Shown: positions 1 through 54,784 of the stretch, one piece after another
Numbering within the stretch: position 1 is the stretch's first letter
How the letters are laid out: each line of letters begins with the position of its first letter
From: a virus
IMG/VR virus record: IMGVR_UViG_3300028384_000897
Span: 1 to 54,784 of that record
Length of the DNA: 54,784 bases
Strand: one strand, 5' to 3'
Notes under the pieces: model-generated
What the model was told of the DNA's origin: nothing
The model's input: only the letters and a program-made list of their open reading frames with translations
Database searches by the model: none
Made by a program: the position numbers and the translations under genes

Positions 1-783
1 GCTTTCTTCAGTGCTTTCATCCTCAGAGTTTTCAGTTTCTGAACTTTCAGAGCTTTCTTCGCTTTCGTTGCTTGAATCAGACCCTTCTTCTCCTGACGAA
101 TTATCATCGCCGCTATCTCCATCCCCAGAAGAGTTATCTGAATCTGAAGAACCACTGTCATTATCCGAGCCAGAAGACCCACTCTGATCGTCACCCCCTC
201 CTGAGTCGCTACCGCCAGAAGAGTCTCCTCCTCCACTGTTTCCGGAATCGCTTCCTCCTGAGTTATCGTTACCAGAAGATCCTGAAGACCCTCCTGAGCT
301 ATCTCCGCCCCCAGAGCTTGAGCTTCCTGAGGAGTTACTTCCTGAGTTAGATGAGCTTCCTCCTGTATTTGTTGATCCTGTGTTTCCATTTGTATTTGTA
401 TTAGTTGAACCTGTGTTAGTACTACCAGTATTATTCGTAGCATTAGATGTAGCATTATTAGCTGCATTAGTTGCGTTTGAAGTTGCGTTGTTAGTAGTTT
501 GTTGAGTAGTAGTTGTATTAGCTTGTCCTGTGGAGCATGGAGACAATGCTTGCCACCATTGGTACGTTTCCTCTAACCAAGCCTGTAAGGTACCGTTTGT
601 AAATTCTGCTGCCGTAAATACTCTAGATTTGTTATAAAAAGCAACAACAGTAGATCCGTTTATATCTACTGAAAATACTTTTACTTCTCCAGTACATCTA
701 TCTGTATAGGTCTGAACAAGGGCCTGTGAATGGCCCTTGAACATCCCCATCGCAGCAATTACTAAGAACAGTAACCATCTCAT
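1..783 (-). CDS. Secreted low-complexity protein, 3' end cut by window edge
   Basis: An open frame runs from ATG at 783 to base 1 (261 codons) without a stop, so the C-terminus lies outside the window. Residues 1-20 look like a Sec signal peptide (MRWLLFLVIAAMG, then GHSQA). Residues 20-95 are an ordinary small domain containing Cys, Trp and aromatic residues. The rest is low complexity: first Asn/Thr/Ala-rich, then Gly/Ser, then Ser/Asp/Glu and increasingly acidic. It starts 5 bp downstream of the CsgG-like gene and is probably co-transcribed with it, so it is a candidate substrate or surface partner of that pore (inference). No family is recognised. Confidence 0.75.
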   Translation of the reverse strand, partial: MRWLLFLVIAAMGMFKGHSQALVQTYTDRCTGEVKVFSVDINGSTVVAFYNKSRVFTAAEFTNGTLQAWLEETYQWWQALSPCSTGQANTTTTQQTTNNATSNATNAANNATSNATNNTGSTNTGSTNTNTNGNTGSTNTGGSSSNSGSNSSGSSSSGGGDSSGGSSGSSGNDNSGGSDSGNSGGGDSSGGSDSGGGDDQSGSSGSDNDSGSSDSDNSSGDGDSGDDNSSGEEGSDSSNESEESSESSETENSEDESTEES

Positions 784-788
784 AACAC

Positions 789-1532
789 TTAGTGATCAAA
801 TATTTTCTTGCGTATCATTCTCTTTACGATCTTAGCAACTGCTGTCTCTAAAGCTTTACGTGTTGAGATACCAATCGATGATTGATTAAATTGAACTTCA
901 TCAAGATTTTGATCATTAAGTAATGTTACTTCCCTAGTAGTTTTTGCGAGTCCTAAACCTGAACCGGTCATATATAGTCCAGTTTGTGCGTCGACCATTT
1001 TAACTTGAAGTCCAAGTCTGGTCACAAGAGTATTCTTTACTCCGTCTTTTAAATTAATAGTTTCATCTTCTGATATAGAAAAATCATATATTTCAACATA
1101 AGCGAAATACCGAGCAAGAGTAATTTTTCCTCTAATCTCTATTTCATTAGCTGTAAATCCTTTTTGAGAAGCTTTAAACTGTACAACCATACGGTCTTTA
1201 ATCTCCTCTTTAGTTTCTACAAACTCAAATCTAAAAGTTTCATCTAAAAATGCTACAGTAATATTCGTTAGACCTAAGCCTACACGATAATCCCCAAGTT
1301 CTGGGTACTGTGCTAAAATGTCATCTGTTAAACCTACGTTTAGAAGAGCTACTGGTACTGGATCACCGAAGTATTCTGGAATTGAATATAGCGAGGCCTG
1401 TCTTTCAAATTCCGCTTGATAATCCTCAGTAGTGGTCTTTCCAACGACTTGTCCGTTAATAAATCCTATATTAAATAATAATATAAGAAATATTCTAATT
1501 GCCAAGAGTATCGAAGACCCCGAACGTAGCAT
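789..1532 (-). CDS. CsgG-like curli export pore protein
   Basis: This 247-residue protein has an N-terminal hydrophobic signal (about residues 8-28, ending near NGQ). Its C-terminal half resembles the CsgG family: RLGLQVKMVDAQTG followed by an alternating strand, and an SSIGISTRKALETAV helix near the end. In E. coli, CsgG is the outer-membrane nonamer that exports curli subunits. The usual lipobox Cys is absent, so anchoring may differ. The start overlaps the upstream small membrane gene by 38 bp; a start slightly further downstream is possible. It sits in a cluster of secreted and membrane proteins, which supports an export role. The family assignment is from pattern only. Confidence 0.6.
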   Translation of the reverse strand: MLRSGSSILLAIRIFLILLFNIGFINGQVVGKTTTEDYQAEFERQASLYSIPEYFGDPVPVALLNVGLTDDILAQYPELGDYRVGLGLTNITVAFLDETFRFEFVETKEEIKDRMVVQFKASQKGFTANEIEIRGKITLARYFAYVEIYDFSISEDETINLKDGVKNTLVTRLGLQVKMVDAQTGLYMTGSGLGLAKTTREVTLLNDQNLDEVQFNQSSIGISTRKALETAVAKIVKRMIRKKIFDH

Positions 1533-1722
1533 TGTCTAAGTCAGCTTGTCCTGTAAGTAATCCTATTACAAGAGTAAACCACCCGACAATAAAAAGTGTA
1601 AATAAGCCAGCTACCCAAGCTAGCAAAAAAGCTTGCCAAATTTTTAGTGCTAAAGTTGGCTGCTTGAAAATATCTTCATATATTTCAATGAAAGGGTTTG
1701 CGAAAAAGTTAATTACATTCAT
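1495..1722 (-). CDS. Small two-helix membrane protein
   Basis: I take the ATG at 1722 (MNVINFFANPF, 75 aa), not the longer frame from 1785, because the extension is basic and overlaps the upstream gene. Two hydrophobic stretches (about residues 22-60) predict membrane insertion. The 3' end overlaps the start of the CsgG-like gene, suggesting coupled translation. No family is recognised; the location points to the export module. Confidence 0.55.
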   Translation of the reverse strand: MNVINFFANPFIEIYEDIFKQPTLALKIWQAFLLAWVAGLFTLFIVGWFTLVIGLLTGQADLDNATFGVFDTLGN

Positions 1723-1738
1723 AGTTTTTAATTTAAGG

Positions 1739-1996
1739 TTACCAATCAAATTCTTTCTTCTTAGGAGGTTCCGGTTTTGCGACAACTGGGACCTCTTTTT
1801 TTTGTAGAACTACAATAGTATCTTTGCTGCTTTCTTTTATTGGTTCAGATACTACCTCTTGTTTTACTTCGTCATCACTGTCGAAGATTTTTTCCATATT
1901 AGCAATAAAAAGTCCACCTGCAGTTGTTATAGCTAAGGTTACGACTCCTATTATTGCTTTTTTAATTTCTCCAAATGAGTTTTCTTTATCTGCCAT
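1739..1996 (-). CDS. Single-pass membrane protein with charged, Pro/Lys-rich tail
   Basis: This 85-residue protein has a short charged N-terminus, one hydrophobic helix (about residues 13-33), then an acidic and Lys/Pro-rich tail ending PEPPKKKEFDW. It lies 1 bp downstream of the lipoprotein gene stop, in the same transcription unit. The topology suggests an inner-membrane anchor with a soluble tail. The function is unknown. Confidence 0.6.
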   Translation of the reverse strand: MADKENSFGEIKKAIIGVVTLAITTAGGLFIANMEKIFDSDDEVKQEVVSEPIKESSKDTIVVLQKKEVPVVAKPEPPKKKEFDW

Positions 1997-1997
1997 A

Positions 1998-2372
1998 CTA
2001 ATCTATCATTGTAAAGGATTCAATACCTAATACATTATTAAATTGATCAACAATATGTACTTGGTATGAACTCTTATCAAGTGCTGTAGTATAAATGTTA
2101 AGTAAGTTATCTCCTGCTGAAGCAAATACCTTATCTTGTGATACTACTTTACCTGCTATATTAATAATTTTTATTCTGTAGTTTCCTTCGACGTCAAATT
2201 TAGCATTAATTGCAACTTTATTAGTTACAATAGCGCTTTCTAATTTAAGTCCGATAGGATCTACTATTTGTAGAGCTTCAGGAACTTCTTCTATGTAGTT
2301 AAAGTCTTCAAATTCGTCTTTAGTACATCCTAGTACTACAAATAAGGATAAGAGTGTTAATAGTTTTTTCAT
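1998..2372 (-). CDS. Lipoprotein with C-terminal beta domain resembling a T9SS sorting domain
   Basis: The start MKKLLTLLSLFVVLGC is a clear lipoprotein signal; the lipidated Cys is residue 16. After an acidic linker the last 65 residues (from GNYRIKIINIAGKVV to the end) form a small beta-sandwich pattern similar to type A sorting domains of the Bacteroidota type IX system. That likeness is by eye. The gene belongs to the export module and follows the cohesin/dockerin-like gene by 6 bp. A lipid anchor and a sorting-type domain on one protein would be unusual, so the C-terminus may simply be a generic Ig-like fold. Confidence 0.65.
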   Translation of the reverse strand: MKKLLTLLSLFVVLGCTKDEFEDFNYIEEVPEALQIVDPIGLKLESAIVTNKVAINAKFDVEGNYRIKIINIAGKVVSQDKVFASAGDNLLNIYTTALDKSSYQVHIVDQFNNVLGIESFTMID

Positions 2373-2378
2373 TTTATA

Positions 2379-4067
2379 TTAGTATTGGAATTTAACTTTA
2401 GTTCCGTCTGCTTTAACTCCTTCAATAATTTTAAAGCTTATCAGTCCTGCTGTGTTTGTTATGTTTTCATTTGCTGTAAAAATTAATCTATATGGTCTAC
2501 CTGTTTTAACTGATACATCTCCATTATAGTCTAAAGATCCAAAAGAGGCTACATTAGCTTTAACAGTACCGAAGTTAGTCATAGTGTTACCTGTATCATA
2601 AACAATATCATCTAATGTTAGTATGTTATTATCAAATACAATTTTAAATTGAGATCCTGCTAATCCTTCTGTATCTAGGTTTACATCTACATATACTTTA
2701 CCATCCTCTAATGTTGAAGCAATATCTATAGTTTCTGTTACTACTTCTCTGTTAGCAATTATCGAATAAGCTTGTGCATTTCTAGCAGATGTAGATTGAG
2801 CATTTGAATTATTAAAGGTAGGTACTGTTGAATGAGAAAAATCTAAATCTCCTCTTAACCCATGACCAATAGTAAAAGACTTATCATCATCTGTTGCAAT
2901 AAAAGTACGAGCACCCATAAACTCAGATATATCTCCATAAGTATCCATCAATGATGAAAAGTTAAATGCTCCGTTGTCCTTAGAGGTTACATTAGCACTT
3001 GTTGTCACTCCATTTACATGAGCTAATAATTCATAAGAATCATCAAAATTTACTTGACCATCGTTAGTTACTTCTCCTAATATAGCTTGTACTTCATGCT
3101 CCCAATTAGCTGATCCTCCACCAGGTCCGTCTGTAGAGCCTAGAGAGAATTGAAATGCTTTAAAGACATCTGTTACTGTTACTACATCATCTAACCAAGC
3201 TGGGTTACCAGATACGTAAGTATGAACCCATACTTCTTCGTTCAATGTTAAAGTAGCAAGAGAAGTAGTACCGTTAGCGTTAAATGTACCTGTAGTAAAA
3301 GGAGTTTCACCACTCTTAGGTTCTAAACCGTCACTAACACCGTCTCCATCGTAATCAACTTCTTCTAACTGGTTAGCTGTATAGATAGCATATTCGTAAT
3401 CTGATTTATAGTCTGTAGGAATATTCAAGTTTAATGTTACATCTCCTGCTCCAACTCCTCCTGGATCTAAGCCACTGATTTGATGATTATTTGAAGTAAG
3501 TTGGTGTACTGTTCCATCTCTATTGTCTTCGAATTGAGCCCAGTTAATTTGAAAAGCACCAGTATAGTTTTGATAGGGAGTACCTTGTCTATCTAAGATC
3601 TTAAATTTCATATGTACTACTGCATCATATAAGTTAATATCTTCTGATGCTTGAGTAGTAAACCTGGCAACTGAGAAATCATTATCTGAAGGGTATGAAT
3701 TTGAACCAACGGCGGCAGCTCCTCCGTTCCACCATAAAAACTGTCTGTATAAATTAGATGAACTATAGTCAAAATCTTGGCCAAACTTATAACCAGTCCA
3801 ATCTGTGTACGCTGCTTGTTCACCGGTTAATTTATTTAACGGGTCTATAGTATGGCTAACATACTCCAGTAATTTATTATTCCATTGAACGTCAAAACGT
3901 AAAAATGTACCTGGCATAGTCGATTGACCTGAGGGAGGAAACAATTCAAATTTAAGTTCAATTTCATCTCCTACGTTACCATCAGCACCGTAGTTCATAC
4001 CAACGTTAAACTGTTGCCCGAAAGCTACCATTGGTAATGTTAATAGTAAAAATAATAGTTTTTTCAT
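2379..4067 (-). CDS. Large secreted protein with cohesin-like and dockerin-like segments
   Basis: This is a 562-residue secreted protein with a typical signal peptide (MKKLLFLLLTLPMVAFGQ). Residues 30-165 and about 450-562 have the alternating strand pattern of cohesin-like beta sandwiches. Residues 238-249 (DYDGDGVSDGLE) form a thrombospondin type 3-like calcium loop, and residues 331-350 (GEVTNDGQVNFDDSYELLAH) look like one dockerin repeat. Such modules make calcium-dependent protein contacts at bacterial surfaces. The ATG at 4067 overlaps the upstream stop as TAATG. In a phage this could be an exported cell-surface matrix protein or a particle decoration; a Sec signal favours export from the infected cell. 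Confidence 0.65.
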   Translation of the reverse strand: MKKLLFLLLTLPMVAFGQQFNVGMNYGADGNVGDEIELKFELFPPSGQSTMPGTFLRFDVQWNNKLLEYVSHTIDPLNKLTGEQAAYTDWTGYKFGQDFDYSSSNLYRQFLWWNGGAAAVGSNSYPSDNDFSVARFTTQASEDINLYDAVVHMKFKILDRQGTPYQNYTGAFQINWAQFEDNRDGTVHQLTSNNHQISGLDPGGVGAGDVTLNLNIPTDYKSDYEYAIYTANQLEEVDYDGDGVSDGLEPKSGETPFTTGTFNANGTTSLATLTLNEEVWVHTYVSGNPAWLDDVVTVTDVFKAFQFSLGSTDGPGGGSANWEHEVQAILGEVTNDGQVNFDDSYELLAHVNGVTTSANVTSKDNGAFNFSSLMDTYGDISEFMGARTFIATDDDKSFTIGHGLRGDLDFSHSTVPTFNNSNAQSTSARNAQAYSIIANREVVTETIDIASTLEDGKVYVDVNLDTEGLAGSQFKIVFDNNILTLDDIVYDTGNTMTNFGTVKANVASFGSLDYNGDVSVKTGRPYRLIFTANENITNTAGLISFKIIEGVKADGTKVKFQY

Positions 4068-4534
4068 TATAATTTTAATTTACGTATCAAATCTTCACAG
4101 AGTTTTTTAATTGCTGTCGAGACGTTTGCCTGTGAGAATACCCCGCCTTGATCTATAATTAACGTAGCTGTTGTTACAGATTTAGCTGTTCCTTTAGCTA
4201 CTGCTTTTCTTTTCTTTTTGCCATTAGTATAAACGCCTCTAGCGATTATCTGATAGACATCAATATTTTTTGCAAAAGCTGCCAGTTGAACGTTATTTTT
4301 TTTAACGTCAAAATATAGCAGTTCTACTTCCAGTAAATTATTTGAGTTTGGATTAAGATCATAGCCGAAGTCTTGTACAACTTCTTCTAGTACATTCTTT
4401 ACACCGAATGCTAGGTCACGGTTACCTGCGAGTTCACCGATGACGATACTGTTCTTAACGTCTACTATTTGTAGTTCTTGACCAATTGCTAAGAAACCAA
4501 ATAGAAAACTTAGTAAAAATAATAATATTCTCAT
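4067..4534 (-). CDS. Exported protein of the CsgG-like module, unknown family
   Basis: I choose the ATG at 4534 (MRILLFLLSFLFGFLAIGQ, a good signal peptide) over the ATG at 4561, which adds a polar extension. The mature part of about 135 residues contains an alternating beta pattern and ends in a basic amphipathic helix (STAIKKLCEDLIRKLKL). It is not recognisably CsgE or CsgF. It is the first gene after the terminator at 4673-4700 and the late-type motif at 4654-4661, so it probably opens the export operon. Confidence 0.6.
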   Translation of the reverse strand: MRILLFLLSFLFGFLAIGQELQIVDVKNSIVIGELAGNRDLAFGVKNVLEEVVQDFGYDLNPNSNNLLEVELLYFDVKKNNVQLAAFAKNIDVYQIIARGVYTNGKKKRKAVAKGTAKSVTTATLIIDQGGVFSQANVSTAIKKLCEDLIRKLKL

Positions 4535-4653
4535 ATAATTACTGCTTTGCGACTGCAACAATTATAAAACGTTTGTAGAAAAACGATTGTAGAAAAACGG
4601 TTAGATAGGTTAGTCGACTTTTTGGTTACCTTTGTCGAATAATCCTGTACATT

Positions 4654-4661
4654 TATAAATA
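4654..4661 (-). promoter_or_regulatory. Late-type promoter motif upstream of export operon
   Basis: The coding strand reads TATTTATA, immediately after the terminator at 4673-4700 and upstream of the export operon. It matches the motif found before many structural genes in this window. A promoter role is inferred. Confidence 0.45.
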
Positions 4662-4672
4662 TACATATAAAA

Positions 4673-4700
4673 GGAAAAGGGCACTAAAAAGTGCCCCTTT
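4673..4700 (-). terminator. Rho-independent terminator
   Basis: In transcript orientation, GGGCACT and AGTGCCC form a 7-bp stem with a short T-rich loop, followed by TTTTCCTTTT. It lies downstream of the zinc-ribbon gene and just before the promoter motif of the export operon. Confidence 0.8.
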
Positions 4701-4735
4701 AATCATAAATTTCTTCCTGTAAACCGGAGTATTTT

Positions 4736-4957
4736 CTACTCCAATTTTTTTCCCTGCTTTGGTTGGAAGATTTCGTTAACGTGTCCACATTTGTCACATG
4801 AGAAGACTGGGACGGGGATAAACGATGGCTCTCTTTGTCCTGTAAGGAAGCCTGATACTTGCCTGATAACGAGTGTTTGTCTGAAATACGGTGAACTACA
4901 CTCCTCACATACAACCGGAGTTGTCTTATCAAAGTCAACATTTAGGTTTTGCTGCAT
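4736..4957 (-). CDS. Small zinc-ribbon protein
   Basis: This 73-residue protein has two CxxC pairs (CEEC near residue 17 and CDKC near residue 54), typical of a zinc ribbon. Similar small proteins with PVPVFxCxKC are, from memory, common in T4-like marine phages; their function is unknown. An overlapping frame at 4699-4941 has shadow-like composition and was not accepted. A terminator follows directly. Confidence 0.7.
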   Translation of the reverse strand: MQQNLNVDFDKTTPVVCEECSSPYFRQTLVIRQVSGFLTGQREPSFIPVPVFSCDKCGHVNEIFQPKQGKKLE

Positions 4958-4958
4958 A

Positions 4959-5321
4959 TTACTGGTTATAAAGCCCGTAAGCTTTATTAACGAGATTAGA
5001 TTTTCTAAGAGCAGGGTCTAAATCTTCGCCAAAATCAGCTTTTACAGAATCAATTAGTTGTTGCTTTGTAAGAGCGTTCAGATTAGATTTAGTTGGTTTA
5101 CCTTTTACAGCTGATACAACATCACCTAATTCTGCTTTAACCGCTTTAGCTCTTTTCTTAACTTCAGCAACTACTTCTTTTGCATCTTCAACAGCATCTT
5201 CGACTTCGTCTGGAATGCCGTCTTTGTCGGTGTCTTTGGCTAGTCCGAAAAACTTCGTCCCAACCCATACTGCTCCTGCAACTGCTGCTAAGATCAGTAT
5301 AATAATAAGAATTGTTTTCAT
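4959..5321 (-). CDS. Membrane-anchored protein with calcium-loop motif
   Basis: A hydrophobic N-terminus (residues 3-24) is followed by DTDKDGIPDEVE (residues 30-41), a thrombospondin type 3-like calcium loop, then an amphipathic Ala/Val/Lys-rich helix. A C-terminal segment from about residue 84 (LTKQQLIDSVKADFG) resembles a small helix-loop-helix such as SAP or Rho-N (weak). The calcium loop type is shared with the secreted protein at 2379-4067. A late-type motif lies at 5351-5359. Confidence 0.65.
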   Translation of the reverse strand: MKTILIIILILAAVAGAVWVGTKFFGLAKDTDKDGIPDEVEDAVEDAKEVVAEVKKRAKAVKAELGDVVSAVKGKPTKSNLNALTKQQLIDSVKADFGEDLDPALRKSNLVNKAYGLYNQ

Positions 5322-5350
5322 GAAAAATTTAATTAATTAACAATTGTTTA

Positions 5351-5359
5351 AAATAAATA
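5351..5359 (-). promoter_or_regulatory. Late-type promoter motif
   Basis: The coding strand reads CTATTTATTTTAAA, about 29 bp upstream of the ATG at 5321. It is a slightly degenerate member of the recurring motif. Promoter role inferred. Confidence 0.4.
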
Positions 5360-5365
5360 GAAGGG

Positions 5366-5884
5366 TTAAGCTATTTTAGATAAAGGTTTCCAATACGTTC
5401 CGTACTTTTCTTCCATTTCAAAATAGAAGTCAATTAGTTCGTCGGCTTTAGTCTCTACGACCTCTTCCTCGTATTGTTCCTTAGTCATCTTAAACGTGAG
5501 AAGAAACCCTTTCTTAACCTCCTCAAGTTTATTCTTTTCGTCTTTTTCGTAGTCTTCGTTAAGTCTTTTGATTCTTGCTCTATCAATAGAAGTCTGTGAA
5601 TGATACACTCCATAGTCAGGTTCACCTCCAGTAGTCATACATTCTTTGAACTTATCGTTCATTTTATGCTTAGCTAACTCTACTTCTAAGAGATAAGGAC
5701 CCATTTCGAAATCTCCATTAAGTATTTTGTCTTTGAAAAGTGCTCGTTTATCTAGAGGCTTATTCTTAAGAGTATAGCCTCTCCACCACATAAAACGATC
5801 ATATGGTTTCTTGTAATAACGTTGACTCAAAGTCTTTTCCAACTTAGGTTTAGATTGCTTAGGCGAATACGGTAAGTTTATCAT
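5366..5884 (-). CDS. Hypothetical protein, charged and helical
   Basis: This 172-residue soluble protein is rich in Lys, Glu and aromatic residues, with a basic N-terminus and a Glu-rich helical C-terminal half. There is no signal peptide and no recognised domain. A TTCGTATATT-type motif lies only a few bases upstream of its ATG, so the transcript may have a very short leader. Function unknown. Confidence 0.7.
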   Translation of the reverse strand: MINLPYSPKQSKPKLEKTLSQRYYKKPYDRFMWWRGYTLKNKPLDKRALFKDKILNGDFEMGPYLLEVELAKHKMNDKFKECMTTGGEPDYGVYHSQTSIDRARIKRLNEDYEKDEKNKLEEVKKGFLLTFKMTKEQYEEEVVETKADELIDFYFEMEEKYGTYWKPLSKIA

Positions 5885-5888
5885 ACAT

Positions 5889-5900
5889 ATAATATACGAA
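5889..5900 (-). promoter_or_regulatory. TTCGTATATT-type promoter motif
   Basis: The coding strand reads TTCGTATATTAT, five bases before the ATG at 5884. It is an exact copy of the core seen before groES, the kinase gene and others. Promoter role inferred from recurrence. Confidence 0.5.
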
Positions 5901-5930
5901 CTATATGTAAGAAAACCAACTAAAAACTAA

Positions 5931-6083
5931 TTAATGTTTGTTGGCTATAGAAGCTAAAATATAATGAGCTATATCCTTGCACTGAATTTTTTCTCCATCA
6001 GTAGCAGCAGTTTTTTGATTTCCTAGAAAGGCTTGAGAGCTCTTCTTTCTATAGATTAATTCTGGATTAAGTGGTTTATTCAT
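5931..6083 (-). CDS. Small hypothetical protein (50 aa)
   Basis: A clean 50-codon frame starts with ATG at 6083 and fills the gap between its neighbours: MNKPLNPELIYRKKSSQAFL and onward, ending SIANKH. It starts 9 bp after the stop of the large upstream gene. Its composition is normal for these genes. Function unknown. Confidence 0.55.
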   Translation of the reverse strand: MNKPLNPELIYRKKSSQAFLGNQKTAATDGEKIQCKDIAHYILASIANKH

Positions 6084-6092
6084 GATATTTTA

Positions 6093-7565
6093 TTATTTTT
6101 GATCTGGTTCTTCTCTGAACACGTTGTTATGTGCTATCATTCTAACATTACTAACTGAAGTATCAATCTTAAAGTTATCGATTGTTTCAACATCCATAGT
6201 AGAGAAACTACCTGTTGGGTTAAAAAGCATTATCGACTCACAAACTAAAGGTAAAAGTGAACCATCATCACCTGGTATATAATGATCACTATCAGTTAGT
6301 TCATCTGCATAATGGTATTTAAATTGATTAGAAGAACTTTGATAGGCTAAAACCTTGAACTTAGGACTTGTATAAATTGGATCTGATCCATTAACAGATA
6401 TACTAGTTATTATACCGCTGATGTCTTGAGTTTCAAATGAATCATCTTCAGCAAATGATGAACTATAAACCGTACCGGCTGGTAATGTTTTACCAGTATG
6501 TACCCAACTGTCTCTGTCTGTAAAGCCAGGAATATGTAAAGAACGTACTCCACTACCAGATCCTAGATCTACTATAGTAGCGGCGGTTCCGTCACTTTGG
6601 ACAACCTTCTCTGTTTCGTATAATCCATATCCTTGGAATACACCGTATTTAGGTCTAGCAGTTCCGAATTCGAAATATCTAGAAACACCGTATTGAGTAT
6701 TTTCCCATCTTGTTGGATCCTCTACTTTAGGTAAGTCTGGGTATTCAGTAATCACTCCATTCTCCATAGAAGAAGATACTACTAAAGTTAAACTCCCTGT
6801 CGGGTAGTTAAATCTAGCATATAATTTAAATGTAGCAACATCTATTGGAGTTAAATCAGCTCCGTAGGCGATTGCGTAGTGTTTAAATGATTCTGCAATT
6901 CCGTTTGCTAATGAAGCACTAGAATAAGAATACTTTAATATGTACTTGTCTTCTTTATTATCGTCAATTAAGTTCTGCCAACTATCGATTGCGTATCCTA
7001 CTTTATGGAAATGAATACCTTGTGAAGTATGTACTTTAGTTTTAGTCACAGCATCTGGTACTCTGTTTGAATTTTCACTTCCTGTTGCAGCACTTAAAGT
7101 ATCTATAATTTCAGTACTATCACTACCACTATAATAGAAAGGAACAGCTAGTGATGATGAATTATATTCGTGAAGTAAGTTTAAAGAAGGGTGCCCAAGT
7201 TTAGCATAAGTTGAGTCTACAATCGCATTTTCATCGTAAGCTAATCTCAATATAAATGCTGAACCTGTATCATCAGGTGTGTTAGGGTATATAGTATCGT
7301 AATCTACTTCATGTCGTCTAAAAGCTGTTATGCCATTAGAAGCAGCTGATGCTGATAAGTTATTTACTATATCGTGTTGAATCGAAGGTTTATATACTAC
7401 GTCTAATTCTGTAATAGAATTATCAGACATGACTGTCCAAAGTCCGGACCAGTCGAGATGAGAGTTATACTGCTCTCCTACAATAACGTCAGTGTTCATC
7501 TCAATATACTTTATTGAGTCTCCATGATCTTTGACAAAATCAAATGATAATAATGTTCCTTTCAT
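6093..7565 (-). CDS. Probable virion-associated protein
   Basis: This 490-residue soluble protein is rich in Ser, Thr, Tyr and Asp, with a beta-strand character like phage tail or neck decoration proteins. The N-terminus (LLSFDFVKDHGDSIKYIEMN) slightly resembles the end of an ATP-grasp fold (D...E.N), but the rest of that fold is not evident. A late-type motif lies 28 bp upstream of the ATG, consistent with late expression. Exact role unknown. Confidence 0.6.
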   Translation of the reverse strand: MKGTLLSFDFVKDHGDSIKYIEMNTDVIVGEQYNSHLDWSGLWTVMSDNSITELDVVYKPSIQHDIVNNLSASAASNGITAFRRHEVDYDTIYPNTPDDTGSAFILRLAYDENAIVDSTYAKLGHPSLNLLHEYNSSSLAVPFYYSGSDSTEIIDTLSAATGSENSNRVPDAVTKTKVHTSQGIHFHKVGYAIDSWQNLIDDNKEDKYILKYSYSSASLANGIAESFKHYAIAYGADLTPIDVATFKLYARFNYPTGSLTLVVSSSMENGVITEYPDLPKVEDPTRWENTQYGVSRYFEFGTARPKYGVFQGYGLYETEKVVQSDGTAATIVDLGSGSGVRSLHIPGFTDRDSWVHTGKTLPAGTVYSSSFAEDDSFETQDISGIITSISVNGSDPIYTSPKFKVLAYQSSSNQFKYHYADELTDSDHYIPGDDGSLLPLVCESIMLFNPTGSFSTMDVETIDNFKIDTSVSNVRMIAHNNVFREEPDQK

Positions 7566-7593
7566 AATAGGTTTTATATAAAATTGTCTATAT

Positions 7594-7602
7594 TAATAAA
7601 TA
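7594..7602 (-). promoter_or_regulatory. Late-type promoter motif
   Basis: The coding strand reads GATATTTATTAATATAG, with the core ending 28 bp before the ATG at 7565. It is nearly identical to the copy at 9136-9144, including the flanking AATATAG. Confidence 0.55.
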
Positions 7603-7610
7603 TCGACTAT

Positions 7611-8303
7611 TTAGCGTTTACTCAAATACTCTGATAATTCTTGAGCATAAGATTTATTAAGTTCTGCACTAGCGTGTTCACCATGTAAAATTTTACTGGA
7701 ATACTCTCCTTCAAACTTATTCGGTTCTGATATATTATACATATCGTCGATAAAAGGAGTACTGTAGATTAAATTAATTCCTAACTGTTTACATACTAAA
7801 TCAACAATTAATTTGTTTTTACGAAAATTTAACCAGTCGGTTTGAGGATTAGAGAGCTCTAACATCGCATTATACTTATCGTTATAATCTTCAAAATATC
7901 CCCAAGGATTAGGATGCCAAGGTTGAAAACCAAATTCAGGATCAAAGTACTCTCTTCTATTTGTATAAGTATACATAACAAAACAATACTTAGGTCTAAT
8001 GAGCTGTAACTGAGTAGTAGCTATTCTTGCTATATAATCATTAGAACGTCCTGTAAATCCAAAGTTGATATGCTTCCAATTAAAATGCTGTGCTAAATAA
8101 TGTGGCCAAGTCTCATTGTCACTCACCCCTATACCTTCCGTATGAGAACAGCCGATAGCCACCATATCTATACCGGGAGGATTATCTCCTCTGTAACCTA
8201 AGTCATTATAGGTATAGGTATTTTTTCCGGACTTATCTGAACCTGATGTAGTGAAGGTTTTACCTTTCCTAGATTCTACAGGCCAATATTTCTCACTCGT
8301 CAT
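7611..8303 (-). CDS. SGNH/GDSL-family hydrolase
   Basis: This 230-residue protein has GCSHTEG at residues 51-57, where Ser53 would be the SGNH block I nucleophile. FGFTGRSND gives block II Gly and Asn, YTYTNRREY is a block III candidate, and HGEH near the C-terminus could supply the catalytic His. Family members are esterases, lipases or acetylhydrolases; in phages they often act on surface polysaccharide. The substrate is unknown. It overlaps the upstream gene by 11 bp. Confidence 0.7.
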   Translation of the reverse strand: MTSEKYWPVESRKGKTFTTSGSDKSGKNTYTYNDLGYRGDNPPGIDMVAIGCSHTEGIGVSDNETWPHYLAQHFNWKHINFGFTGRSNDYIARIATTQLQLIRPKYCFVMYTYTNRREYFDPEFGFQPWHPNPWGYFEDYNDKYNAMLELSNPQTDWLNFRKNKLIVDLVCKQLGINLIYSTPFIDDMYNISEPNKFEGEYSSKILHGEHASAELNKSYAQELSEYLSKR

Positions 8304-8532
8304 CGTTTAGTAACTCCTCTGTAGCTATCTCAAGTGCAAGTAGCAGACTAGTCGAACCGAACTCTTTTTGTATCTCTTCAACACGAGTATGTACCTCAGC
8401 CGCCTTATTGGCTTTAGCCGCACGAGCCATCAATGATAACATCTTTGCTTCTCTGCGTTGTTCAAAAGATTCGTTTGGATCGATTACTCCGTCTTCTACC
8501 AACTCATTATACTTTTTTATTGAATCACTCAT
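8293..8532 (-). CDS. Small helical hypothetical protein
   Basis: This 79-residue soluble protein is rich in Ala, Glu and Lys and predicted helical. Its ATG overlaps the stop of the small basic frame upstream, and its end overlaps the SGNH hydrolase start, so the three form a tightly packed operon. Function unknown. Confidence 0.65.
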   Translation of the reverse strand: MSDSIKKYNELVEDGVIDPNESFEQRREAKMLSLMARAAKANKAAEVHTRVEEIQKEFGSTSLLLALEIATEELLNDDE

Positions 8533-8671
8533 AACTCTTATTTTTGTGTTTTACTTTCCGTCTATACTTCTTCTTGTTCTTCACCGGAGTGGGTATCTTC
8601 AATGCCTCCATCCACTCCTGATGTGTGAGTGTTACTTCTTTTAATTGTATTTTCTTCTCCGTTCCACTCAT
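8525..8671 (-). CDS. Small basic protein (48 aa)
   Basis: ATG at 8671 opens a 48-codon frame (MSGTEKKIQLKEVTLTHQEW and onward) ending in a Lys/Arg-rich tail. Its stop overlaps the next ATG by a few bases, the coupling typical of this genome. A competing frame at 8562-8693 starts in a TGATG overlap but has an odd Asn/Thr/Gly/Glu composition. I prefer this one; only one of the two is likely real. Confidence 0.5.
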   Translation of the reverse strand: MSGTEKKIQLKEVTLTHQEWMEALKIPTPVKNKKKYRRKVKHKNKSYE

Positions 8672-8692
8672 CACAAAAGTAAATAAATTTCA

Positions 8693-8824
8693 TCAACTGA
8701 ATAATTTTGTTACTAATAAGGTTACTACAAGTCCTATAAAGCTCCATGCAACCATCTTATAACTACTTTCTATTTGTCTAGGGCTTCTTCCTTGTGAAGA
8801 CCTATATTGTCGCTTTTTATCCAT
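8693..8824 (-). CDS. Small single-pass membrane protein (43 aa)
   Basis: ATG at 8824 opens 43 codons: a basic Ser/Arg-rich N-terminus (MDKKRQYRSSQGRSPRQIES) and one hydrophobic helix (about residues 24-40, ending LVTKLFS). A double promoter motif directly precedes it. Its size and topology would fit a small membrane effector or holin-like protein, but nothing proves this. Confidence 0.6.
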   Translation of the reverse strand: MDKKRQYRSSQGRSPRQIESSYKMVAWSFIGLVVTLLVTKLFS

Positions 8825-8826
8825 AT

Positions 8827-8840
8827 TATAAATATACGAA
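8827..8840 (-). promoter_or_regulatory. Composite promoter: both recurring motifs overlapped
   Basis: The coding strand reads TTCGTATATTTATA, so the TTCGTATATT motif and the TATTTATA motif share bases. It lies 2 bp before the ATG at 8824 and after the terminator at 8862-8883. A second such composite lies at 51641-51654. Confidence 0.5.
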
Positions 8841-8861
8841 AAATAATTCATATATGCAAAC

Positions 8862-8883
8862 AAAAAGAGGGCCGAAGCCCTCC
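8862..8883 (-). terminator. Rho-independent terminator
   Basis: GAGGGC and GCCCTC form a 6-bp GC-rich stem with a TTCG loop in transcript orientation, followed by TTTTTG. It ends the lipoprotein transcript and is followed by the composite promoter motif. Confidence 0.85.
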
Positions 8884-8890
8884 TTAAGTT

Positions 8891-9103
8891 TTAATTAGAT
8901 TTGTTGTTTAAAACAACGGACTTACGTCTTGCCATTGCTTCATCAAATTGCTCTTTAGTAACTGTAGTCTTTGTTACGACTACTACTCGGTCTTCATAAA
9001 CGATCGCCTCTCTGGTTGTGTTACCTTTTTCGTAGACGATTTGTGCCGTTGGTGCACAAGCGGTAAATGCTAGGACACCCAATAAAATCATTAGCTTCTT
9101 CAT
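8891..9103 (-). CDS. Small lipoprotein
   Basis: This 70-residue protein has a lipoprotein signal (MKKLMILLGVLAFTAC, Cys at residue 16). A short Val/Thr-rich strand region and a charged helical tail follow. It has its own transcription unit: promoter motifs of both types upstream (9136-9144 and 9191-9200) and a terminator immediately downstream. Candidate roles are superinfection immunity or a lysis (spanin-like) lipoprotein; neither can be shown here. Confidence 0.7.
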   Translation of the reverse strand: MKKLMILLGVLAFTACAPTAQIVYEKGNTTREAIVYEDRVVVVTKTTVTKEQFDEAMARRKSVVLNNKSN

Positions 9104-9135
9104 ATGCTTTGGGTTTTTAAATTGTTCCTCTATAT

Positions 9136-9144
9136 TAATAAATA
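9136..9144 (-). promoter_or_regulatory. Late-type promoter motif
   Basis: The coding strand reads CCTATTTATTAATATAG, 32 bp before the lipoprotein ATG at 9103. A TTCGTATATT motif lies about 50 bp further upstream, so the gene may be expressed in two phases. Confidence 0.55.
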
Positions 9145-9190
9145 GGCTATATTTCTTGAACTTCTCTTAATATTGCCTTAATATATAATT

Positions 9191-9200
9191 AATATACGAA
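9191..9200 (-). promoter_or_regulatory. TTCGTATATT-type promoter motif
   Basis: The coding strand reads TTTTTCGTATATTAATTATA, directly after the terminator at 9213-9241. It forms a tandem pair with the late-type motif at 9136-9144. Confidence 0.55.
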
Positions 9201-9212
9201 AAATATTGCAAT

Positions 9213-9241
9213 AAAAAAACCCCTCCGTTTCCGGAAGGGCT
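9213..9241 (-). terminator. Rho-independent terminator of the chaperonin operon
   Basis: CCCTTCCG and CGGAGGGG form an 8-bp stem (one T-G wobble) around a GAAA loop in transcript orientation, followed by TTTTTTT. It lies downstream of the Hc1-like gene that follows groEL. Confidence 0.88.
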
Positions 9242-9288
9242 TGTCAAAAATGCGCGTGGCGACTTCGTCGGTTAGAGAGAAACGCCCC

Positions 9289-9462
9289 CTACCCTTTCAC
9301 TTCGTCCATGTTCGCTTTCTTGTAAGGAGTAATCAACTTCTTAATCTCACCTGCTGCTTTTCTAGCTCTTGCTTGAGAAGCTTTAGTAGTACCTTCGTTG
9401 TTCTCACTTAGGATTGCAAATTGTTCTGCAATCTCATCGAATAATTCTTGTTTTGCACTCAT
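9289..9462 (-). CDS. Histone H1-like (Hc1-type) small basic protein
   Basis: ATG at 9462 opens 57 codons. The C-terminal half (KASQARARKAAGEIKKLI) resembles the RARKALQEIKKL signature of Hc1-like small nucleoid proteins common in Bacteroidota. The N-terminal half is an acidic helix. It is the last gene of the groES-groEL unit, 16 bp after groEL and before a strong terminator. A role in compacting phage or host DNA is inferred; it could also modulate host chromatin. Confidence 0.6.
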   Translation of the reverse strand: MSAKQELFDEIAEQFAILSENNEGTTKASQARARKAAGEIKKLITPYKKANMDEVKG

Positions 9463-9478
9463 ATTAATTAATTAAAAT

Positions 9479-11116
9479 TTAACCTAACAGCATGCTAGGA
9501 TCTACTCCGCCTGCTTGCTTTTCTTTCTCTTTAACATTAGTTACTACTGCCTCTGTAATAAGTAAAGTACCTGCTACTGATGCAGCATTTTCTAATGCTA
9601 ATCTTGTAACTTTAGTAGGATCGATAATACCTGTTTTAAACATATTAACGAATTCCTCACTTCTTGGATTATAACCTTGCCAGAACTCTCCTGATTCTAT
9701 AATCTGTTCTTCTATCTCTCCAGACGAATCGTTACTTAAACCAGCATTCTCTAAAATCTTATAGAACGGTCTTTCTAAAGCTTCAATAACAATTTGATAC
9801 CCTGAAGATTTAGCTCCTGATAAATCGTTAAGTCTCTCTACTAGTACTTTAGAAGCATTAAGTAGAGCAATTCCTCCACCAGGAAGTATACCTTCTTGAA
9901 GGGCGGCTTTGGTTGCATGTAATGCATCATCAACTCTATCTTTCCTTTCTTTCATTTCAATCTCAGTATGACCTCCAACATGTACCATAGCTACACCTCC
10001 AATAAACTTAGCAAGTCTATTTTGAAGATTTTCTTTTTCAAAAGGAGAATTCGAATCGTCAATCTGATTTTTAATCTCTGATACTCTCTCTTCAATGGCT
10101 TCAGCAGAACCTTTAGCATCAATGATAGTTGTAGTATCCTTATTAACTGTTACCTTGTTAGCTTTACCTAACCAATCTGGTTGGAACTTATCTAACCTCA
10201 TTCCTTTTTCAGTAGATATAACTGTACCTCCGGTAAGAATAGCAATGTCATCTAACATAGCCTTCTTTCTATCACCAAACTCTGGTGCTTTTACAGCTGC
10301 TACTGGGAGTATGCCTCTCATCTTATTAACTACCATAGTAGAGAGTGCCTCTCCGTCGATATCATCTGCTATTACTAATAGTGATTTGTTCTGCTGAGAT
10401 ACTGCTTCTAAGATAGGAAGTAGCTCTTTAACAGAATTTAGTCTTTTGTCAGTAATTAGAATTAACGGATTTTGAAGAACAGCCGACATATTACTATTAT
10501 CGGTTACAAAATACGGAGACTTATAACCTCGGGAGAATTGGATACCTTCGACAGTCTCAAGGTACGTCTCACCTGTTTTAGATTCCTCTATCGTAACAAC
10601 TCCGTCCTGACCTACTTTATCCATTGCAGCAGAAATCAACTCACCTACTTCAGGGTCATTATTTGCCGATATAGTAGCAACTTGTTTAAGCTGTTCTTCA
10701 TCCGTAATATCTTTACTATTATCAGTTAAGAAGTTACTTACTTCTTTTACTGCTTCATCTATTCCTCTTTTAACATCCACAGCATTTTGGCCTTCTTTCA
10801 TAAAGTCAATACCTCTGTTAATTAATGCTTGAGCTAAAAGGGTTGATGTTGTTGTTCCGTCACCTGCTTCGTCAGCTGTTTTAATAGCAGCTTGTTTAAC
10901 GATCTGTGCACCTGTATTCTGTACGTTATTTTTTAATTGAATTGATTTAGCTACCGTAACTCCATCTTTTGTAGAGACTGGTAGGCCTGTATCTTGTTCA
11001 ATAATAACATTACGACCTGCCGGTCCTAAAGTAGCAGTTACAGCATCGGCTAACTTATCTACTCCGTCTGCTAGTTGATTTCTAGCGGCTGATGAAAATG
11101 TAATCTTCTTACTCAT
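9479..11116 (-). CDS. groEL: Chaperonin GroEL
   Basis: This is a full-length 545-residue 60-kDa chaperonin. It has the conserved ATPase segments AGDGTTTSTLLAQAL and LPGGGIALL, plus DDALHATKAALQEG, which contains the catalytic Asp equivalent to E. coli D398. The C-terminus ends VDPSMLLG without the usual GGM repeats. It overlaps groES by 8 bp in the usual order. It probably folds phage proteins, perhaps capsid subunits; T4 itself supplies only a GroES-like gp31 and uses host GroEL. Confidence 0.97.
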   Translation of the reverse strand: MSKKITFSSAARNQLADGVDKLADAVTATLGPAGRNVIIEQDTGLPVSTKDGVTVAKSIQLKNNVQNTGAQIVKQAAIKTADEAGDGTTTSTLLAQALINRGIDFMKEGQNAVDVKRGIDEAVKEVSNFLTDNSKDITDEEQLKQVATISANNDPEVGELISAAMDKVGQDGVVTIEESKTGETYLETVEGIQFSRGYKSPYFVTDNSNMSAVLQNPLILITDKRLNSVKELLPILEAVSQQNKSLLVIADDIDGEALSTMVVNKMRGILPVAAVKAPEFGDRKKAMLDDIAILTGGTVISTEKGMRLDKFQPDWLGKANKVTVNKDTTTIIDAKGSAEAIEERVSEIKNQIDDSNSPFEKENLQNRLAKFIGGVAMVHVGGHTEIEMKERKDRVDDALHATKAALQEGILPGGGIALLNASKVLVERLNDLSGAKSSGYQIVIEALERPFYKILENAGLSNDSSGEIEEQIIESGEFWQGYNPRSEEFVNMFKTGIIDPTKVTRLALENAASVAGTLLITEAVVTNVKEKEKQAGGVDPSMLLG

Positions 11117-11435
11117 AATCTAATTCTGTATTATCTGATTCTTTAACTACTGCTAAAATTTCTCTATCTTGGGCAATATAATACTCGTCACCTTCAAAGT
11201 CAATCCGTAGAGTACCAATTTTAGGTACTAAAACTACGTCTCCTACTTTACAGGATCTAACAGTGATTAATTGATTGTGTTCAGATAGTCGCCCTGGGCC
11301 AATTGCTAGGACTTCACCCATTTCAGGCTTTTCTTTCCCCATATCGGGGATAACGATCGAACCGTAAGTCTGCTCTCCTTCATCTATAGGTCGAAGCAGT
11401 ATCCGGTCATTTGTTGGTAATAACTTTTTAGTCAT
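11109..11435 (-). CDS. groES: Co-chaperonin GroES
   Basis: This 108-residue GroES-like protein has the N-terminal RILLRPIDEGEQTYGSI, including the mobile-loop region that contacts GroEL, and the VLVPKIGTLRIDFEGDEY core. It is longer than bacterial GroES by an acidic tail (NTELDYE). A TTCGTATATT-type promoter motif lies 21 bp upstream of its ATG, with no Shine-Dalgarno sequence. It forms an operon with groEL and the Hc1-like gene. Confidence 0.93.
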   Translation of the reverse strand: MTKKLLPTNDRILLRPIDEGEQTYGSIVIPDMGKEKPEMGEVLAIGPGRLSEHNQLITVRSCKVGDVVLVPKIGTLRIDFEGDEYYIAQDREILAVVKESDNTELDYE

Positions 11436-11455
11436 GTAACTTTTTATTTTAAATT

Positions 11456-11465
11456 AATATACGAA
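11456..11465 (-). promoter_or_regulatory. TTCGTATATT-type promoter motif for groES-groEL
   Basis: The coding strand reads TTTCGTATATTAATTTAAAAT, 21 bp before the groES ATG. The core is identical to the copies at 9191 and 32282. Confidence 0.6.
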
Positions 11466-11501
11466 ATAATATTAAAAGATCAAACCCCAGAGCAGGTTTA
11501 T

Positions 11502-11912
11502 TTAGCTAATTTTCAAAGTTTTTGGCTCTGATCCTTTAGCAAAAGGGATAGTTATAACTAATAGTCCGTTTTTAAACTCAGCTGTTGCTTTACTTAAATT
11601 AAACTTACTATCGATTTTCCAACCTAAATTGAAAGAACGTTTAGCAATGCCTTTGTGTATAAAGACATCTTCAAGTTCCTCTTTTGGTCTTTCGTAATTT
11701 ACTCTGATTATGTTACCCTCGATAAGAATTTCGATATCCTCTTTAGAGATCCCTGTACAAGCTATGTCTATTCCTAGACCGTTGTCTCTCTCGTAAATAT
11801 CTACTGGGTGGGGTAATTTGGTGTCTGCCAGAGGCCTGTAAGCTCCGGCTTCTTGGAAAAAATTCCTAACTAAAATGTCGAACGGATTACGTTCATTAAT
11901 AAATGTATTCAT
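11502..11912 (-). CDS. Small heat-shock protein, Hsp20 family
   Basis: This 136-residue alpha-crystallin-domain protein covers residues 33-136, with the conserved GLLVITIP motif near the end and a short N-terminal arm (NPFDILVRNFFQ). Hsp20 proteins hold unfolding proteins in an ATP-independent way and are frequent in marine T4-like phages. It sits beside groES-groEL but has its own upstream region with a late-type motif. Confidence 0.88.
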   Translation of the reverse strand: MNTFINERNPFDILVRNFFQEAGAYRPLADTKLPHPVDIYERDNGLGIDIACTGISKEDIEILIEGNIIRVNYERPKEELEDVFIHKGIAKRSFNLGWKIDSKFNLSKATAEFKNGLLVITIPFAKGSEPKTLKIS

Positions 11913-11988
11913 ATCATTAAAATTTGTGATGTCCTAAGATCATCGGTTATTAAAAAATTAAAAACGCTCTGGGGTCGTCTTTCTTTAT

Positions 11989-11996
11989 TATAAATA
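11989..11996 (-). promoter_or_regulatory. Late-type promoter motif upstream of hsp20
   Basis: The coding strand reads CTATATTTATAATAAAG, in the gap between the polymerase stop and hsp20 and 77 bp before the hsp20 ATG. Confidence 0.45.
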
Positions 11997-12010
11997 TAGT
12001 CTTTTTCTAA

Positions 12011-14335
12011 TTAATGCCCATCTCTCCAATTGTTAGCTATCTCTGGTGGAGCTTTCAAAGTAACACCAGGTAGTTGAGTAGTAGTTTCCATAATCTCTTG
12101 AACATACGGAGCAAACATATCTGCATCCTTCTCATCAACGTTAATAATCAACTGGTCATGCACTTGAGCTTGAACACAAGCATCAATACCTAATTCTTTA
12201 GCCTTACGGTTTATCTTTAAAGCTGCTCTATTAACTACCGCTGCAGCTAAGGACTGAAGTTGGAAGTTCAAACAGTTATTAAGTCCGTTTCTATAATCTC
12301 TATAAACTTTGATTACTTGATCTCTTCCATATTGAGGTTCTAATTCTTTTCTAAACCTCCAGTCCATCATTCTTTCACCAAACTTCTCATATATCTTTTT
12401 AACTCTAGGTAAATGTCTTACTCTACCTACATAGTTTTTAATAAAGCCATGATCTTTAACTTGTTTACGAGAATCTTCTCTCCATTTAGCTAGACCCGGG
12501 AATCCATCTAAGTATCCTTTAATCAACTCTTCAGCAGTTTTTTGATCGACTCCCAAAGTCATTTTAAGAGCATAAGCCTCCATTCCGTAGGCAACCCCTA
12601 ACGAGTAGGCTTTAGCTTTATTTCTCTTAACAGGATCTAGCTTCTTTAGATAGTTATCAGCTTTTTTATCAGCAGATACTCCATCAATCTTCTCAGTTTG
12701 TATAGCGACATAAGAATAAAAATCCCAACCGTTATCAAAAATCTCTTGAAGTTTCTCATCACCAGATACTGATGCAAAGCAATGAGGTTCAAGAGATTCG
12801 TAATCAGCATCAATAACTTTTCTACCATTACCTGCAGTTAAGAAAGCACGTACTATATTAACGTACTTCATGATAACAGGAGCATCTTCACCTTCTTCTA
12901 AAGGTTTAGGTAGTTGCTGAGCATCACTACCGTATCTACCCGATACAGTACCGTTCTGCTTAAAGTAGAAGTAGTATTTACCGTCCTCTTGACGGTCTCT
13001 AAATCTATCTACATAAGTTGATTTAATCTTTAAAAGCTTATTGTAGACACGTAGATTCTCAGCCCAAGGATACTCTTTAGCTAAGTCTTTAACCATATCC
13101 ATATCAAACTTAGCTCTACCAGATTTAGTATTCGCACCTTTAACTTTAGGTTCAATACCCATATACTTAAACACAATTTCACCTAAGTGCTTCTTAGATT
13201 GAATATTGATATAATCACCATCGTTAGACTCCTTCCATAAGGACATAGATATCCTAGCACATTCTAGTTCATCAAGTACTTCTTTATTCCCAGTAAGTAA
13301 AAACTCTTTTACTGGAGAGTCATCTAATTCTTGTATATTCTTAGCAGTAAGTGAATACTTACCGGTCTTTTCAGATTTAGGTAAAGGTAAAGAATATCTC
13401 TGTACTAATCTTTGAGCAAAGTTACCTTTATGAGAACAAGGATATGCTTCAGTAGCAGTATCTACTACCCATGCTTTTACTTCCGGAAGAGCAAGTAATG
13501 ACTTCATCACTATCTCTTTGTTCTTAGCTTGATCTTCTACAATCTCAGAATGAATCTTATCTATAAGTTCCACATCTAAATCTACTCCGTAGGCTTCCAT
13601 AGGTACAGTTACCTCACGGTAGATAGGCATTACTTCTTCTTCGAAGAAAAAATCTTCGAGACCTTCCTGTCTAAGTTTATCAAGATATAGATTGCAGATT
13701 CGTAGAGTAAGATCGGTATCAGCACTAGCATATTTGCTAAGAATATCAAGGTCAGCTTTGTATATTTCAAAACTTTCTTTCGTAACGGATCCTCCATTTT
13801 TCTTTATACTTTCTTTTAGTTCAATTTGCTCCTGGTTAGCAGCTTCTTCTACGTTCAGGCCAAGAGCTTCCTGATTCATAATAGCAATAGACTTAAGCCC
13901 AAAAGGATTACCAAATCCAAATGCACCTTCCTCGTACACAGTATGTACAAGCAATCCTGTATCAACCCATACGTCGGGTAATAGGTCAATACCAAAATAA
14001 TTTTTTATAAACTGAACGTCAAATGAGGCATTATGGAAGACAAGTTTCTTACCTTTTAATGCTTTAAGTAAATTCTTAGATATAACTTCACTAGAAGTAC
14101 CATCGATAGTTTGAACTTCTAACTCTCCTTTTTCAAAGTTCCATACTAAAGTAGGAATATAGAATCCAATACCTTCATCACCAGATAGTGACCATCCTAC
14201 AATTTTATTCTTTCTAGGATTAAGACCAGAGGTCTCGGTATCGACTGCTATAACTTCTGACTCTTGAATGTGTTGAAACATTAATTTTAACGTCTCAGAG
14301 TCTTGGACGGTATAGTACTTTTTTTCTATATTCAT
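12011..14335 (-). CDS. polA: DNA polymerase, family A, with 3'-5' exonuclease
   Basis: This 774-residue replicase has an intact exonuclease domain: Exo I DTETSGL at residues 32-38, Exo II FHNASFD and Exo III YASADTD. The polymerase domain has motif A DADYESLEPH, motif B KRNKAKAYSLGVAYG and motif C VHDQL. There is no 5' nuclease domain; a separate nuclease is at 37444-38469. The residue equivalent to E. coli Phe762 is Leu579. The motif C Glu after Asp is Gln. The start overlaps the upstream stop as TAATG. Confidence 0.95.
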   Translation of the reverse strand: MNIEKKYYTVQDSETLKLMFQHIQESEVIAVDTETSGLNPRKNKIVGWSLSGDEGIGFYIPTLVWNFEKGELEVQTIDGTSSEVISKNLLKALKGKKLVFHNASFDVQFIKNYFGIDLLPDVWVDTGLLVHTVYEEGAFGFGNPFGLKSIAIMNQEALGLNVEEAANQEQIELKESIKKNGGSVTKESFEIYKADLDILSKYASADTDLTLRICNLYLDKLRQEGLEDFFFEEEVMPIYREVTVPMEAYGVDLDVELIDKIHSEIVEDQAKNKEIVMKSLLALPEVKAWVVDTATEAYPCSHKGNFAQRLVQRYSLPLPKSEKTGKYSLTAKNIQELDDSPVKEFLLTGNKEVLDELECARISMSLWKESNDGDYINIQSKKHLGEIVFKYMGIEPKVKGANTKSGRAKFDMDMVKDLAKEYPWAENLRVYNKLLKIKSTYVDRFRDRQEDGKYYFYFKQNGTVSGRYGSDAQQLPKPLEEGEDAPVIMKYVNIVRAFLTAGNGRKVIDADYESLEPHCFASVSGDEKLQEIFDNGWDFYSYVAIQTEKIDGVSADKKADNYLKKLDPVKRNKAKAYSLGVAYGMEAYALKMTLGVDQKTAEELIKGYLDGFPGLAKWREDSRKQVKDHGFIKNYVGRVRHLPRVKKIYEKFGERMMDWRFRKELEPQYGRDQVIKVYRDYRNGLNNCLNFQLQSLAAAVVNRAALKINRKAKELGIDACVQAQVHDQLIINVDEKDADMFAPYVQEIMETTTQLPGVTLKAPPEIANNWRDGH

Positions 14336-14808
14336 TATCTATTTTTAGATTTATTGTAAGTAGGGAAGAATTCCTTGATAATTTTATTTTCAAAACTTTG
14401 AGTTACCTTCATAATTTCACCAGTAGGTCCATATTCGACTTCAGCAGGTATATAATAATATACGAAAACTTTTCTTTGACTCCAAAATCTTTTTGCAGCC
14501 TCAACATTAGTCTTACCAGCAGATTCGTTTCGAATACCAGAAGCATAATTTGCCCAACGTCTCATCCAACCATTCATTGCTGATCCAAAGTAGAAGTCTT
14601 GAAAATCATTATCATCAACAGTAATATATACCCCTTCTTCAGAGCAGTACTTAGCAAGTTCCTTTGAGTAAGGAGTAAATTTAAGATACTTCGCTCCTTT
14701 CTTTTCTGATTTTTCCTTGTCTTTAGTTATTTCTCCGACCTTAACAAAATCGTAGCGATCTAAAATTGTGTGTAATTTTTTACTACTTTGCGACCAGTAT
14801 TTACTCAT
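14335..14808 (-). CDS. GIY-YIG-like nuclease-fold protein
   Basis: This 157-residue protein shows the order expected for a GIY-YIG domain: GVY (residues 59-61), YFG (73-75), an Arg-rich helix WMRRWANY, Glu140 in SFENKIIKEF and Asn152 in PTYN. Family members cut DNA, as homing or repair nucleases. The spacing fits but identity is low, so this is a tentative call. Translation is coupled to polA downstream. Confidence 0.5.
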   Translation of the reverse strand: MSKYWSQSSKKLHTILDRYDFVKVGEITKDKEKSEKKGAKYLKFTPYSKELAKYCSEEGVYITVDDNDFQDFYFGSAMNGWMRRWANYASGIRNESAGKTNVEAAKRFWSQRKVFVYYYIPAEVEYGPTGEIMKVTQSFENKIIKEFFPTYNKSKNR

Positions 14809-14832
14809 TTATAACCGTTTTATTTATACTTA

Positions 14833-14842
14833 AATATAAGAA
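14833..14842 (-). promoter_or_regulatory. TTCTTATATT-type promoter motif
   Basis: The coding strand reads TTTCTTATATTTAAGTATAAA, a variant of TTCGTATATT, 25 bp before the ATG at 14808 and so upstream of the unit containing polA. Confidence 0.45.
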
Positions 14843-14843
14843 A

Positions 14844-15419
14844 TTATTCGCTGGTTTCCAACTTATTTAGTATATCTTTTGCATCTATTTTTATATTATG
14901 GTCTTTTTCTAATTGAACGATAACTCCTTTCTTCATTGCTAGACTACCGTTAAAAAAATTCCATATTAAAGTAGAACGTATTTTATTAATGTCATTCTGA
15001 AGTTTCATACAGCTCTTTTCAAAAAGGACTTTATCTTCTTCTGCTACCTCGACTTCTATATTATTTTGAGATGCGTAGTTGAGTAGACCCATGTAGTCAT
15101 TACTTTCGTAATACTTCTTAACCTCATTAAACTCTTCAGGATCTCCACCTTTGTCTGGATGAGCTATAGTAGATGCTTTTCTGTATAGCTTTTTAACTTT
15201 AGTATCAATTTTGGGTTTTGATTTTTTTTCGTCCGGAGGTTCATTACTTATTTCTCCAGTTTCTTCATTTATCCAAACCTCTTGTTTAATGTTATTAAAA
15301 TATTCAGCAAATAGTTCTTTCCATTCGATTTCGTAATCTTCGAATTGCTCTTGAAATTCTTCAAGTTCTAATTTTAGGAACTCGTATTTGTGAGAATATT
15401 TTTTTAAGAATCTTGACAT
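14844..15419 (-). CDS. J-domain (DnaJ-like) protein
   Basis: This 191-residue protein has a central J-domain core: VKKLYRKASTIAHPDKGGD, with the HPD triad at residues 87-89, followed by a helix (EEFNEVKKYYES). The N-terminal 65 residues are an acidic coiled-coil-like helix. J-domains stimulate Hsp70 ATPase; no phage DnaK is seen here, so it would act with host DnaK. It overlaps the next gene at 15419. Confidence 0.75.
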   Translation of the reverse strand: MSRFLKKYSHKYEFLKLELEEFQEQFEDYEIEWKELFAEYFNNIKQEVWINEETGEISNEPPDEKKSKPKIDTKVKKLYRKASTIAHPDKGGDPEEFNEVKKYYESNDYMGLLNYASQNNIEVEVAEEDKVLFEKSCMKLQNDINKIRSTLIWNFFNGSLAMKKGVIVQLEKDHNIKIDAKDILNKLETSE

Positions 15420-15679
15420 TAGTATTCACCGTACAGATCAAATTTCATTGGTTCAGGTTCTTCAACTTGTACTTCGTGTTTCTTAATTGCATATAATTTA
15501 CCATCTAAAGGAGCTAATCTGTACTCACCTTTAAATTTAGTTCTACGCATGTACATGGTAAGAGCCATTACCAGCCCTTCGATAGTAGTTCCTTGATCAA
15601 TAGTCAATTCCCAATTATCTCCAGGCGGTACTCTTGTAGCTATTAGCTCTTTTTCCTCCTCAATGATGATCTCGGCCAT
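15419..15679 (-). CDS. Small hypothetical protein
   Basis: This 86-residue acidic soluble protein has a mixed alpha/beta composition and no recognised motif. It is wedged between queF and the J-domain gene, with end-to-start overlaps on both sides (15679 and 15419), so it is certainly part of the same operon. Function unknown. Confidence 0.7.
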   Translation of the reverse strand: MAEIIIEEEKELIATRVPPGDNWELTIDQGTTIEGLVMALTMYMRRTKFKGEYRLAPLDGKLYAIKKHEVQVEEPEPMKFDLYGEY

Positions 15680-16590
15680 TACTGTCTTAGAGTTTTAGCG
15701 ATTCTATAATCCGTATCGGTAAAGAAATCTGGGATAAATCTTGAATGAGTAGCTCTAATAGGATTAATATCTAAGCCTCCTCTTCTAGTATATAAACAAG
15801 ATACCATAAGGTCTTCTGGTTGGTAAGCATCAGTCAAATGCTTAAACACCATTTCACAAATCTCTTCATGGAAATGACTTACAGTTCTATGAGATACAAT
15901 ATACTTAGCCACCGATTCAGGAGAAGGAATATTTTTTCCTTTCATTCTAATAAATACATCTCCCCAATCTGGTTGATTAGTAACTCTACAATTTGATCTT
16001 AATAAATTAGACCTTAACTTTACTTCTTTAGCTTCCTCTACTACAGTTTCAGTCTCTAATTGTGAAGCATCTGAAGAGAATGCGGTAAAATCGATTTGAT
16101 CTAAATCTGTAATATCAGCTAAATCTTGATAACCTTCGAATGATAATGCTTTACCGTCTTCTTCATCAGTATAGAAACTTACTGTCGTATCTGTTTCAAG
16201 TAACTTATCTAAATCGGCTTTTACTCTTTCTTCAATTTCTAAAATACACTCTACTGTATTATCTCCTAATCTAGTCATATTAAATGAATTTAAATACAGC
16301 TTAATAGACTTAGATTCTACGTGATATTCGGAATCTGAAGAACATACTATTTTTAACATACCCGCTACAGGTAATCCTTTAGTAGTAATTGCTGATACTT
16401 CGTAACAGTTCCAGGTATCTACACCTACAAAGTCTTTATTAGTTAACCCGTAACCTTCTCTATTTAAATAACGAGGTACTTTAACTAGCAACTCAGGAGC
16501 ATAGGTATCTTTATACCCATCTCCTCCTACTTTACCTAAATGCTTTGACGCAATGTCTACTACTTCTTGATAATTTTTTACTTCTGCCAT
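15679..16590 (-). CDS. queF: QueF, preQ0 reductase (long form)
   Basis: This 303-residue NADPH-dependent 7-cyano-7-deazaguanine reductase converts preQ0 to preQ1. It is the long, two-domain type like E. coli QueF. Visible are ESKSIKLYLNSF (residues 92-103), the catalytic Cys201 in SNCRVTNQPDWG with Asp208, SHFHEE, and the C-terminal TRRGGLDINP. Its presence implies the DNA-modification route goes to preQ1, not only preQ0. It starts 3 bp after the nuclease-like gene. Confidence 0.93.
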   Translation of the reverse strand: MAEVKNYQEVVDIASKHLGKVGGDGYKDTYAPELLVKVPRYLNREGYGLTNKDFVGVDTWNCYEVSAITTKGLPVAGMLKIVCSSDSEYHVESKSIKLYLNSFNMTRLGDNTVECILEIEERVKADLDKLLETDTTVSFYTDEEDGKALSFEGYQDLADITDLDQIDFTAFSSDASQLETETVVEEAKEVKLRSNLLRSNCRVTNQPDWGDVFIRMKGKNIPSPESVAKYIVSHRTVSHFHEEICEMVFKHLTDAYQPEDLMVSCLYTRRGGLDINPIRATHSRFIPDFFTDTDYRIAKTLRQ

Positions 16591-16593
16591 AAT

Positions 16594-16965
16594 TTATCCT
16601 TTAAATAATTGTTTTTTGCCACCTTCATAAACATATGCGTGACCGTTTTCTATTAATAGTTTATTTAAAGAGGTTTCTTCTCCGTCGATATCAATAAATA
16701 TTTCAGCAAGTACTCGACCATACTTACCTTTTCCGAAAGATTGAATAACAAATTTACCGTCATTCATTTCCATATATTTTTTAGTAAACTCAGAAGCAGC
16801 TATTCCTAACTTTTTTTCTTCTAAATTTCTTGTTCTCTTTTCCCAGGTATCTACACCTTTGAATCTTAATCTAGCTTTAGTCCAAACATCAAAACCTAAA
16901 TCGATCATAACGTCTGCAGTATCGCCGTCTACTACTCTAAGTAGTTTTGCTCCGTATCTATACAT
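16594..16965 (-). CDS. Staphylococcal nuclease-like (thermonuclease) domain protein
   Basis: This 123-residue protein matches the SNase fold: VVDGDTADVMIDLGF, RLRFKGVDTWE (the RLxGIDxPE-like motif, here with Trp), a helical middle, and GKYGRVLAEIF (the YGRxLA motif). SNases are calcium-dependent DNA/RNA nucleases. The catalytic Arg-Glu-Arg set appears largely present (R in RLRF, E in WEKR, R in YGR). There is no signal peptide, so it would act in the cytoplasm. Confidence 0.75.
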   Translation of the reverse strand: MYRYGAKLLRVVDGDTADVMIDLGFDVWTKARLRFKGVDTWEKRTRNLEEKKLGIAASEFTKKYMEMNDGKFVIQSFGKGKYGRVLAEIFIDIDGEETSLNKLLIENGHAYVYEGGKKQLFKG

Positions 16966-17338
16966 TTTTACTTTTTAAATATTTAACTAAATAACTTGCT
17001 GTTTTGTAATTTGTAGCAAGTGGAATATTATGAACATCACAAAGTCTCATCAACATTGAAATGTCTACATCATGAGGATGTTTATCCAATGGATCTCTTA
17101 AAAATATAACTAGGTTAATTTTACCTTCTGTAACTTGGGCTGCTATTTGTGCATCTCCACCTAGAGGTCCTGATTGTACAGTTTCTACATTAGTTATACC
17201 TGCATGTTTTACATGCTTACCCGTCGTTCCTGTTGTTATAATCCTAACATCTTCTCTATTAAAAAACGGTAATCTTTTAGAAACAAAAGCTACCATTTCT
17301 GCTTTTTTATTATCGTGCGCTATTAATGCAATTTTCAT
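16958..17338 (-). CDS. mgsA: Methylglyoxal synthase
   Basis: This 126-residue protein closely follows MgsA, which converts dihydroxyacetone phosphate to methylglyoxal and phosphate. Catalytic positions are kept: His8 (AHD), the GTTG phosphate loop, Asp62 in GPLGGD, and Asp82, His89 and Asp92 in RDPLDKHPHDVD. It is shorter than E. coli MgsA at both ends. It overlaps both neighbours by a few bases. Possible purposes are relieving phosphate limitation during sugar flux, or a toxic metabolite; both are inference. Confidence 0.88.
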   Translation of the reverse strand: MKIALIAHDNKKAEMVAFVSKRLPFFNREDVRIITTGTTGKHVKHAGITNVETVQSGPLGGDAQIAAQVTEGKINLVIFLRDPLDKHPHDVDISMLMRLCDVHNIPLATNYKTASYLVKYLKSKNV

Positions 17339-17691
17339 ACTGTATTCTTAAAAAAATGTATCGTCCAAGCTATTAATCCGTTAAGTTGTAGTGCTACTAA
17401 ATTCCACTGTCTTCTTGAAAAGACTTGTATCAGTACGCATATAAATCCTACAATAAAGAATACTGGTTCAACAGTCCATTGTCCGGCAATCAAAAATCCA
17501 GTACCCATATATCCTATACGAGAAGACATTCTCTCCATAGGAGTTAAACGTCTATCTCTAACCAATATCCTCAGTATACTATTAGTCCATGTTCTTTCGC
17601 AAGATCTACATGTCTTTTTTCTAGTACCGTCTTTTTTCTTTTTATACCTAAAATCAGGTTTGTTATACTTACAGACGTTGCATTTTCTCAT
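17335..17691 (-). CDS. Membrane protein with N-terminal zinc-finger cysteines
   Basis: This 118-residue protein starts with CNVCKYNKPDF and CRSCE, two CxxC pairs likely to bind zinc. A basic linker and two or three hydrophobic helices follow from about residue 60 to the end. The combination is unusual. It overlaps mgsA and the P-loop kinase at its ends by ATGA-type coupling. Function unknown. Confidence 0.65.
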   Translation of the reverse strand: MRKCNVCKYNKPDFRYKKKKDGTRKKTCRSCERTWTNSILRILVRDRRLTPMERMSSRIGYMGTGFLIAGQWTVEPVFFIVGFICVLIQVFSRRQWNLVALQLNGLIAWTIHFFKNTV

Positions 17692-18206
17692 TTAATAAAT
17701 TCCATTATCTGTTCTACCCTTTGCATCGGAGAACCAGTAATAGTCAAATAAGGTTGACGTACTCCTCCTAGTACAGCCTTAAACTCATCATCTACTTGTT
17801 TTCTCCATTCCTCATTAACACTTCTAACTCCATCATCTATCGAATCAAATTCAATAGGAAAGTACACATAATGAGTATATTCATTCTTAACTCTATTCCA
17901 AGTATCTTCAATATAGTTATATGCCTTTACAGATAATTTATCCATAAACTTAGAATATACGAGTAAATCCATATAACACCTATCTAGCACTAAGTTATAA
18001 GGTTGAAGTAAAGCTTCTAAATGAAAACTACTAATAGCTAACTGAGTAGCATCAGTACCTTCTTCATTAATAGGGAATCCATAACCGCCAACAGTTCTAG
18101 TAGACTCATTTACAAATTCATACTTAGGTAACTTATTTTTAAGTAATTCATAAACAGTAGTCTTACCTGTACTACTAGCTCCTACTAATGCTATTCTTGT
18201 TATCAT
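17688..18206 (-). CDS. P-loop NTPase, probable nucleoside/NadR-like kinase
   Basis: This 172-residue protein has Walker A GASSTGKTT at residues 9-17, an ESTRT segment, and an LDRCYMD motif similar to the LID/DRx region of NadR- and deoxynucleoside-kinase-like AAA_28 proteins. The substrate cannot be told. It is the first gene downstream of a good TTCGTATATT promoter motif, so it may lead the operon that runs through mgsA and queF. Confidence 0.65.
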   Translation of the reverse strand: MITRIALVGASSTGKTTVYELLKNKLPKYEFVNESTRTVGGYGFPINEEGTDATQLAISSFHLEALLQPYNLVLDRCYMDLLVYSKFMDKLSVKAYNYIEDTWNRVKNEYTHYVYFPIEFDSIDDGVRSVNEEWRKQVDDEFKAVLGGVRQPYLTITGSPMQRVEQIMEFIK

Positions 18207-18223
18207 AAAACCTATTTTACTAT

Positions 18224-18233
18224 AATATACGAA
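18224..18233 (-). promoter_or_regulatory. TTCGTATATT-type promoter motif
   Basis: The coding strand reads TTCGTATATTATAGTAAAAT, 18 bp before the ATG at 18206. Confidence 0.6.
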
Positions 18234-18253
18234 TTATTATTCTACTTACAAAC

Positions 18254-19018
18254 TCAATGCATGTCTTTTTGATACTTCTCAACAAACCATACATACTCTT
18301 TATAGTTTTGAATCTTTTTAACTTCTTCTCTTAAGAATTTACCATCAATCCATTGTCCGTCATCAAAATCTAATTCTTCCTGTAAATCGTGGCGAAGTAA
18401 AGTAAAATCAAACCAACGATCCATTTCTAATATATCTACTTCTTTTTCTGTTAAGTACTTACCTAACGATCTGTGATAGTCTAATTTATAGAAAGCATTA
18501 TCATCAGCATCTACATAGGTTGTATATAAATCAGCTAAAATATCTAAAGCTTCTCTGTTAGCAATTAAAATTTTATCTTCCATTCTCTTAGTATCCTCTT
18601 GGATCCTATCTAAATGAAAAACTGTAGGTTTATTTACTTTACTCCAGGTCTCTATAAAATTGTTAAATAATACTTCACTATCAGTTTTATCCTCAAATTT
18701 TAAGTCCGGACGAGCAATGATATAGAAGTCGTATTCTTTATTAAACTTTTTACGAAATTCAACACTTTCTCTTAAACAGTAATAATACTGTATAAGTGAA
18801 CCTGTTTTGATAACAGGCTCTTTAATTAATTGTAAATTATCTATTGAGTATAGATTACCTTCCTTTAATTGCTTTACAGAGTAATTATCTTCCCAGAATG
18901 TACCGTATGTATCTACCTGGTATCCAAACTCATTTAACTTATTAATAAATGAGCCTAAAGTTTTTTGCAACTCCCACCATCGGAGCTGACCGAACAATTC
19001 TATACTAACTCTTTTCAT
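18254..19018 (-). CDS. Possible glycosyltransferase-like protein
   Basis: I choose the ATG at 19018 because it overlaps the upstream stop as ATGA; the longer frame from 19048 adds only a weak extension. The 254 residues begin KRVSIELFGQLRWW and contain YDFYIIARPDLKF. That pattern is seen in some uncharacterised glycosyltransferase-like proteins (I/F-G-x-R start, then R-x-D-L). The call is weak. It is translationally coupled to the formyltransferase, so it might act on the modified base or on a surface sugar. Confidence 0.4.
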   Translation of the reverse strand: MKRVSIELFGQLRWWELQKTLGSFINKLNEFGYQVDTYGTFWEDNYSVKQLKEGNLYSIDNLQLIKEPVIKTGSLIQYYYCLRESVEFRKKFNKEYDFYIIARPDLKFEDKTDSEVLFNNFIETWSKVNKPTVFHLDRIQEDTKRMEDKILIANREALDILADLYTTYVDADDNAFYKLDYHRSLGKYLTEKEVDILEMDRWFDFTLLRHDLQEELDFDDGQWIDGKFLREEVKKIQNYKEYVWFVEKYQKDMH

Positions 19019-19554
19019 TGTAATGTAGCACGTAGAAAATTGCACCACATATAGAGACTTCTATCTCTTAGAATTCTAAATAGATCATCAAGAGTATTAT
19101 TCATATTATTAAACCTTTCTTCCATAATAACTCTACCCTCATCAACTCCAGCAGTAACGTGATGAATTACAGCTCCTGCAATAGGATACTTACCTTCAAA
19201 AGCTCTAACTTGAGGATCTTTACCTTTTAGTTCTGGGTATTCAGTTATAAGGCCAGGATGTCCGTTAAACACTCTAAACTTTTCGCAAATCTCAGGAGGC
19301 ATAATTCTCAACCAACCATGTAACGTGATTATAGCTTCCGGAAAGTAAACTAAAAAGTCTTCATACTCCTCTAAAGTAGGTTTATTGTTAAGAGTAAAAA
19401 ACCCTTGCTTTACTATTCTTTCATCAATAGTTCTTAAATGATCAGGTCTTTCATTAGTATATATTCTATCCGGCCATCTTCCTAATGACTCTGCAATATC
19501 TGCGATTTCTGCTCCTGTCTGACTAAAAAATGCTATCCAAACCTTCGTTTCCAT
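19015..19554 (-). CDS. Formyltransferase, DpdN candidate (preQ1 formylation)
   Basis: This 179-residue protein has the formyl-transferase fold of PurN. The catalytic triad is kept: Asn97 and His99 in FNGHPGL and Asp138 in AGVDEGRVI. It lacks any C-terminal sugar-binding domain. It overlaps the DpdA-like gene by 32 bp. A formyltransferase, DpdN, has been predicted in phages carrying 7-(formylamino)methyl-7-deazaguanine in DNA. With QueF in the same region, that role fits best (inference). Alternatives are purine synthesis (PurN) or sugar N-formylation for the surface genes further right. Confidence 0.7.
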   Translation of the reverse strand: METKVWIAFFSQTGAEIADIAESLGRWPDRIYTNERPDHLRTIDERIVKQGFFTLNNKPTLEEYEDFLVYFPEAIITLHGWLRIMPPEICEKFRVFNGHPGLITEYPELKGKDPQVRAFEGKYPIAGAVIHHVTAGVDEGRVIMEERFNNMNNTLDDLFRILRDRSLYMWCNFLRATLQ

Positions 19555-20347
19555 TTGCGTACCATCTAAATTTTTGAATATTAGTTCTAATACTAGATAA
19601 AGTATCAGGACTTACATCTTCGTTAATTAATTCAAACAACTTTTGAGATTCCTTTGACCATAAGCCACCTGATTTGTATTCAATACCTTTTATTCCATGG
19701 ACCACTGGATTACTAGTATCCAAAGAATATAACCAATTATAGTTAGCATGTTTATAAAATTGAAATTCCTGAGGTAAACCACAGCCTAGTAAATGATGAG
19801 GTTTATCTTCATTAATAACACCGTCTTTAAGTAAATCTCCAAGTAACTTAACACGTCCTAGCATCCAACTAACATACTTGTTAGGATGAGGTACAGACTG
19901 TGTATAATACGAATAATCGAAAGATATAGCAATCATATCTACATCTGCTTCTTTATTCATATAATTGTAACAATCTACTATCTCATCGTAAGTTTTACCT
20001 TGAATAACTCCTATTTTGCCGCTACCTTCATAACCAAGACCTTTATTATTCCAGTCTTCCATTTGTTTGCAAGTTTTATCAGCATTCTCTAAAGCATCTG
20101 GAACAATATACCAAGCAGGTCTAATTTCGTTAACCCACTTATCAAACTTATTAGCATCGAAAGCCTCTTCTAACTCAAATATTGAATTATCTAATATTAC
20201 TTCTCTACCTTTTAAGATAGCTTTTTTAAACTGAGCTAGATACTCTGGATCTTCTTCAAATAAATGAACCAAAGCATAATCGTAGTCAGTAAACTTTTGA
20301 ACTTCTTCAAAAATACTTTTAGGACTTTCGTGTGCTATTTTAATCAT
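19523..20347 (-). CDS. dpdA: DpdA-like 7-deazaguanine DNA transglycosylase
   Basis: This 274-residue protein resembles the tRNA-guanine transglycosylase superfamily in the short phage form. Key segments are ILDNSIFE (Asp53), WYIVPDALENADKT, IGVIQG, IAISFDY, KPHHLLGCGLPQEF and SLDTSNPVVHG (Asp210, the likely nucleophile). The C-terminal zinc Cys cluster of bacterial Tgt is absent, as in DpdA proteins. It would exchange guanine in DNA for preQ1 or preQ0. The queC, queD, queE, queF and folE genes nearby support DNA, not tRNA, as target. The subfamily is not assigned. Confidence 0.8.
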   Translation of the reverse strand: MIKIAHESPKSIFEEVQKFTDYDYALVHLFEEDPEYLAQFKKAILKGREVILDNSIFELEEAFDANKFDKWVNEIRPAWYIVPDALENADKTCKQMEDWNNKGLGYEGSGKIGVIQGKTYDEIVDCYNYMNKEADVDMIAISFDYSYYTQSVPHPNKYVSWMLGRVKLLGDLLKDGVINEDKPHHLLGCGLPQEFQFYKHANYNWLYSLDTSNPVVHGIKGIEYKSGGLWSKESQKLFELINEDVSPDTLSSIRTNIQKFRWYANGNEGLDSIF

Positions 20348-20525
20348 TATCTAATTTAGTGTTTAACGTATTGGTAATATTTTTAAGATAACCTTCAACC
20401 TTTGTCATCTCTTTATCTAGCCTAGAATTATAGCTGAAGACTTCTTTGATTGCCTTATCAGCTATCTCTAAAGGAACATACTTTACTCCATCTACTACCT
20501 TAATATGTTCGTTAAGATTAATCAT
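20340..20525 (-). CDS. Small coiled-coil-like protein
   Basis: This 61-residue protein consists of a short N-terminal beta region (VVDGVKYVPLEIADKA) followed by a polar helix. It overlaps dpdA at its stop and the MazG-like gene at its start, both by 8 bp, so it is part of the modification operon. Function unknown. Confidence 0.6.
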   Translation of the reverse strand: MINLNEHIKVVDGVKYVPLEIADKAIKEVFSYNSRLDKEMTKVEGYLKNITNTLNTKLDND

Positions 20526-21060
20526 TAAAAAACTGTTTTAAGTTAGGTCTAAAATAATTAATACTTTTCATTACTTTCCTATCAGCTGTTCGGTAGACAA
20601 TATACCGTCCTTCCGCAATCTTCTCAAAATGGCAGGCCTGACCTTGTTCCTCACTTCTCTTGCTGACGGTCTGTATGGCTTCTTCTTCAGTTTTGCAAGC
20701 TTTCGACATATTACTAGCTTGTACCTCTTGATATGCCGGCCATATCTTATCCTTAAGACCGTGTAACATAGTACCGTTCCCAAGGGAAACATAAGTAATG
20801 TCGCACAAAGCGTCCAAAACTTCCACAATGTCGCCTCTCTCGCAAGCTTCTCTATACTCTTCGAGTTCTTCAAGGATAAAGTCATAGACGAATTGCCATT
20901 CTTTTTTCTCTGGGATTGTGGGTTCATAATTGTTAGGTTTACCGAATGTTGCGTTAAAAATTTCTACTTCGTTAACAAAAGGAACATCAGCACTTAGTCC
21001 AGTGCTAGGATCCATTCCTGGTTCAAGATTTTCAAATAATGATAATTGTTTACCTTTCAT
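20518..21060 (-). CDS. MazG-like nucleotide pyrophosphohydrolase
   Basis: This 180-residue protein contains the all-alpha NTP pyrophosphatase pattern: FILEELEEYREAC (EExxE), then VEVLDALCDITYVSLG (the ExxDAxxD part). Phage MazG-like enzymes hydrolyse dNTPs or ppGpp-like nucleotides. Another member type, phosphoribosyl-ATP pyrophosphohydrolase, has a similar fold. Its place between folE and dpdA suggests control of the guanine nucleotide pool (inference). Confidence 0.75.
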   Translation of the reverse strand: MKGKQLSLFENLEPGMDPSTGLSADVPFVNEVEIFNATFGKPNNYEPTIPEKKEWQFVYDFILEELEEYREACERGDIVEVLDALCDITYVSLGNGTMLHGLKDKIWPAYQEVQASNMSKACKTEEEAIQTVSKRSEEQGQACHFEKIAEGRYIVYRTADRKVMKSINYFRPNLKQFFND

Positions 21061-21397
21061 AATCGTCTTCGTATCTAGTTATATCATCTTCACCGAAATA
21101 AGTTCCGGTTTGTACTTCTATAAAGTTAATTTTATGATTCGTTTTATTCCATGCACGATGTTTTGAACCTTGAGGTATTTGGATTGTTTCTCCAGGTACA
21201 ACAGTATGTTCTACATCATCTACTATAACTGTTAATGTACCATTTACACATGTCCATGCCTCTTTTCTCAATTTATGAGACTGGTATGATAACCTCTGAT
21301 GAGGAGCTACGGTTATTAATTTAACTTTAGTAAACTGAGTATCTAATAATACGTCGTAACATCCCCAAGGTCTTTCATCATGTTCTAATGCTTGCAT
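21050..21397 (-). CDS. Cupin, mannose-6-phosphate isomerase type II-like
   Basis: This 115-residue single cupin matches the C-terminal domain of ManC/type II phosphomannose isomerase: RPWGCYDVL, APHQRLSYQSHKLRKEAW, VNGTLTVIVDD, IPQGSKHRAWN, and FIEVQTGTYFGEDDITRYEDDY. Metal ligands (Gln/His, Glu, His) appear in place. It may isomerise a hexose phosphate for surface sugars. It overlaps folE and the MazG-like gene. Confidence 0.78.
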   Translation of the reverse strand: MQALEHDERPWGCYDVLLDTQFTKVKLITVAPHQRLSYQSHKLRKEAWTCVNGTLTVIVDDVEHTVVPGETIQIPQGSKHRAWNKTNHKINFIEVQTGTYFGEDDITRYEDDYER

Positions 21398-22053
21398 ATA
21401 CCTGCTAATTCTATATTTTTATAAAACTCTGCTCTAGCCGAATCTTCGTTTAAGAAACATCCGGTTAACTTAGCTGTTTGCATAGATGCACCGTGATGCT
21501 TAACTCCTCTACAACTTACACAGTTATGAGTTGCATCAATCATTACAGCTACTCCTAAGTTACCTTCACATATCTTATCAATAGCATTGTGAATAGCTAC
21601 GGTAAGCTGCTCTTGAATAGCACCTCGTCTACCAAAATGCTCTACAATTCTATTTAACTTAGATAGACCCACAACTTTACCGTTCTTAGAAGGTACATAA
21701 GCTATACTAACTTTACCGCCGATAGTTTGATGGTGATGACTGCACATAGAAGTAACTGGTATATTACTCTCTTGTACAATACCGTCGTAACCGTCAGAAG
21801 GAAATGCAGTAATCTCAGAAGGTGCATCGTAGCGTCCTTTCCAAAGATCAAATACATACGCTTTAGCCACTCTTCGAGGAGTGTCAGCTGAATTAGGATC
21901 GTTTCTCCAATCACAACCTAAAGCATCTAAAAATTTACCATAGGCCTCGGCTGCTTCTTCTACCATAGACCATTTTTCTTTTTCTGTAAAAGGAAAGCCA
22001 GGAGCTACTCCATTTGCATAACCTGCTTTTACGAGTTCTAAATCTTTACTCAT
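21385..22053 (-). CDS. folE: GTP cyclohydrolase I
   Basis: This 222-residue enzyme converts GTP to dihydroneopterin triphosphate, the first step towards preQ0. Zinc ligands are visible in SMCSHHHQ (Cys and His) and the later Cys in NCVSCRGV; GLSKLNRIVEHFGRR and QEQLT are also conserved. In this window it supplies QueD, since queD, queE, queC and queF are all present. A TTCATATATT-type promoter motif lies 22 bp upstream. Confidence 0.95.
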   Translation of the reverse strand: MSKDLELVKAGYANGVAPGFPFTEKEKWSMVEEAAEAYGKFLDALGCDWRNDPNSADTPRRVAKAYVFDLWKGRYDAPSEITAFPSDGYDGIVQESNIPVTSMCSHHHQTIGGKVSIAYVPSKNGKVVGLSKLNRIVEHFGRRGAIQEQLTVAIHNAIDKICEGNLGVAVMIDATHNCVSCRGVKHHGASMQTAKLTGCFLNEDSARAEFYKNIELAGICKH

Positions 22054-22074
22054 CTATAACTTTGTTTATACTTT

Positions 22075-22084
22075 AATATATGAA
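22075..22084 (-). promoter_or_regulatory. TTCATATATT-type promoter motif upstream of folE
   Basis: The coding strand reads ATTCATATATTAAAGTATAAAC, a one-base variant of the TTCGTATATT motif, 22 bp before the folE ATG. Confidence 0.5.
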
Positions 22085-22085
22085 T

Positions 22086-22496
22086 TTATTTTTTATTATC
22101 CAAATAATCCTGTATAGGTTTTGAATCTTCTTTTTCCCAAGGGTAGACTATCCACCCAAAATCTTTATCAATTTTTTCACCGTAGTAATCAGGTTTAAAA
22201 GTTGATACTTCTTTATATTGAAGAGCAGCATACTTAGGGTTAGGAAACTGCTCTTTTAATTTTGAAAATGTTTTTCCTGAATCTGCAATATCATCGATAA
22301 TTAGTAAATTAGGGTAATGGTCACTTTTATACTCCATGTAAGGTATATCGAATCTATGTGAATACAAAATTGCTAGTAATGTACCTCCTCTAGGTACTCC
22401 AGTTACATAAGTTATTTCTTCTTTACATTGCTCGTAAATAATATCGAGAAGATTATTTATATCGTCCCATGTTAAATAGTGTTTTTTTATACTCAT
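22086..22496 (-). CDS. Phosphoribosyltransferase-like protein
   Basis: This 136-residue protein has the PRPP-binding loop NLLIIDDIADSGKTF and an upstream TGVPRGGTLLA loop, as in type I phosphoribosyltransferases (xanthine/hypoxanthine type). It is short, lacking much of the hood domain. It overlaps the 2OG oxygenase gene by ATGA-type coupling. Base salvage of a purine or deazapurine is possible; the substrate is unknown. Confidence 0.75.
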   Translation of the reverse strand: MSIKKHYLTWDDINNLLDIIYEQCKEEITYVTGVPRGGTLLAILYSHRFDIPYMEYKSDHYPNLLIIDDIADSGKTFSKLKEQFPNPKYAALQYKEVSTFKPDYYGEKIDKDFGWIVYPWEKEDSKPIQDYLDNKK

Positions 22497-23017
22497 AATA
22501 ATGATTTGGATTTTCCCATATTGTATGCCGATAGTAGTAGAACTGCAGAATACCTAATACCTGATGTGACAGGGCATGCTTGATGCAAATAGTCGGAGGA
22601 AAATAGTACCGTATTACCTAATTCCTTAGATACAGTATACTCTTCATCATTTTCATCCCAAATTTTTAAATCCCCGCCATCATAATAATCGTTTAATTGT
22701 ATAGATAAAGTTCTATAATAAGCAGCATTATATGTAGATGAATTATCTCTATGCCTTTTAAATTGTTGATCTTTGCCGTACCTTAAAATTTTTATAGTTT
22801 CAGGAAGATTCTTAACTCCTAATACTTCTAATTTATTAAGAAGGAACTCTTTTAGTTTACCGCCTATTTTTATTTTACTTTGATCGGAAGTTCTAGTATG
22901 ATTATATCTACCTTCAGGGTAAGCAGCACTATAAACTAGACTTCTAGAAAAGTCTTTAGCGCAATCAAGTATAAATTCACAATCTTGTTTACTAAAGATA
23001 ATCTCTTCTTTAATCAT
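22493..23017 (-). CDS. 2-oxoglutarate/Fe(II) dioxygenase (prolyl hydroxylase-like)
   Basis: This 174-residue protein has the HxD...H metal triad in FKRHRDNSS and DYLHQACPV, with the 2OG-binding Arg in SGIRYSAVLLLS and GGDLKIWD in between. Such oxygenases are common in marine phages and can hydroxylate proteins, nucleic acid bases or small molecules. The substrate is unknown. A second, different one is at 30214-30708. Confidence 0.8.
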   Translation of the reverse strand: MIKEEIIFSKQDCEFILDCAKDFSRSLVYSAAYPEGRYNHTRTSDQSKIKIGGKLKEFLLNKLEVLGVKNLPETIKILRYGKDQQFKRHRDNSSTYNAAYYRTLSIQLNDYYDGGDLKIWDENDEEYTVSKELGNTVLFSSDYLHQACPVTSGIRYSAVLLLSAYNMGKSKSLL

Positions 23018-23186
23018 TTGTAGTAGTCATAACCCAACCTGGGGTTTTAATATAGTGTTTATTTTTATTAATCCCTACAGATTCTAGTTTCTCTTTTAAC
23101 TCATCCCATTGCTTGGGTGTAATATTGTAATGGTGCACTCCTTGTGCAAAACCTCTTAACCATTGAACAAACTCTTTATCCGACAT
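23010..23186 (-). CDS. Small hypothetical protein (58 aa)
   Basis: ATG at 23186 opens 58 codons beginning MSDKEFVQWLRGFAQGVHHY. The stop overlaps the dioxygenase ATG (ATGATTAA) and the start overlaps the ferredoxin end, so it fills the operon exactly. The segment with FVQWLRGFAQG...ITPKQWDELKEKL resembles small phage proteins of unknown function. Confidence 0.65.
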   Translation of the reverse strand: MSDKEFVQWLRGFAQGVHHYNITPKQWDELKEKLESVGINKNKHYIKTPGWVMTTTND

Positions 23187-23487
23187 ATTCTAATCCAAAA
23201 AATTTATAGTTATTTTTAACAGCATCTAATTCTCCAGCATCTATAGCATCCTCTTCACTATCAAATATAGCTTCAACTGGGCATTCGGGAACACAAGCTC
23301 CACAATCAATACATTCTTCAGGGTTAATATATAAACTCTTACCTTGAAGTTCTTCTTTACTCATATTAGCTACTTCAGCACCAGCTCCATCGATATCTAT
23401 AGGTCCGTGAATGCAGTCGACAGGGCAAACTGCTACACAGGCTGTGTCACAAGTACTAATGCATGGAGAACCTATAATAAAACTCAT
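23176..23487 (-). CDS. Two-cluster bacterial-type ferredoxin
   Basis: This 103-residue ferredoxin has a first Cys set (PCISTCDTACVAVCPVDC) and a canonical second set CIDCGACVPECPVEA, so it should carry two iron-sulfur clusters. It overlaps queE by ATGA-type coupling and lies directly downstream of it. QueE is a radical SAM enzyme that needs an electron donor, so this ferredoxin may be its dedicated reductant (inference from position). Confidence 0.9.
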   Translation of the reverse strand: MSFIIGSPCISTCDTACVAVCPVDCIHGPIDIDGAGAEVANMSKEELQGKSLYINPEECIDCGACVPECPVEAIFDSEEDAIDAGELDAVKNNYKFFGLEYVG

Positions 23488-24260
23488 ACCTCTCTTTGAT
23501 CATTAAATGCCATAATATGAGCCCTACCTGTAAATCTCCATCCTCTATCTCTTACAAAATCCATTACTTTAGGATAAGATTCAAACAAAGAATCTCTGGT
23601 ATCCCCTGCTGGCATTGCCCATACTTTATCATCTGGTATATCTAAATCTTTTAAGAACTCTTCTACTTCATCTAGGATACTAAATTCTTTATCGAGTACA
23701 GGTTTAATATGATAATCTTTATGATACTCTATAGATTGTTTTATAGCTTCTTTATTTACTCTAAATCTATTGTGAGTTTTAATCATTTTTTCGTCGACCA
23801 CTTTTCCTTGAGGAGTAAGAGTCCCAACAACGGGGATACTATTACTAAATTTAGGAGAAATACTGAGAAGATCGATAGGATAATCAGTAGGAAGGAAATG
23901 AGATCCTTCGTTTTCAATAGTAATAAATATACCGTTTTCATGAGCAAAATGTGTTAGTTCATTAACAAGCTTTTTATGCATAGTAGGTGAACCTCCAGTA
24001 AGCATCATTTCTTTAATATGAGGATTCTCTTCATATTTTTTGATAATATCATTAAAAGAATATTTACCTTTTTCAGGATGAATCGAAGTATACCAACTAT
24101 CACACCAACCGCCTTCACCGAAGTAACATCTATGTGTACATCCAGTAGTTCTAATTACTATAGTAGGAAAACCTTGTCTACTACCTTCCGATTGAACTGC
24201 GGTATATACTTCTACTATAGGTAAATTTTTATCGTAATCTTCAATCCTGCCCAGGCTCAT
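23484..24260 (-). CDS. queE: QueE, 7-carboxy-7-deazaguanine synthase
   Basis: This 258-residue radical SAM protein carries out the ring contraction of 6-carboxytetrahydropterin to 7-carboxy-7-deazaguanine. It begins with VEVYTAVQSEGSRQGFPTIVIR, carries the cluster motif CTHRCYFGEGGWC (C-x3-C-x7-C, wider than the usual CxxxCxxC), then MLTGGSPTMH. The C-terminal half (VWAMPAG...) fits the family. It overlaps queD and the ferredoxin. Confidence 0.9.
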   Translation of the reverse strand: MSLGRIEDYDKNLPIVEVYTAVQSEGSRQGFPTIVIRTTGCTHRCYFGEGGWCDSWYTSIHPEKGKYSFNDIIKKYEENPHIKEMMLTGGSPTMHKKLVNELTHFAHENGIFITIENEGSHFLPTDYPIDLLSISPKFSNSIPVVGTLTPQGKVVDEKMIKTHNRFRVNKEAIKQSIEYHKDYHIKPVLDKEFSILDEVEEFLKDLDIPDDKVWAMPAGDTRDSLFESYPKVMDFVRDRGWRFTGRAHIMAFNDQREV

Positions 24261-24714
24261 ATATTGCTGAATTTTTATTATGTTCTCTAAATTCTACTTT
24301 AGCTATTTTTACCCTACCGTTAGTTTCCTTTACGATAAAAGGGTTAACTTTATTGTAGATAAACTCTGCAAATTTCTCTGCTCCTACTGCAGGTATGACT
24401 CGTAACTGAATAATACCTTTAGAACCTAGTCTTGTGAAAGAGTCTAAAGAAGGATCATCTTCAGCCATAACTACGGTATGGTCAAACATATAATCAAACC
24501 ACTCCTTAGGACTCATCCCATCAATTTTACCTTCAGCTCTCTTCATTCCACCGAAATCCCATACCCAGTTACGATTATCTAAATCTCCTTCAAAAGTTAA
24601 TTTAAACGATACGCCGTACCCGTGTAAGAATTTACAGTGAGTTGTTTTTGCTTTCCATTGACGAAAACAAGTAGAAAATCCGTCAAATACTTTAGTTGAT
24701 TTAAAATTTCCCAT
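24241..24714 (-). CDS. queD: QueD-like 6-carboxytetrahydropterin synthase
   Basis: The start at 24714 (MGNFKSTKVFDG, 157 aa) shares its base with the upstream stop (TAATG); a longer frame from 24774 adds an unrelated Cys-rich stretch. The pterin synthase pattern is FSTCFRQW...THCKFLHGYGVSF, with WVWDFGG and FDHTVV further on. In E. coli QueD the zinc ligands are three His; here the first position is Phe and HGH is HGY, with another His next to the catalytic Cys. This may be a variant family. Confidence 0.82.
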   Translation of the reverse strand: MGNFKSTKVFDGFSTCFRQWKAKTTHCKFLHGYGVSFKLTFEGDLDNRNWVWDFGGMKRAEGKIDGMSPKEWFDYMFDHTVVMAEDDPSLDSFTRLGSKGIIQLRVIPAVGAEKFAEFIYNKVNPFIVKETNGRVKIAKVEFREHNKNSAIYEPGQD

Positions 24715-24992
24715 TATACTAATTCTTCTATTATACCAACAACTTCTGATAACACTAAAATACCTGCAGCCCAAGGAAGGCTAAAAGGTATAAGTATATA
24801 ACCTAATATACGAATTCCTGATTTAATAAACGACACAATTTGGTGTTTTTTTGCGTCCGGATAGTTTTGGGATTGATTTGGAGAAGCTTTTACTGCTTCT
24901 TGATCAAGCAGATAATCTGCTCTTAATACTCTTCTTGATTCTGGATCTCTAAGAGAATCCATAATCTCTTTTTCTGTAGAATTATTTACCAT
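24714..24992 (-). CDS. Small protein with C-terminal membrane helix
   Basis: This 92-residue protein has a charged N-terminal half (SLRDPESRRVLRADYLLDQE) and one or two hydrophobic segments near the C-terminus (ILGYILIPFSLPWAAGILVL). It leads the queD-queE-ferredoxin unit, with queD coupled to its stop. Function unknown. Confidence 0.6.
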   Translation of the reverse strand: MVNNSTEKEIMDSLRDPESRRVLRADYLLDQEAVKASPNQSQNYPDAKKHQIVSFIKSGIRILGYILIPFSLPWAAGILVLSEVVGIIEELV

Positions 24993-25040
24993 TTACGTGT
25001 TTTTAAAGTGGTGCTACGACACTATAGTCTTATATCTTAT

Positions 25041-25050
25041 AATATAAGGA
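25041..25050 (-). promoter_or_regulatory. Possible TTATATT-type promoter motif
   Basis: The coding strand reads TCCTTATATTATAAGATATAAG, about 49 bp before the ATG at 24992. It is a weaker variant of the motif and is partly palindromic. The gap 24993-25076 holds no gene. Confidence 0.35.
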
Positions 25051-25076
25051 TATTATTTTAAATAGGCAACTTTTTA

Positions 25077-26462
25077 TTAAGTTATTCTTATCCATTCTTT
25101 TCCATCACTCCAAACCTTAGCAGATTGGTAAGATGAACTTATAATAAACGGATCAGACGAACCATTTATAGTATTTGAACCAGATCCATACAATTTAAAA
25201 AATTTAGCATTAGTAATAGTACTATCAGCTTGAAGTCGTATGTACCTGTATGTATTATAGTTAAATTGAGCAGGCGGTAATCTTAACTCTGCTTCACCGT
25301 CACTACCAGAATAATTTAGGTATACCATTTCAGTTCTACTGTATGTACTTCCTGTTAAGAAAATTACGTCAGAAGCTGAACCAGAGACTATAGTAGGTAA
25401 TATGTGTTCTTTCGTAGTTGCAGATGTCGAAATTTTTACCTGTTTAAATGAACTTGTTTGGGCAGCTTCTATATAAGAACCTGTTTGAGCTTCTATCCTT
25501 TCTACCCTACCTTCGTAGGATTCTTCAGCAAAAATGTTTACTAATGAACCACTATGGTTTAATAATTCGATAATACTAGTCTCGTTCGTTTCTACTCTTA
25601 ATTGAATTGAAGAAGAGAATGTAGTATGCTGTACTTCCCTATCGTTTTCATTTTGGTTAATAGTAGAATCAATAGAAGAAGAAACTAAAGTGAAAGAACC
25701 GCTAATTTGATTTTTTAATGCATAAGATCCTGTTGCTGCATTTAATCCACTAACATCAGAATGTACTATATTATCAAACCTAGTTGCTATAGAAGAACTT
25801 AATTCATTGAACGAACCACTTATTTGTGTTTTAATAGCATATGAACTAGTAGCAGCATTTAAACTACTTACTGCTGTTGATACTTCTGTATCTGTAGCAA
25901 ATGTTGCGTCTAAAGATGAACTAAAATTTTCTTGATCAGCTAATCTAAGAGCTAATGAACTAGAAACAGTATTAAATGATCCTGAAATACTTGTTTTTAA
26001 AGCATAAGATCCTGTTGCTGCATTTAATGCACTAACTGCAGTGGTTAATTCAGCATCTGTGGCAAAATCATTATTTAGAGATGAACTAAAGTCTAATAAC
26101 TGAGCTGTTTCTAAAGCTAGAGAACTAGATACAGCTTCTAATTCCGCATCTGTTGCAAAATCATTATTTAACGAAGCACTAAAATCTAGTAATTGAGCTG
26201 TTTCAGAAGCAAGTGAGCTAGATACTGTGCTAAGTTCTGCATCTGTAGCAAATGTATCGTTTAATGAAGAGCTAAAGTTATCTAATCTAGTTAAAGATTC
26301 AGAAACGTTACTATGTCCAGTAATGGATAAGGTTCCATTTACTGTCAAATCCGACATAGATCCGGAAAGAGTATTTCCTAAACCATCTTGCAACACAGCA
26401 CCATCGACTTGTACAAGACGTTTATAGGTTTTATTGATTTGTTTGTTAGTAAAGTTTGCCAT
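25077..26462 (-). CDS. Repeat-rich tail fibre-like or virion surface protein
   Basis: This 461-residue protein has a central array of related segments built around ATDAELxxVSSSLA...LLDFSxSLNNDF and SGSFNxxSSS (about residues 55-260), giving a coiled, trimeric-fibre character. The C-terminal 120 residues look like a compact beta domain (EHILPTIVSGSASDVIF and onward). A late-type motif is 16 bp upstream. It sits alone in a metabolic region, next to the surface-sugar genes, which suggests a receptor or decoration role. Confidence 0.65.
   Translation of the reverse strand: MANFTNKQINKTYKRLVQVDGAVLQDGLGNTLSGSMSDLTVNGTLSITGHSNVSESLTRLDNFSSSLNDTFATDAELSTVSSSLASETAQLLDFSASLNNDFATDAELEAVSSSLALETAQLLDFSSSLNNDFATDAELTTAVSALNAATGSYALKTSISGSFNTVSSSLALRLADQENFSSSLDATFATDTEVSTAVSSLNAATSSYAIKTQISGSFNELSSSIATRFDNIVHSDVSGLNAATGSYALKNQISGSFTLVSSSIDSTINQNENDREVQHTTFSSSIQLRVETNETSIIELLNHSGSLVNIFAEESYEGRVERIEAQTGSYIEAAQTSSFKQVKISTSATTKEHILPTIVSGSASDVIFLTGSTYSRTEMVYLNYSGSDGEAELRLPPAQFNYNTYRYIRLQADSTITNAKFFKLYGSGSNTINGSSDPFIISSSYQSAKVWSDGKEWIRIT
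25850..26290 (-). repeat. Degenerate coding repeats in fibre-like gene
   Basis: At least three adjacent segments of about 93 bp encode close variants of ATDAELxxVSSSLAxETAQLLDFSxSLNNDF. Further degenerate copies (AVSSLNAATxSYAxKT.ISGSF) lie just left of them. Such arrays vary by recombination and would change fibre length. Confidence 0.6.
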
Positions 26463-26478
26463 GAATACCAGTATATAG

Positions 26479-26486
26479 TATAAATA
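26479..26486 (-). promoter_or_regulatory. Late-type promoter motif before fibre-like gene
   Basis: The coding strand reads GCTATTTATACTATATAC, 16 bp before the ATG at 26462. Confidence 0.5.
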
Positions 26487-26488
26487 GC

Positions 26489-26605
26489 TTAAAAGTTTGT
26501 ATAGTTAAAAGGATCTCTTTTTTTTAATTCTTTGATCTTTTTCTTAAACTCTCTGTCTTTTTTCCACTGCTGGTATTTACCTTTTATCCACTTAATTAGT
26601 CTCAT
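26489..26605 (-). CDS. Small basic protein (38 aa)
   Basis: ATG at 26605 opens 38 codons, Lys-rich, ending KELKKRDPFNYTNF. Similar tiny proteins with an RDPFxY ending occur, from memory, in other T4-like marine phages. It overlaps the end of the carbamoyltransferase gene by 14 bp. Function unknown. Confidence 0.55.
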   Translation of the reverse strand: MRLIKWIKGKYQQWKKDREFKKKIKELKKRDPFNYTNF

Positions 26606-28283
26606 TCCAAATAATATAATTGTTTATAATTAAATAGTCAATATCACTATTGACCAATCGTTCGATTGCATCTTCTGGAGTTAATGTGATAGTCTGGTCC
26701 TTTAAGTTAAAAGAAGTATTTAGTAGAAGTCCGAATCCAGTTAATCTATACATCTCAGTTAACAGCTTATGATACTTTTCATTCTGCTCTTCGGTTACTG
26801 TGTGAAGTCTAGCAGACATATCAATATGAACTGCAGCAGGAAAAGGTGTCTGACCGCCGAGTTTAGCTACAGGACGTGCTTTTATAACTTGATTCATGTA
26901 TGGAATATTCTCTTTATAGTTAAAGAACTTTTTCGATGTCTCTAATATAGCAGAAGGTGCGAATGGTCTAAATCCTTCTCTTTTCTTAATTACTAAATTA
27001 AGTTTTTCTCTCATATTAGGATCCTCTGGTGAAGCTAAAATAGAACGGTTACCTAAAGCTCTTGCTCCAAATTCCATCCTACCTTGGAACCAAGCTACAA
27101 TATTTTGAGCTTGTAATAATTCAGCAGCTCTTTGTATAAGTTTATCCTCTTCTAAATTTAAAGCTCTTAACGTCTTAGGACCATTTTGTATAGCTCTCTT
27201 AACTTGATCGTCGGAATATTCTGGTCCTAGAAAAGGATTACTGTTGCCTTTTCTATTACCTTTTCTTGTATAGGAATAAAGACAAGCACCGATAGCGGAA
27301 CCTGCATCAGAAGGAGCAAATGGAACATATACAGATTTAAATTTAGGAATAATTTTACCATTAGCTACTCCATTATATGCACACCCTCCACCAATACATA
27401 TATTATCGGAATTAGTCATATTTTTAGCTGTTTTAATTAACCTAAAAAACTGTCTTTCATATACTAACTGTAAAGCTGCAGCTAAATCTTTATGTTCTTG
27501 CTTTACTTCCTCTTCTGGTAAACGAGGTTGAAGATTTAATAATCTACATAATTTTTTAGTAAACATTATTCTATCACTATATTCCCATGCAAAGTACTTT
27601 TGTTTGATCCAGTATTTATTACTTGTATTCTTAAATACTGAGTGAAGTTTGTGATAGTATACATCTGGGTCACCGTATGGAGCTAATCCCATAACTTTAT
27701 ATTCTCCTTCATTAGGTTTAAAACCTAAAAATGCAGTTATAGTTGAATATAACATACCAAGAGAATTAGGAAAATCAATACTTATCTTCTTATCTAATTT
27801 ATTTCCTTCTCCATGCCATATAGTAGTAGTTTCCCACTCACCCACTCCATCAACAGTTAGTACAGCAGCCTCTTTATATGGAGAAGTTAAATAAGCGAAA
27901 GCAGCGTGAGATAAATGATGATCTACATACACTACTTTACCGCTGTAGCCAATAGTATTTTTGAGAAGTTTTTCTGGGTTCTTATTAACCCATTCTTTTA
28001 AAAATCGCCTTTTCGTAAAAAACGTTTTAATAGGATGTTTAGAAAATATCTTGAGAACTCTATCTTTTTTGAGTTCAGGATTTTCATACCAACATACTTC
28101 GTCAATTTCATTTACGTTTATTCCAGATTCTTCTAATATCCAATTTAAGGCATTGATCGGGAAACTGGGATCATGTTTAATTTTAGTAAATCTTTCTTCT
28201 TCGGCACCTAAAAGTACCTTACCGTCTTTTACTAAACAAGCAGCTGAATCGTGATAAAAAGCTGATATTCCTATTTGTATCAT
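26592..28283 (-). CDS. Carbamoyltransferase, NodU/CmcH family
   Basis: This 563-residue enzyme has the N-terminal IGISAFYHDSAACLV (Kae1-like ATPase fold), HHLSHAAFAY, TVDGVGEW, and the C-terminal YrdC-like part with GRMEFGARALGNRSIL and FRPFAPS. These are conserved family motifs. The family transfers carbamoyl from carbamoyl phosphate to sugars or antibiotics. Phage copies are usually linked to surface-sugar change. It overlaps the SGNH hydrolase start by ATGA-type coupling. Confidence 0.92.
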   Translation of the reverse strand: MIQIGISAFYHDSAACLVKDGKVLLGAEEERFTKIKHDPSFPINALNWILEESGINVNEIDEVCWYENPELKKDRVLKIFSKHPIKTFFTKRRFLKEWVNKNPEKLLKNTIGYSGKVVYVDHHLSHAAFAYLTSPYKEAAVLTVDGVGEWETTTIWHGEGNKLDKKISIDFPNSLGMLYSTITAFLGFKPNEGEYKVMGLAPYGDPDVYYHKLHSVFKNTSNKYWIKQKYFAWEYSDRIMFTKKLCRLLNLQPRLPEEEVKQEHKDLAAALQLVYERQFFRLIKTAKNMTNSDNICIGGGCAYNGVANGKIIPKFKSVYVPFAPSDAGSAIGACLYSYTRKGNRKGNSNPFLGPEYSDDQVKRAIQNGPKTLRALNLEEDKLIQRAAELLQAQNIVAWFQGRMEFGARALGNRSILASPEDPNMREKLNLVIKKREGFRPFAPSAILETSKKFFNYKENIPYMNQVIKARPVAKLGGQTPFPAAVHIDMSARLHTVTEEQNEKYHKLLTEMYRLTGFGLLLNTSFNLKDQTITLTPEDAIERLVNSDIDYLIINNYIIWNETN

Positions 28284-28870
28284 AACTCCATTTCTTTTTT
28301 TAGATATTCAAACATTTGTTTATGACCTTTGATACCCCAGTGATGATCTGCATGTTTACTTTCTTTTGTAATAGTCGTAAACTTTCTCCACAGTAATTCA
28401 TCCCAGTAGTAGGCTTTAACTCTTCTTCTTTGAAAAGCAGTACATAAAAAATCGAAATTAGCTTGATTTCTTAGGTACACTTTATCTATGTGTTTTCTAA
28501 TATTTTTTAAAATAGCATCTGCTACTTGTTTACCTAGTAGAAGTTGACTATCCCTAATTGGCGCTACTCCAAAGAGACCTGCCTGCCAATGGTCTGGTTG
28601 ATATACGCCGAATCTTGCACATTTAGTCAAGCCTATTACTACTACATCGTTTCTCTGAATATCCTTATACCTATGTAGGATATTATCCCATATCATATCA
28701 TTAGATATACCGTGTACTCCGTGATTTTGATGTTTCATACCTAAATGGTCCGCTAATAATCTTGACCATATAAGGTGTTCTTTACCTTTATAAGTACCGT
28801 ATTGATGTTTATCGTCTGTAACACCTAATCCGGCTGTGAAAGAATCACCGAAGGCCCATAACGTATTCAT
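28280..28870 (-). CDS. SGNH/GDSL-family hydrolase
   Basis: This 196-residue protein starts MNTLWAFGDSFTAGLGV, a classic GDS block I with Ser10 as nucleophile, followed by NHGVHGISND (block II) and a C-terminal HADHHWGIKGH with the catalytic Asp-x-x-His. It could remove or add acyl groups on polysaccharide. The N-terminus overlaps the end of the epimerase gene. It is unlike the hydrolase at 7611-8303 outside the motifs. Confidence 0.78.
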   Translation of the reverse strand: MNTLWAFGDSFTAGLGVTDDKHQYGTYKGKEHLIWSRLLADHLGMKHQNHGVHGISNDMIWDNILHRYKDIQRNDVVVIGLTKCARFGVYQPDHWQAGLFGVAPIRDSQLLLGKQVADAILKNIRKHIDKVYLRNQANFDFLCTAFQRRRVKAYYWDELLWRKFTTITKESKHADHHWGIKGHKQMFEYLKKEMEL

Positions 28871-29690
28871 ATAATCTATCTTTAGGCTCCCATCCTAGTT
28901 TTTCTTTAGCATCAGAATTCTCTCTAAGAGTAACTCTATAATTTCCAGGTTGGTCGTCTATATAAATAGCTTCTGTACCGAACTTGGTTTTAAACATCTG
29001 ATACACCTCGTTTATCGAGTGGTTTTTACCAGTACCTAATTCCCATGCATCTTCATGAACTTCAGTTCTAAACCCTATTCTATATAGACCGTCTACTATA
29101 TCAATAACATGAGTAAAATCTCTTCTTTGTTCTCCATCACCTACTATAGTAATTTTTTCACTATCTCTAACTTGTCTTCTCCAAATACCAATTACTGCTG
29201 CCCAATCACCTTCTATAATTTCATTAGGACCGTAAACATTATAGAATCTAGCGATTTCAATATCCATGCCGTATGTCTTTTTATACATTTTACATACTTC
29301 TTCGCCCATATACTTACAAGCCGCATACGGTGATTGATACGGATCATGCCACTTAGAAGACGAACCGGCATAAATCACTTTAGCACCAGTTCTTCTTGCT
29401 AACTCTAATACTTGCTGTGTGCCGTAAGTATTAACTCTATAAGTTTCATCGGGATTATTAAAAGAAGGCTGTATTCTGGAAAGAGCAGCAAGATGGTATA
29501 TTTTATCGTAAGTGCCGAACTCAGTTATAGTATCAATATCTCCTATATAATAGGTGCATCTGTTATGTTCGTTTTCTATTCTGCCGCTTGAGTAATCATC
29601 GAGACTATCTACATCATGACCTTCTTCAATTAACCTTTTAATTAAGTGATGTCCTATAAAACCAGCACCTCCAGTAACTAATACCCTCAT
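28845..29690 (-). CDS. NAD-dependent sugar epimerase/dehydratase
   Basis: The start at 29690 (MRVLVTGGAGFIGHHL) gives the glycine-rich Rossmann motif at residues 6-12 and overlaps the upstream stop as ATGA; an earlier ATG at 29729 adds only a Lys-rich tail. Further features are AGSSSKWHDPYQSPYAACKYMGE (catalytic Tyr-x3-Lys) and RFYNVYGPNE. The extended SDR type resembles UDP-glucose 4-epimerase. The 281-residue length is slightly short. It is coupled to the upstream reductase. Confidence 0.85.
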   Translation of the reverse strand: MRVLVTGGAGFIGHHLIKRLIEEGHDVDSLDDYSSGRIENEHNRCTYYIGDIDTITEFGTYDKIYHLAALSRIQPSFNNPDETYRVNTYGTQQVLELARRTGAKVIYAGSSSKWHDPYQSPYAACKYMGEEVCKMYKKTYGMDIEIARFYNVYGPNEIIEGDWAAVIGIWRRQVRDSEKITIVGDGEQRRDFTHVIDIVDGLYRIGFRTEVHEDAWELGTGKNHSINEVYQMFKTKFGTEAIYIDDQPGNYRVTLRENSDAKEKLGWEPKDRLYEYVMGLR

Positions 29691-30217
29691 ACTAAATTTC
29701 TTTTTTCTCTTCTTGTATTTTTTACACATAGATCACTTATTTCTATGTGATTTGGTGTGTTAATTATGAATTCTAGTATCCTAGACAATTCAGAAAATTT
29801 TAACTTATTGTATTGTTCAAAACTCCTGTTAGATTCTAGAGTACCTGGGTTAAAGTTAATAACTCTAACGCTTTTATTTGGATTAGTAGCACACAGTTCT
29901 TTTGAAAGGTTGTATAAATGCTTTTTATTTGAACTGTATACAGGAAATACCCCGTTAGTTTCATAAACGTTTGAAGTACCAAAATTGATAATCGTCTTAT
30001 TCTTACTAATCCAGGAATCGAAAAATAACTTTAACAGTCTCGATTGATCTATATTATTATAAGCGTGGTTTATAAATACGTCACAATTATTAAGTTTTGA
30101 AAAAACTGGTTTGATACCATCTCTTAAAGACGCTCCAATAATTTCATACTTATTAGACCAGTTTTCCGATAGATACTTACCTAAACCTCCTGATACTCCT
30201 GTTATACCTATTTTCAT
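29687..30217 (-). CDS. Short-chain dehydrogenase/reductase-like protein
   Basis: This 176-residue protein starts MKIGITGVSGGLGKYL, a TGxxGGxG nucleotide-binding motif, and includes NHAYNN and FGTSNVYET, with YSSNKKHLY a possible Tyr-Lys pair. It is shorter than a typical reductase. It probably works with the adjacent epimerase on a nucleotide sugar. Confidence 0.68.
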   Translation of the reverse strand: MKIGITGVSGGLGKYLSENWSNKYEIIGASLRDGIKPVFSKLNNCDVFINHAYNNIDQSRLLKLFFDSWISKNKTIINFGTSNVYETNGVFPVYSSNKKHLYNLSKELCATNPNKSVRVINFNPGTLESNRSFEQYNKLKFSELSRILEFIINTPNHIEISDLCVKNTRREKRNLV

Positions 30218-30708
30218 AATAACGAAACCTTGCTTAATTGTTTTTTAGTAAAAAATAATATAAAAGACCACCTAACACCCTCAGTTATTTTCGTAACTTC
30301 ATGTGGTCTGCTAGCTTTCATAGAGTATAATTTACCTACTTCTTTTTCTATAATATTATCAGGTTCATATTGCAAAAAATCTCCACCTGAGAATCTATCG
30401 TCTAATAAACACCCTACATTTAATACCTGGTCTGGGTATTTTATATCGTCTCTATGTCGAGAAAAAGCACAGCCAGCAGGATATCTATGTACAAAGATAC
30501 AAGGCATTTTATCAGCAGAATTATCAGGGTATCTAGGATTAAGATATTCCTTTATTCTATCGAAAATCCATTGTGTCTTTTCACCTCTCTCTAGAACCAT
30601 GTAATAATAATCAATAGAACCCTCAGCAAAGAGAGTCTTAGAGTGTGTTTCTCCAATCTCCTTACTGAGAGTTTTAATTGACTTACATTCCTCTAAAGTG
30701 AAATGCAT
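30214..30708 (-). CDS. 2-oxoglutarate/Fe(II) dioxygenase
   Basis: This 164-residue protein has FSRHRDDIKYP (HxD), SRPHEVTKI (distal His) and TEGVRWSFILFF (2OG Arg), with FSGGDFLQYE. Its short length is typical of marine phage oxygenases. It may act on a sugar or protein of the adjacent cassette. It differs in sequence from the oxygenase at 22493-23017. Confidence 0.78.
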   Translation of the reverse strand: MHFTLEECKSIKTLSKEIGETHSKTLFAEGSIDYYYMVLERGEKTQWIFDRIKEYLNPRYPDNSADKMPCIFVHRYPAGCAFSRHRDDIKYPDQVLNVGCLLDDRFSGGDFLQYEPDNIIEKEVGKLYSMKASRPHEVTKITEGVRWSFILFFTKKQLSKVSLL

Positions 30709-30709
30709 A

Positions 30710-31504
30710 CTAAGCAGCGTATTCGGCTAGTAGTTTTTCAACATGTGCTTTCGCAACTTCGTAACTAACTGGTCCAGTCTCGTCTTCATATTGAACGGGA
30801 TCATCAACACCCAAATTAATAAATGCTTCAATCCTTTCAACAGATGACGCACTTTTGTAATCAGAGTTTCCTGATGGGTATGGTTTGTACGAGGTATTCG
30901 TTCTTCTGTATACTTCGCTAAAATCCAATTCCAATGCTTCTGTGAGTTTTTCTCCATCTTTAAGAATTCCTAATTTGTCAGTTTCCAAGTAAGGAGTAAA
31001 GTACCCTACTTTCTCTGCTTCCCAGTTACCTATTCTAAAGGCAGCATCGTCAGCATCTCTAAACTCTTGTCTACAGTCTGGGTAGATAGCATGATCACCA
31101 GCATGAATACCTAACGCAATATCAGTATCTAAACCATTTGCATTAGCAGCTGATAAAGCTACAGCTTGAGTAATAGAAGCAAATATTTTATTCCTATTAG
31201 GAACAACAGTTGCTTTCATGTTATCTTCTTCGTAATGACCTTCTGGTACATCTTCACCACCTTGAACAAGGTTAGAATTTAACAGGTTAACTAAACCATC
31301 TAGTTTAATCACTTGATAAGTCACTTTTTGACCTTTATCTGCTAGATAATCGACCAATTGTTGAGCTCTTTCAAGTTCTACTCTATGCTTTTGACCGTAA
31401 TCAAAAGATAAAGCTGTTACGTTGTCATACTCAGATAAACATCTAAGTAATAATGTTGAGGAGTCCATCCCTCCACTAAGACTAACTACGACATTTTTTG
31501 CCAT
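30710..31504 (-). CDS. queC: QueC, 7-cyano-7-deazaguanine synthase
   Basis: This 264-residue ATP-dependent enzyme converts 7-carboxy-7-deazaguanine to preQ0. The PP-loop SLSGGMDSS is at residues 8-16, and the GIHAGDHAIYPDCR segment and VVPNRNKIF are kept. The usual C-terminal zinc site (four Cys) is absent: residues 203-224 read NTSYKPYPS...SDYKSASSVER, with Ser or other residues where Cys are expected. The gene stands about 6 kb from queD and queE. Confidence 0.88.
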   Translation of the reverse strand: MAKNVVVSLSGGMDSSTLLLRCLSEYDNVTALSFDYGQKHRVELERAQQLVDYLADKGQKVTYQVIKLDGLVNLLNSNLVQGGEDVPEGHYEEDNMKATVVPNRNKIFASITQAVALSAANANGLDTDIALGIHAGDHAIYPDCRQEFRDADDAAFRIGNWEAEKVGYFTPYLETDKLGILKDGEKLTEALELDFSEVYRRTNTSYKPYPSGNSDYKSASSVERIEAFINLGVDDPVQYEDETGPVSYEVAKAHVEKLLAEYAA

Positions 31505-31554
31505 GATTAAAAATAATTAAATTTGCCAGGTATTATTAAGCGTATAGGCAAACG

Positions 31555-31851
31555 CTACTCTAATATAGAAGTTAAGGAATTTTTTACATTTTCCCAACGA
31601 TCTACATAGCTTTTTAAATCGTATGTTTTACCTTCTTCGTTTAGAATTTCTCTAGCAACCATTTGTAATGCATTGCCGAATCTAGAAGGATAACCTAAAG
31701 TTTTAATGTATTCTGTATCATTATCTCCTTTGATAACCCTTTGGTAAACTGTATAACCCCCAGTCTGGGACCTAGTAATAAAGAATGGTTCCATTACTGG
31801 ATCCGAAATTATTGTATCTGTACTAGGTATTGAATCTGGTTTTCTTAACAT
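31555..31851 (-). CDS. Conserved phage hypothetical protein
   Basis: This 98-residue protein has FFITRSQTGGYTVYQ, TLGYPSRFGNALQMVAREI and a helical C-terminus. Similar small proteins with a YxITRxxxGGYTV start occur, from memory, in T4-like marine phages. No function is known. It is 2 bp after the thioredoxin stop. Confidence 0.65.
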   Translation of the reverse strand: MLRKPDSIPSTDTIISDPVMEPFFITRSQTGGYTVYQRVIKGDNDTEYIKTLGYPSRFGNALQMVAREILNEEGKTYDLKSYVDRWENVKNSLTSILE

Positions 31852-31853
31852 AA

Positions 31854-32120
31854 CTAAAATAATATTTTTTCTTTTAAAACTTGCTCTCCTAAAACTCCGA
31901 CTTCAAGAGATTTTAAATCTTCACCTTCTAAAATAACTACTGAAGGAATAGATCTAATTTTATATTTGGCTGCTAATCCTTCTGTGTCTTGATCTATATC
32001 AACACTTTTAAAATTAACTTTATCAGCTAATTCATTTTCTACTTTTTCCCATGTAGGTTTAAACCCTTTACAAGGTCCACACCAGTTAGCATAAAATCTA
32101 ATTGCGCTTACGTCTGCCAT
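31854..32120 (-). CDS. Thioredoxin-like protein
   Basis: The start at 32120 (MADVSAIRFYANWCGPCKGF, 88 aa) is preferred; the longer frame from 32183 overlaps the upstream small gene completely and adds a basic stretch. The WCGPCKGFKP active site is at residues 13-22, and the PSVVIL cis-Pro loop follows. It is shorter than host thioredoxin. It probably reduces the ribonucleotide reductase at 32848-34563 (inference from proximity). Confidence 0.87.
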   Translation of the reverse strand: MADVSAIRFYANWCGPCKGFKPTWEKVENELADKVNFKSVDIDQDTEGLAAKYKIRSIPSVVILEGEDLKSLEVGVLGEQVLKEKILF

Positions 32121-32265
32121 AATTATTTCTTGTTTTTTTATAAACTTCTGCTTTTGAAAATTTTTTGTTAGCGCCTTTTGCACTTCTAAAAGATGATGAA
32201 GCTTTTCTCCAAGCCAACCAATCTAATAACTGTTCTACGGTTTGTTTTGCTGAGTTTTTTGACAT
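32098..32265 (-). CDS. Small basic protein (55 aa)
   Basis: ATG at 32265 opens 55 codons, with an N-terminal helix (MSKNSAKQTVEQLLDWLAWR) and a Lys/Arg-rich C-terminus ending GRRKRN. It overlaps the thioredoxin start by 23 bp and has a clear TTCGTATATT promoter motif 17 bp upstream. The basic tail suggests nucleic acid binding; no family is recognised. Confidence 0.6.
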   Translation of the reverse strand: MSKNSAKQTVEQLLDWLAWRKASSSFRSAKGANKKFSKAEVYKKTRNNYGRRKRN

Positions 32266-32281
32266 ATACTTATTTTATATT

Positions 32282-32291
32282 AATATACGAA
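32282..32291 (-). promoter_or_regulatory. TTCGTATATT-type promoter motif
   Basis: The coding strand reads TTTTTCGTATATTAATATAA, 17 bp before the ATG at 32265. The core is identical to the groES and 9191 copies. Confidence 0.6.
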
Positions 32292-32312
32292 AAAAAACCT
32301 TAAAAACCAACT

Positions 32313-32834
32313 TTAATTATATTTAACATACCAACTGGTTGTACTGTTGAAACTCCCTGAATTTAATGTTAGAGGGTTGGATGTAGAAACAGCTGAACCT
32401 GTGAATATAGGTGAAGGAAACCACCCAGTAAATTCATTTGGGTAGGTTGGAGTGATTTCCATAGTAAAGGAAGGATAAAGACTAAAGTTATGTCTAGTAG
32501 TAGAGGAGTTGGAAGTCGTAGTTTCACTCTCACCTGTAATGGTTACACTACCTCCTGAGCCTGGGTCAACGGTAATAAACTCTACTACGTTAGAATTTTC
32601 AGTTAAACTTCCTGATCCTATATTTACACAGGTGGTAAGATTCTTTACAAAAAACTGAGATATATTATCTTCAACTTGAAATGTAAGTCCAGCTGCTAAA
32701 TCAGCACCGGTAAATACTCCACTAGAGGAAACACTACTAGATAGCAGGTTATCTTCAATAATAGAGGTATGATAAATCTTACAAGTAAGTATATCAGTAG
32801 CTATTGCGGTATTTCGAATTCTAACTGTTTTCAT
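32313..32834 (-). CDS. Putative structural protein, beta-rich
   Basis: This 173-residue protein is rich in Ser, Thr, Gly and Val with long beta stretches (GSGGSVTITGESETTTSNSS), as in phage tail or head decoration proteins. A late-type motif lies 4 bp before the ATG, which would leave almost no leader. It is isolated between thioredoxin and nrdA. Function unknown. Confidence 0.5.
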   Translation of the reverse strand: MKTVRIRNTAIATDILTCKIYHTSIIEDNLLSSSVSSSGVFTGADLAAGLTFQVEDNISQFFVKNLTTCVNIGSGSLTENSNVVEFITVDPGSGGSVTITGESETTTSNSSTTRHNFSLYPSFTMEITPTYPNEFTGWFPSPIFTGSAVSTSNPLTLNSGSFNSTTSWYVKYN

Positions 32835-32838
32835 TTAT

Positions 32839-32846
32839 TATAAATA
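32839..32846 (-). promoter_or_regulatory. Late-type motif very close to start codon
   Basis: The coding strand reads ACTATTTATAATAA and then ATG. If the motif is a -10 element, the transcript would start at or after the ATG, so the true start codon could lie further in. Confidence 0.4.
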
Positions 32847-32847
32847 G

Positions 32848-34563
32848 TTAACCATCACAACTTAAACAATCCAAAGATGTTCTTGAACCTATATCTCCAT
32901 TAATAACGGAATCAGTTCTTAGATAGTATAAAGTCTTAACTCCTTCTCTCCAAGCTGTTTGATGTACTTCATTAATAAATTTAGGACTGTCTGTTGGATC
33001 AAAAGCTAGGTTAAGTGATTGGGTTTGGTCGATATACTGTTGTCTTGCACCTGCTTGCTTTACTAACTCTAACTGATTTATTTCTGCAAAAGTTAAAAAT
33101 ATAGGTTTATCTTCTGCAGGCATAATATCTTCTGGTAAGTTAGCAATAGAACCTCTATCTTTCATAATCTGATCCCATACTTCTTCAGTATTAGCACCTC
33201 TTTCTTCTAAATAATCTTCTAATGCTTTATTTTTTCTAATAAAAGTACCTTTAGCAGAATTAAAAGTATAAATGTTAGCAGGTACTGGTTCTATACCGGC
33301 AGAAACTCCACCAGCAATAGTAGAATTAGATACAGTAGGAGCAATAGCCAGTACGTGAGTATTTCTCATACCGGTTCCTTTACACCAAACTGGTTCTCCG
33401 TATTCTTCTGCTAATTTTCTTGATGCTGCTTCTGCTTCAGTTTTGATTTTAGAAAAAATTTGGTGAGTTAATGATGTTGCTCCAATAGAAGCGAAAGGAA
33501 TTCTTTCATTTTGCAATAAAGTATGCCATCCTAAAACACCTAATCCAATAGCTCTACCTTTTTTAGCACTTCTATGAGCTCTAATTAAGGAATCCCTTCC
33601 GGAAGTCTTAGCCAAAAACTCTTCTAATACTCCATCTAAAAAATATACTGCAGTCTCTATTAAATCTGTATTTTTCCATTCATGCCACTTAGATAAATTA
33701 ACTGATGATAAGCAACAAATGAAAGAATGTTCTTCATCGGTGAATAAAGTAATCTCTGAACATATATTCGTCATTGATACTTCTAAGTTATTCTTCTTAT
33801 ATGCTAAAGGATTGTTATTATTTACGTTATCCTCAAACATAAGGTAAGGTTCACCAGTCTCAACTCTAGATTTAAGTATTTTAACCCATAATTCCATTGC
33901 CTCAGCGTCTCTATGCTCTAATCTTTGCATAAAGTTATCATCCACTATGACACATTGATGTAGGTTTAGACACTGTCTATTAGGATCTCCCTTAGGTCTA
34001 CGTATCTCTAAGTACTCATGTATATCTGGGTGGTTAATATTAAGGTTAACACTTGCTGCTCCTCTTCTTACTGCACCTTGATTAGTAGCTATGATAGTAG
34101 AATCGTATATCTTAGCCCATGGAACAACTCCTTCTGATTGACCCATAGTCCCGTCACCAATTTTTGTACCTCTACCTCTAATTTTAGATAATCCGATACC
34201 TACACCACCACCTAGGGAAGTCAGCCTCATTAACTCAGCGTTAGTAAGGCCGATTCCTCTAATTGAATCTGGTGTGTCTATCCCAAAACAAGAGATTGGC
34301 AATCCTCTATCGGTGCCGGTATTGGATAGTACAGGAGAGGCTAAGTTCAACCAACCTTTCCACATATAGCGATAAAATTTACTCGCTAAATCAGGTCGGT
34401 CAAGTCTTCTTGCTATTCTATCAGCAACTCTTTTGTAAGCTTTTTTTACATTTTCATCTGGAAGTAGATATCCCTTAGAAATAGTTGCTAAGGAAACTTC
34501 GTTCATCCATTCTGGGTAATCTTTACCAGCTTCCCAGCCGCTGGTATCTACTACTACGCTCAT
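32848..34563 (-). CDS. nrdA: Ribonucleotide reductase large subunit (class Ia-like)
   Basis: This 571-residue NrdA has the catalytic Cys regions LPISCFG and CCLSSVNLS, NICSEI with the Asn/Cys/Glu site, LGGGVGIGLS, and the radical-transfer pair YYLRT. It ends SLDCLSCDG with a redox Cys pair. The N-terminal ATP-cone of the E. coli enzyme is missing, so dATP feedback inhibition by that domain would be absent. nrdB lies 9 bp upstream. It makes dNTPs for phage replication. Confidence 0.94.
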   Translation of the reverse strand: MSVVVDTSGWEAGKDYPEWMNEVSLATISKGYLLPDENVKKAYKRVADRIARRLDRPDLASKFYRYMWKGWLNLASPVLSNTGTDRGLPISCFGIDTPDSIRGIGLTNAELMRLTSLGGGVGIGLSKIRGRGTKIGDGTMGQSEGVVPWAKIYDSTIIATNQGAVRRGAASVNLNINHPDIHEYLEIRRPKGDPNRQCLNLHQCVIVDDNFMQRLEHRDAEAMELWVKILKSRVETGEPYLMFEDNVNNNNPLAYKKNNLEVSMTNICSEITLFTDEEHSFICCLSSVNLSKWHEWKNTDLIETAVYFLDGVLEEFLAKTSGRDSLIRAHRSAKKGRAIGLGVLGWHTLLQNERIPFASIGATSLTHQIFSKIKTEAEAASRKLAEEYGEPVWCKGTGMRNTHVLAIAPTVSNSTIAGGVSAGIEPVPANIYTFNSAKGTFIRKNKALEDYLEERGANTEEVWDQIMKDRGSIANLPEDIMPAEDKPIFLTFAEINQLELVKQAGARQQYIDQTQSLNLAFDPTDSPKFINEVHQTAWREGVKTLYYLRTDSVINGDIGSRTSLDCLSCDG

Positions 34564-34572
34564 ATCTTAATC

Positions 34573-35550
34573 TTAAAATGCTGCTGACCAGTCCATATGA
34601 CCTTTAGCATAGTTTGTAACTCTATTAGCAAAGAAATCAGTTTGTTGTTTACCAGCAATAACTGCATCAAACCATTTCATAGTTTTTAACGCTCCTTTAT
34701 CGATTTCAGAAGCTGGTACGATAGGTTTTAAACCTAGATCCCCCATTTTAGTATTTACTCTATGACGAATAAAGTTTTTTAACTCTTCTTTACTAAGGTT
34801 TTCTAAATCACCCATTTCAAAAATCTTATCAATAAAGTCAAATTCTAACTGTAAAGCATTTTTAGCTGCTACTTCAATATCTTTTACTAACTCTTCAGTT
34901 TTAAATTCAGGATGTTCCTCCATAAGTGTTCTAAATAACCAACACCCAGCATCTGAATGTAGTGATTCATCCCTCACTGACCATTCTACTATTTGACCTA
35001 CCCCTTTTAGTAAGTTTCTCATTTTAAATGATAACAAAACAGCAAAAGACGAAAATAAGTTAACACCTTCTGTAAACGCGGAAAAAATCGCTAAAGACTT
35101 AGCTCTATCGTGCCAGTTAGGAGTACCATCGTGACCATCTCTCACGTTCATTAACGCCTCAATCTTAGCCATCGTAGTTTCATCCTCTAAAAACTCAGCA
35201 AAATTATCTAAACCTAATTGCTCATTTAATAAAGAATAAGCTTCTGCATGAATCGTTTCGCTTGACCCCAAGGTAGTGCCCATCATAATAACTTCTGGTT
35301 TTCTAAACCATTTTGTTACTAGTGTTGACCAGTAGTCATTTACTATAGTTTCTGTTTGAGCAAATCCTTTTAGGATTCCTCCAACTACGTTTTTTTCGTG
35401 ATCTTTTAAATTAGACTTCCAGTCTGTAACATCTTGAGCCATCGGTACTTCTGTATGTAGCCAATGTGCTTGTTGTTGTTTTAACCAATAGTCAAATGCT
35501 TTCGGGTATTCAAAGGGTTTGTACACCACTCGTTCTTGTAGTAGACTCAT
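34573..35550 (-). CDS. nrdB: Ribonucleotide reductase small subunit
   Basis: This 325-residue NrdB has diiron ligands in GFAQTETI (Glu67), SSETIHAEAY (Glu98 and His101) and SVRDESLHSDAG (Glu and His). The radical Tyr is Tyr105 in the usual position. The C-terminal tail that contacts NrdA is short (YAKGHMDWSAAF). It leads nrdA in the same transcription unit. The upstream gap holds a late-type motif (35617-35625) and a weak hairpin. Confidence 0.94.
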   Translation of the reverse strand: MSLLQERVVYKPFEYPKAFDYWLKQQQAHWLHTEVPMAQDVTDWKSNLKDHEKNVVGGILKGFAQTETIVNDYWSTLVTKWFRKPEVIMMGTTLGSSETIHAEAYSLLNEQLGLDNFAEFLEDETTMAKIEALMNVRDGHDGTPNWHDRAKSLAIFSAFTEGVNLFSSFAVLLSFKMRNLLKGVGQIVEWSVRDESLHSDAGCWLFRTLMEEHPEFKTEELVKDIEVAAKNALQLEFDFIDKIFEMGDLENLSKEELKNFIRHRVNTKMGDLGLKPIVPASEIDKGALKTMKWFDAVIAGKQQTDFFANRVTNYAKGHMDWSAAF

Positions 35551-35588
35551 ATATCTTTATATATTTGAAAGTTAGTAAGACAAAAACA

Positions 35589-35612
35589 TCCCCTTGAATA
35601 TCTCTTGGGGAC
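35589..35612 (-). terminator. Weak hairpin downstream of helicase gene
   Basis: CCCCAAGA and TCAAGGGG pair through four G-C pairs, with two mismatches, then GA/TC, in transcript orientation. TTTTTG follows a few bases later. It is much weaker than the terminators at 9213 and 51684. Confidence 0.35.
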
Positions 35613-35616
35613 GTAG

Positions 35617-35625
35617 TAATAAATA
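35617..35625 (-). promoter_or_regulatory. Late-type motif upstream of nrdB
   Basis: The coding strand reads TCTATTTATTACTACG, about 67 bp before nrdB and upstream of the weak hairpin. Its use is uncertain because nrdB would not be expected to be late. Confidence 0.3.
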
Positions 35626-35657
35626 GAATGATTATCTGTTATCACTACGAGTTTCTG

Positions 35658-37001
35658 CTAAATTTTATCAAAAATTTCGTTAACAGCTTTTCTAGAGAAA
35701 GTAAAATTGTCACTGGTAGTAACTTCTTCACTTTCTAGATCAGCTTTTTCTAGGAATTCTATATGTCCGTTATTGGTATCCATTTTAACGTTATATGTCA
35801 TTCCATCTTGTCCATATCTATTTTTCATCACATGGACTCGCCCGGTACCCAGTACCTTATCTTCTTTTTGTCTTGAAAGAGAAAGACAGATATCTGCAAC
35901 CATCATCTTATCATAACTGCCTGCTGCTTTATCTCCTTCAATAACAGAATCTTTAGCTCCCATTCTATTTACCTGAGAAGGTGTAAGAATAGGTATTTTC
36001 ATTTCTTTGGCAAGTCCTTTTGTAGCGATAAATACATCGTCTATTTCGTCCTTACGTTCAGAAAATTTACTTTTACTTCTTGCTCTAAGGTAATCAACAT
36101 AATCGATTATTACTAAGTCTGGTTTATGTTCCATATCTATACATTTCTGTATATGAGAACGAATAGTCCCTACAGAAGCTGATTTAGGAGCATACTCTTT
36201 AACAATAAGTTTACCTTTAAGATTATCTACATGTGTCTGTACTTGTTTTCTGTGTTTATTTACCTCATCTATAGAGTGTCCAGTAAAGTAACAATCAAAT
36301 CTCTTCCCAACATAGTCTTCTCCTAATTCTAAAGTATAGTAATTTACTTTATACCCTAACTGTACAGCATGAGCTGCTATTGCAACCATCGTCCAAGACT
36401 TACCGCCGCCAGGATTTCCAAACATTATAGCAAGGTCCCCAGGACCGAACCCTCCTTGAATACCATCATTTAGTATACCCCAAGGACTAGGGATAGTAGG
36501 GCGATAGTCAGTACGGTAACGAGTTTCAACGTCTTTATTGTATTCATGTCCAATATTTTTATCCATACCAGCTTTCATAGCTTTCTCAATCATATTTCTT
36601 ATCCCATCGAAATCATGTTCTTTGAGTAAGTCTGCTGAGTTAAGTATGGCAGATTTCATTTCTTGATTCTTACAGAAGGTTTGAAATTCTTCTTGTACAT
36701 ATTCTAGATCATCTTGCGATGCTTCATAAGAGTTTCTTAATTCTTCTTTGAGTGCAACTTGAAGTACTTCGTTTTCTACCTTTTGAAGCTCTACTTTAAG
36801 TACATCCATAGTAACATTAGTATGATACTTATCAAAATACTCACATATTTGCTTTATAATCCATTTATGTGAATCAGCATCAAAATAGTGATCATGTAAT
36901 ACGTCACGGACGTTTAATAAAAACTTCTTATCTGTAAGTAGAGAACCTAAAACCTTTAGTTGGAACCCCTTCCCGTACTGTTGTAAACTCTTTAATGTCA
37001 T
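35658..37001 (-). CDS. Replicative DNA helicase, DnaB/T4 gp41-like
   Basis: This 447-residue RecA-fold helicase has Walker A MFGNPGGGKSW (residues 193-203), a Walker B-like LVIIDYVDYLR, and the later TPSQVNRMG and AGSYDKMMVAD sensor segments of DnaB-family helicases. The N-terminal 150 residues are helical, as in the collar domain. It unwinds DNA at the fork with PolA and the gp32-like protein. No primase gene is seen in this window. Confidence 0.87.
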   Translation of the reverse strand: MTLKSLQQYGKGFQLKVLGSLLTDKKFLLNVRDVLHDHYFDADSHKWIIKQICEYFDKYHTNVTMDVLKVELQKVENEVLQVALKEELRNSYEASQDDLEYVQEEFQTFCKNQEMKSAILNSADLLKEHDFDGIRNMIEKAMKAGMDKNIGHEYNKDVETRYRTDYRPTIPSPWGILNDGIQGGFGPGDLAIMFGNPGGGKSWTMVAIAAHAVQLGYKVNYYTLELGEDYVGKRFDCYFTGHSIDEVNKHRKQVQTHVDNLKGKLIVKEYAPKSASVGTIRSHIQKCIDMEHKPDLVIIDYVDYLRARSKSKFSERKDEIDDVFIATKGLAKEMKIPILTPSQVNRMGAKDSVIEGDKAAGSYDKMMVADICLSLSRQKEDKVLGTGRVHVMKNRYGQDGMTYNVKMDTNNGHIEFLEKADLESEEVTTSDNFTFSRKAVNEIFDKI

Positions 37002-37024
37002 ATAAAACCTTTAATCTAATATAA

Positions 37025-37447
37025 TTAATTTTCTTCTAATAGCCAACTAGATGATTGTATTTTATCTCCTAATCCATCGATTAATTCTATACCGAATTGC
37101 TCACAAGTTTGTCTCTCCGGTATTGTATCATTATTCTGGTCTCCACCGTTAGCGAAAGCTAATTTATATGTTTCGTTAAATTTACCAAACATTAATTTTA
37201 AGCTTTCATTCTGAGTATTATCTTCATCGATTGAAACCCATGCCATATCAACTACACTAAGAGCTCTAATTATTTGAACTCTTTCTTGTTCATCCATGAA
37301 GAATTTAGAACCCTTCAATTCTCTTTGTTTATCATTATTTACTATAACTATTAAAGCATCACCTACTTCCTTAGCTTTTTCAAATAACTCTAAATGTCCT
37401 TTATGAAGCGGGTTAAAATAACCGCTAACTATAACTGCTTTTTTCAT
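37025..37447 (-). CDS. Cytidylyltransferase-like nucleotidyltransferase
   Basis: This 140-residue protein starts MKKAVIVSGYFNPLHKGHLELF, with the HxGH ATP-binding motif (HKGH), and has VIVNNDKQRELKG and FMDEQERVQIIRAL typical of the HIGH superfamily. Relatives are glycerol-3-phosphate or heptose nucleotidyltransferases. The substrate is unknown; it overlaps the nuclease gene start by 4 bp. Confidence 0.83.
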   Translation of the reverse strand: MKKAVIVSGYFNPLHKGHLELFEKAKEVGDALIVIVNNDKQRELKGSKFFMDEQERVQIIRALSVVDMAWVSIDEDNTQNESLKLMFGKFNETYKLAFANGGDQNNDTIPERQTCEQFGIELIDGLGDKIQSSSWLLEEN

Positions 37448-38469
37448 TTTACTGTTGTTAATCCTCTAAAATTTTCTAACCAACCTTCAGTATTCTTAGT
37501 TATACCTTCAATTTTATCTTGATCAAGCATATGAAGAAATGCCCCAGATTGAAGTTCCGGTACTTTACTACCAATTACTTCACTAACGTACTCTTTTTCT
37601 CTATCATCTAATTGAGAATTATGCAAATCCATTAGATCGAAGTTAGTCATAACTCTATCCCAATTATGTAGTATTTTAGCAAAAATCTTTTTAGGTTTTT
37701 TAGTTTCTAACTGTGTTTCACAGTGGTCCCATACATCTTGTAAACTAGCTAAAGGGTCATAACTAAAACTTTTCCATTCAGAGAGTATTGTTTTTATTCC
37801 TAATCCTTTAACTCCTGGTAAGTTATCTGAATTGTCACCGAGTAATGCTTTTACAATATTGTAATTCTGCGGTAATACTCCTATCTCTTCCTTTATATTA
37901 TTAATATCAATTGTCCTCTTTTTTACTGGAGCGTAAATTTCAATATTATTATCAATTAACTGATAAAAATCTTTATCAGAAGAGACGATAGTAACTTTTT
38001 TACCAGATGCAGATGCTTTTTTAGCGAGATACGCCATTATATCATCAGCTTCTAGCTTTTCCATTACTATTTGCTGTAACGGTAAACAATCTAAATAATC
38101 CTTTACTCTAAAAAGTTGATTAATTAATGCTTCTGTCTCTTCCTCTTTGGTGTCGTACAACCCCCAATGAGTAATTCTAGAAGTAGCTCTCTGAGCTTTA
38201 TAGTTTGGATCTATATTCTGTCTATTCCCAGAACCTCCTTTACCGTCCCATACTACTATAACCCTAGTAGGATCGAAAATCCTAGTTACATAACCTAAAG
38301 AGCGAAGAAACCCAACAAGCCCACCGATATGGGTACCTGAAGGGTTCATCGCTTTTAGTAGCGAAAACGATCTAATTAGAGTATTCATTCCATCAATCAA
38401 CAGAATATGATCGTTTAACGCTCGGGGTGGGGTCTCTTTAAGGTTGTTAAGAATATTCTCAAATGCCAT
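37444..38469 (-). CDS. 5'-3' exonuclease, FEN/T4 RNase H-like
   Basis: This 341-residue protein has Asp-rich metal motifs: LLIDGMNTLIRSF near residue 25, VVWDGKGG, EKLEADDIMAYLA, SSDKDFYQLID and LLGDNSDNLPGVKGLGIKT (H3TH). It supplies the 5' nuclease activity absent from the phage PolA and should remove RNA primers. It is coupled to uvsX at 38469. Confidence 0.9.
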   Translation of the reverse strand: MAFENILNNLKETPPRALNDHILLIDGMNTLIRSFSLLKAMNPSGTHIGGLVGFLRSLGYVTRIFDPTRVIVVWDGKGGSGNRQNIDPNYKAQRATSRITHWGLYDTKEEETEALINQLFRVKDYLDCLPLQQIVMEKLEADDIMAYLAKKASASGKKVTIVSSDKDFYQLIDNNIEIYAPVKKRTIDINNIKEEIGVLPQNYNIVKALLGDNSDNLPGVKGLGIKTILSEWKSFSYDPLASLQDVWDHCETQLETKKPKKIFAKILHNWDRVMTNFDLMDLHNSQLDDREKEYVSEVIGSKVPELQSGAFLHMLDQDKIEGITKNTEGWLENFRGLTTVK

Positions 38470-39539
38470 TAATCGAGTAGATTAGGTGAGATTGGTGTTT
38501 CTTCTAAGTCTCCTTCCTCGATTAAATCAAAATCAATAGAACCTACTAATTTTAACCAGTGCTCTTTATGGGCATCTTTGTACTTATCAATTGCTCTTTT
38601 ATCATCAGGTAAAAATCCATGAGGTGTCATTACTATCCTACCTCTAGATTGTACTCCGCCAATATGATTCTTCTCTACTTGAACGTTTGTACGTTTAGCA
38701 AACTCTACTTGCATACCGTTCTTAATAGCTTTGATTTTCGATGTACCTGGGTTAGTGATATTCCCGAAAGTAATAACTAAAGTAGCATCATACCACATTG
38801 ACATACCTCCTTTATTCTGTAACTTAGGTTGACCCATCGGAGATTCCGGTTTCATAGTCCAGACTTTATTGATAGCAACTAAAGTATTAGTATAAGGAGA
38901 GTTTTCTTTACGAGAAAGTAGAATTTTCTGGTTTAGATTATTACCAAATTGAGTAGACATAGCACCTGCATTCCACTCGTTATTGTTCTTATTAGAACGA
39001 ACTGATAAATCACAGGGTACAGAGCCGATACTATCCCAGAAGAAACACATATCGTAAGGTAAGTTACCTTTTGCTTGCTCATCCATAAGATCAGCAATAT
39101 AGACTGCTACATCTTCAATAGTATTGAGAGTACCTCTATCAGCATAGAGGAAATGACCTTCATAATCAGTAACTACTCCGTTATCATCTCTAACTTCCTC
39201 AACCTGAAGTCCCATTTCTTTAGCATGTTCCCAAGACCATTTCATCTCTGTAATAATGAAGACCGGGAGAATGCCCAGTTTTTGAGCATTCACCGCAGCT
39301 TCTATTAGGGCAGTAGTTTTGCCCGTATCACTATGTCCACGCAAGAGAGTGATATGCCCGGTAGGAATACCAGGTAAAGATGTGATGTCTTGAAAAGCTT
39401 TAGATAATGGTATCCAGCCTTGTTCTTTAAATTTTACTGATGCATTAGAAAATCCTTTCTTTTTCTTAAAATTAGATAAGTTAAAAGACTTTCTTACAGC
39501 TTCAGTTGCTTTTGCTTGTACTTCTTTTTTCTTCGCCAT
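38469..39539 (-). CDS. uvsX: UvsX-like RecA recombinase
   Basis: This 356-residue protein has Walker A RGHSDTGKTT (residues 67-76), a FIITEMKWSWEHAKEMG segment, and a Walker B-like MCFFWDSIGSVPCD. It resembles T4 UvsX, used for recombination-dependent replication and repair. The start overlaps the gp32-like gene end by TAATG-type coupling. Confidence 0.88.
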   Translation of the reverse strand: MAKKKEVQAKATEAVRKSFNLSNFKKKKGFSNASVKFKEQGWIPLSKAFQDITSLPGIPTGHITLLRGHSDTGKTTALIEAAVNAQKLGILPVFIITEMKWSWEHAKEMGLQVEEVRDDNGVVTDYEGHFLYADRGTLNTIEDVAVYIADLMDEQAKGNLPYDMCFFWDSIGSVPCDLSVRSNKNNNEWNAGAMSTQFGNNLNQKILLSRKENSPYTNTLVAINKVWTMKPESPMGQPKLQNKGGMSMWYDATLVITFGNITNPGTSKIKAIKNGMQVEFAKRTNVQVEKNHIGGVQSRGRIVMTPHGFLPDDKRAIDKYKDAHKEHWLKLVGSIDFDLIEEGDLEETPISPNLLD

Positions 39540-40336
39540 TATTCATTAAATAAATCATCAAACTTACTAACTGTATCTTGGTTGCCAGCAGTAGCTGTTT
39601 CCAATGTAAAGTCAGTCTTTTGAGGACTATTGCTTTCTGGCGTAGTTTCAGAACCTGCTGGAGGGGTATTCTCTTCAGCTGATCCTGGGTTTAAGTAATT
39701 TTGAAGTTGTTTCTTAACAAAGTCATAATCGTATTGAGTATGAACTTCAGTAGGATTAGGTTGTTCTTTCAACCATTTGTCTACTTGATCGTTGTTATCT
39801 GATAAAGCAGTTTGTTTAGGTTTAATTCTTACTGTTGTTGTTGGGTAAGGGTTTCCTTGTACTTGTTCTACTACAAGATCCCATCCATTAATAACGTCAG
39901 TAAAATCTCCTACATCTTCGTCTTCAGCTAATGCTAGGAGTGCTTTGTAAATTGTGATACCAAAGCCCCATAGTCTTACACCTTTATCTTCTTCTCCTCT
40001 TACTATTACAGGAGCAAAGACTCTAGTTTTAGGGTTAAGCTTACCAGATAGAGACCAATTGTCTTTATCATTAGTCTTTCTTAATTCTTTTACGAACTCT
40101 TCAATAGGGTCTTGCTTACCGAAATTCGATAAGGCAACCATAGGGTATTTACCAATACCATAGTGAAACTTCAATTCCTTAAAAGGAAATGTAGGGTCGA
40201 AGGCAGAAGGTACAATCCTAACTGTTTGTTTACCTAATTCAGGTTTCCAAAAGATAGTTGAATAGTCTGTCTTCTCTCTCTGTTGACCGTTATTATTTAA
40301 CGAATCAAGCTTTGCGCGAATTGCATTTAAATCCAT
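39539..40336 (-). CDS. gp32-like single-strand DNA-binding protein
   Basis: This 265-residue protein has an N-terminal basic segment, the core FWKPELGKQTVRIVPSAF and FHYGIGKYPM, and an acidic tail ending SKFDDLFNE, as in T4 gp32. The four zinc ligands of T4 gp32 are missing; no Cys is present. It leads uvsX, the nuclease and the helicase in one operon. The leader contains a promoter motif and an inverted repeat. Confidence 0.83.
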   Translation of the reverse strand: MDLNAIRAKLDSLNNNGQQREKTDYSTIFWKPELGKQTVRIVPSAFDPTFPFKELKFHYGIGKYPMVALSNFGKQDPIEEFVKELRKTNDKDNWSLSGKLNPKTRVFAPVIVRGEEDKGVRLWGFGITIYKALLALAEDEDVGDFTDVINGWDLVVEQVQGNPYPTTTVRIKPKQTALSDNNDQVDKWLKEQPNPTEVHTQYDYDFVKKQLQNYLNPGSAEENTPPAGSETTPESNSPQKTDFTLETATAGNQDTVSKFDDLFNE

Positions 40337-40371
40337 ATAACTATTTTTATTTTTACGTATTATACTCTAAT

Positions 40372-40381
40372 AATATAAGAA
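40372..40381 (-). promoter_or_regulatory. TTCTTATATT-type promoter motif before gp32-like gene
   Basis: The coding strand reads TTCTTATATTATTAGAGTAT, about 36 bp before the ATG at 40336. It overlaps an 8-bp inverted repeat. Confidence 0.45.
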
Positions 40382-40394
40382 GAATATCTTATAT
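40373..40394. repeat. Inverted repeat in gp32-like gene leader
   Basis: ATATAAGA and TCTTATAT form a perfect 8-bp inverted repeat around AGAATA. A second, 7-bp inverted repeat (CAACTTC and GAAGTTG) lies just to the right, up to about 40427. They could be operator or RNA elements, but AT-richness makes chance likely. The gap 40337-40453 holds no gene. Confidence 0.35.
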
Positions 40395-40453
40395 AACCAA
40401 CTTCTAGATAAGATTTTTTTGAAGTTGTATAGGATTAGTTTTAGCGTAAGGCA

Positions 40454-40909
40454 TTATTGCTGTACTTCTAAAATCTTAAATAATTTGGTATTTACTCTTT
40501 TGAGCTCAGGTCCTTTGGTTAGCAATATACAGTTCCTGTAATCCATCCAATTTACTCTATAAGTCTTATCTAAAACTCCATTATTGAGTTCTTTAACAAG
40601 GGTATTGAGTGCGTTTATAGTATAAAGTGTATTTGATTCTTTTTTACGATGGACTAATATAGTGTTCTCTAAAAATGTAGAAACATTTCCAAAGTCAACA
40701 TTATACGTACAAATATATTCGTCTTGGCTCTTAGAGTAAAGAACGAAAATTTTGTTGTATATGATTTTATATTTTTCCTTTATCGCATCCAAAGTAGAGT
40801 CTAACTCGGCTTCGGTAGAAAAGGTGCAGAATAGTTTATTGCTCATATCTTCATTAAAAAATATAGGTTCAATATCATAATCAAACCTTTTTTCTATAAC
40901 ATTTGTCAT
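40454..40909 (-). CDS. Hypothetical protein
   Basis: This 151-residue soluble protein is mixed alpha/beta, with an N-terminal acidic region and a later YRVNWMDYRNCILLTKGPEL segment. It has no recognised motif. It lies between the gp32-like gene and the second polymerase-like gene. It could be a replication accessory protein. Confidence 0.65.
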   Translation of the reverse strand: MTNVIEKRFDYDIEPIFFNEDMSNKLFCTFSTEAELDSTLDAIKEKYKIIYNKIFVLYSKSQDEYICTYNVDFGNVSTFLENTILVHRKKESNTLYTINALNTLVKELNNGVLDKTYRVNWMDYRNCILLTKGPELKRVNTKLFKILEVQQ

Positions 40910-40931
40910 TTTATATAAATATTAGTTATTA

Positions 40932-42257
40932 TCATAAAACTAAATTAGAACTGAATTTGAAACTTACAGGGTACTTTCCATCTTCTGAGAGTATGTTTTC
41001 TAAGTCTTGTAATAACTCTTTACCGTCATCTTTACTAAAATCAAACAGTATGGAATCGTACGTATAAAGTACTGCTTTAGTCTTTTTATCTTTTAAGTAC
41101 CTTAGTACTTCTTTTAGTATTTTTATATTCCTAGAAGTCTCTAATGACTGCATTACATAGTTCATCAGCTTCTGAGGGTTCATATCTTTCAACGATTTTG
41201 TGAAAGGCTTTCCACTAATTGGAGCCAGGATTTTTCCGTCATCTTGATATCGTTGCCATAACTCTTTGATATAAGAGTCAATTCGTTCAAAGATGTCAAG
41301 GAAAGCGTACTGTTCTGGTATTTTTCCATAAATTGCGTGAAAGTTAATTTGCTTTGCTTTTGCATATTCTTCATCTGTTATTTCGTCTTTTTCAAAATAG
41401 AGTTTAGCTAATTGTTTATGAGCAGATTCATTTGTCAATTCATACTTAATCTGATCAGCAAGTAAACGAAGGTGATAACCATCAAAATCAAACTCGACAA
41501 AGTAATCCCCGGTCGGACGGAAACATTGGCGGTGCTCTTGATTCTTAGGAATAGCAGCGAAATTAACGCTATTAAAAGCATTAGTTGGTCTAGAAGTAAC
41601 ATTGTATAAATTATATTGAGTTAATACTTTAATCCCATCGGTATTATAAATAGGATTACGTGGTTTGAATAACTTATTGAAAGGTTCATAATAAACACCC
41701 AATCCAGACTGCTCTAACAAGTAAAATACGTTAGTAGCTGTAGAATTATAAAAGTCAAATCCTTCAGGTTTCTTTAACTCGATAGCTTTACTAACTGAGT
41801 TGTAAAGTTTTTCGCTTGACTCGTATAATTTACTTAATGGAATAAGTTGATTAATATTACTATGACTGTTATGTTTGTTATAAAAATAATTTAACGTGCT
41901 ATTCTCCTTCGAATACTCTAATTTATCGAATTTTACCATAGAATAAAGTAAAGAAACATCTATGGCTGACTGTAGATTAAAGTGGTAGAGAAGGTTCTTC
42001 TTGTTAACTGTATATAGTTTAGAAGACTTAGATAAAAGTTCGTAGACCCGGTTTTTATCTACGTTAATTCCTTCATCGTGATTGATAGGAATAATAAAAC
42101 CGAAATCAGATTTAAGTAATCTGATATATACTGCAACGGTAGAAGTTAGTTTAGGATGAAAATAATCATTAGACGATATTACGTCCACAAAACAACCTAA
42201 TCTTACTAATTTTTCTAACGATGCTAATTTATGCTCTTCTTCTACTATATAAAACAC
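40932..42257 (-). CDS. Divergent second family A polymerase-like protein
   Basis: This 441-residue protein has polymerase A-like motifs in order: motif A EFDFDGYHLRLLAD (Asp257), motif B KQINFHAIYGK (Lys302, Phe306, Tyr310), and motif C TYDSILFDF (Asp401). The two catalytic Asp, the Lys and the Tyr of the finger helix are kept. The steric-gate Glu is His262, the helix-start Arg is lost, and the HDE of motif C is YDS. No exonuclease motifs are visible in the first 220 residues. It could be an active special-purpose polymerase or an inactive accessory factor. Confidence 0.68.
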   Translation of the reverse strand: MFYIVEEEHKLASLEKLVRLGCFVDVISSNDYFHPKLTSTVAVYIRLLKSDFGFIIPINHDEGINVDKNRVYELLSKSSKLYTVNKKNLLYHFNLQSAIDVSLLYSMVKFDKLEYSKENSTLNYFYNKHNSHSNINQLIPLSKLYESSEKLYNSVSKAIELKKPEGFDFYNSTATNVFYLLEQSGLGVYYEPFNKLFKPRNPIYNTDGIKVLTQYNLYNVTSRPTNAFNSVNFAAIPKNQEHRQCFRPTGDYFVEFDFDGYHLRLLADQIKYELTNESAHKQLAKLYFEKDEITDEEYAKAKQINFHAIYGKIPEQYAFLDIFERIDSYIKELWQRYQDDGKILAPISGKPFTKSLKDMNPQKLMNYVMQSLETSRNIKILKEVLRYLKDKKTKAVLYTYDSILFDFSKDDGKELLQDLENILSEDGKYPVSFKFSSNLVL

Positions 42258-42279
42258 TTGCTATAACCATTATTATACT

Positions 42280-42289
42280 AATATAGTAA
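42280..42289 (-). promoter_or_regulatory. Possible TATATT-type promoter motif
   Basis: The coding strand reads TTTACTATATTAGTATAATA, 23 bp before the ATG at 42257. It is a variant of the TTCGTATATT motif. Confidence 0.35.
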
Positions 42290-42296
42290 AAATATT

Positions 42297-42830
42297 TCAA
42301 ATTACAAACTCTCCGAGGTCTGATAAGTAGTTTTTTATTCCTTGTACTTCCTTTTCTGCTTTCTCTACTGCCAATCCATTTCTATATTTTGCTCCTTTGT
42401 AAAGGTAACCGTTATAGTAAGTATCTTCTATAGGGCCTTCTAACCACCATTCTATCTGACATCCTATATAAGAAGGAAAGTTTTTAATATTTTTAAAATC
42501 AGCTGCGACTACTTCGATTATTTTACCATTTCTTTTATCTTTAGTAAAATATCTTTTAAATTTTTTAGACTCGTAATCGTTTTCAGTAGGTTTAATATAA
42601 GCTATTTTTGGAGCTTTAGATTCTTTGGCTGCTGCTTCTTTTTCTTCTAATTCTTTAGCAAATATTAATTTTCTACCAGCTTCTTTTGGAAATCTACCTT
42701 CATACATTTCTCCCTTATAGGTAACAAAGTACTGTCCTTTGAAGTCTTCTTTCGTTTCTTCTATGAGCATACGCTTATCACCACCAGAGGCTGTAAAGGG
42801 TCCTTTGTATTTAGATTTTGGTAGATACAT
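42297..42830 (-). CDS. Hypothetical protein next to baseplate genes
   Basis: This 177-residue protein is Lys/Glu-rich with a KGPFTASGGDKRM start and aromatic C-terminal half. It begins at the last base of the baseplate gene (42830), so it is likely in the same late operon, and the last one of it. No family is recognised; a baseplate or tail assembly role is inferred from position. Confidence 0.6.
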   Translation of the reverse strand: MYLPKSKYKGPFTASGGDKRMLIEETKEDFKGQYFVTYKGEMYEGRFPKEAGRKLIFAKELEEKEAAAKESKAPKIAYIKPTENDYESKKFKRYFTKDKRNGKIIEVVAADFKNIKNFPSYIGCQIEWWLEGPIEDTYYNGYLYKGAKYRNGLAVEKAEKEVQGIKNYLSDLGEFVI

Positions 42831-45004
42831 TATTCTTGACTTAATATTACTGCATTAGCTTCAATTTGAGTAGACCATTCGTTATTAGATATTTCATGTG
42901 ACACATTTGAAATCTGAAATCCTACTTCTAACCCATCTGAATAAGATTGTGGAAGTACTTCATCAGGTAACTTGAAGAACTGTAGAGCTTTGAGTCCACC
43001 TATCCCCATCATTGTAAGGTTTACTTTAGCACCGATATGCCCTCTCTTACCTTTTGCTTTACCTACATGTTCATCTAACTCTTGCTGTATTAGTGAAGCA
43101 CCGTTGGGCAATGCTTTTTCTATAGTATCAGAATCGTATTTACCTTTTTCAAAGATTGATTTAAATTGATCTTCTAATGCTGTTTTAGAATCTGCTTTTG
43201 CTTTTTCGTATTCTTTTGCTTTAGCTTGTACATCTTGAGAACCAGCAGAGGTAAATCTGCTAGATATACCTGTATTAAATGCTGCTAAGCCTGTTGATGC
43301 ATTTTTACCTGCGTCTTGACCTTGTATTATAGCTTGATTTACTATTAGGTTGATCATAGAATTAGACAGAGTGCTATTAAAAGAAAAGTCTTTAAGAAAA
43401 GATTTCTGCCCTCTAGGTATTATTACTGTGTAGTTATCTTCTTGGCCTTCTGGTCTAGGGGTTAGTTGTAAATCTATAATCTTACTCGGTCCTAATTCTT
43501 TCTTTAGATAGAAATCGTTGTATAAAGTAAACTGGTTTACTCCTCCTAATGATTTTTCTAATTGTTCAAATACATTATTTAAAAAAGTTCCAATACTTAC
43601 ATCTATAGGTTTACCTCCTTCATCTTTTCTTAACTTTTTATACTCATCATATAAAAATTGAGTAGAAAGATGTAAATCCATAATATCTCCTCTATCATCA
43701 TCTCTATCACCAGATATAATTCCTTCAGTTTTTAATCCATATTTTCCTGTTTGCCCAGGTAAAAGACATATACCAGGGTCTATACTAAAATGTTCAGGAT
43801 AAGATAAATAATAATCTATTCCAGGAGTAGTATTAAACTTACCGTTAGGAGTTTCTGTATCAGCTGAATCTCTAGGTAAGAAGAAATAGTTAACCATACC
43901 AAGAAGGAATCTCATACTAATATAGTTAAACCTATTACCGCCTGGTCTACCATTAGCTGCATTAAAACCAGCTCTATACACTTTAAATTCAAATGAATCT
44001 CCTTCAGTGTTAAGTAGATTTTCAATACCGGTAATTGATTCCGAATATTTAGATTGTAGCGCAGCATCTATTCTATCCATATCTGCCTCTTCAATGATAT
44101 CATCACTTTCTTGATAGCCTCTTTTATCTGCATCATTTATAGTAGAAAGTATTCCACCAAAAGAAGACTGGTTAGATGGATCAAATTCAACTCCTGCATC
44201 AGTAGCTGATCCTTTGCTTTCTTCTGAATCTGTTCCTCCATGCATTTTACGTAAAAAGGTAGTCATCGCACCTTCACCAAGTAGTTCTATATTAACTGTG
44301 TATCCATCTCGTTCATAATTCCAATCATAGTTCTTTATAAGTCCTATCATAAAATCGTAATTATGTTGAGTGTTGTCTATAATAGTGCCACCAGCTTCTT
44401 TTAAATCATCTTCAGCATTTTCTCCATTAGTTACTTGTATAGTAGAAGGAGGAGTAGGTTGTGCCTGTATAGATTCACCTTTAATATCACTACCTTTACC
44501 GTAAACTACATGTCCCCATTCTAATAAACATTTAAAACCTGGTCTTAAATATAATTTTTCGATTATAGACAATTGTTCTAAACTAAAACATCTTACTGTT
44601 ATTTGAGCTTCTCTTGTATAACCGCTGTTACCTCGGTTTATTACTCTAACATCTAATATACCGGGCATAGGTACAAACCCTTCATTGCTAGCAAAATTAT
44701 ATGCTCCAGAAGAATCAGAAAAAGGATCTGTTGAAATTCCTGCTCGAAGTTTTCCATCCTTATCTAACGTACCTCCATGCAGAATATGCTTCATAGCAGC
44801 ATCTGGATCTGATTCAAGCTTAATTCCGGAAGTTAATCTTACAAAAGAGTTATTTCCGTTAATAAAACTTTGTAAAAAATTAGGAGGTACATTAGCTGAT
44901 TTACCGAACAGATTAGCTCGAGCAGCTAGTTGTTTACTTACTTCTGGGTCTATAGTATCTAGAGAAGGTAAGGGTCTAGTAAAAAACACGCCTTTTTCTG
45001 CCAT
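42830..45004 (-). CDS. Large baseplate/tail structural protein
   Basis: This 724-residue protein contains LLEWGHVVYGKG near residue 165, ITVRCFSLEQLSIIEKLY and a C-terminal GLEVGFQISNVSHEISNNEW, patterns seen in T4-like baseplate hub or wedge proteins of marine phages. It is next to the LysM-type gp53-like gene, supporting a baseplate role. The precise gp number cannot be assigned. Confidence 0.6.
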   Translation of the reverse strand: MAEKGVFFTRPLPSLDTIDPEVSKQLAARANLFGKSANVPPNFLQSFINGNNSFVRLTSGIKLESDPDAAMKHILHGGTLDKDGKLRAGISTDPFSDSSGAYNFASNEGFVPMPGILDVRVINRGNSGYTREAQITVRCFSLEQLSIIEKLYLRPGFKCLLEWGHVVYGKGSDIKGESIQAQPTPPSTIQVTNGENAEDDLKEAGGTIIDNTQHNYDFMIGLIKNYDWNYERDGYTVNIELLGEGAMTTFLRKMHGGTDSEESKGSATDAGVEFDPSNQSSFGGILSTINDADKRGYQESDDIIEEADMDRIDAALQSKYSESITGIENLLNTEGDSFEFKVYRAGFNAANGRPGGNRFNYISMRFLLGMVNYFFLPRDSADTETPNGKFNTTPGIDYYLSYPEHFSIDPGICLLPGQTGKYGLKTEGIISGDRDDDRGDIMDLHLSTQFLYDEYKKLRKDEGGKPIDVSIGTFLNNVFEQLEKSLGGVNQFTLYNDFYLKKELGPSKIIDLQLTPRPEGQEDNYTVIIPRGQKSFLKDFSFNSTLSNSMINLIVNQAIIQGQDAGKNASTGLAAFNTGISSRFTSAGSQDVQAKAKEYEKAKADSKTALEDQFKSIFEKGKYDSDTIEKALPNGASLIQQELDEHVGKAKGKRGHIGAKVNLTMMGIGGLKALQFFKLPDEVLPQSYSDGLEVGFQISNVSHEISNNEWSTQIEANAVILSQE

Positions 45005-45007
45005 AAC

Positions 45008-45313
45008 CTATCGTTTTTTATTCAACTTCTCATACTTCTGTACTATGCTAGTTGGGTTAGCTGGTATTCTTAACTGACTACCGGGTTTAGGTATAAGAGA
45101 ACCTGTACTACTTATAGGATTAGCTGTTGCTATAATCCACCACAAGCTAGTATCTTTATAAAACTGTTGAGCTAAAGTATCAAATCTATCACCTACAGTA
45201 GTAATTACGTAAGTGTCATTAGAAGTAGCAGGAATATCAGGATATATTGCATTCTGTATATACCTAGTACCTTCTAAATCTTTAACTTCTTGTATGTTTT
45301 GATATCTATTCAT
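45008..45313 (-). CDS. gp53-like baseplate wedge protein with LysM-type fold
   Basis: This 101-residue protein has a LysM-like segment: TYVITTVGDRFDTLAQQFYKD, WWIIATANPI, then PKPGSQLRIP. T4 gp53 contains such a fold in the baseplate wedge. The position between two baseplate genes supports this. Confidence 0.7.
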   Translation of the reverse strand: MNRYQNIQEVKDLEGTRYIQNAIYPDIPATSNDTYVITTVGDRFDTLAQQFYKDTSLWWIIATANPISSTGSLIPKPGSQLRIPANPTSIVQKYEKLNKKR

Positions 45314-46558
45314 TTAGTTTGTTATATCTAAATCGATTTCTTCTTCTAAATAGTCTAAACTATCAGGATCGAATTCATCTATTTTCAATTCTGGTTTAGG
45401 TAGAATAGGGTCTTTTTGAGTGTTGGTAATATATGGCATACCTCCAACTTGAGGAACAAATTCATGAATTGCTTCAGCTGTTACACTTACGTCTAACACA
45501 TGGGGTAATATCTGAACATCTGTTTCACTATTTTGTAATTTTATTTCCCATGGATAATCTTGTTGCCAAGTTATAGTAACGTTAGAAATATTACAAAGCT
45601 GTTTTGAAAGATAATCTCCTATGGTAATTCTAACTAAAGTACCTCTCATAAATAACCCATCTTCAGAAAATGACGGAGCTGTAGTAGAAGCAAGATAGTT
45701 TAACTTTCTATATAAAGGTCTTAAATCTGCTCTAGTATCGGCTGCTATTTTAAATCCAAAATTTATACTTCTTTCAAAACCTGTGTATGATTTAAACTGT
45801 TCCGGTCTTCCAAGGTACTGTGTTTTATTCCACATACCATTGTAAGAGTCACTGAGGCTATCTAAATAAGCTCTAAACTGAATAAAGTTACTTTCTTCTC
45901 CGTTTAAGACTGAAAAATAAAATGGAATTATATCAGCTTCCATTCTATCTTCTGAGGTTTGTATTGGATTTGAATTTACAAAGTCAGCGGTGAAAGTATT
46001 ATCAGGTTTTTTAGTATAATCAATCCTACCGTATTTTGGGTCTGCAGCAAGGGTTAGTTTTTTAGATTTTTTGATACCTTGTGAAATCCCTAACGAATGA
46101 GCTGGTGAGGTGGTTTTGCCTTTTGCATCATTAGCAAAGTTACCTGCGTAATCTCTAGCATCTTTATCTAGATTTAAGATACCTTTATATAAATGTAATC
46201 CTAATCCGTTTAAGGGTGTTTGAGCTACGTTAGTAACTGCAGTTGCTAAAATATCTTTAGCATCATCTATTAGTTCTTTAGCTAGTCCACCTCCACCGTA
46301 CTCTGCTTTTTTATCAGCAGCAGTAATTAAAGCGGTTAATCCTTGTTTTGCAGCATGAGTTATTCCAGGTTTAGCTATAACAAGTTTAGCCATACGGATA
46401 ACATCGTCTACTCTTTTAGCAGCGAGTATGCCTTGTACGGCTAAGCCAGAGTTACGGCCTCCTTCCTGATCTATATCCTTTACTACAAACGGTTTTCGAT
46501 TAAGACCGCTTTCAAATTTCAAAGACTTTAGATCTGTTTTTAGATCTACTAAAGCCAT
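45314..46558 (-). CDS. Baseplate/tail-tube junction protein (gp48/gp54-like)
   Basis: This 414-residue protein has a long Ala-rich N-terminal half and a structured C-terminal half (FIQFRAYLDSLSDSYNGMW, then RGTLVRITIGDYL and WQQDYPWEIKLQ). Those patterns occur in proteins at the tail tube-baseplate junction of T4-like phages. It is between the tape measure and gp53-like genes. The assignment is moderate. Confidence 0.6.
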   Translation of the reverse strand: MALVDLKTDLKSLKFESGLNRKPFVVKDIDQEGGRNSGLAVQGILAAKRVDDVIRMAKLVIAKPGITHAAKQGLTALITAADKKAEYGGGGLAKELIDDAKDILATAVTNVAQTPLNGLGLHLYKGILNLDKDARDYAGNFANDAKGKTTSPAHSLGISQGIKKSKKLTLAADPKYGRIDYTKKPDNTFTADFVNSNPIQTSEDRMEADIIPFYFSVLNGEESNFIQFRAYLDSLSDSYNGMWNKTQYLGRPEQFKSYTGFERSINFGFKIAADTRADLRPLYRKLNYLASTTAPSFSEDGLFMRGTLVRITIGDYLSKQLCNISNVTITWQQDYPWEIKLQNSETDVQILPHVLDVSVTAEAIHEFVPQVGGMPYITNTQKDPILPKPELKIDEFDPDSLDYLEEEIDLDITN

Positions 46559-46559
46559 T

Positions 46560-46748
46560 TTACTTTGGTGGGTTGTCTAAATACTTAGTTGGTACCGCTC
46601 CGTCTAAATCTAAAGTAGAATGATCAGCTTTTTGAGTTTGACCGTCTACGTGTACTTTAGTAGTATCAGCAGAAGCTCCAGCTCTTAATGCTGGTTGATC
46701 TCCTCCTAATCCTAAAGTAGTTTCTTTTAATGAATCAATTAGTGCCAT
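46560..46748 (-). CDS. Small hypothetical protein in tail operon
   Basis: This 62-residue protein has a Gly/Asp-rich, disordered look (TLGLGGDQPALRAGASADTT). It starts downstream of a late-type motif and ends 1 bp before the junction protein gene. It may be a minor tail or assembly protein. Confidence 0.6.
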   Translation of the reverse strand: MALIDSLKETTLGLGGDQPALRAGASADTTKVHVDGQTQKADHSTLDLDGAVPTKYLDNPPK

Positions 46749-46769
46749 AATTTAATTTTTAGTTTATGT

Positions 46770-46778
46770 TAATAAATA
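46770..46778 (-). promoter_or_regulatory. Late-type promoter motif
   Basis: The coding strand reads GATATTTATTAACATAAAC, 21 bp before the ATG at 46748. Confidence 0.5.
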
Positions 46779-46779
46779 T

Positions 46780-49700
46780 CTAGTATCTTGATACTATAGA
46801 CTCTCCTACTTTATAACTATCCATTTTTATAATACTTTTTGTAGGGTTAGTTATATATTGATAAAGTAAGGCAGTCTGGTTTCTCAATTCTGTTATTTCG
46901 TTTTGATGTTGTTTATCACTTTGCATTTTCAACTCTTTCATTTTTTGTAGTTGATCTTCAGCTGTGATTCGTGATTCGGTAATATAAGGTTCTATATTAT
47001 CACCAAATTGATTAACTGCCTGTACAGTAGCTTCTGCTCCTTTAGTAAGTGCAGCATTAAGAGCAGTCATTAATTCTTTAGATTGAGAAGTAGACATTTG
47101 AACTAAGGGTGTAGTTACCTTTTTAATCTCTGCTTCTTTTATTTCTGGTGTTGATGCTGTTGTTCCGTTCCACCAGTCTTTTAATCCTTGAACTTTTGAA
47201 CCAAACCATTCAGAGGCTTTAGAGGCTAAACCTGCAGCGGCTGCTCTTATACCACCAACTAGTCCTCCGTTTGCTTCAACGAATTCAGATATTTTACCTC
47301 TTATATTTCCAATCTTTTCCCCTATTGCACCGGCAAAGGCTTTTGCTTTATCTCTTGCTGTATTAGCAAATGACATTATCCCAGTACCTACTGCAGTACC
47401 AAATTCTACAGCTCTATCTTTAACATTAGTAGCAAAGTCAGATATTTTTTCACCCACCATCACAGCAGTTTCTTTTACTTTACTTCCTATCTCTTTAGCT
47501 TTATCCCAAGTCGCAGAAGCAAAGTTAGATAAACCTTGTCTCAATTTAGAGTTAGGATCTGAGAATACTTTGAATCCTTCAGCAACTACTCCTACTGCTC
47601 CTCCTACTACTGCACCAACTGCGGTACCAACTACAGGAACAACCGAACCGATTGCTGCTCCTACAGCAGCTCCTCTAGCACCTGATGTGGCAATACCTAA
47701 TGCTTCATCACCAGCTCCTCCCTCTTCTATACCTACATACTTACTTAACGAAGATCCTTTATTAGCATTCCCAGTTAAAGCTCCAAGCACACCTGCCTCC
47801 GCAGTACCCATATCTTCTCGGATACCTTGTTCTTTCTTTTGCGCAGCTGTTAGATCTTTTACTTGATTAACACCTTTAAAGGCACCCATTGCTAACTCTA
47901 ACGGTGCTAATATCTTACCGCCAACTGTTTTTAAAAGTCCAGAAGCAGCTCCAGTAGGTATTTTGATTTTACTAAATACATTAGTTAAGTTAGGTAACTT
48001 AATCTTAGAAAAGATATTACTTAAATTTGGCATTTTTAATCTAGAAAAAATTCTAGTTAAATTAGGCATTTTTATTTTATTAATTCTGCTTGCAAAATTA
48101 CCTAAATTTCTAGATATCATGTTTCTACCGAACATTTTGGTAATACCTCTGCTAAATGTTCTTGTAAGATTACCTACAAAGTTACCTTTTTTACCAAAAA
48201 GATATTTAAATACTCTAGAACCGCCTTGTGAACCTAAAAAGCCTTCTCCTGCTCCTACATTTTTAACATACAAAGGTAAAGATCTAATAGAACCCCTTAA
48301 TTTGCTAAACATTCCGCCAAGAGCCGATAAGCCTTTAAATGCTATAGTTAGACCGCCTCCTGCTAATACTCCTGCACCTAATAGTTTACCTAAAATACCT
48401 CCTTTGGAAAGTAATCCTCCTTCACCGCTATTAAATGCTTCTGTAAACGTATCCATTACTAGTGTACCTAGATTCTTTACAGTATCTTTAATAGCAGGTG
48501 CTAGTTCTTCAAAAGCATTTTTGACACCGGCTACAAACCCATCAGTCTTAAACGTTTCTAATATACCGCTAAAGTCTACGCTTTTTAAAGGTTCAAATGC
48601 TACCATAACAGCATCAGAAAATTCTTTAATACCTAACTTGAAAGACTCTATCATTTTATTTATTCTATCAGATAAAGTAGCCATACTCTCCATAGCGGCC
48701 ATCTGTCTTTGACCAATTTCTTCAGCTGAAAGTTTTTCGTTTTTAGCATTAGCCGCTTTTCTTGCAGCATCTTTCTCAGTCATTTTAGCCATTTCATCTT
48801 GGCTATTGAGCATTTTATTTAGTTCTTCACCTGATATCCCGATAGTTTTACCGAACATCTCTTGTGCTAGAACATTACCTTCAAGTCTGTCTTTATTTTC
48901 AGCTACAAGTCTTGCTATTTCTTCTTGCTGTGTTGCTACATCACCGGTAGCTGCTGCTGCTCTTAATCTATCAAGATTTAATTCCTTACCGAGCATTAAC
49001 TCAGCTTCCATCTCTTGAGCCATCGAATTTTCAAAATCAAGAGTGTTTCTTGCTGCGTCTTCAATTTTGCTCATTTCCATACCCATCATACGGGCACCAT
49101 GAGCAGCTTTGATTAAAGCATCTGGATTTTTAGCATTAGCACGAAGTATCGTCTCTGATGCATGTCCTATCTCTTCGAATATAGCTTTAGGTGCTACAGC
49201 GGCATTATTGAGAGCGTTAAGCTTTTCCGTTGAGCCTATAATATTTGCAGTAAGCTCTTCAAACGGTTGACCTATTTTAGCAGAAATCTTAAATAAGTGA
49301 GCTGCGGTATCTGCGGATACTCCTATCTTTTTAGTAAGTGTACCAAACGTAGTAAGTATGTCACCTGTAAACCCTAAAGAAGTACCTAATGCATCATTAA
49401 GCTGACCTACCATAGCGGCGGCTTCAGTAATAGGGATAGTTAATCTACCTGCTGCTTCAGATGCTGCCGCCATTGACTTAGACGCATCGATAAATCCTCC
49501 GCCAAGGCCTTTTCTTACTTCTACTGAGAATTCAGAGGTAAGTTTCATTGCATCGTAAAGACCGGAAAGGAAACCGCCAAGTCCTACTACGGTAAGACTT
49601 TTTATAAATCCTTGAGTAGCTTTAAACATAGCACCGAGCTTACTAGTACCTTGTGCAGTAGCATCTTGGAACATTGTACGAGCTTTAATTAACTCGCCAA

Positions 49701-50589
49701 ATATTGTGTTGAATGCAGTTCCAATTAAAGGTACGTTTTTAAGAAGAGCATCACCTAACTTTTGAAAAGACTCTAAAATACTACCTCCAGCTTTATCTAT
49801 TTCCTCCATAGTCTTTTGGAGTTCTTTGGCTGCTTCTATATCTTTACCCTGTAAGGTAGCTTTTTCTTTAAGTAAGTTAACTTGACCTTCTAAATTAGAA
49901 GCTTCTTGTTGAGCGGCATCTGCTAGATCTTGTGCATTATTAATTGCTTTTTGATCTTGAACTTCTTGTTTTTTAGCTATAGCAGATAAATTCTTCGCTT
50001 CATTTTCCATGCCTCTGGCTCTAGCCATTTCAGCAGCATGTAATTCTTCAGCTCTTGCTATTTTTGTTTTATCACCTGTCGCCTTAGCAGCATCTAACTG
50101 TGAAAATGAATCAGTTTCAATTTTAGTTCTATCTGCTGTTAGTTGGGCTATCTTCTCATCTGCAGCTAGTTGCTTATCTCTAGCATCTTTCTGCATTTTG
50201 TCAGACTTCGCTTGAAATTCTGCAGCTTCTCTTTTACGTTCCTTGATACGTTCCTCAAACGTAGCTACTTTAGATAGAATTGAGGCTTGATCTTGTTCTG
50301 CTTTGAGGATTTGATCTGCAAAACTTTTCCTAGCTTTAGATGATTTTAAGGTACTGACGGTAATGCTTTGTAGAGTTTTACTCAAAGCACTAACTTTACT
50401 AACCTCAGCTTGAGATATAATATCAGTACCTCCTCCTTTTACTTTGCTTAGTTCTTGAAACTCTTTTGCAAGAGATCTTATTTCAGCAGCGGTTTCAGAG
50501 GCAGATGTTCTTATAGCATCCAGTTCTTTTTTACGACCAGATGCTCCAGAAATATCTCCTAAAGGTTCTTTGTTAAAATCGTCAGCCAT
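46780..50589 (-). CDS. Tail tape-measure protein
   Basis: At 1269 residues it is the longest gene. The N-terminal third is coiled coil (Lys/Glu/Ala/Gln-rich). The middle has hydrophobic helices and repeats of KMPNLxxIFSRL type (about residues 838-885). Gly/Ala-rich segments follow, and the C-terminus is helical. It sets tail length and would cross the host membrane. The late-type motif at 50606-50613 is 16 bp upstream. Confidence 0.85.
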   Translation of the reverse strand: MADDFNKEPLGDISGASGRKKELDAIRTSASETAAEIRSLAKEFQELSKVKGGGTDIISQAEVSKVSALSKTLQSITVSTLKSSKARKSFADQILKAEQDQASILSKVATFEERIKERKREAAEFQAKSDKMQKDARDKQLAADEKIAQLTADRTKIETDSFSQLDAAKATGDKTKIARAEELHAAEMARARGMENEAKNLSAIAKKQEVQDQKAINNAQDLADAAQQEASNLEGQVNLLKEKATLQGKDIEAAKELQKTMEEIDKAGGSILESFQKLGDALLKNVPLIGTAFNTIFGELIKARTMFQDATAQGTSKLGAMFKATQGFIKSLTVVGLGGFLSGLYDAMKLTSEFSVEVRKGLGGGFIDASKSMAAASEAAGRLTIPITEAAAMVGQLNDALGTSLGFTGDILTTFGTLTKKIGVSADTAAHLFKISAKIGQPFEELTANIIGSTEKLNALNNAAVAPKAIFEEIGHASETILRANAKNPDALIKAAHGARMMGMEMSKIEDAARNTLDFENSMAQEMEAELMLGKELNLDRLRAAAATGDVATQQEEIARLVAENKDRLEGNVLAQEMFGKTIGISGEELNKMLNSQDEMAKMTEKDAARKAANAKNEKLSAEEIGQRQMAAMESMATLSDRINKMIESFKLGIKEFSDAVMVAFEPLKSVDFSGILETFKTDGFVAGVKNAFEELAPAIKDTVKNLGTLVMDTFTEAFNSGEGGLLSKGGILGKLLGAGVLAGGGLTIAFKGLSALGGMFSKLRGSIRSLPLYVKNVGAGEGFLGSQGGSRVFKYLFGKKGNFVGNLTRTFSRGITKMFGRNMISRNLGNFASRINKIKMPNLTRIFSRLKMPNLSNIFSKIKLPNLTNVFSKIKIPTGAASGLLKTVGGKILAPLELAMGAFKGVNQVKDLTAAQKKEQGIREDMGTAEAGVLGALTGNANKGSSLSKYVGIEEGGAGDEALGIATSGARGAAVGAAIGSVVPVVGTAVGAVVGGAVGVVAEGFKVFSDPNSKLRQGLSNFASATWDKAKEIGSKVKETAVMVGEKISDFATNVKDRAVEFGTAVGTGIMSFANTARDKAKAFAGAIGEKIGNIRGKISEFVEANGGLVGGIRAAAAGLASKASEWFGSKVQGLKDWWNGTTASTPEIKEAEIKKVTTPLVQMSTSQSKELMTALNAALTKGAEATVQAVNQFGDNIEPYITESRITAEDQLQKMKELKMQSDKQHQNEITELRNQTALLYQYITNPTKSIIKMDSYKVGESIVSRY
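47955..48080 (-). repeat. Tandem 14-residue repeats in tape measure
   Basis: Three or four consecutive coding repeats of about 42 bp encode KMPNLTRIFSRL, KMPNLSNIFSKI, KLPNLTNVFSKI and a final degenerate KIP. Such repeats often mark the tape-measure rod and are prone to length change. Confidence 0.65.
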
Positions 50590-50605
50590 TGACAGTATTC
50601 TTTTT

Positions 50606-50613
50606 TATAAATA
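50606..50613 (-). promoter_or_regulatory. Late-type promoter motif before tape measure
   Basis: The coding strand reads GCTATTTATAAAAAAG, 16 bp before the ATG at 50589. It follows a hairpin that spans the upstream stop codon. Confidence 0.5.
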
Positions 50614-50614
50614 G

Positions 50615-50643
50615 CAAAGGCCTCTATTATCTAGAAGCCTTTG
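50615..50643 (-). other. Hairpin spanning the stop codon of the gp51-like gene
   Basis: CAAAGGC and GCCTTTG give a 7-bp perfect stem enclosing TTCTAGATAATAGAG, in which the TAA stop lies. No strong T tract follows, so a terminator is doubtful; an RNA stability or processing element is possible. Confidence 0.4.
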
Positions 50644-50935
50644 TTGTATAAGATGGGTCTATATTTGGACCTTTCGGTATGTCGGGAGTCTTATTTTCTC
50701 CCTCAGCTTTTTCATTCTGTTCTTTATACCATTCGTCAATGGATTTGAACGTAAATCTTCTTAACCATATCGGCATATTATACACAGTACTCCAATCATA
50801 GCCGCCTTTACCATGAAATACTATTTCGTGTATCTGCCGAAAGATAGCAGCTCTATACTCCGCTGCTGCTTCAGGCGTCAGGCCAAAAAAAGTTGATAGT
50901 AACCGGAACGTCGATGTCCTCCCCAACACCGTCAT
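50627..50935 (-). CDS. gp51-like baseplate hub assembly protein
   Basis: This 102-residue protein has LSTFFGLTPEAAAEYRAAI, IHEIVFHGKGGYDWSTVYNM and IWLRRFTFKSIDEWY, resembling small hub assembly proteins of T4-like marine phages called gp51. Its N-terminus overlaps the end of the gp26-like gene by 65 bp in another frame. The assignment is from pattern. Confidence 0.6.
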   Translation of the reverse strand: MTVLGRTSTFRLLSTFFGLTPEAAAEYRAAIFRQIHEIVFHGKGGYDWSTVYNMPIWLRRFTFKSIDEWYKEQNEKAEGENKTPDIPKGPNIDPSYTTKASR

Positions 50936-51611
50936 CGTTCACATGGTATACTTTAAATTCAACATCTGGCTGTACTCTGCCATACTCTTCTCTAAGAGCT
51001 CTAGCATCTGCAGCCAATAAACCTTGGTCAACAAATTGTCTGATAGTAGAAGTTTCTCTTTCACCATTAACTGAGGTAATGAGATGCTTCATTCTTGTAG
51101 TAACTGAAGTGTCGTTATCTCTGCTAATCTTTTTTAGTCCTTCTATCTCTCTATCGATTTTTCTATCATCACCGTGAGTTAAAAGCTTAAACGTTACTTC
51201 GTTACCGCTTTTAGGAAGATTAAATGTAAACTCACCGTTTTCGTTAATATCAACAGAAGAATCAAACTCTTTCTCTTTAATTTCAGATAAATCAACGCTA
51301 ATTTTTTCTCCGTTGTATTCTATTTCATAATCTTTACCGTATGATAAGATTCTTGCTGCTACCATAATAGCATTCTTATCTCCGATCAATAGATCATCAT
51401 AGTTTAAATCAGTAACTAACAGTGACTTAAGTAGTTTATCGATAACTATACCCTTTTGTATGTAGTTCTGATTTGTTAGGATATCCTCTTCTTTTGCTGT
51501 CATGTATTTCATTTCTACAGTACCGCTTTTCAGAGGATGTCCTTCAGGATAAAATTTACCCTTCGAAGGTAGTTCTACCGTTTCGGTAGGAATTTTAAAT
51601 TTTGGTTCCAT
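50871..51611 (-). CDS. gp26-like baseplate hub subunit
   Basis: This 246-residue protein starts FKIPTETVELPSKGKFYPEG and MKYMTAKEEDILTN, like T4 gp26-type hub proteins. The C-terminal half is mixed alpha/beta. A composite promoter motif lies upstream, after the terminator at 51684. Position next to gp51-like and tape measure supports a hub role. Confidence 0.65.
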   Translation of the reverse strand: MEPKFKIPTETVELPSKGKFYPEGHPLKSGTVEMKYMTAKEEDILTNQNYIQKGIVIDKLLKSLLVTDLNYDDLLIGDKNAIMVAARILSYGKDYEIEYNGEKISVDLSEIKEKEFDSSVDINENGEFTFNLPKSGNEVTFKLLTHGDDRKIDREIEGLKKISRDNDTSVTTRMKHLITSVNGERETSTIRQFVDQGLLAADARALREEYGRVQPDVEFKVYHVNDDGVGEDIDVPVTINFFWPDA

Positions 51612-51640
51612 AAATTTTATTTAATGTAAACTAGTTTATA

Positions 51641-51654
51641 TATAAATATACGAA
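51641..51654 (-). promoter_or_regulatory. Composite promoter: both recurring motifs overlapped
   Basis: The coding strand reads TTCGTATATTTATATATAAA, combining TTCGTATATT and TATTTATA, about 30 bp before the ATG at 51611. It resembles the composite at 8827-8840. Confidence 0.55.
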
Positions 51655-51683
51655 GACTAAATTTATTAGGCAACTATATTCAT

Positions 51684-51714
51684 AAAAAAAGCCCGCTAAT
51701 GCGGGCTCTTTCTT
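51684..51714 (-). terminator. Rho-independent terminator after tail tube gene
   Basis: AGCCCGC and GCGGGCT form a 7-bp perfect stem with a 4-base loop; in transcript orientation TTTTTTT follows. It separates the sheath/tube unit from the hub operon. Confidence 0.9.
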
Positions 51715-51733
51715 TATAAAGATGTATTTTATC

Positions 51734-52219
51734 CTAGTAGTTAAGTATACAGTAATCCATGTTGATTGTGATCCCTAAATCAACAACTGCATCTGATGAC
51801 CAGTCAAACTGTCCGAAGTCTCCATTAGTAACGAATGCTCCTTTGATTATCCACTCTCCAATTACGTCACCAACAGGTCCTAATACGTTAAGTGTTAAAT
51901 CTTTTTTGTAGAAGTCTGAGTATCCTGCTCTACCGGTTACTGATTCGTATCCTAATCTTGCCCATTCCATTACAGCTTGTGCTCCACTTGGAGTGATCGG
52001 ATCGTAAAGAGTCATAGTCATTTCTGCCCACTCTCTCTTTCCGCGGATCTTTCTATATGTGTTGATATGGTCAAGCTTTACTACGTTATCTGTAAAGGTA
52101 GGAGCTTTGACGTTCTTTATCATGAACGATGGGATCGCATCGATATACATGATAAATCTGTTTTGCACTTTCGGTTCGAAAGCTCTGAACATTATTTCGT
52201 TAGGATCTAATACTGCCAT
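51734..52219 (-). CDS. Tail tube protein, T4 gp19-like
   Basis: This 161-residue protein follows the contractile tail tube pattern: a start MAVLDPNEIMFRAFEPKVQN, a KVKAP/YKxRG region (TYRKIRGKREWAEM), TMTLYDPI, and GEWIIKGAFVTNGDFGQFDW near the end. It is in the usual place after the sheath gene and is followed by a terminator. A late-type motif lies 16 bp upstream. Confidence 0.9.
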   Translation of the reverse strand: MAVLDPNEIMFRAFEPKVQNRFIMYIDAIPSFMIKNVKAPTFTDNVVKLDHINTYRKIRGKREWAEMTMTLYDPITPSGAQAVMEWARLGYESVTGRAGYSDFYKKDLTLNVLGPVGDVIGEWIIKGAFVTNGDFGQFDWSSDAVVDLGITINMDYCILNY

Positions 52220-52234
52220 TTTGTTTTATCTTTA

Positions 52235-52243
52235 TTATAAATA
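52235..52243 (-). promoter_or_regulatory. Late-type promoter motif before tail tube
   Basis: The coding strand reads ATATTTATAATAAAG, 15 bp before the ATG at 52219. The structural tube protein is needed in more copies than the sheath transcript alone may supply. Confidence 0.55.
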
Positions 52244-52256
52244 TTCTACTTTTAAA

Positions 52257-53999
52257 TTATTCTCCCAATGTAGCCCCAGTTGGTAGGATTACGAAGTCTA
52301 ATGTGATGAATTCCGCTGTTTTAGCTGGCTGTATAAAGATTTGACCTACTAATTGGTTTCTATCGATTACGTCTGCCGTGTTATTCGTATCATCCATTAC
52401 TACTCTGTAAGCGTAAAGACCTTGTCTCTGTACTACTGACTCTAAGTATGGGTTAACGTTTGCTAAGAAAGTATTTCTTGTAGCAATTGTGTTTTGCTCG
52501 AATACTAATGTCTTAGCTTGATCTCCTAAGAATTTCTTAAGGTCGATCAATAATCTTCTAACATTTACTCTATCTAAAGCTGATTTCTTCTTCTGTAATG
52601 TCTTCTGACCGAATACTGAAATACCACTTCCTGGGAATGTTGCAATTGGGTTAACATTTGCAGCATATAATGTGTCTCTTTGAGATCTAGTAAGTTTTCT
52701 TTCTGCTTGGACAACGTTAGGAATTCCACCTCTAGTTAAACCAGCTGGTGCAAACCATGGTGCTGCTGCAGAATCTGTGAAAGCATATACACCTGGGATT
52801 ACAACTGATGCAGGAGCGAATTCTAACTTACCTGTTGAACTACCTACTTGTACCCATGGCCAGTAAGATGCTGCATATGAGCTGTTAATTGTAGCTGCAT
52901 GTCCTGCTGCACCGTTGACTGTAGATCCATAAGGAGATAAATCTACTACTGCGATACAGTCACCTCTGTTAGATGCTAAAGACACCATGCTGTCGATTTG
53001 TGTCTTGTGATCTCCGTAGTTGTAAATTAATCCTGGGGCAGATATGATATTAAATACGTATTCGTCTTGATTCTCTAATAATCCGAATGCGTTAGTATAG
53101 TTTGAAGCAACTAATCCTTGAGTATTTGCATTTGTAATATCTGCAAAGTGTTGGTTAGCTTCATCATGCTGATAGTTTTGACCAGAAGCTCCGTGGAACG
53201 AACCTGAAGAAGCAGTTGGTAAAGAACCTGTATAAGCATTATCTCTTACATTGATACCGTCATTTGATAAGTAGTTAAGAGTTTGTCTGTTAACTCCAGA
53301 TACTCTAATGTAGTTAGATCTGTTAACATAAGTTCCTACTGTGCTTAAGTAAGTACCGTCAGCACCAGTGTTTAAACTCTTATATTGATCTCCAATTACT
53401 TTAGCAATGTACCCATCGTTGTTTGGGTCTAAGCTTAAGTCATTGAAAGATTCTAATACTGTTTTTGATTTATCATTATCGTCACCTCTTCTAACAGCTA
53501 ATGAGAATGTACCAGCATTATTGTCTACGTTACTGATTTCCCATCTGATGTTATCTCCAGAACCAGAAACTAATGAACCATCACTATTAAGTGATCCTGG
53601 GTCACTAGCACCAGTAGAGTTATTCAATAATGCACCTTTACCTAAAGTTTGAATAGTGAAAGGAGCGTCACCACCATCTGATGCAGCGATAGTAGAGTTA
53701 CTAGCACCGGTAAATGAACCAGATACTACTCTAGTAATAAGTGCTGTGTTACCGCCTTGCTCAAAGTATGATTTGACTGCAATTGAAGTTAAAAATTCGT
53801 ATTTGTTTGAACCTGACTCAAATGTTACTCCAAATTTTCTTTGGTAGTCGCCATAAGATGTTACAACTGTAGGTTCAAAAGTAGGTCCTTTTACTGCAGG
53901 ACCCACAAATGCTGCTCCAGCAACTATAGGTGCAGGAGGGAGAAAAGATCTATCTTGTTCTCTTGATAGGACCCCTGGTGAGATTAATGATTCTGCCAT
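52257..53999 (-). CDS. Tail sheath protein, T4 gp18-like
   Basis: This 580-residue protein has sheath patterns: the start MAESLISPGVLSREQDRSF, KSYFEQGGNTALITRVV, APASVVIPGVYAFTD, and near the C-terminus RRLLIDLKKFLGDQAKTLVFEQN, with QPAKTAEFITLDFVI at the end. It forms the contractile sheath around the tube. Two late-type motifs lie upstream. It is followed directly by the tube gene, the standard order. Confidence 0.94.
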   Translation of the reverse strand: MAESLISPGVLSREQDRSFLPPAPIVAGAAFVGPAVKGPTFEPTVVTSYGDYQRKFGVTFESGSNKYEFLTSIAVKSYFEQGGNTALITRVVSGSFTGASNSTIAASDGGDAPFTIQTLGKGALLNNSTGASDPGSLNSDGSLVSGSGDNIRWEISNVDNNAGTFSLAVRRGDDNDKSKTVLESFNDLSLDPNNDGYIAKVIGDQYKSLNTGADGTYLSTVGTYVNRSNYIRVSGVNRQTLNYLSNDGINVRDNAYTGSLPTASSGSFHGASGQNYQHDEANQHFADITNANTQGLVASNYTNAFGLLENQDEYVFNIISAPGLIYNYGDHKTQIDSMVSLASNRGDCIAVVDLSPYGSTVNGAAGHAATINSSYAASYWPWVQVGSSTGKLEFAPASVVIPGVYAFTDSAAAPWFAPAGLTRGGIPNVVQAERKLTRSQRDTLYAANVNPIATFPGSGISVFGQKTLQKKKSALDRVNVRRLLIDLKKFLGDQAKTLVFEQNTIATRNTFLANVNPYLESVVQRQGLYAYRVVMDDTNNTADVIDRNQLVGQIFIQPAKTAEFITLDFVILPTGATLGE

Positions 54000-54027
54000 T
54001 GTATCTTAAATTAGATTATTCGTTCTA

Positions 54028-54036
54028 TAATAAATA
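54028..54036 (-). promoter_or_regulatory. Late-type promoter motif before tail sheath
   Basis: The coding strand reads ATATTTATTATAGAACG, 28 bp before the ATG at 53999. Confidence 0.55.
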
Positions 54037-54084
54037 TCGTTGTTATATCGAAACCGATTTATTATGCTAAAGTTCTATTAACAT

Positions 54085-54093
54085 TAATAAATA
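54085..54093 (-). promoter_or_regulatory. Second late-type motif before tail sheath
   Basis: The coding strand reads CCTATTTATTAATGTTAATAG, about 57 bp upstream of the first copy. The stretch 54000-54157 contains no gene. Confidence 0.5.
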
Positions 54094-54157
54094 GGAAAAG
54101 ATAGCCGAAAACAAAGTTACTTAATCTACTTTAAGACCCGGAAAAATATTTTGGTAT

Positions 54158-54406
54158 TTATACAGCGTTAAACTCTCCTGTAATAGTATTAACAGTTCCT
54201 TTACCGTACTTTTCTTCGAGTTGTTTTGCTATGTCAGTTTCAAGCTTTCTAAGTTTTTCTATGAACTCTTCTGCTCTTTCTCTTCTTTTATCTAAATTGT
54301 ATTCAGCTATAGAGATTTGACCGAACTCTTTAACGATAGCAATATTTCTATTTTCTAACTCTTTTAGAGTTTGTATTTCTTCTTCGGTAAGTTTAGTTTT
54401 TTTCAT
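54158..54406 (-). CDS. Small coiled-coil protein (paralogue of edge gene)
   Basis: This 82-residue protein is almost entirely a charged helix with a short tail (QLEEKYGKGTVNTITGEF). The same tail pattern is seen in the truncated gene at 54661-54784. It lies just before the sheath gene's promoter region. Function unknown; possibly a virion or assembly scaffold. Confidence 0.65.
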   Translation of the reverse strand: MKKTKLTEEEIQTLKELENRNIAIVKEFGQISIAEYNLDKRRERAEEFIEKLRKLETDIAKQLEEKYGKGTVNTITGEFNAV

Positions 54407-54416
54407 AATTTATTAT

Positions 54417-54677
54417 TTAATCATTTGTTTTTACTATTTCGTCTCCAATATGTCGGTGACTATGTTTAATTGTAGGAGAAAGTAAAGGATGGTCTGCAAT
54501 ACTAGAATGAGCTGCGTGAACACAGTAAGGACAGTTGTCAGCATATACTTGCTCAATTTTGTCCTTAATAATTGCAGTATCTACTTGTATAGCATATACG
54601 CTAGTTACTAACCAACCTGCTACACCTAATAGTAAAGTGCCTGCTAACGCAACTATCTTTTTATTTATCTTCTCCAT
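54417..54677 (-). CDS. Membrane-anchored protein with CPYC and His-rich tail
   Basis: The ATG at 54677 gives 86 residues (MEKINKKIVALAGTLLLGVA) with a signal-anchor helix; the ATG at 54704 adds only a short basic stretch within the upstream gene. After the helix comes DNCPYCVHAAHSS, then PTIKHSHRHIGDE, suggesting metal or redox chemistry outside the membrane. It overlaps the end of the partial gene upstream. No family is recognised. Confidence 0.6.
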   Translation of the reverse strand: MEKINKKIVALAGTLLLGVAGWLVTSVYAIQVDTAIIKDKIEQVYADNCPYCVHAAHSSIADHPLLSPTIKHSHRHIGDEIVKTND

Positions 54678-54784
54678 CTTCTTTAATTTCTTCATAAGAA
54701 CCATCTTCCAAGTTGATATTTATTTTACCATACTTTTCTTCTAGCTCTTTTTTGAACTTATTTTCTTCCTCTTGAAGACCTGCC
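54661..54784 (-). CDS. Partial coiled-coil protein, 5' end outside window
   Basis: An open frame enters from the right edge (41 codons) and stops at 54661. It contains KKELEEKYGKININLEDG, clearly similar to the C-terminus of the protein at 54158-54406. It appears to be a paralogue separated from it by one gene. Confidence 0.6.
   Translation of the reverse strand, partial: AGLQEEENKFKKELEEKYGKININLEDGSYEEIKEDGEDK

Follow-up and report, generated by a model that had tools for sequence, protein, structure and literature searches.

A conserved gene module for envelope and secreted proteins, including a CsgG-like protein, in phages of Bacteroidota

Introduction

Earlier work described phage-encoded CsgG clusters in SAR11 and OM43 phages but did not explain them, with lysis or aggregation proposed as the role of the CsgG-CsgF clusters of pelagimyophage HTVC008M and Melnitz (PMC7029224, PMC9004378). 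The module described here resembles these clusters in that a phage-encoded protein with a predicted CsgG fold lies among exported genes. However, HTVC008M carries a genuine CsgG (PF03783, E 1.8e-54) and an annotated CsgF, neither of which is detectable in our module, and the module has a 12-stranded barrel and cohesin proteins, unlike the HTVC008M/Melnitz cluster. It looks as though phages of another phylum have recruited a CsgG-fold protein a second time, one without sequence relation to the first and accompanied by other partners. The periplasmic proteins PelC, GNA1162, LptE and YajG share the fold class to which we tentatively assign the CsgG-like protein, and YajG also matches a second module protein of 164 aa; the sequence relation to this group is nevertheless weak or absent, and here the genes stand in a phage operon together with a barrel.

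Results

A seven-gene module at the start of the window

The window is the whole stretch of DNA analysed (54,784 nt), and the module was studied on the minus strand at positions 1-5321. The nine neighbouring genes of the original prediction are all present there as adjacent minus-strand open reading frames. They had been taken as a single set; a terminator-like hairpin and a late-promoter-like site set the Zn-ribbon and 120-aa genes apart, so that the conserved module proper consists of seven co-directional, tightly packed genes (1-4531, minus strand) and probably does not extend to the genes at 4736-5321. The features are as follows.

1..783, minus strand: truncated outer-membrane protein, N-terminal part (full-length homologues, conserved N-domain, barrel model of relatives)
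789..1532, minus strand: predicted CsgG-fold protein (identity to immuto gp17, AF2 model, Foldseek/VIA)
1495..1722, minus strand: 75-aa inner-membrane protein (homologue list, synteny)
1739..1996, minus strand: 85-aa protein with one transmembrane segment and a predicted periplasmic tail (homologues and synteny)
1998..2372, minus strand: 124-aa lipoprotein (lipobox; T9SS-tail-like/DUF3244 beta-sandwich)
2379..4067, minus strand: secreted protein of 562 aa whose C-terminal domain is cohesin-like (family-level Pfam Cohesin matches)
4067..4531, minus strand: YajG-like exported protein of 164 aa, the first gene of the module (likely ATG start at 4531; weak YajG-family matches)
4652..4661, minus strand: TATTTATAAA, a site resembling a late promoter, lying 130 nt ahead of the first module gene
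4675..4700, minus strand: hairpin resembling a terminator, between the module and the genes upstream of it
4736..4957, minus strand: 73-aa Zn-ribbon-like protein, before the terminator and probably outside the module
4959..5321, minus strand: 120-aa protein with an N-terminal transmembrane segment, an upstream neighbour probably outside the module

Direct reading of the translations agrees with the earlier view that most of these genes carry Sec or lipoprotein signals: Sec-type N-termini are found on the truncated protein (261 aa or more), the CsgG-like protein, the 562-aa protein and the 164-aa protein, and a lipobox on the 124-aa protein. Likewise, the small membrane proteins, of 85, 75 and 120 aa, were recognized by their membrane segments. 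The 73-aa Zn-ribbon-like protein has no signal peptide; in one relative (L036) a Zn-ribbon homologue also adjoins the module.

The module is widespread in marine Bacteroidota phages

Relatives of the CsgG-like gene are encoded in at least 436 IMG/VR stretches. The module itself is found in many contigs from marine Bacteroidota phages and also in a cultured isolate, Flavobacterium phage immuto, in whose annotation most module genes are labelled hypothetical. The same cluster recurs in related phages: among 95 distinct relatives, the gene immediately downstream of the CsgG-like gene encodes the barrel in 84 of 91 cases, and upstream of the CsgG-like gene we find the cohesin protein (77/78), the YajG-like protein (72/78), the lipoprotein (68/78) and the one-transmembrane protein (65/78). 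This recurring gene order indicates that the cluster is not a product of chance. The order is kept while the flanking genes differ between relatives: the module may lie on the GroEL/Zn-finger side, on the nrdA side, upstream of a convergent nrdA, or between a two-transmembrane (2-TM) gene and an endolysin. Other secreted genes near the module encode endonuclease G-like (16 of 74 loci) and lectin-type proteins (3). The module is under purifying selection, the CsgG-like gene being the most constrained (dN/dS ~0.06-0.09). When single sequences of the barrel, cohesin and YajG-like proteins were used in tblastn against the phage collection, no match was obtained, and the sole match in 299 Flavobacteriaceae genomes searched for host homologues was a phage-like contig of a MAG that had already been found.

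Exported and membrane proteins of the module

The 562-aa protein had been described as cohesin/dockerin-like. The cohesin part of this description stands at the level of the family, in which Pfam Cohesin matches 8 of 14 members (best E 5.2e-6) and the family profile matches a scaffoldin cohesin in the PDB (E 0.007); for the protein of the window, Pfam finds neither cohesin nor dockerin. Like type IX cargo, the relatives in immuto (gp15) and L036 pair cohesin with a C-terminal TIGR04183 tail of the type IX secretion system (T9SS), above cut-off. In the lineage of the window, in contrast, the cohesin-family protein has no such tail, and a tail-like domain sits on the separate lipoprotein, where the TIGR04183/Por_Secre_tail match falls below cut-off.

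The 124-aa protein was correctly read as a lipoprotein. Its lipobox is followed by C-T-K-D-E from the lipid Cys, which fits the lipoprotein surface-export signal (LES) of Bacteroidota, C-x-K-(D/E)2 (PMC5080379); the same or a similar signal is present in close relatives of the window and absent from the L014-L022 group. The body of the protein is a T9SS-tail-like/DUF3244 beta-sandwich, and Por_Secre_tail matches 15 of 19 family members (best 1.7e-6), while a PDB profile search with this family gave nothing convincing. The 164-aa protein matches NCBIfam PRK11627 (YajG; E 2.3e-4, below the family cut-off) and Pfam Lipoprotein_16 (E 0.004); alignment between the YajG-like and CsgG-like profiles is confined to the signal peptide and one short stretch.

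As for the two small membrane proteins, the 75-aa protein has a conserved C-terminus ending in NATFGVFDTLGN, and its gene overlaps the start of the CsgG-like gene. The 85-aa protein has one N-terminal transmembrane segment followed by an extended tail with a KDT-V-V type motif, and all its listed homologues end in Trp; by the positive-inside rule the tail would be periplasmic. Against the PHROG holin and spanin families, the membrane proteins of the window gave at most sub-threshold matches.

A possible role at the infected-cell surface

We tentatively favour, as a reading that is plausible while still short of probable, that the locus is a late phage-encoded trans-envelope display or export module of Bacteroidota phages, changing the surface of the infected cell. 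It draws on the gene set, the sequence signals, the conservation, the barrel model, the late-type promoter site and the usual lysis-gene neighbourhood. For assembly, topology and purpose, we infer the following scheme. Sec would export the module products. The CsgG-fold protein may join the 12-stranded barrel protein in forming a ring beneath the outer membrane or within it, and the one-transmembrane protein would connect this structure to the inner membrane through its long periplasmic tail. The lipoprotein would reach the cell surface by means of the Bacteroidota surface-export signal, and so would the cohesin proteins, in some relatives through the host type IX system. The infected-cell surface would thus be altered shortly before lysis, most likely for excluding other phages or for holding neighbouring cells or progeny. 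What survives of the proposed export machine with substrates is a conserved group of genes devoted to envelope and secreted proteins, without the CsgG pore, which profile searches did not recover. Since the module is present in a cultured pair, immuto and Flavobacterium sp. LMO8, the role of a late outer-membrane apparatus can be tested.

Lysis genes are the usual neighbours of the module in relatives

The neighbourhood of lysis genes was read in relatives, the window ending before the corresponding place. A peptidoglycan hydrolase gene lies near the CsgG-like gene, on the same strand, in 27 of 31 loci and, in a larger set, in at least 55 of 74; the hydrolases belong to five families (Amidase_2, M15, GH19, DUF5675 and the PHROG 33083 type). 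In L010 and L025 an amidase and a 2-TM gene are found inside the module, and in L028 and L031 a 2-TM gene, the module, GH19 and a spanin-like gene follow in a row, with a TAATG overlap in L028. Assignment of the 2-TM genes to PHROG holins failed, except for a 138-aa Phage_holin_4_1 type. The contrast with a lysis cassette drawn in the original prediction was too sharp, because lysis genes generally stand beside the module in relatives and are at times intermingled with it.

This arrangement provides a concrete, testable alternative to surface display, namely that the barrel and the CsgG-fold ring, anchored to the inner membrane through the one-transmembrane protein with its tail, form an accessory lysis system which would weaken or open the outer membrane as holin and endolysin act. 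A lysis role was also put forward by the Melnitz authors for phage CsgGF (PMC9004378). We regard it as a real possibility, if a somewhat unlikely one: the module stands apart from recognised endolysins in immuto, L026, L030 and L032, spanin-like genes exist separately, it is not obvious what the cohesin, lectin and nuclease genes would do in lysis, and co-location may merely reflect late expression.

The truncated protein belongs to a family of outer-membrane barrels

The product of 1..783 had been taken for a low-complexity secreted protein and candidate substrate; it is instead a truncated outer-membrane barrel protein. The 261-aa reading frame, which begins with a signal peptide, is cut by the end of the window, and full-length relatives (420-632 aa) carry a Cys2 domain of ~85 aa joined by a low-complexity linker to a beta-barrel at the C-terminus. 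The N-domain, with two conserved Cys and a Trp-rich motif, is conserved in 22 sequences. The barrel part lies beyond the window, and its model, with 12 strands and pLDDT 89.3, comes from the relatives. Foldseek and VIA place it nearest NalP, KdgM and FapF (VIA Z 20-22 to autotransporter translocators, KdgM and FapF; 21.8 to NalP).

NalP, BrkA, EspP and FapF share with the barrel protein the succession of signal peptide, N-domain, linker and C-terminal 12-stranded barrel. On the other hand, identity to autotransporter translocators and FapF is 7-9%, the Pfam autotransporter family matches none of 21 barrel-family members, and a PDB profile search of the family gave nothing convincing. Barrels of 12 strands also occur as simple porins (KdgM, NanC). 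On a more specific form of the surface-display reading, the module is a widespread trans-envelope machine, distinct in kind, for secretion or display: a CsgG-fold ring would lie below a dedicated autotransporter/FapF-like barrel of 12 strands, the Trp-ended tail protein would link it to the inner membrane, and phage adhesins, lectins and nucleases would reach the dying cell's surface. In our judgement this form is unlikely.

The CsgG-like protein is not recognized by CsgG profiles

The CsgG-like protein, whose gene starts at ATG 1532 or TTG 1505, is 47-48% identical to immuto gp17. Its description as CsgG-like receives some support from low-confidence fold matches, while every sequence or profile test for CsgG failed. 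Searches of Pfam, NCBIfam, PHROG and PDB, made both with single sequences and with profiles, gave no match, and PF03783 did not match the window protein or its relatives, although the E. coli and HTVC008M controls were positive. Comparison by hhalign of its family with a CsgG set (E. coli, HTVC008M, Flavobacteriaceae) gave a probability of 0.8%, and with E. coli CsgG alone (sequence checked against PDB 4uv3) no more than 22 columns aligned. An AF2 model, built without immuto rows, reached a pLDDT of 55, that is, low confidence; its top Foldseek matches were CsgG (4uv2/6l7a), GNA1162 and PelC, the comparison with the CsgG fold gave TM 0.24-0.35 and middling VIA Z values of 6-7.4, and the individual VIA scores were Z 7.4 to CsgG 6lqh and 9.1 to Cj1090c. 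From this model the protein may be placed, with low confidence, in the CsgG-superfamily fold class.

CsgG chains being the best Foldseek matches, a true type VIII (curli-type) machine, in which a CsgG pore secretes dedicated substrates, has to be considered. The model has long strands, and of the two CsgG hairpin regions just one looks amphipathic, with alternation in 138-161 and none in 175-203. The signal region ends in ...INGQ in the window and ...Q in homologues, and neither has a lipobox or lipid Cys. Moreover, CsgE, CsgF and curlin were not found among the module proteins scanned, which argues that this is not a curli system; together with the failed profile tests, this makes a curli-type machine improbable.

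A late-type promoter motif precedes the module

The motif of TATTTATAAA also precedes the tail sheath, tail completion and tape measure genes, and late-promoter-like motifs were found at 13 sites on the coding strand and at none on the opposite strand. A late-type motif lies ahead of the module in the window, in several relatives and in immuto, the phage in which its noncoding enrichment was tested, and TATTTATAAA is probably the late promoter of the module. Sharing this motif with tail genes could suggest that the module proteins are virion components (decoration or fibre), which we consider very unlikely, since Sec and lipoprotein signals, the T9SS tails of relatives and a membrane barrel would, from established export biology, be incompatible with cytoplasmic assembly. 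A Bacteroidota-type promoter pattern, TTG/TAnnTTTG, was also tried and set aside, occurring at two chance-like places only.

A conserved seven-gene envelope module

The window, a viral contig of 54,784 bases, has a gene order largely collinear with that of Flavobacterium phage vB_FspM_immuto (hereafter immuto; 160 kb genome, Baltic Sea, host Flavobacterium sp. LMO8), with identities of 63% for tail sheath, 77% for DnaB, 81% for NrdA and 67% for GroEL. Nine minus-strand ORFs lie at 1-5321, and a hairpin divides them as follows:

Before the hairpin: a Zn-ribbon gene and a gene for a 120-aa protein
4675-4700: terminator-like hairpin, within a 204-nt gap
1-4531, minus strand: seven tightly packed genes (the module), encoding in order a YajG-like 164-aa protein, a 562-aa cohesin-family protein, a 124-aa lipoprotein, an 85-aa protein with one transmembrane segment (1-TM), a 75-aa membrane protein, the CsgG-like protein and a barrel protein

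The module runs off the end of the contig, which truncates its last gene. The seven genes keep together in relatives, among which we compared 95 distinct CsgG-like genes. The barrel gene directly follows the CsgG-like gene in 84 of 91 relatives; upstream, in the 78 relatives with 5.5 kb of sequence available on that side, we found the cohesin protein in 77, the YajG-like protein in 72, the lipoprotein in 68 and the 1-TM protein in 65. At least 436 IMG/VR stretches encode a CsgG-like relative. The module originally noted is real, and the original prediction of an envelope or export set was right. The literature searched, which was covered partially, yielded no published description of this Bacteroidota phage module.

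In the gap before the first module gene there is a tandem repeat, CGTTTTTCTACAA (4572-4599), present nowhere else on the window coding strand and possibly a regulatory site. One relative, L036 (CAIWBA010000291.1), is a 254 kb contig inside a Bacteroidetes MAG, apparently from a large phage and binned with a bacterium; besides the module it has a further barrel-like gene and encodes a dockerin-like protein.

The family of the 562-aa protein has a C-terminal cohesin domain, and the members from immuto and L036 end in a type IX sorting tail scoring above cut-off; in the lineage of the window, a domain resembling this tail is found on a separate lipoprotein, adjoining the cohesin-family gene. This lipoprotein starts C-T-K-D-E, matching C-x-K-(D/E)2, the export signal that takes Bacteroidota lipoproteins to the surface (PMC5080379). 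The same start or a near variant is kept in close relatives of the window and is absent from the L014-L022 group of loci. The tail of the 1-TM protein is rich in proline and lysine, with Trp last in all listed homologues.

The CsgG-like and barrel proteins

No sequence method that we used detected CsgG in the CsgG-like protein, including the search with the Pfam CsgG model, while the same Pfam model matched the pelagimyophage HTVC008M, our positive control, and 25 of 100 Flavobacteriaceae genomes. What stood of the proposed CsgG-like pore is a match in fold. The AlphaFold2 model, although weak (pLDDT 55), has its strands and helices in a CsgG-like order; residues 130-149, 152-169 and 175-191 form long strands. 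Foldseek placed CsgG chains on top (4uv2, E 1.5e-4, probability 1.00), with GNA1162, PelC and FlgT close after, and VIA gave 7.4 to CsgG 6lqh and 9.1 to Cj1090c. Hydrophobic and polar residues alternate in region 138-161 and do not in 175-203. We assign the protein to the CsgG superfamily by fold; it probably forms a ring, and a pore would be hypothetical. Its gene is the most conserved of the module (dN/dS 0.06-0.09).

The neighbouring low-complexity protein, originally taken for a secreted substrate, is instead the N-terminal part of a protein with an outer-membrane barrel, because its full-length relatives (420-632 aa) end in a modelled all-beta barrel. Their C-terminal region is ~210-250 aa long and its last residue is hydrophobic, usually F or L. 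The AlphaFold2 model of the family (21 sequences) has a mean pLDDT of 89.3, and in VIA-align it matches the NalP translocator with Z 21.8 (194 residues, 2.4 A), KdgM with Z 21.4 and FapF with Z 20.2. Signal peptide, Cys2 domain, linker and 12-stranded barrel follow one another much as in autotransporters or FapF; plain porins use the same fold, and the family matched no autotransporter sequence family.

Lysis genes and secreted neighbours

The contrast originally drawn with a lysis cassette was too sharp. In a first set, 27 of the 31 loci with sufficient flanking sequence have a peptidoglycan hydrolase within 3 kb on the same strand, and in a larger set at least 55 of 74 have a same-strand hydrolase as a neighbour; five hydrolase families occupy this place. 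Given that immuto, at 160 kb, has only about three to four such hydrolases annotated, the adjacency is well above random placement, although the contigs, being related, do not count as independent. Two loci (L010, L025) hold an amidase and a 2-TM gene inside the module, and two others (L028, L031) show a 2-TM gene, the module, a GH19 endolysin and then a spanin-like gene. In four loci of the first set, immuto included, the module has no hydrolase neighbour and lies between nrdA and thioredoxin; the lysis link is therefore common but outside the constant core. Also adjoining the module, proteins L183 8490, L195 8882 and L205 8566 have a membrane segment at the N-terminus, an extended stretch rich in V, E, K and P, and a small beta-rich domain at the C-terminus, and are possibly envelope-spanning and spanin-like.

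Of 74 loci, 16 carry genes for secreted endonuclease G-like proteins close to the module or, in some cases, within it, and 3 carry lectin-type genes there. That the envelope core stays constant while its secreted neighbours change agrees with, and does not prove, an export or display device. The endonuclease G-like genes (DRGH-type) next to or inside the module include L133 9268, L136 7676 and those just upstream of CsgG in L086, L088 and L096; their products might attack incoming DNA.

Timing of expression

The motif TATTTAT[TA]A[AT] has 13 sites on the window coding strand and none on the other, and lies closely 5' of the tail sheath, tail completion and tape measure genes. As it was chosen from the window, immuto provides the fair test. 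In the two segments of that genome that contain the bulk of the virion genes, 6 of 7 and 8 of 9 sites fall in noncoding DNA (P 1.5e-8 and 3.4e-9), which amounts to only 4-7%. Common to both phages, it is a probable late promoter element. One site precedes the module by 130 nt in the window, another lies 68 nt before immuto gp14, and similar sites stand ahead of the module in several relatives, so the module is probably expressed late.

The motif sits ~20-40 nt before many virion genes, and a second one, TTCGTATATTA, is found ahead of several metabolic genes. Elsewhere in the window, GroEL, GroES and a small heat-shock-like protein are encoded consecutively (9479-11912), and homologues of immuto QueF, DpdA, FolE, QueE, QueD and QueC (15679-16590, 19523-20347, 21385-22053, 23484-24774 and 30710-31504) make up the predicted 7-deazaguanine DNA-modification pathway of the phage.

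Follow-up and report, generated by a model that had tools for sequence, protein, structure and literature searches.

We find that a phage appears to encode a complete pathway for modifying the guanine of its own DNA to 2'-deoxy-7-(formylamino)methyl-7-deazaguanosine (fdPreQ1), a reading to which we give a probability of about 0.8. The genes lie together on the minus strand of the virus record IMGVR_UViG_3300028384_000897, of which the whole 54.8-kb stretch (54,784 nucleotides) was analyzed and is called the window below. Both fdPreQ1 and DpdN, the formyltransferase to which we compare one of the genes, have reportedly been described already; the new part is a comparative pattern in the position following the transglycosylase gene.

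The gene cluster

The minus-strand set comprises QueC, QueD, QueE, FolE, a MazG-like protein, a DpdA-like protein, a formyltransferase (FT), an AAA_28 kinase and QueF, as follows.

15679..16590, minus: QueF, predicted preQ0 reductase (preQ1-forming); Pfam QueF_N and QueF, solved QueF 3bp1
17688..18206, minus: AAA_28 P-loop kinase, beside DpdA; AAA_28 59 bits, phrog_2107
18254..19018, minus: window-specific protein between FT and kinase; start probably the ATG at 19018
19015..19554, minus: FT, DpdN-like, predicted to N-formylate preQ1 at its amine; Formyl_trans_N 5.5e-9
19523..20347, minus: DpdA-like, putative DNA guanine transglycosylase; phrog_19058 7.1e-52, TGT fold
20518..21060, minus: MazG/PRA-PH-like pyrophosphohydrolase; PRA-PH 39 bits
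21385..22053, minus: FolE, GTP cyclohydrolase I; GTP_cyclohydroI 151.4 bits
23484..24260, minus: QueE-like radical SAM 7-carboxy-7-deazaguanine synthase; phrog_2076 5.7e-49
24241..24714, minus: QueD-like 6-carboxytetrahydropterin synthase; PTPS 49.9 bits, probable ATG at 24714
30710..31504, minus: QueC, preQ0 synthase; PF06508 134.7 bits

In the proposed scheme FolE, QueD, QueE and QueC would convert GTP into preQ0, from which QueF would form preQ1. The DpdA-like enzyme would then exchange guanine in DNA for preQ1, probably using an aspartate nucleophile as in tRNA-guanine transglycosylase (TGT), and FT would N-formylate the aminomethyl group to give fdPreQ1. The chemical steps, the timing of formylation relative to insertion, the protection from restriction and the extent of replacement are inferred.

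A sequence-only reading of this DNA had named seven genes as a full set for making a modified guanine, inserting it into DNA and capping it with a formyl group. All seven are present at their positions on the minus strand, and the FT and transglycosylase genes, which it had described as overlapping, share 32 bp. The route it proposed, from preQ0 through preQ1 and DNA exchange to N-formylation, fits the gene content and order, the predicted fold, the invariant residues and the co-occurrence described below. The kinase and the MazG-like gene had gone unmentioned in that reading.

The window is probably a fragment of a larger genome, the long relatives being 160-177 kb. A megablast of its 12-32 kb region against phages gave no match, and we know of no isolate of this phage. 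The protein encoded at 18254-19018 has no Pfam match, no match in phages and no confirmed relative in viral_contigs, and the copy in the window is the sole one among the loci examined; its AF2 model (pLDDT 39) was discarded. Methylglyoxal-synthase-like and nuclease genes lie between the kinase and QueF.

Predicted enzymes of preQ0 and preQ1 synthesis

QueF scores above the gathering cut-off of both Pfam models (QueF_N 96.4 bits, QueF 62.1 bits) and below that of the NCBIfam model (238.6 against 293.45), and aligns with the solved QueF 3bp1 over 280 residues (E 2.9e-43). The hallmarks of QueF are an active-site cysteine and aspartate, a His-Glu pair and an ESKSxK motif. In the window protein ESKSxKLY, C201, D208, H241 and E242 are invariant in 97/97 aligned rows; here and below, rows shorter than 80% of the window protein were left out of the conservation alignments. 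QueF and FT (see below) both retain the residues expected of active enzymes.

QueC gives a strong match to PF06508 (cut-off 22), carries an SGGMDSS PP-loop and aligns with the solved QueC 2pg3 over residues 3-173. QueC usually has a zinc-binding cysteine cluster toward its C-terminus. This was not found in the window protein, which has SDYKSASSVER at that place, as do 17 of the 18 representatives with a QueC score of at least 150 bits; the eighteenth has SDYKSSSSIER. The usual radical-SAM motif is CX3CX2C, whereas QueE of the window has CX3CX7C; its three cysteines are identical in 50/50 rows, with a spacing that differs in at least one row (L158). QueE falls marginally below the Radical_SAM cut-off (28.4 against 29.5) and resembles the solved QueE 5tgs (E 1.8e-7), relative to which it has a five-residue insertion. 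The listed start of QueD, a TTG at 24774, lies 20 residues ahead of an ATG at 24714, and the gene is more likely 24241-24714. H46, C47, H51 and H99 (numbered from the TTG) are identical in 39/39 rows, and the protein has no match among PDB sequences up to E 0.01. In 80 close loci FolE was found in 73, the MazG-like gene in 76 and the kinase in 73.

The transglycosylase

The DpdA-like protein has no Pfam or NCBIfam match. It had been expected to group with phage DNA enzymes, and does so, with 74% identity to gp206 of Flavobacterium phage immuto, annotated as DpdA, and 40.6% (E 1e-45) to a protein of Campylobacter phage CP220, which belongs to the same PHROG, phrog_19058 (602 bits for the CP220 protein). 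An AF2 model (pLDDT 86.6, pTM 0.85) is predicted to have the fold of TGT. Its best Foldseek match is 2pot (E 1.5e-9), it superimposes on 2z1x in VIA-align with Z 18.6 over 241 residues (rmsd 3.1), and all 50 PDB fold matches listed are TGT or archaeosine TGT. Searching PDB sequences with the DpdA profile gave no match up to E 10, so that the kinship to TGT is one of fold. A CxCxxC-type zinc motif is carried by TGT, and is absent from the DpdA-like protein. D53, D84 and D210 are identical in 120/120 rows. D210 lies within a D-T-S-N-P motif and is a candidate nucleophile chosen by sequence conservation rather than by superposition on TGT, in which Asp280 is the position of the catalytic nucleophile (PMC3660597).

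The formyltransferase

FT exceeds the Formyl_trans_N cut-off (36.5 against 26.1 bits), and its similarity to known formyltransferases is partial, covering residues 74-149. Within this region N97 (77/77 rows), H99 (77/77) and D138 (76/77) form an Asn-His-Asp triad that aligns with the Asn-x-His...Asp of PurN. Among curated models PurN and PurU match best, both under cut-off; the PurN model TIGR00639 gives 39.9 bits against a cut-off of 150.1. Given this low score and the tie of the gene to dpdA and queF, we rejected assignment of FT as a PurN-type metabolic gene, in agreement with the sequence-only reading. When FT alone was used to search viral_contigs for close relatives none was confirmed, and relatives were gathered via DpdA. 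A homologue of 40% identity in a Microcoleus MAG has no DpdA in 16.5 kb and has an aminotransferase-like gene nearby (identified by eye), so the FT family can probably act elsewhere. Within the open-licence PMC literature there was no match for 'formylamino' together with '7-deazaguanine', and DpdN was not found among the papers listed on the subject.

Conservation of the cassette

We gathered 240 loci, including repeats from the same contig. Removal of 11 cut loci and of DpdA pieces shorter than 230 aa, followed by clustering at 95%, left 119 representatives. Every one of the 59 non-redundant FT loci having all four genes keeps the order DpdA-FT-kinase-QueF on one strand (59/59), and the association is therefore not a matter of chance. 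Of the 65 close loci whose sequence reaches 4 kb or more beyond DpdA, 62 contain both FT and QueF, three have QueF without FT and none has FT without QueF. QueF is not visible in 16 of the 78 representatives with FT, in each of which the contig sequence ends within 1.2 kb after FT. The FT gene starts no more than 300 bp past DpdA in 65/78, and 31/119 representatives have DpdA-kinase-QueF with no cap gene in between. A search for FT elsewhere in FT-less contigs, using FT profile A2 (which includes one typed PurN row), matched none of 26 records and 7/7 controls with FT; these 26 are a subset of the FT-less loci, mostly short contigs, for which absence is no proof.

A possibly exchangeable position after dpdA

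The position following DpdA, which we call the slot, is readable in 76 of the close loci. FT is its commonest occupant (71/76). In all five remaining loci the protein encoded in the slot is GNAT-like or GNAT-fused, with one score below the Pfam cut-off, and in four contigs that are more distant it is a stand-alone GNAT-type protein. These occupants fall into three types: in one the kinase carries a fused GNAT-like domain, in another an FkbH-GNAT protein is accompanied by a methylmalonyl-CoA-epimerase-like protein, and in the third, from the more distant lineage, the GNAT stands alone. Six slot proteins were scanned with Pfam, leaving out L245 and two (L059 and L065) that are 99-100% identical to L067. 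Acetyltransf_1 (cut-off 20.7) gave 22.9, 28.5 and 24.1 for L178, L209 and L218 and 44.1 for L067, which is of the FkbH-GNAT type, and Acetyltransf_10 (cut-off 23.6) gave 28.1 for L060; the GNAT-like domain of the L054 fusion scored 18.3, under its cut-off of 23.6.

The pattern was noticed post hoc in the FT-less loci, and then tested by an ORF control and by trees. For the control, Pfam was run on those 40 of the 50 extra ORFs from 62 FT loci that have at least 80 aa, without a match to any GNAT family at E <= 0.01. AU tests on the DpdA tree reject one common origin for the GNAT types (p-AU 5e-5), the groups having been named after the first tree was inspected. The more careful tree uses a hand-chosen 53 of the 120 rows; both trees used LG+G4, simpler than a mixture model, and L245, found later, is not included. 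Support in the careful tree is 72/98 for the small clade containing the kinase-GNAT pair and 93/69 for the FkbH pair, both weaker than in the quick tree, and 100/100 for the grouping of L053 with the FkbH pair.

We suggest that different enzymes acylating the preQ1 amine can take one another's place in the slot, that FT has been displaced on separate branches, and that the corresponding DNA would contain N-acetyl-preQ1 and another N-acyl-preQ1; we put the chances of this at about even. To our knowledge neither base is among the known 7-deazaguanine DNA modifications, and no report of acetylated preQ1 in DNA was found in the titles and abstract openings of the open-licence PMC papers listed. 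If the suggestion is correct, the DNA of the contigs named above may contain bases so far unreported, and a swap of one gene would quickly alter the surface of the phage DNA, a kind of change expected to be favored where phages and restriction systems compete in an arms race. Displacement of FT by acyltransferase-type proteins provides independent comparative support for its predicted role, the capping of the preQ1 amine by the slot enzyme. A GNAT of Aeromonas phage PX29 is presumed to modify an unidentified base (PMC8056088, crediting Iyer 2013).

Alternative explanations

The GNAT and FkbH-GNAT proteins could be unrelated cargo, for example for host takeover, and we regard this as a real if lesser possibility. 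In the stand-alone GNATs the acetyl-CoA loop is imperfect, with bulky residues after RxxG where G or A is usual, and the L054 domain is under cut-off. The FkbH-GNAT loci hold a homing-endonuclease-like ORF (identified by eye) that might drag genes along, and phage GNATs with other roles exist, such as Rac of the phiKMV-like phages (PMC7552054). Against this, accessory ORFs of FT loci yielded no GNAT, every FT-less close locus with a readable slot has a GNAT-like or GNAT-fused protein at that very place, and in one type the GNAT-like domain is joined to the cassette's own conserved kinase. These same replacements bear on whether FT might formylate another substrate, either a purine precursor, as PurN does, or a sugar amine, leaving plain dPreQ1 in the DNA. 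The curated matches to PurN and PurU, the setting of the Microcoleus homologue and the representatives with an empty slot would be in keeping with that. We nevertheless consider it unlikely, because FT was never seen without QueF in the eligible loci, mostly starts close behind DpdA, scores far under the PurN cut-off and is displaced at the same spot by unrelated GNAT-type proteins.

It is less probable still that the pathway serves to raise queuosine or preQ1 in host tRNA, with a transglycosylase acting on tRNA instead of DNA. We know of no step in queuosine synthesis for a formyl-capped preQ1. The fold is that of a tRNA-guanine transglycosylase, and a tRNA role has been considered by Hutinet 2019 for pathway-encoding phages lacking a recognized DpdA (PMC6884629). 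The window DpdA lacks any CxCxxC motif, and we rejected a tRNA target because its PHROG is shared with CP220, whose DNA is reported to be fully substituted. Modification of the phage's own DNA to fdPreQ1 remains our preferred reading.

Comparison with known systems

Cui 2023 reportedly described fdPreQ1 as one of four new phage bases and DpdN as the predicted dPreQ1 formyltransferase, and the DpdA3 subfamily is said to permit full replacement of guanine. Viruses with QueF homologues contain dPreQ1, as in Streptococcus phage Dp-1 and Halovirus HVTV-1 (PMC6884629). Like the window these have preQ0 genes and a QueF homologue; unlike the window no formyltransferase is mentioned for them in the available text of that paper, from which 'formyl' is absent.

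The closest arrangement is that of Flavobacterium phage vB_FspM_immuto_2-6A (NC_055915; host Flavobacterium sp. LMO8), with QueD-QueE-FolE-hydrolase-DpdA-FT-kinase-QueF in the same order as in the window. Its gp204 is annotated as a formyltransferase and gp202 is noted as QueF, with identities to the window proteins of 50% and 64%, respectively, beside the 74% for DpdA. QueC is nearer to the cluster in the window and further off in immuto, and the gene at 18254-19018 and those for the methylglyoxal-synthase-like and nuclease proteins are extra in the window compared with immuto.

In CP220 (Firehammervirus) the DpdA gene is likewise followed by a kinase of the window's type (phrog_2107). Unlike the window, neither FT nor QueF was found within 20.8 kb around DpdA, and no Campylobacter phage was among the records matching the FT or QueF of the window. 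In CP220 and CPt10, 100% of dG is replaced by dADG (PMC8306585), so the extent of replacement in the window phage may also be very high. The window thereby adds a well-defined relative to a DpdA-like family with reported complete guanine replacement.

Pathway genes of the window

All seven genes that had been named from the sequence alone, FolE, QueD, QueE, QueC, QueF, a DpdA-like transglycosylase (DpdA) and a DpdN-like formyltransferase (FT), lie at the positions assigned to them, and all are on the minus strand. QueF, FolE, QueD and QueC match their families above the Pfam cut-offs, as does FT a formyltransferase domain. QueE matches phrog_2076 (5.7e-49), with Radical_SAM marginally below its cut-off. 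DpdA is present by its match to phrog_19058 (7.1e-52), with no match in Pfam and NCBIfam scans, and its reading frame does overlap that of FT, by 32 bp. For QueD, 24714 is a more probable start than the listed TTG. The viral record is 54,784 bases in length, and is probably a fragment because its long relatives are of 160-177 kb. Two conserved neighbors lie beyond the genes first named, and are listed here after FT and DpdA.

19015-19554, minus strand: formyltransferase, FT
19523-20347, minus strand: DpdA-like transglycosylase
17688-18206: AAA_28 P-loop kinase, conserved neighbor
20518-21060: MazG-like gene, conserved neighbor

The kinase is retained beside DpdA in loci with FT, in loci lacking a cap gene (FT or another presumed acyl-transfer gene in the slot directly after DpdA) and in Campylobacter phage CP220 (dADG), and is thus linked to the transglycosylase rather than to the cap. 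Between FT and the kinase lies a further protein (18254-19018). Its start may be the ATG at 19018, in which case it overlaps the stop codon of FT by 4 bp; searches of the compared loci, phages and viral_contigs gave no relative. Staphylococcal-nuclease-like and methylglyoxal-synthase-like genes lie between kinase and QueF (16594-17338); among 40 accessory ORFs of FT loci these families account for 12 and one, respectively. QueD and QueC are separated (26592-30708) by a NodU-type carbamoyltransferase, a GDSL-like protein (under the Pfam cut-off), an NAD-dependent epimerase and a 2OG-Fe(II) oxygenase. A second such oxygenase is found at 22493-23017, and a GroEL-like chaperonin and both ribonucleotide reductase subunits at 9479-11116 and 32848-35550.

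QueC usually has a C-terminal cysteine cluster. This is missing from the window protein (30710-31504), and SDYKSASSVER replaces it in 17 of 18 representatives, with a near copy in the 18th; given this loss, the phage enzyme may work without zinc. The radical-SAM motif expected in QueE is CX3CX2C. The window QueE (23484-24260) has CX3CX7C, with a five-residue insertion at the cluster-binding loop; the three cysteines are retained in 50 of 50 aligned rows, and the spacing deviates in at least one (locus L158).

Conserved residues of the three key enzymes

The link between DpdA and the tRNA-guanine transglycosylases (TGT) is by fold, since the DpdA profile found no match to PDB sequences up to E 10. 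The AlphaFold model, built with 22 alignment rows, has a pLDDT of 86.6 and a pTM of 0.85. TGTs rank first in a structure search with this model (2pot, E 1.5e-9), and comparison with the preQ1 complex 2z1x gives Z = 18.6 over 241 residues. All 120 aligned rows have D53, D84 and D210, and 119 have Q116. Asp280 of TGT is given as the nucleophile in PMC3660597, and we propose that D210 matches it. A CP220 protein scores 602 bits against phrog_19058, the PHROG common to the window transglycosylase, to which it is ~41% identical. dADG is reported to replace 100% of dG in CP220 and CPt10 (PMC8306585), and Campylobacter phages had been assigned to a group without DpdA (Hutinet 2019, PMC6884629).

QueF aligns with the solved QueF 3bp1 over 280 residues, and all 97 aligned rows agree at its ESKSxKLY motif and at C201, D208, H241 and E242; its score against the NCBIfam QueF model is 238.6, below the cut-off of 293.45. 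Hutinet 2019 (PMC6884629) reports dPreQ1 in two viruses with a QueF-type gene, Dp-1 and HVTV-1. In FT, N97 and H99 are conserved in all 77 rows and D138 in 76 (with one gap), aligning with the Asn-x-His and Asp of PurN. Against the PurN model, however, FT scores only 39.9 bits, far under the cut-off of 150.1.

Association of FT with DpdA and QueF

Among 80 close viral loci reached via DpdA, 71 contain FT and 69 QueF. Where at least 4 kb follows DpdA (65 loci), both are present in 62, QueF without FT in three and FT without QueF in none. In the wider set QueF was not seen in 16 of 78 non-redundant FT loci, all 16 sequences ending within 1.2 kb after FT. FT starts within 300 bp after DpdA in 65 of these 78, and gene order is identical in all 59 loci where DpdA, FT, kinase and QueF were all found. 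DpdA also adjoins FT in a Clostridiales MAG contig (L247). FT lies ~6 kb from DpdA in three loci (L217, L225, L236), and in a Microcoleus MAG an FT homologue (L246:7995-8537) lies near kinase-like and aminotransferase-like ORFs (both named by eye), with no DpdA in the available sequence. The tie is therefore strong but not universal, and the homologue without DpdA makes other substrates for the FT family probable.

Possible exchange of the capping gene

FT is missing from nine of the 80 close loci. Four of these sequences (L004, L052, L058, L074) end at or just past DpdA, and all five others have a different protein where FT would be. In L054 and L060 the cassette kinase is fused to a GNAT-like domain (above the Pfam cut-off in L060, below it in L054, 18.3 vs 23.6). 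A 508-residue FkbH-GNAT protein occupies this place in L059, L065 and L067, at 99-100% mutual identity; in L067 it scores 151.2 bits for FkbH (cut-off 146.65) and 44.1 for Acetyltransf_1 (cut-off 20.7). Its gene is followed by that of a protein resembling methylmalonyl-CoA epimerase (Glyoxalase_4 41.6 bits, cut-off 27; 29.7 vs a cut-off of 114.95 for the epimerase model itself).

A wider search anchored on the CP220 DpdA revealed a stand-alone GNAT exactly between DpdA and kinase in L178, L209 and L218 (22.9-28.5 bits, cut-off 20.7). L245 has the same arrangement, with a protein 58% identical to that of L209 and DpdA cut short. In 49 further loci (31 representatives) DpdA, kinase and QueF are directly adjacent with no cap gene in the slot; barring a cap gene at another site, plain dPreQ1 is the product expected of them. 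Clustering at 95% gave 119 representatives: 78 FT, 31 cap-less, three stand-alone GNAT, two kinase-GNAT, two FkbH-GNAT and three others. Locus L221 (1436-4651) comprises FolE, a dUTPase-like ORF (by eye), DpdA, a kinase-like ORF and QueC, with neither QueF nor FT within the 10.3 kb available; this gene set would predict DNA modification at the level of preQ0.

A control set of 40 accessory ORFs, taken from the DpdA-QueF interval of 62 FT-bearing loci, gave no match to any GNAT family at E 0.01; nucleases and homing endonucleases were the most frequent matches. The FT profile matched seven of seven FT-bearing control records and none of 26 FT-less records, most of which are short contigs.

DpdA trees were calculated under LG+G4 by a quick search of 120 rows and a careful search of 53 chosen rows. 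The three GNAT types lie apart in the quick tree: the kinase-GNAT pair falls within a starred clade with seven FT rows, the FkbH-GNAT pair joins the FT locus L053 (starred) and the stand-alone GNATs form a separate starred clade. With the careful tree, AU tests on groups defined after the first tree was seen reject a single origin of the three types (p-AU 5.4e-5) and a common origin of kinase-GNAT and FkbH-GNAT (p-AU 1.2e-4). Support is 100/100 for L053 with the FkbH pair and 72/98 for a small clade around the kinase-GNAT pair, whose nearest neighbor is weakly placed (41/81).

The displacement of FT in these relatives suggests that the slot would serve to acylate the amine of preQ1, and that some relatives may carry acetyl or other acyl groups as caps. 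A plain acetyl cap might be supposed for every GNAT-type relative, but the FkbH domain points to another acyl donor, and the acetyl-CoA loop of the stand-alone GNATs is imperfect.

Proposed pathway and comparison with known systems

From the genes, their order and association, the fold and the conserved residues, the most likely pathway is one in which GTP would be converted to preQ0 and this reduced to preQ1, which the transglycosylase would exchange into DNA and FT would formylate on its amine. We infer the substrate, timing and extent of modification.

The nearest known relative is Flavobacterium phage vB_FspM_immuto_2-6A, with the order QueD-QueE-FolE-hydrolase-DpdA-formyltransferase-kinase-QueF as in the window, DpdA annotated under that name and QueC farther off. 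Identity is 74% for DpdA, 50% for FT and 64% for QueF, and in the phage collection only immuto phages (four records) have FT matches that span 80% or more of the window protein. fdPreQ1, DpdN and DpdA3 were reportedly described by Cui in 2023, and the window system is presumably of that kind. None of the papers listed in our searches of the open-licence literature describes capping-gene exchange, and as far as those papers show this apparent exchange is the new part.
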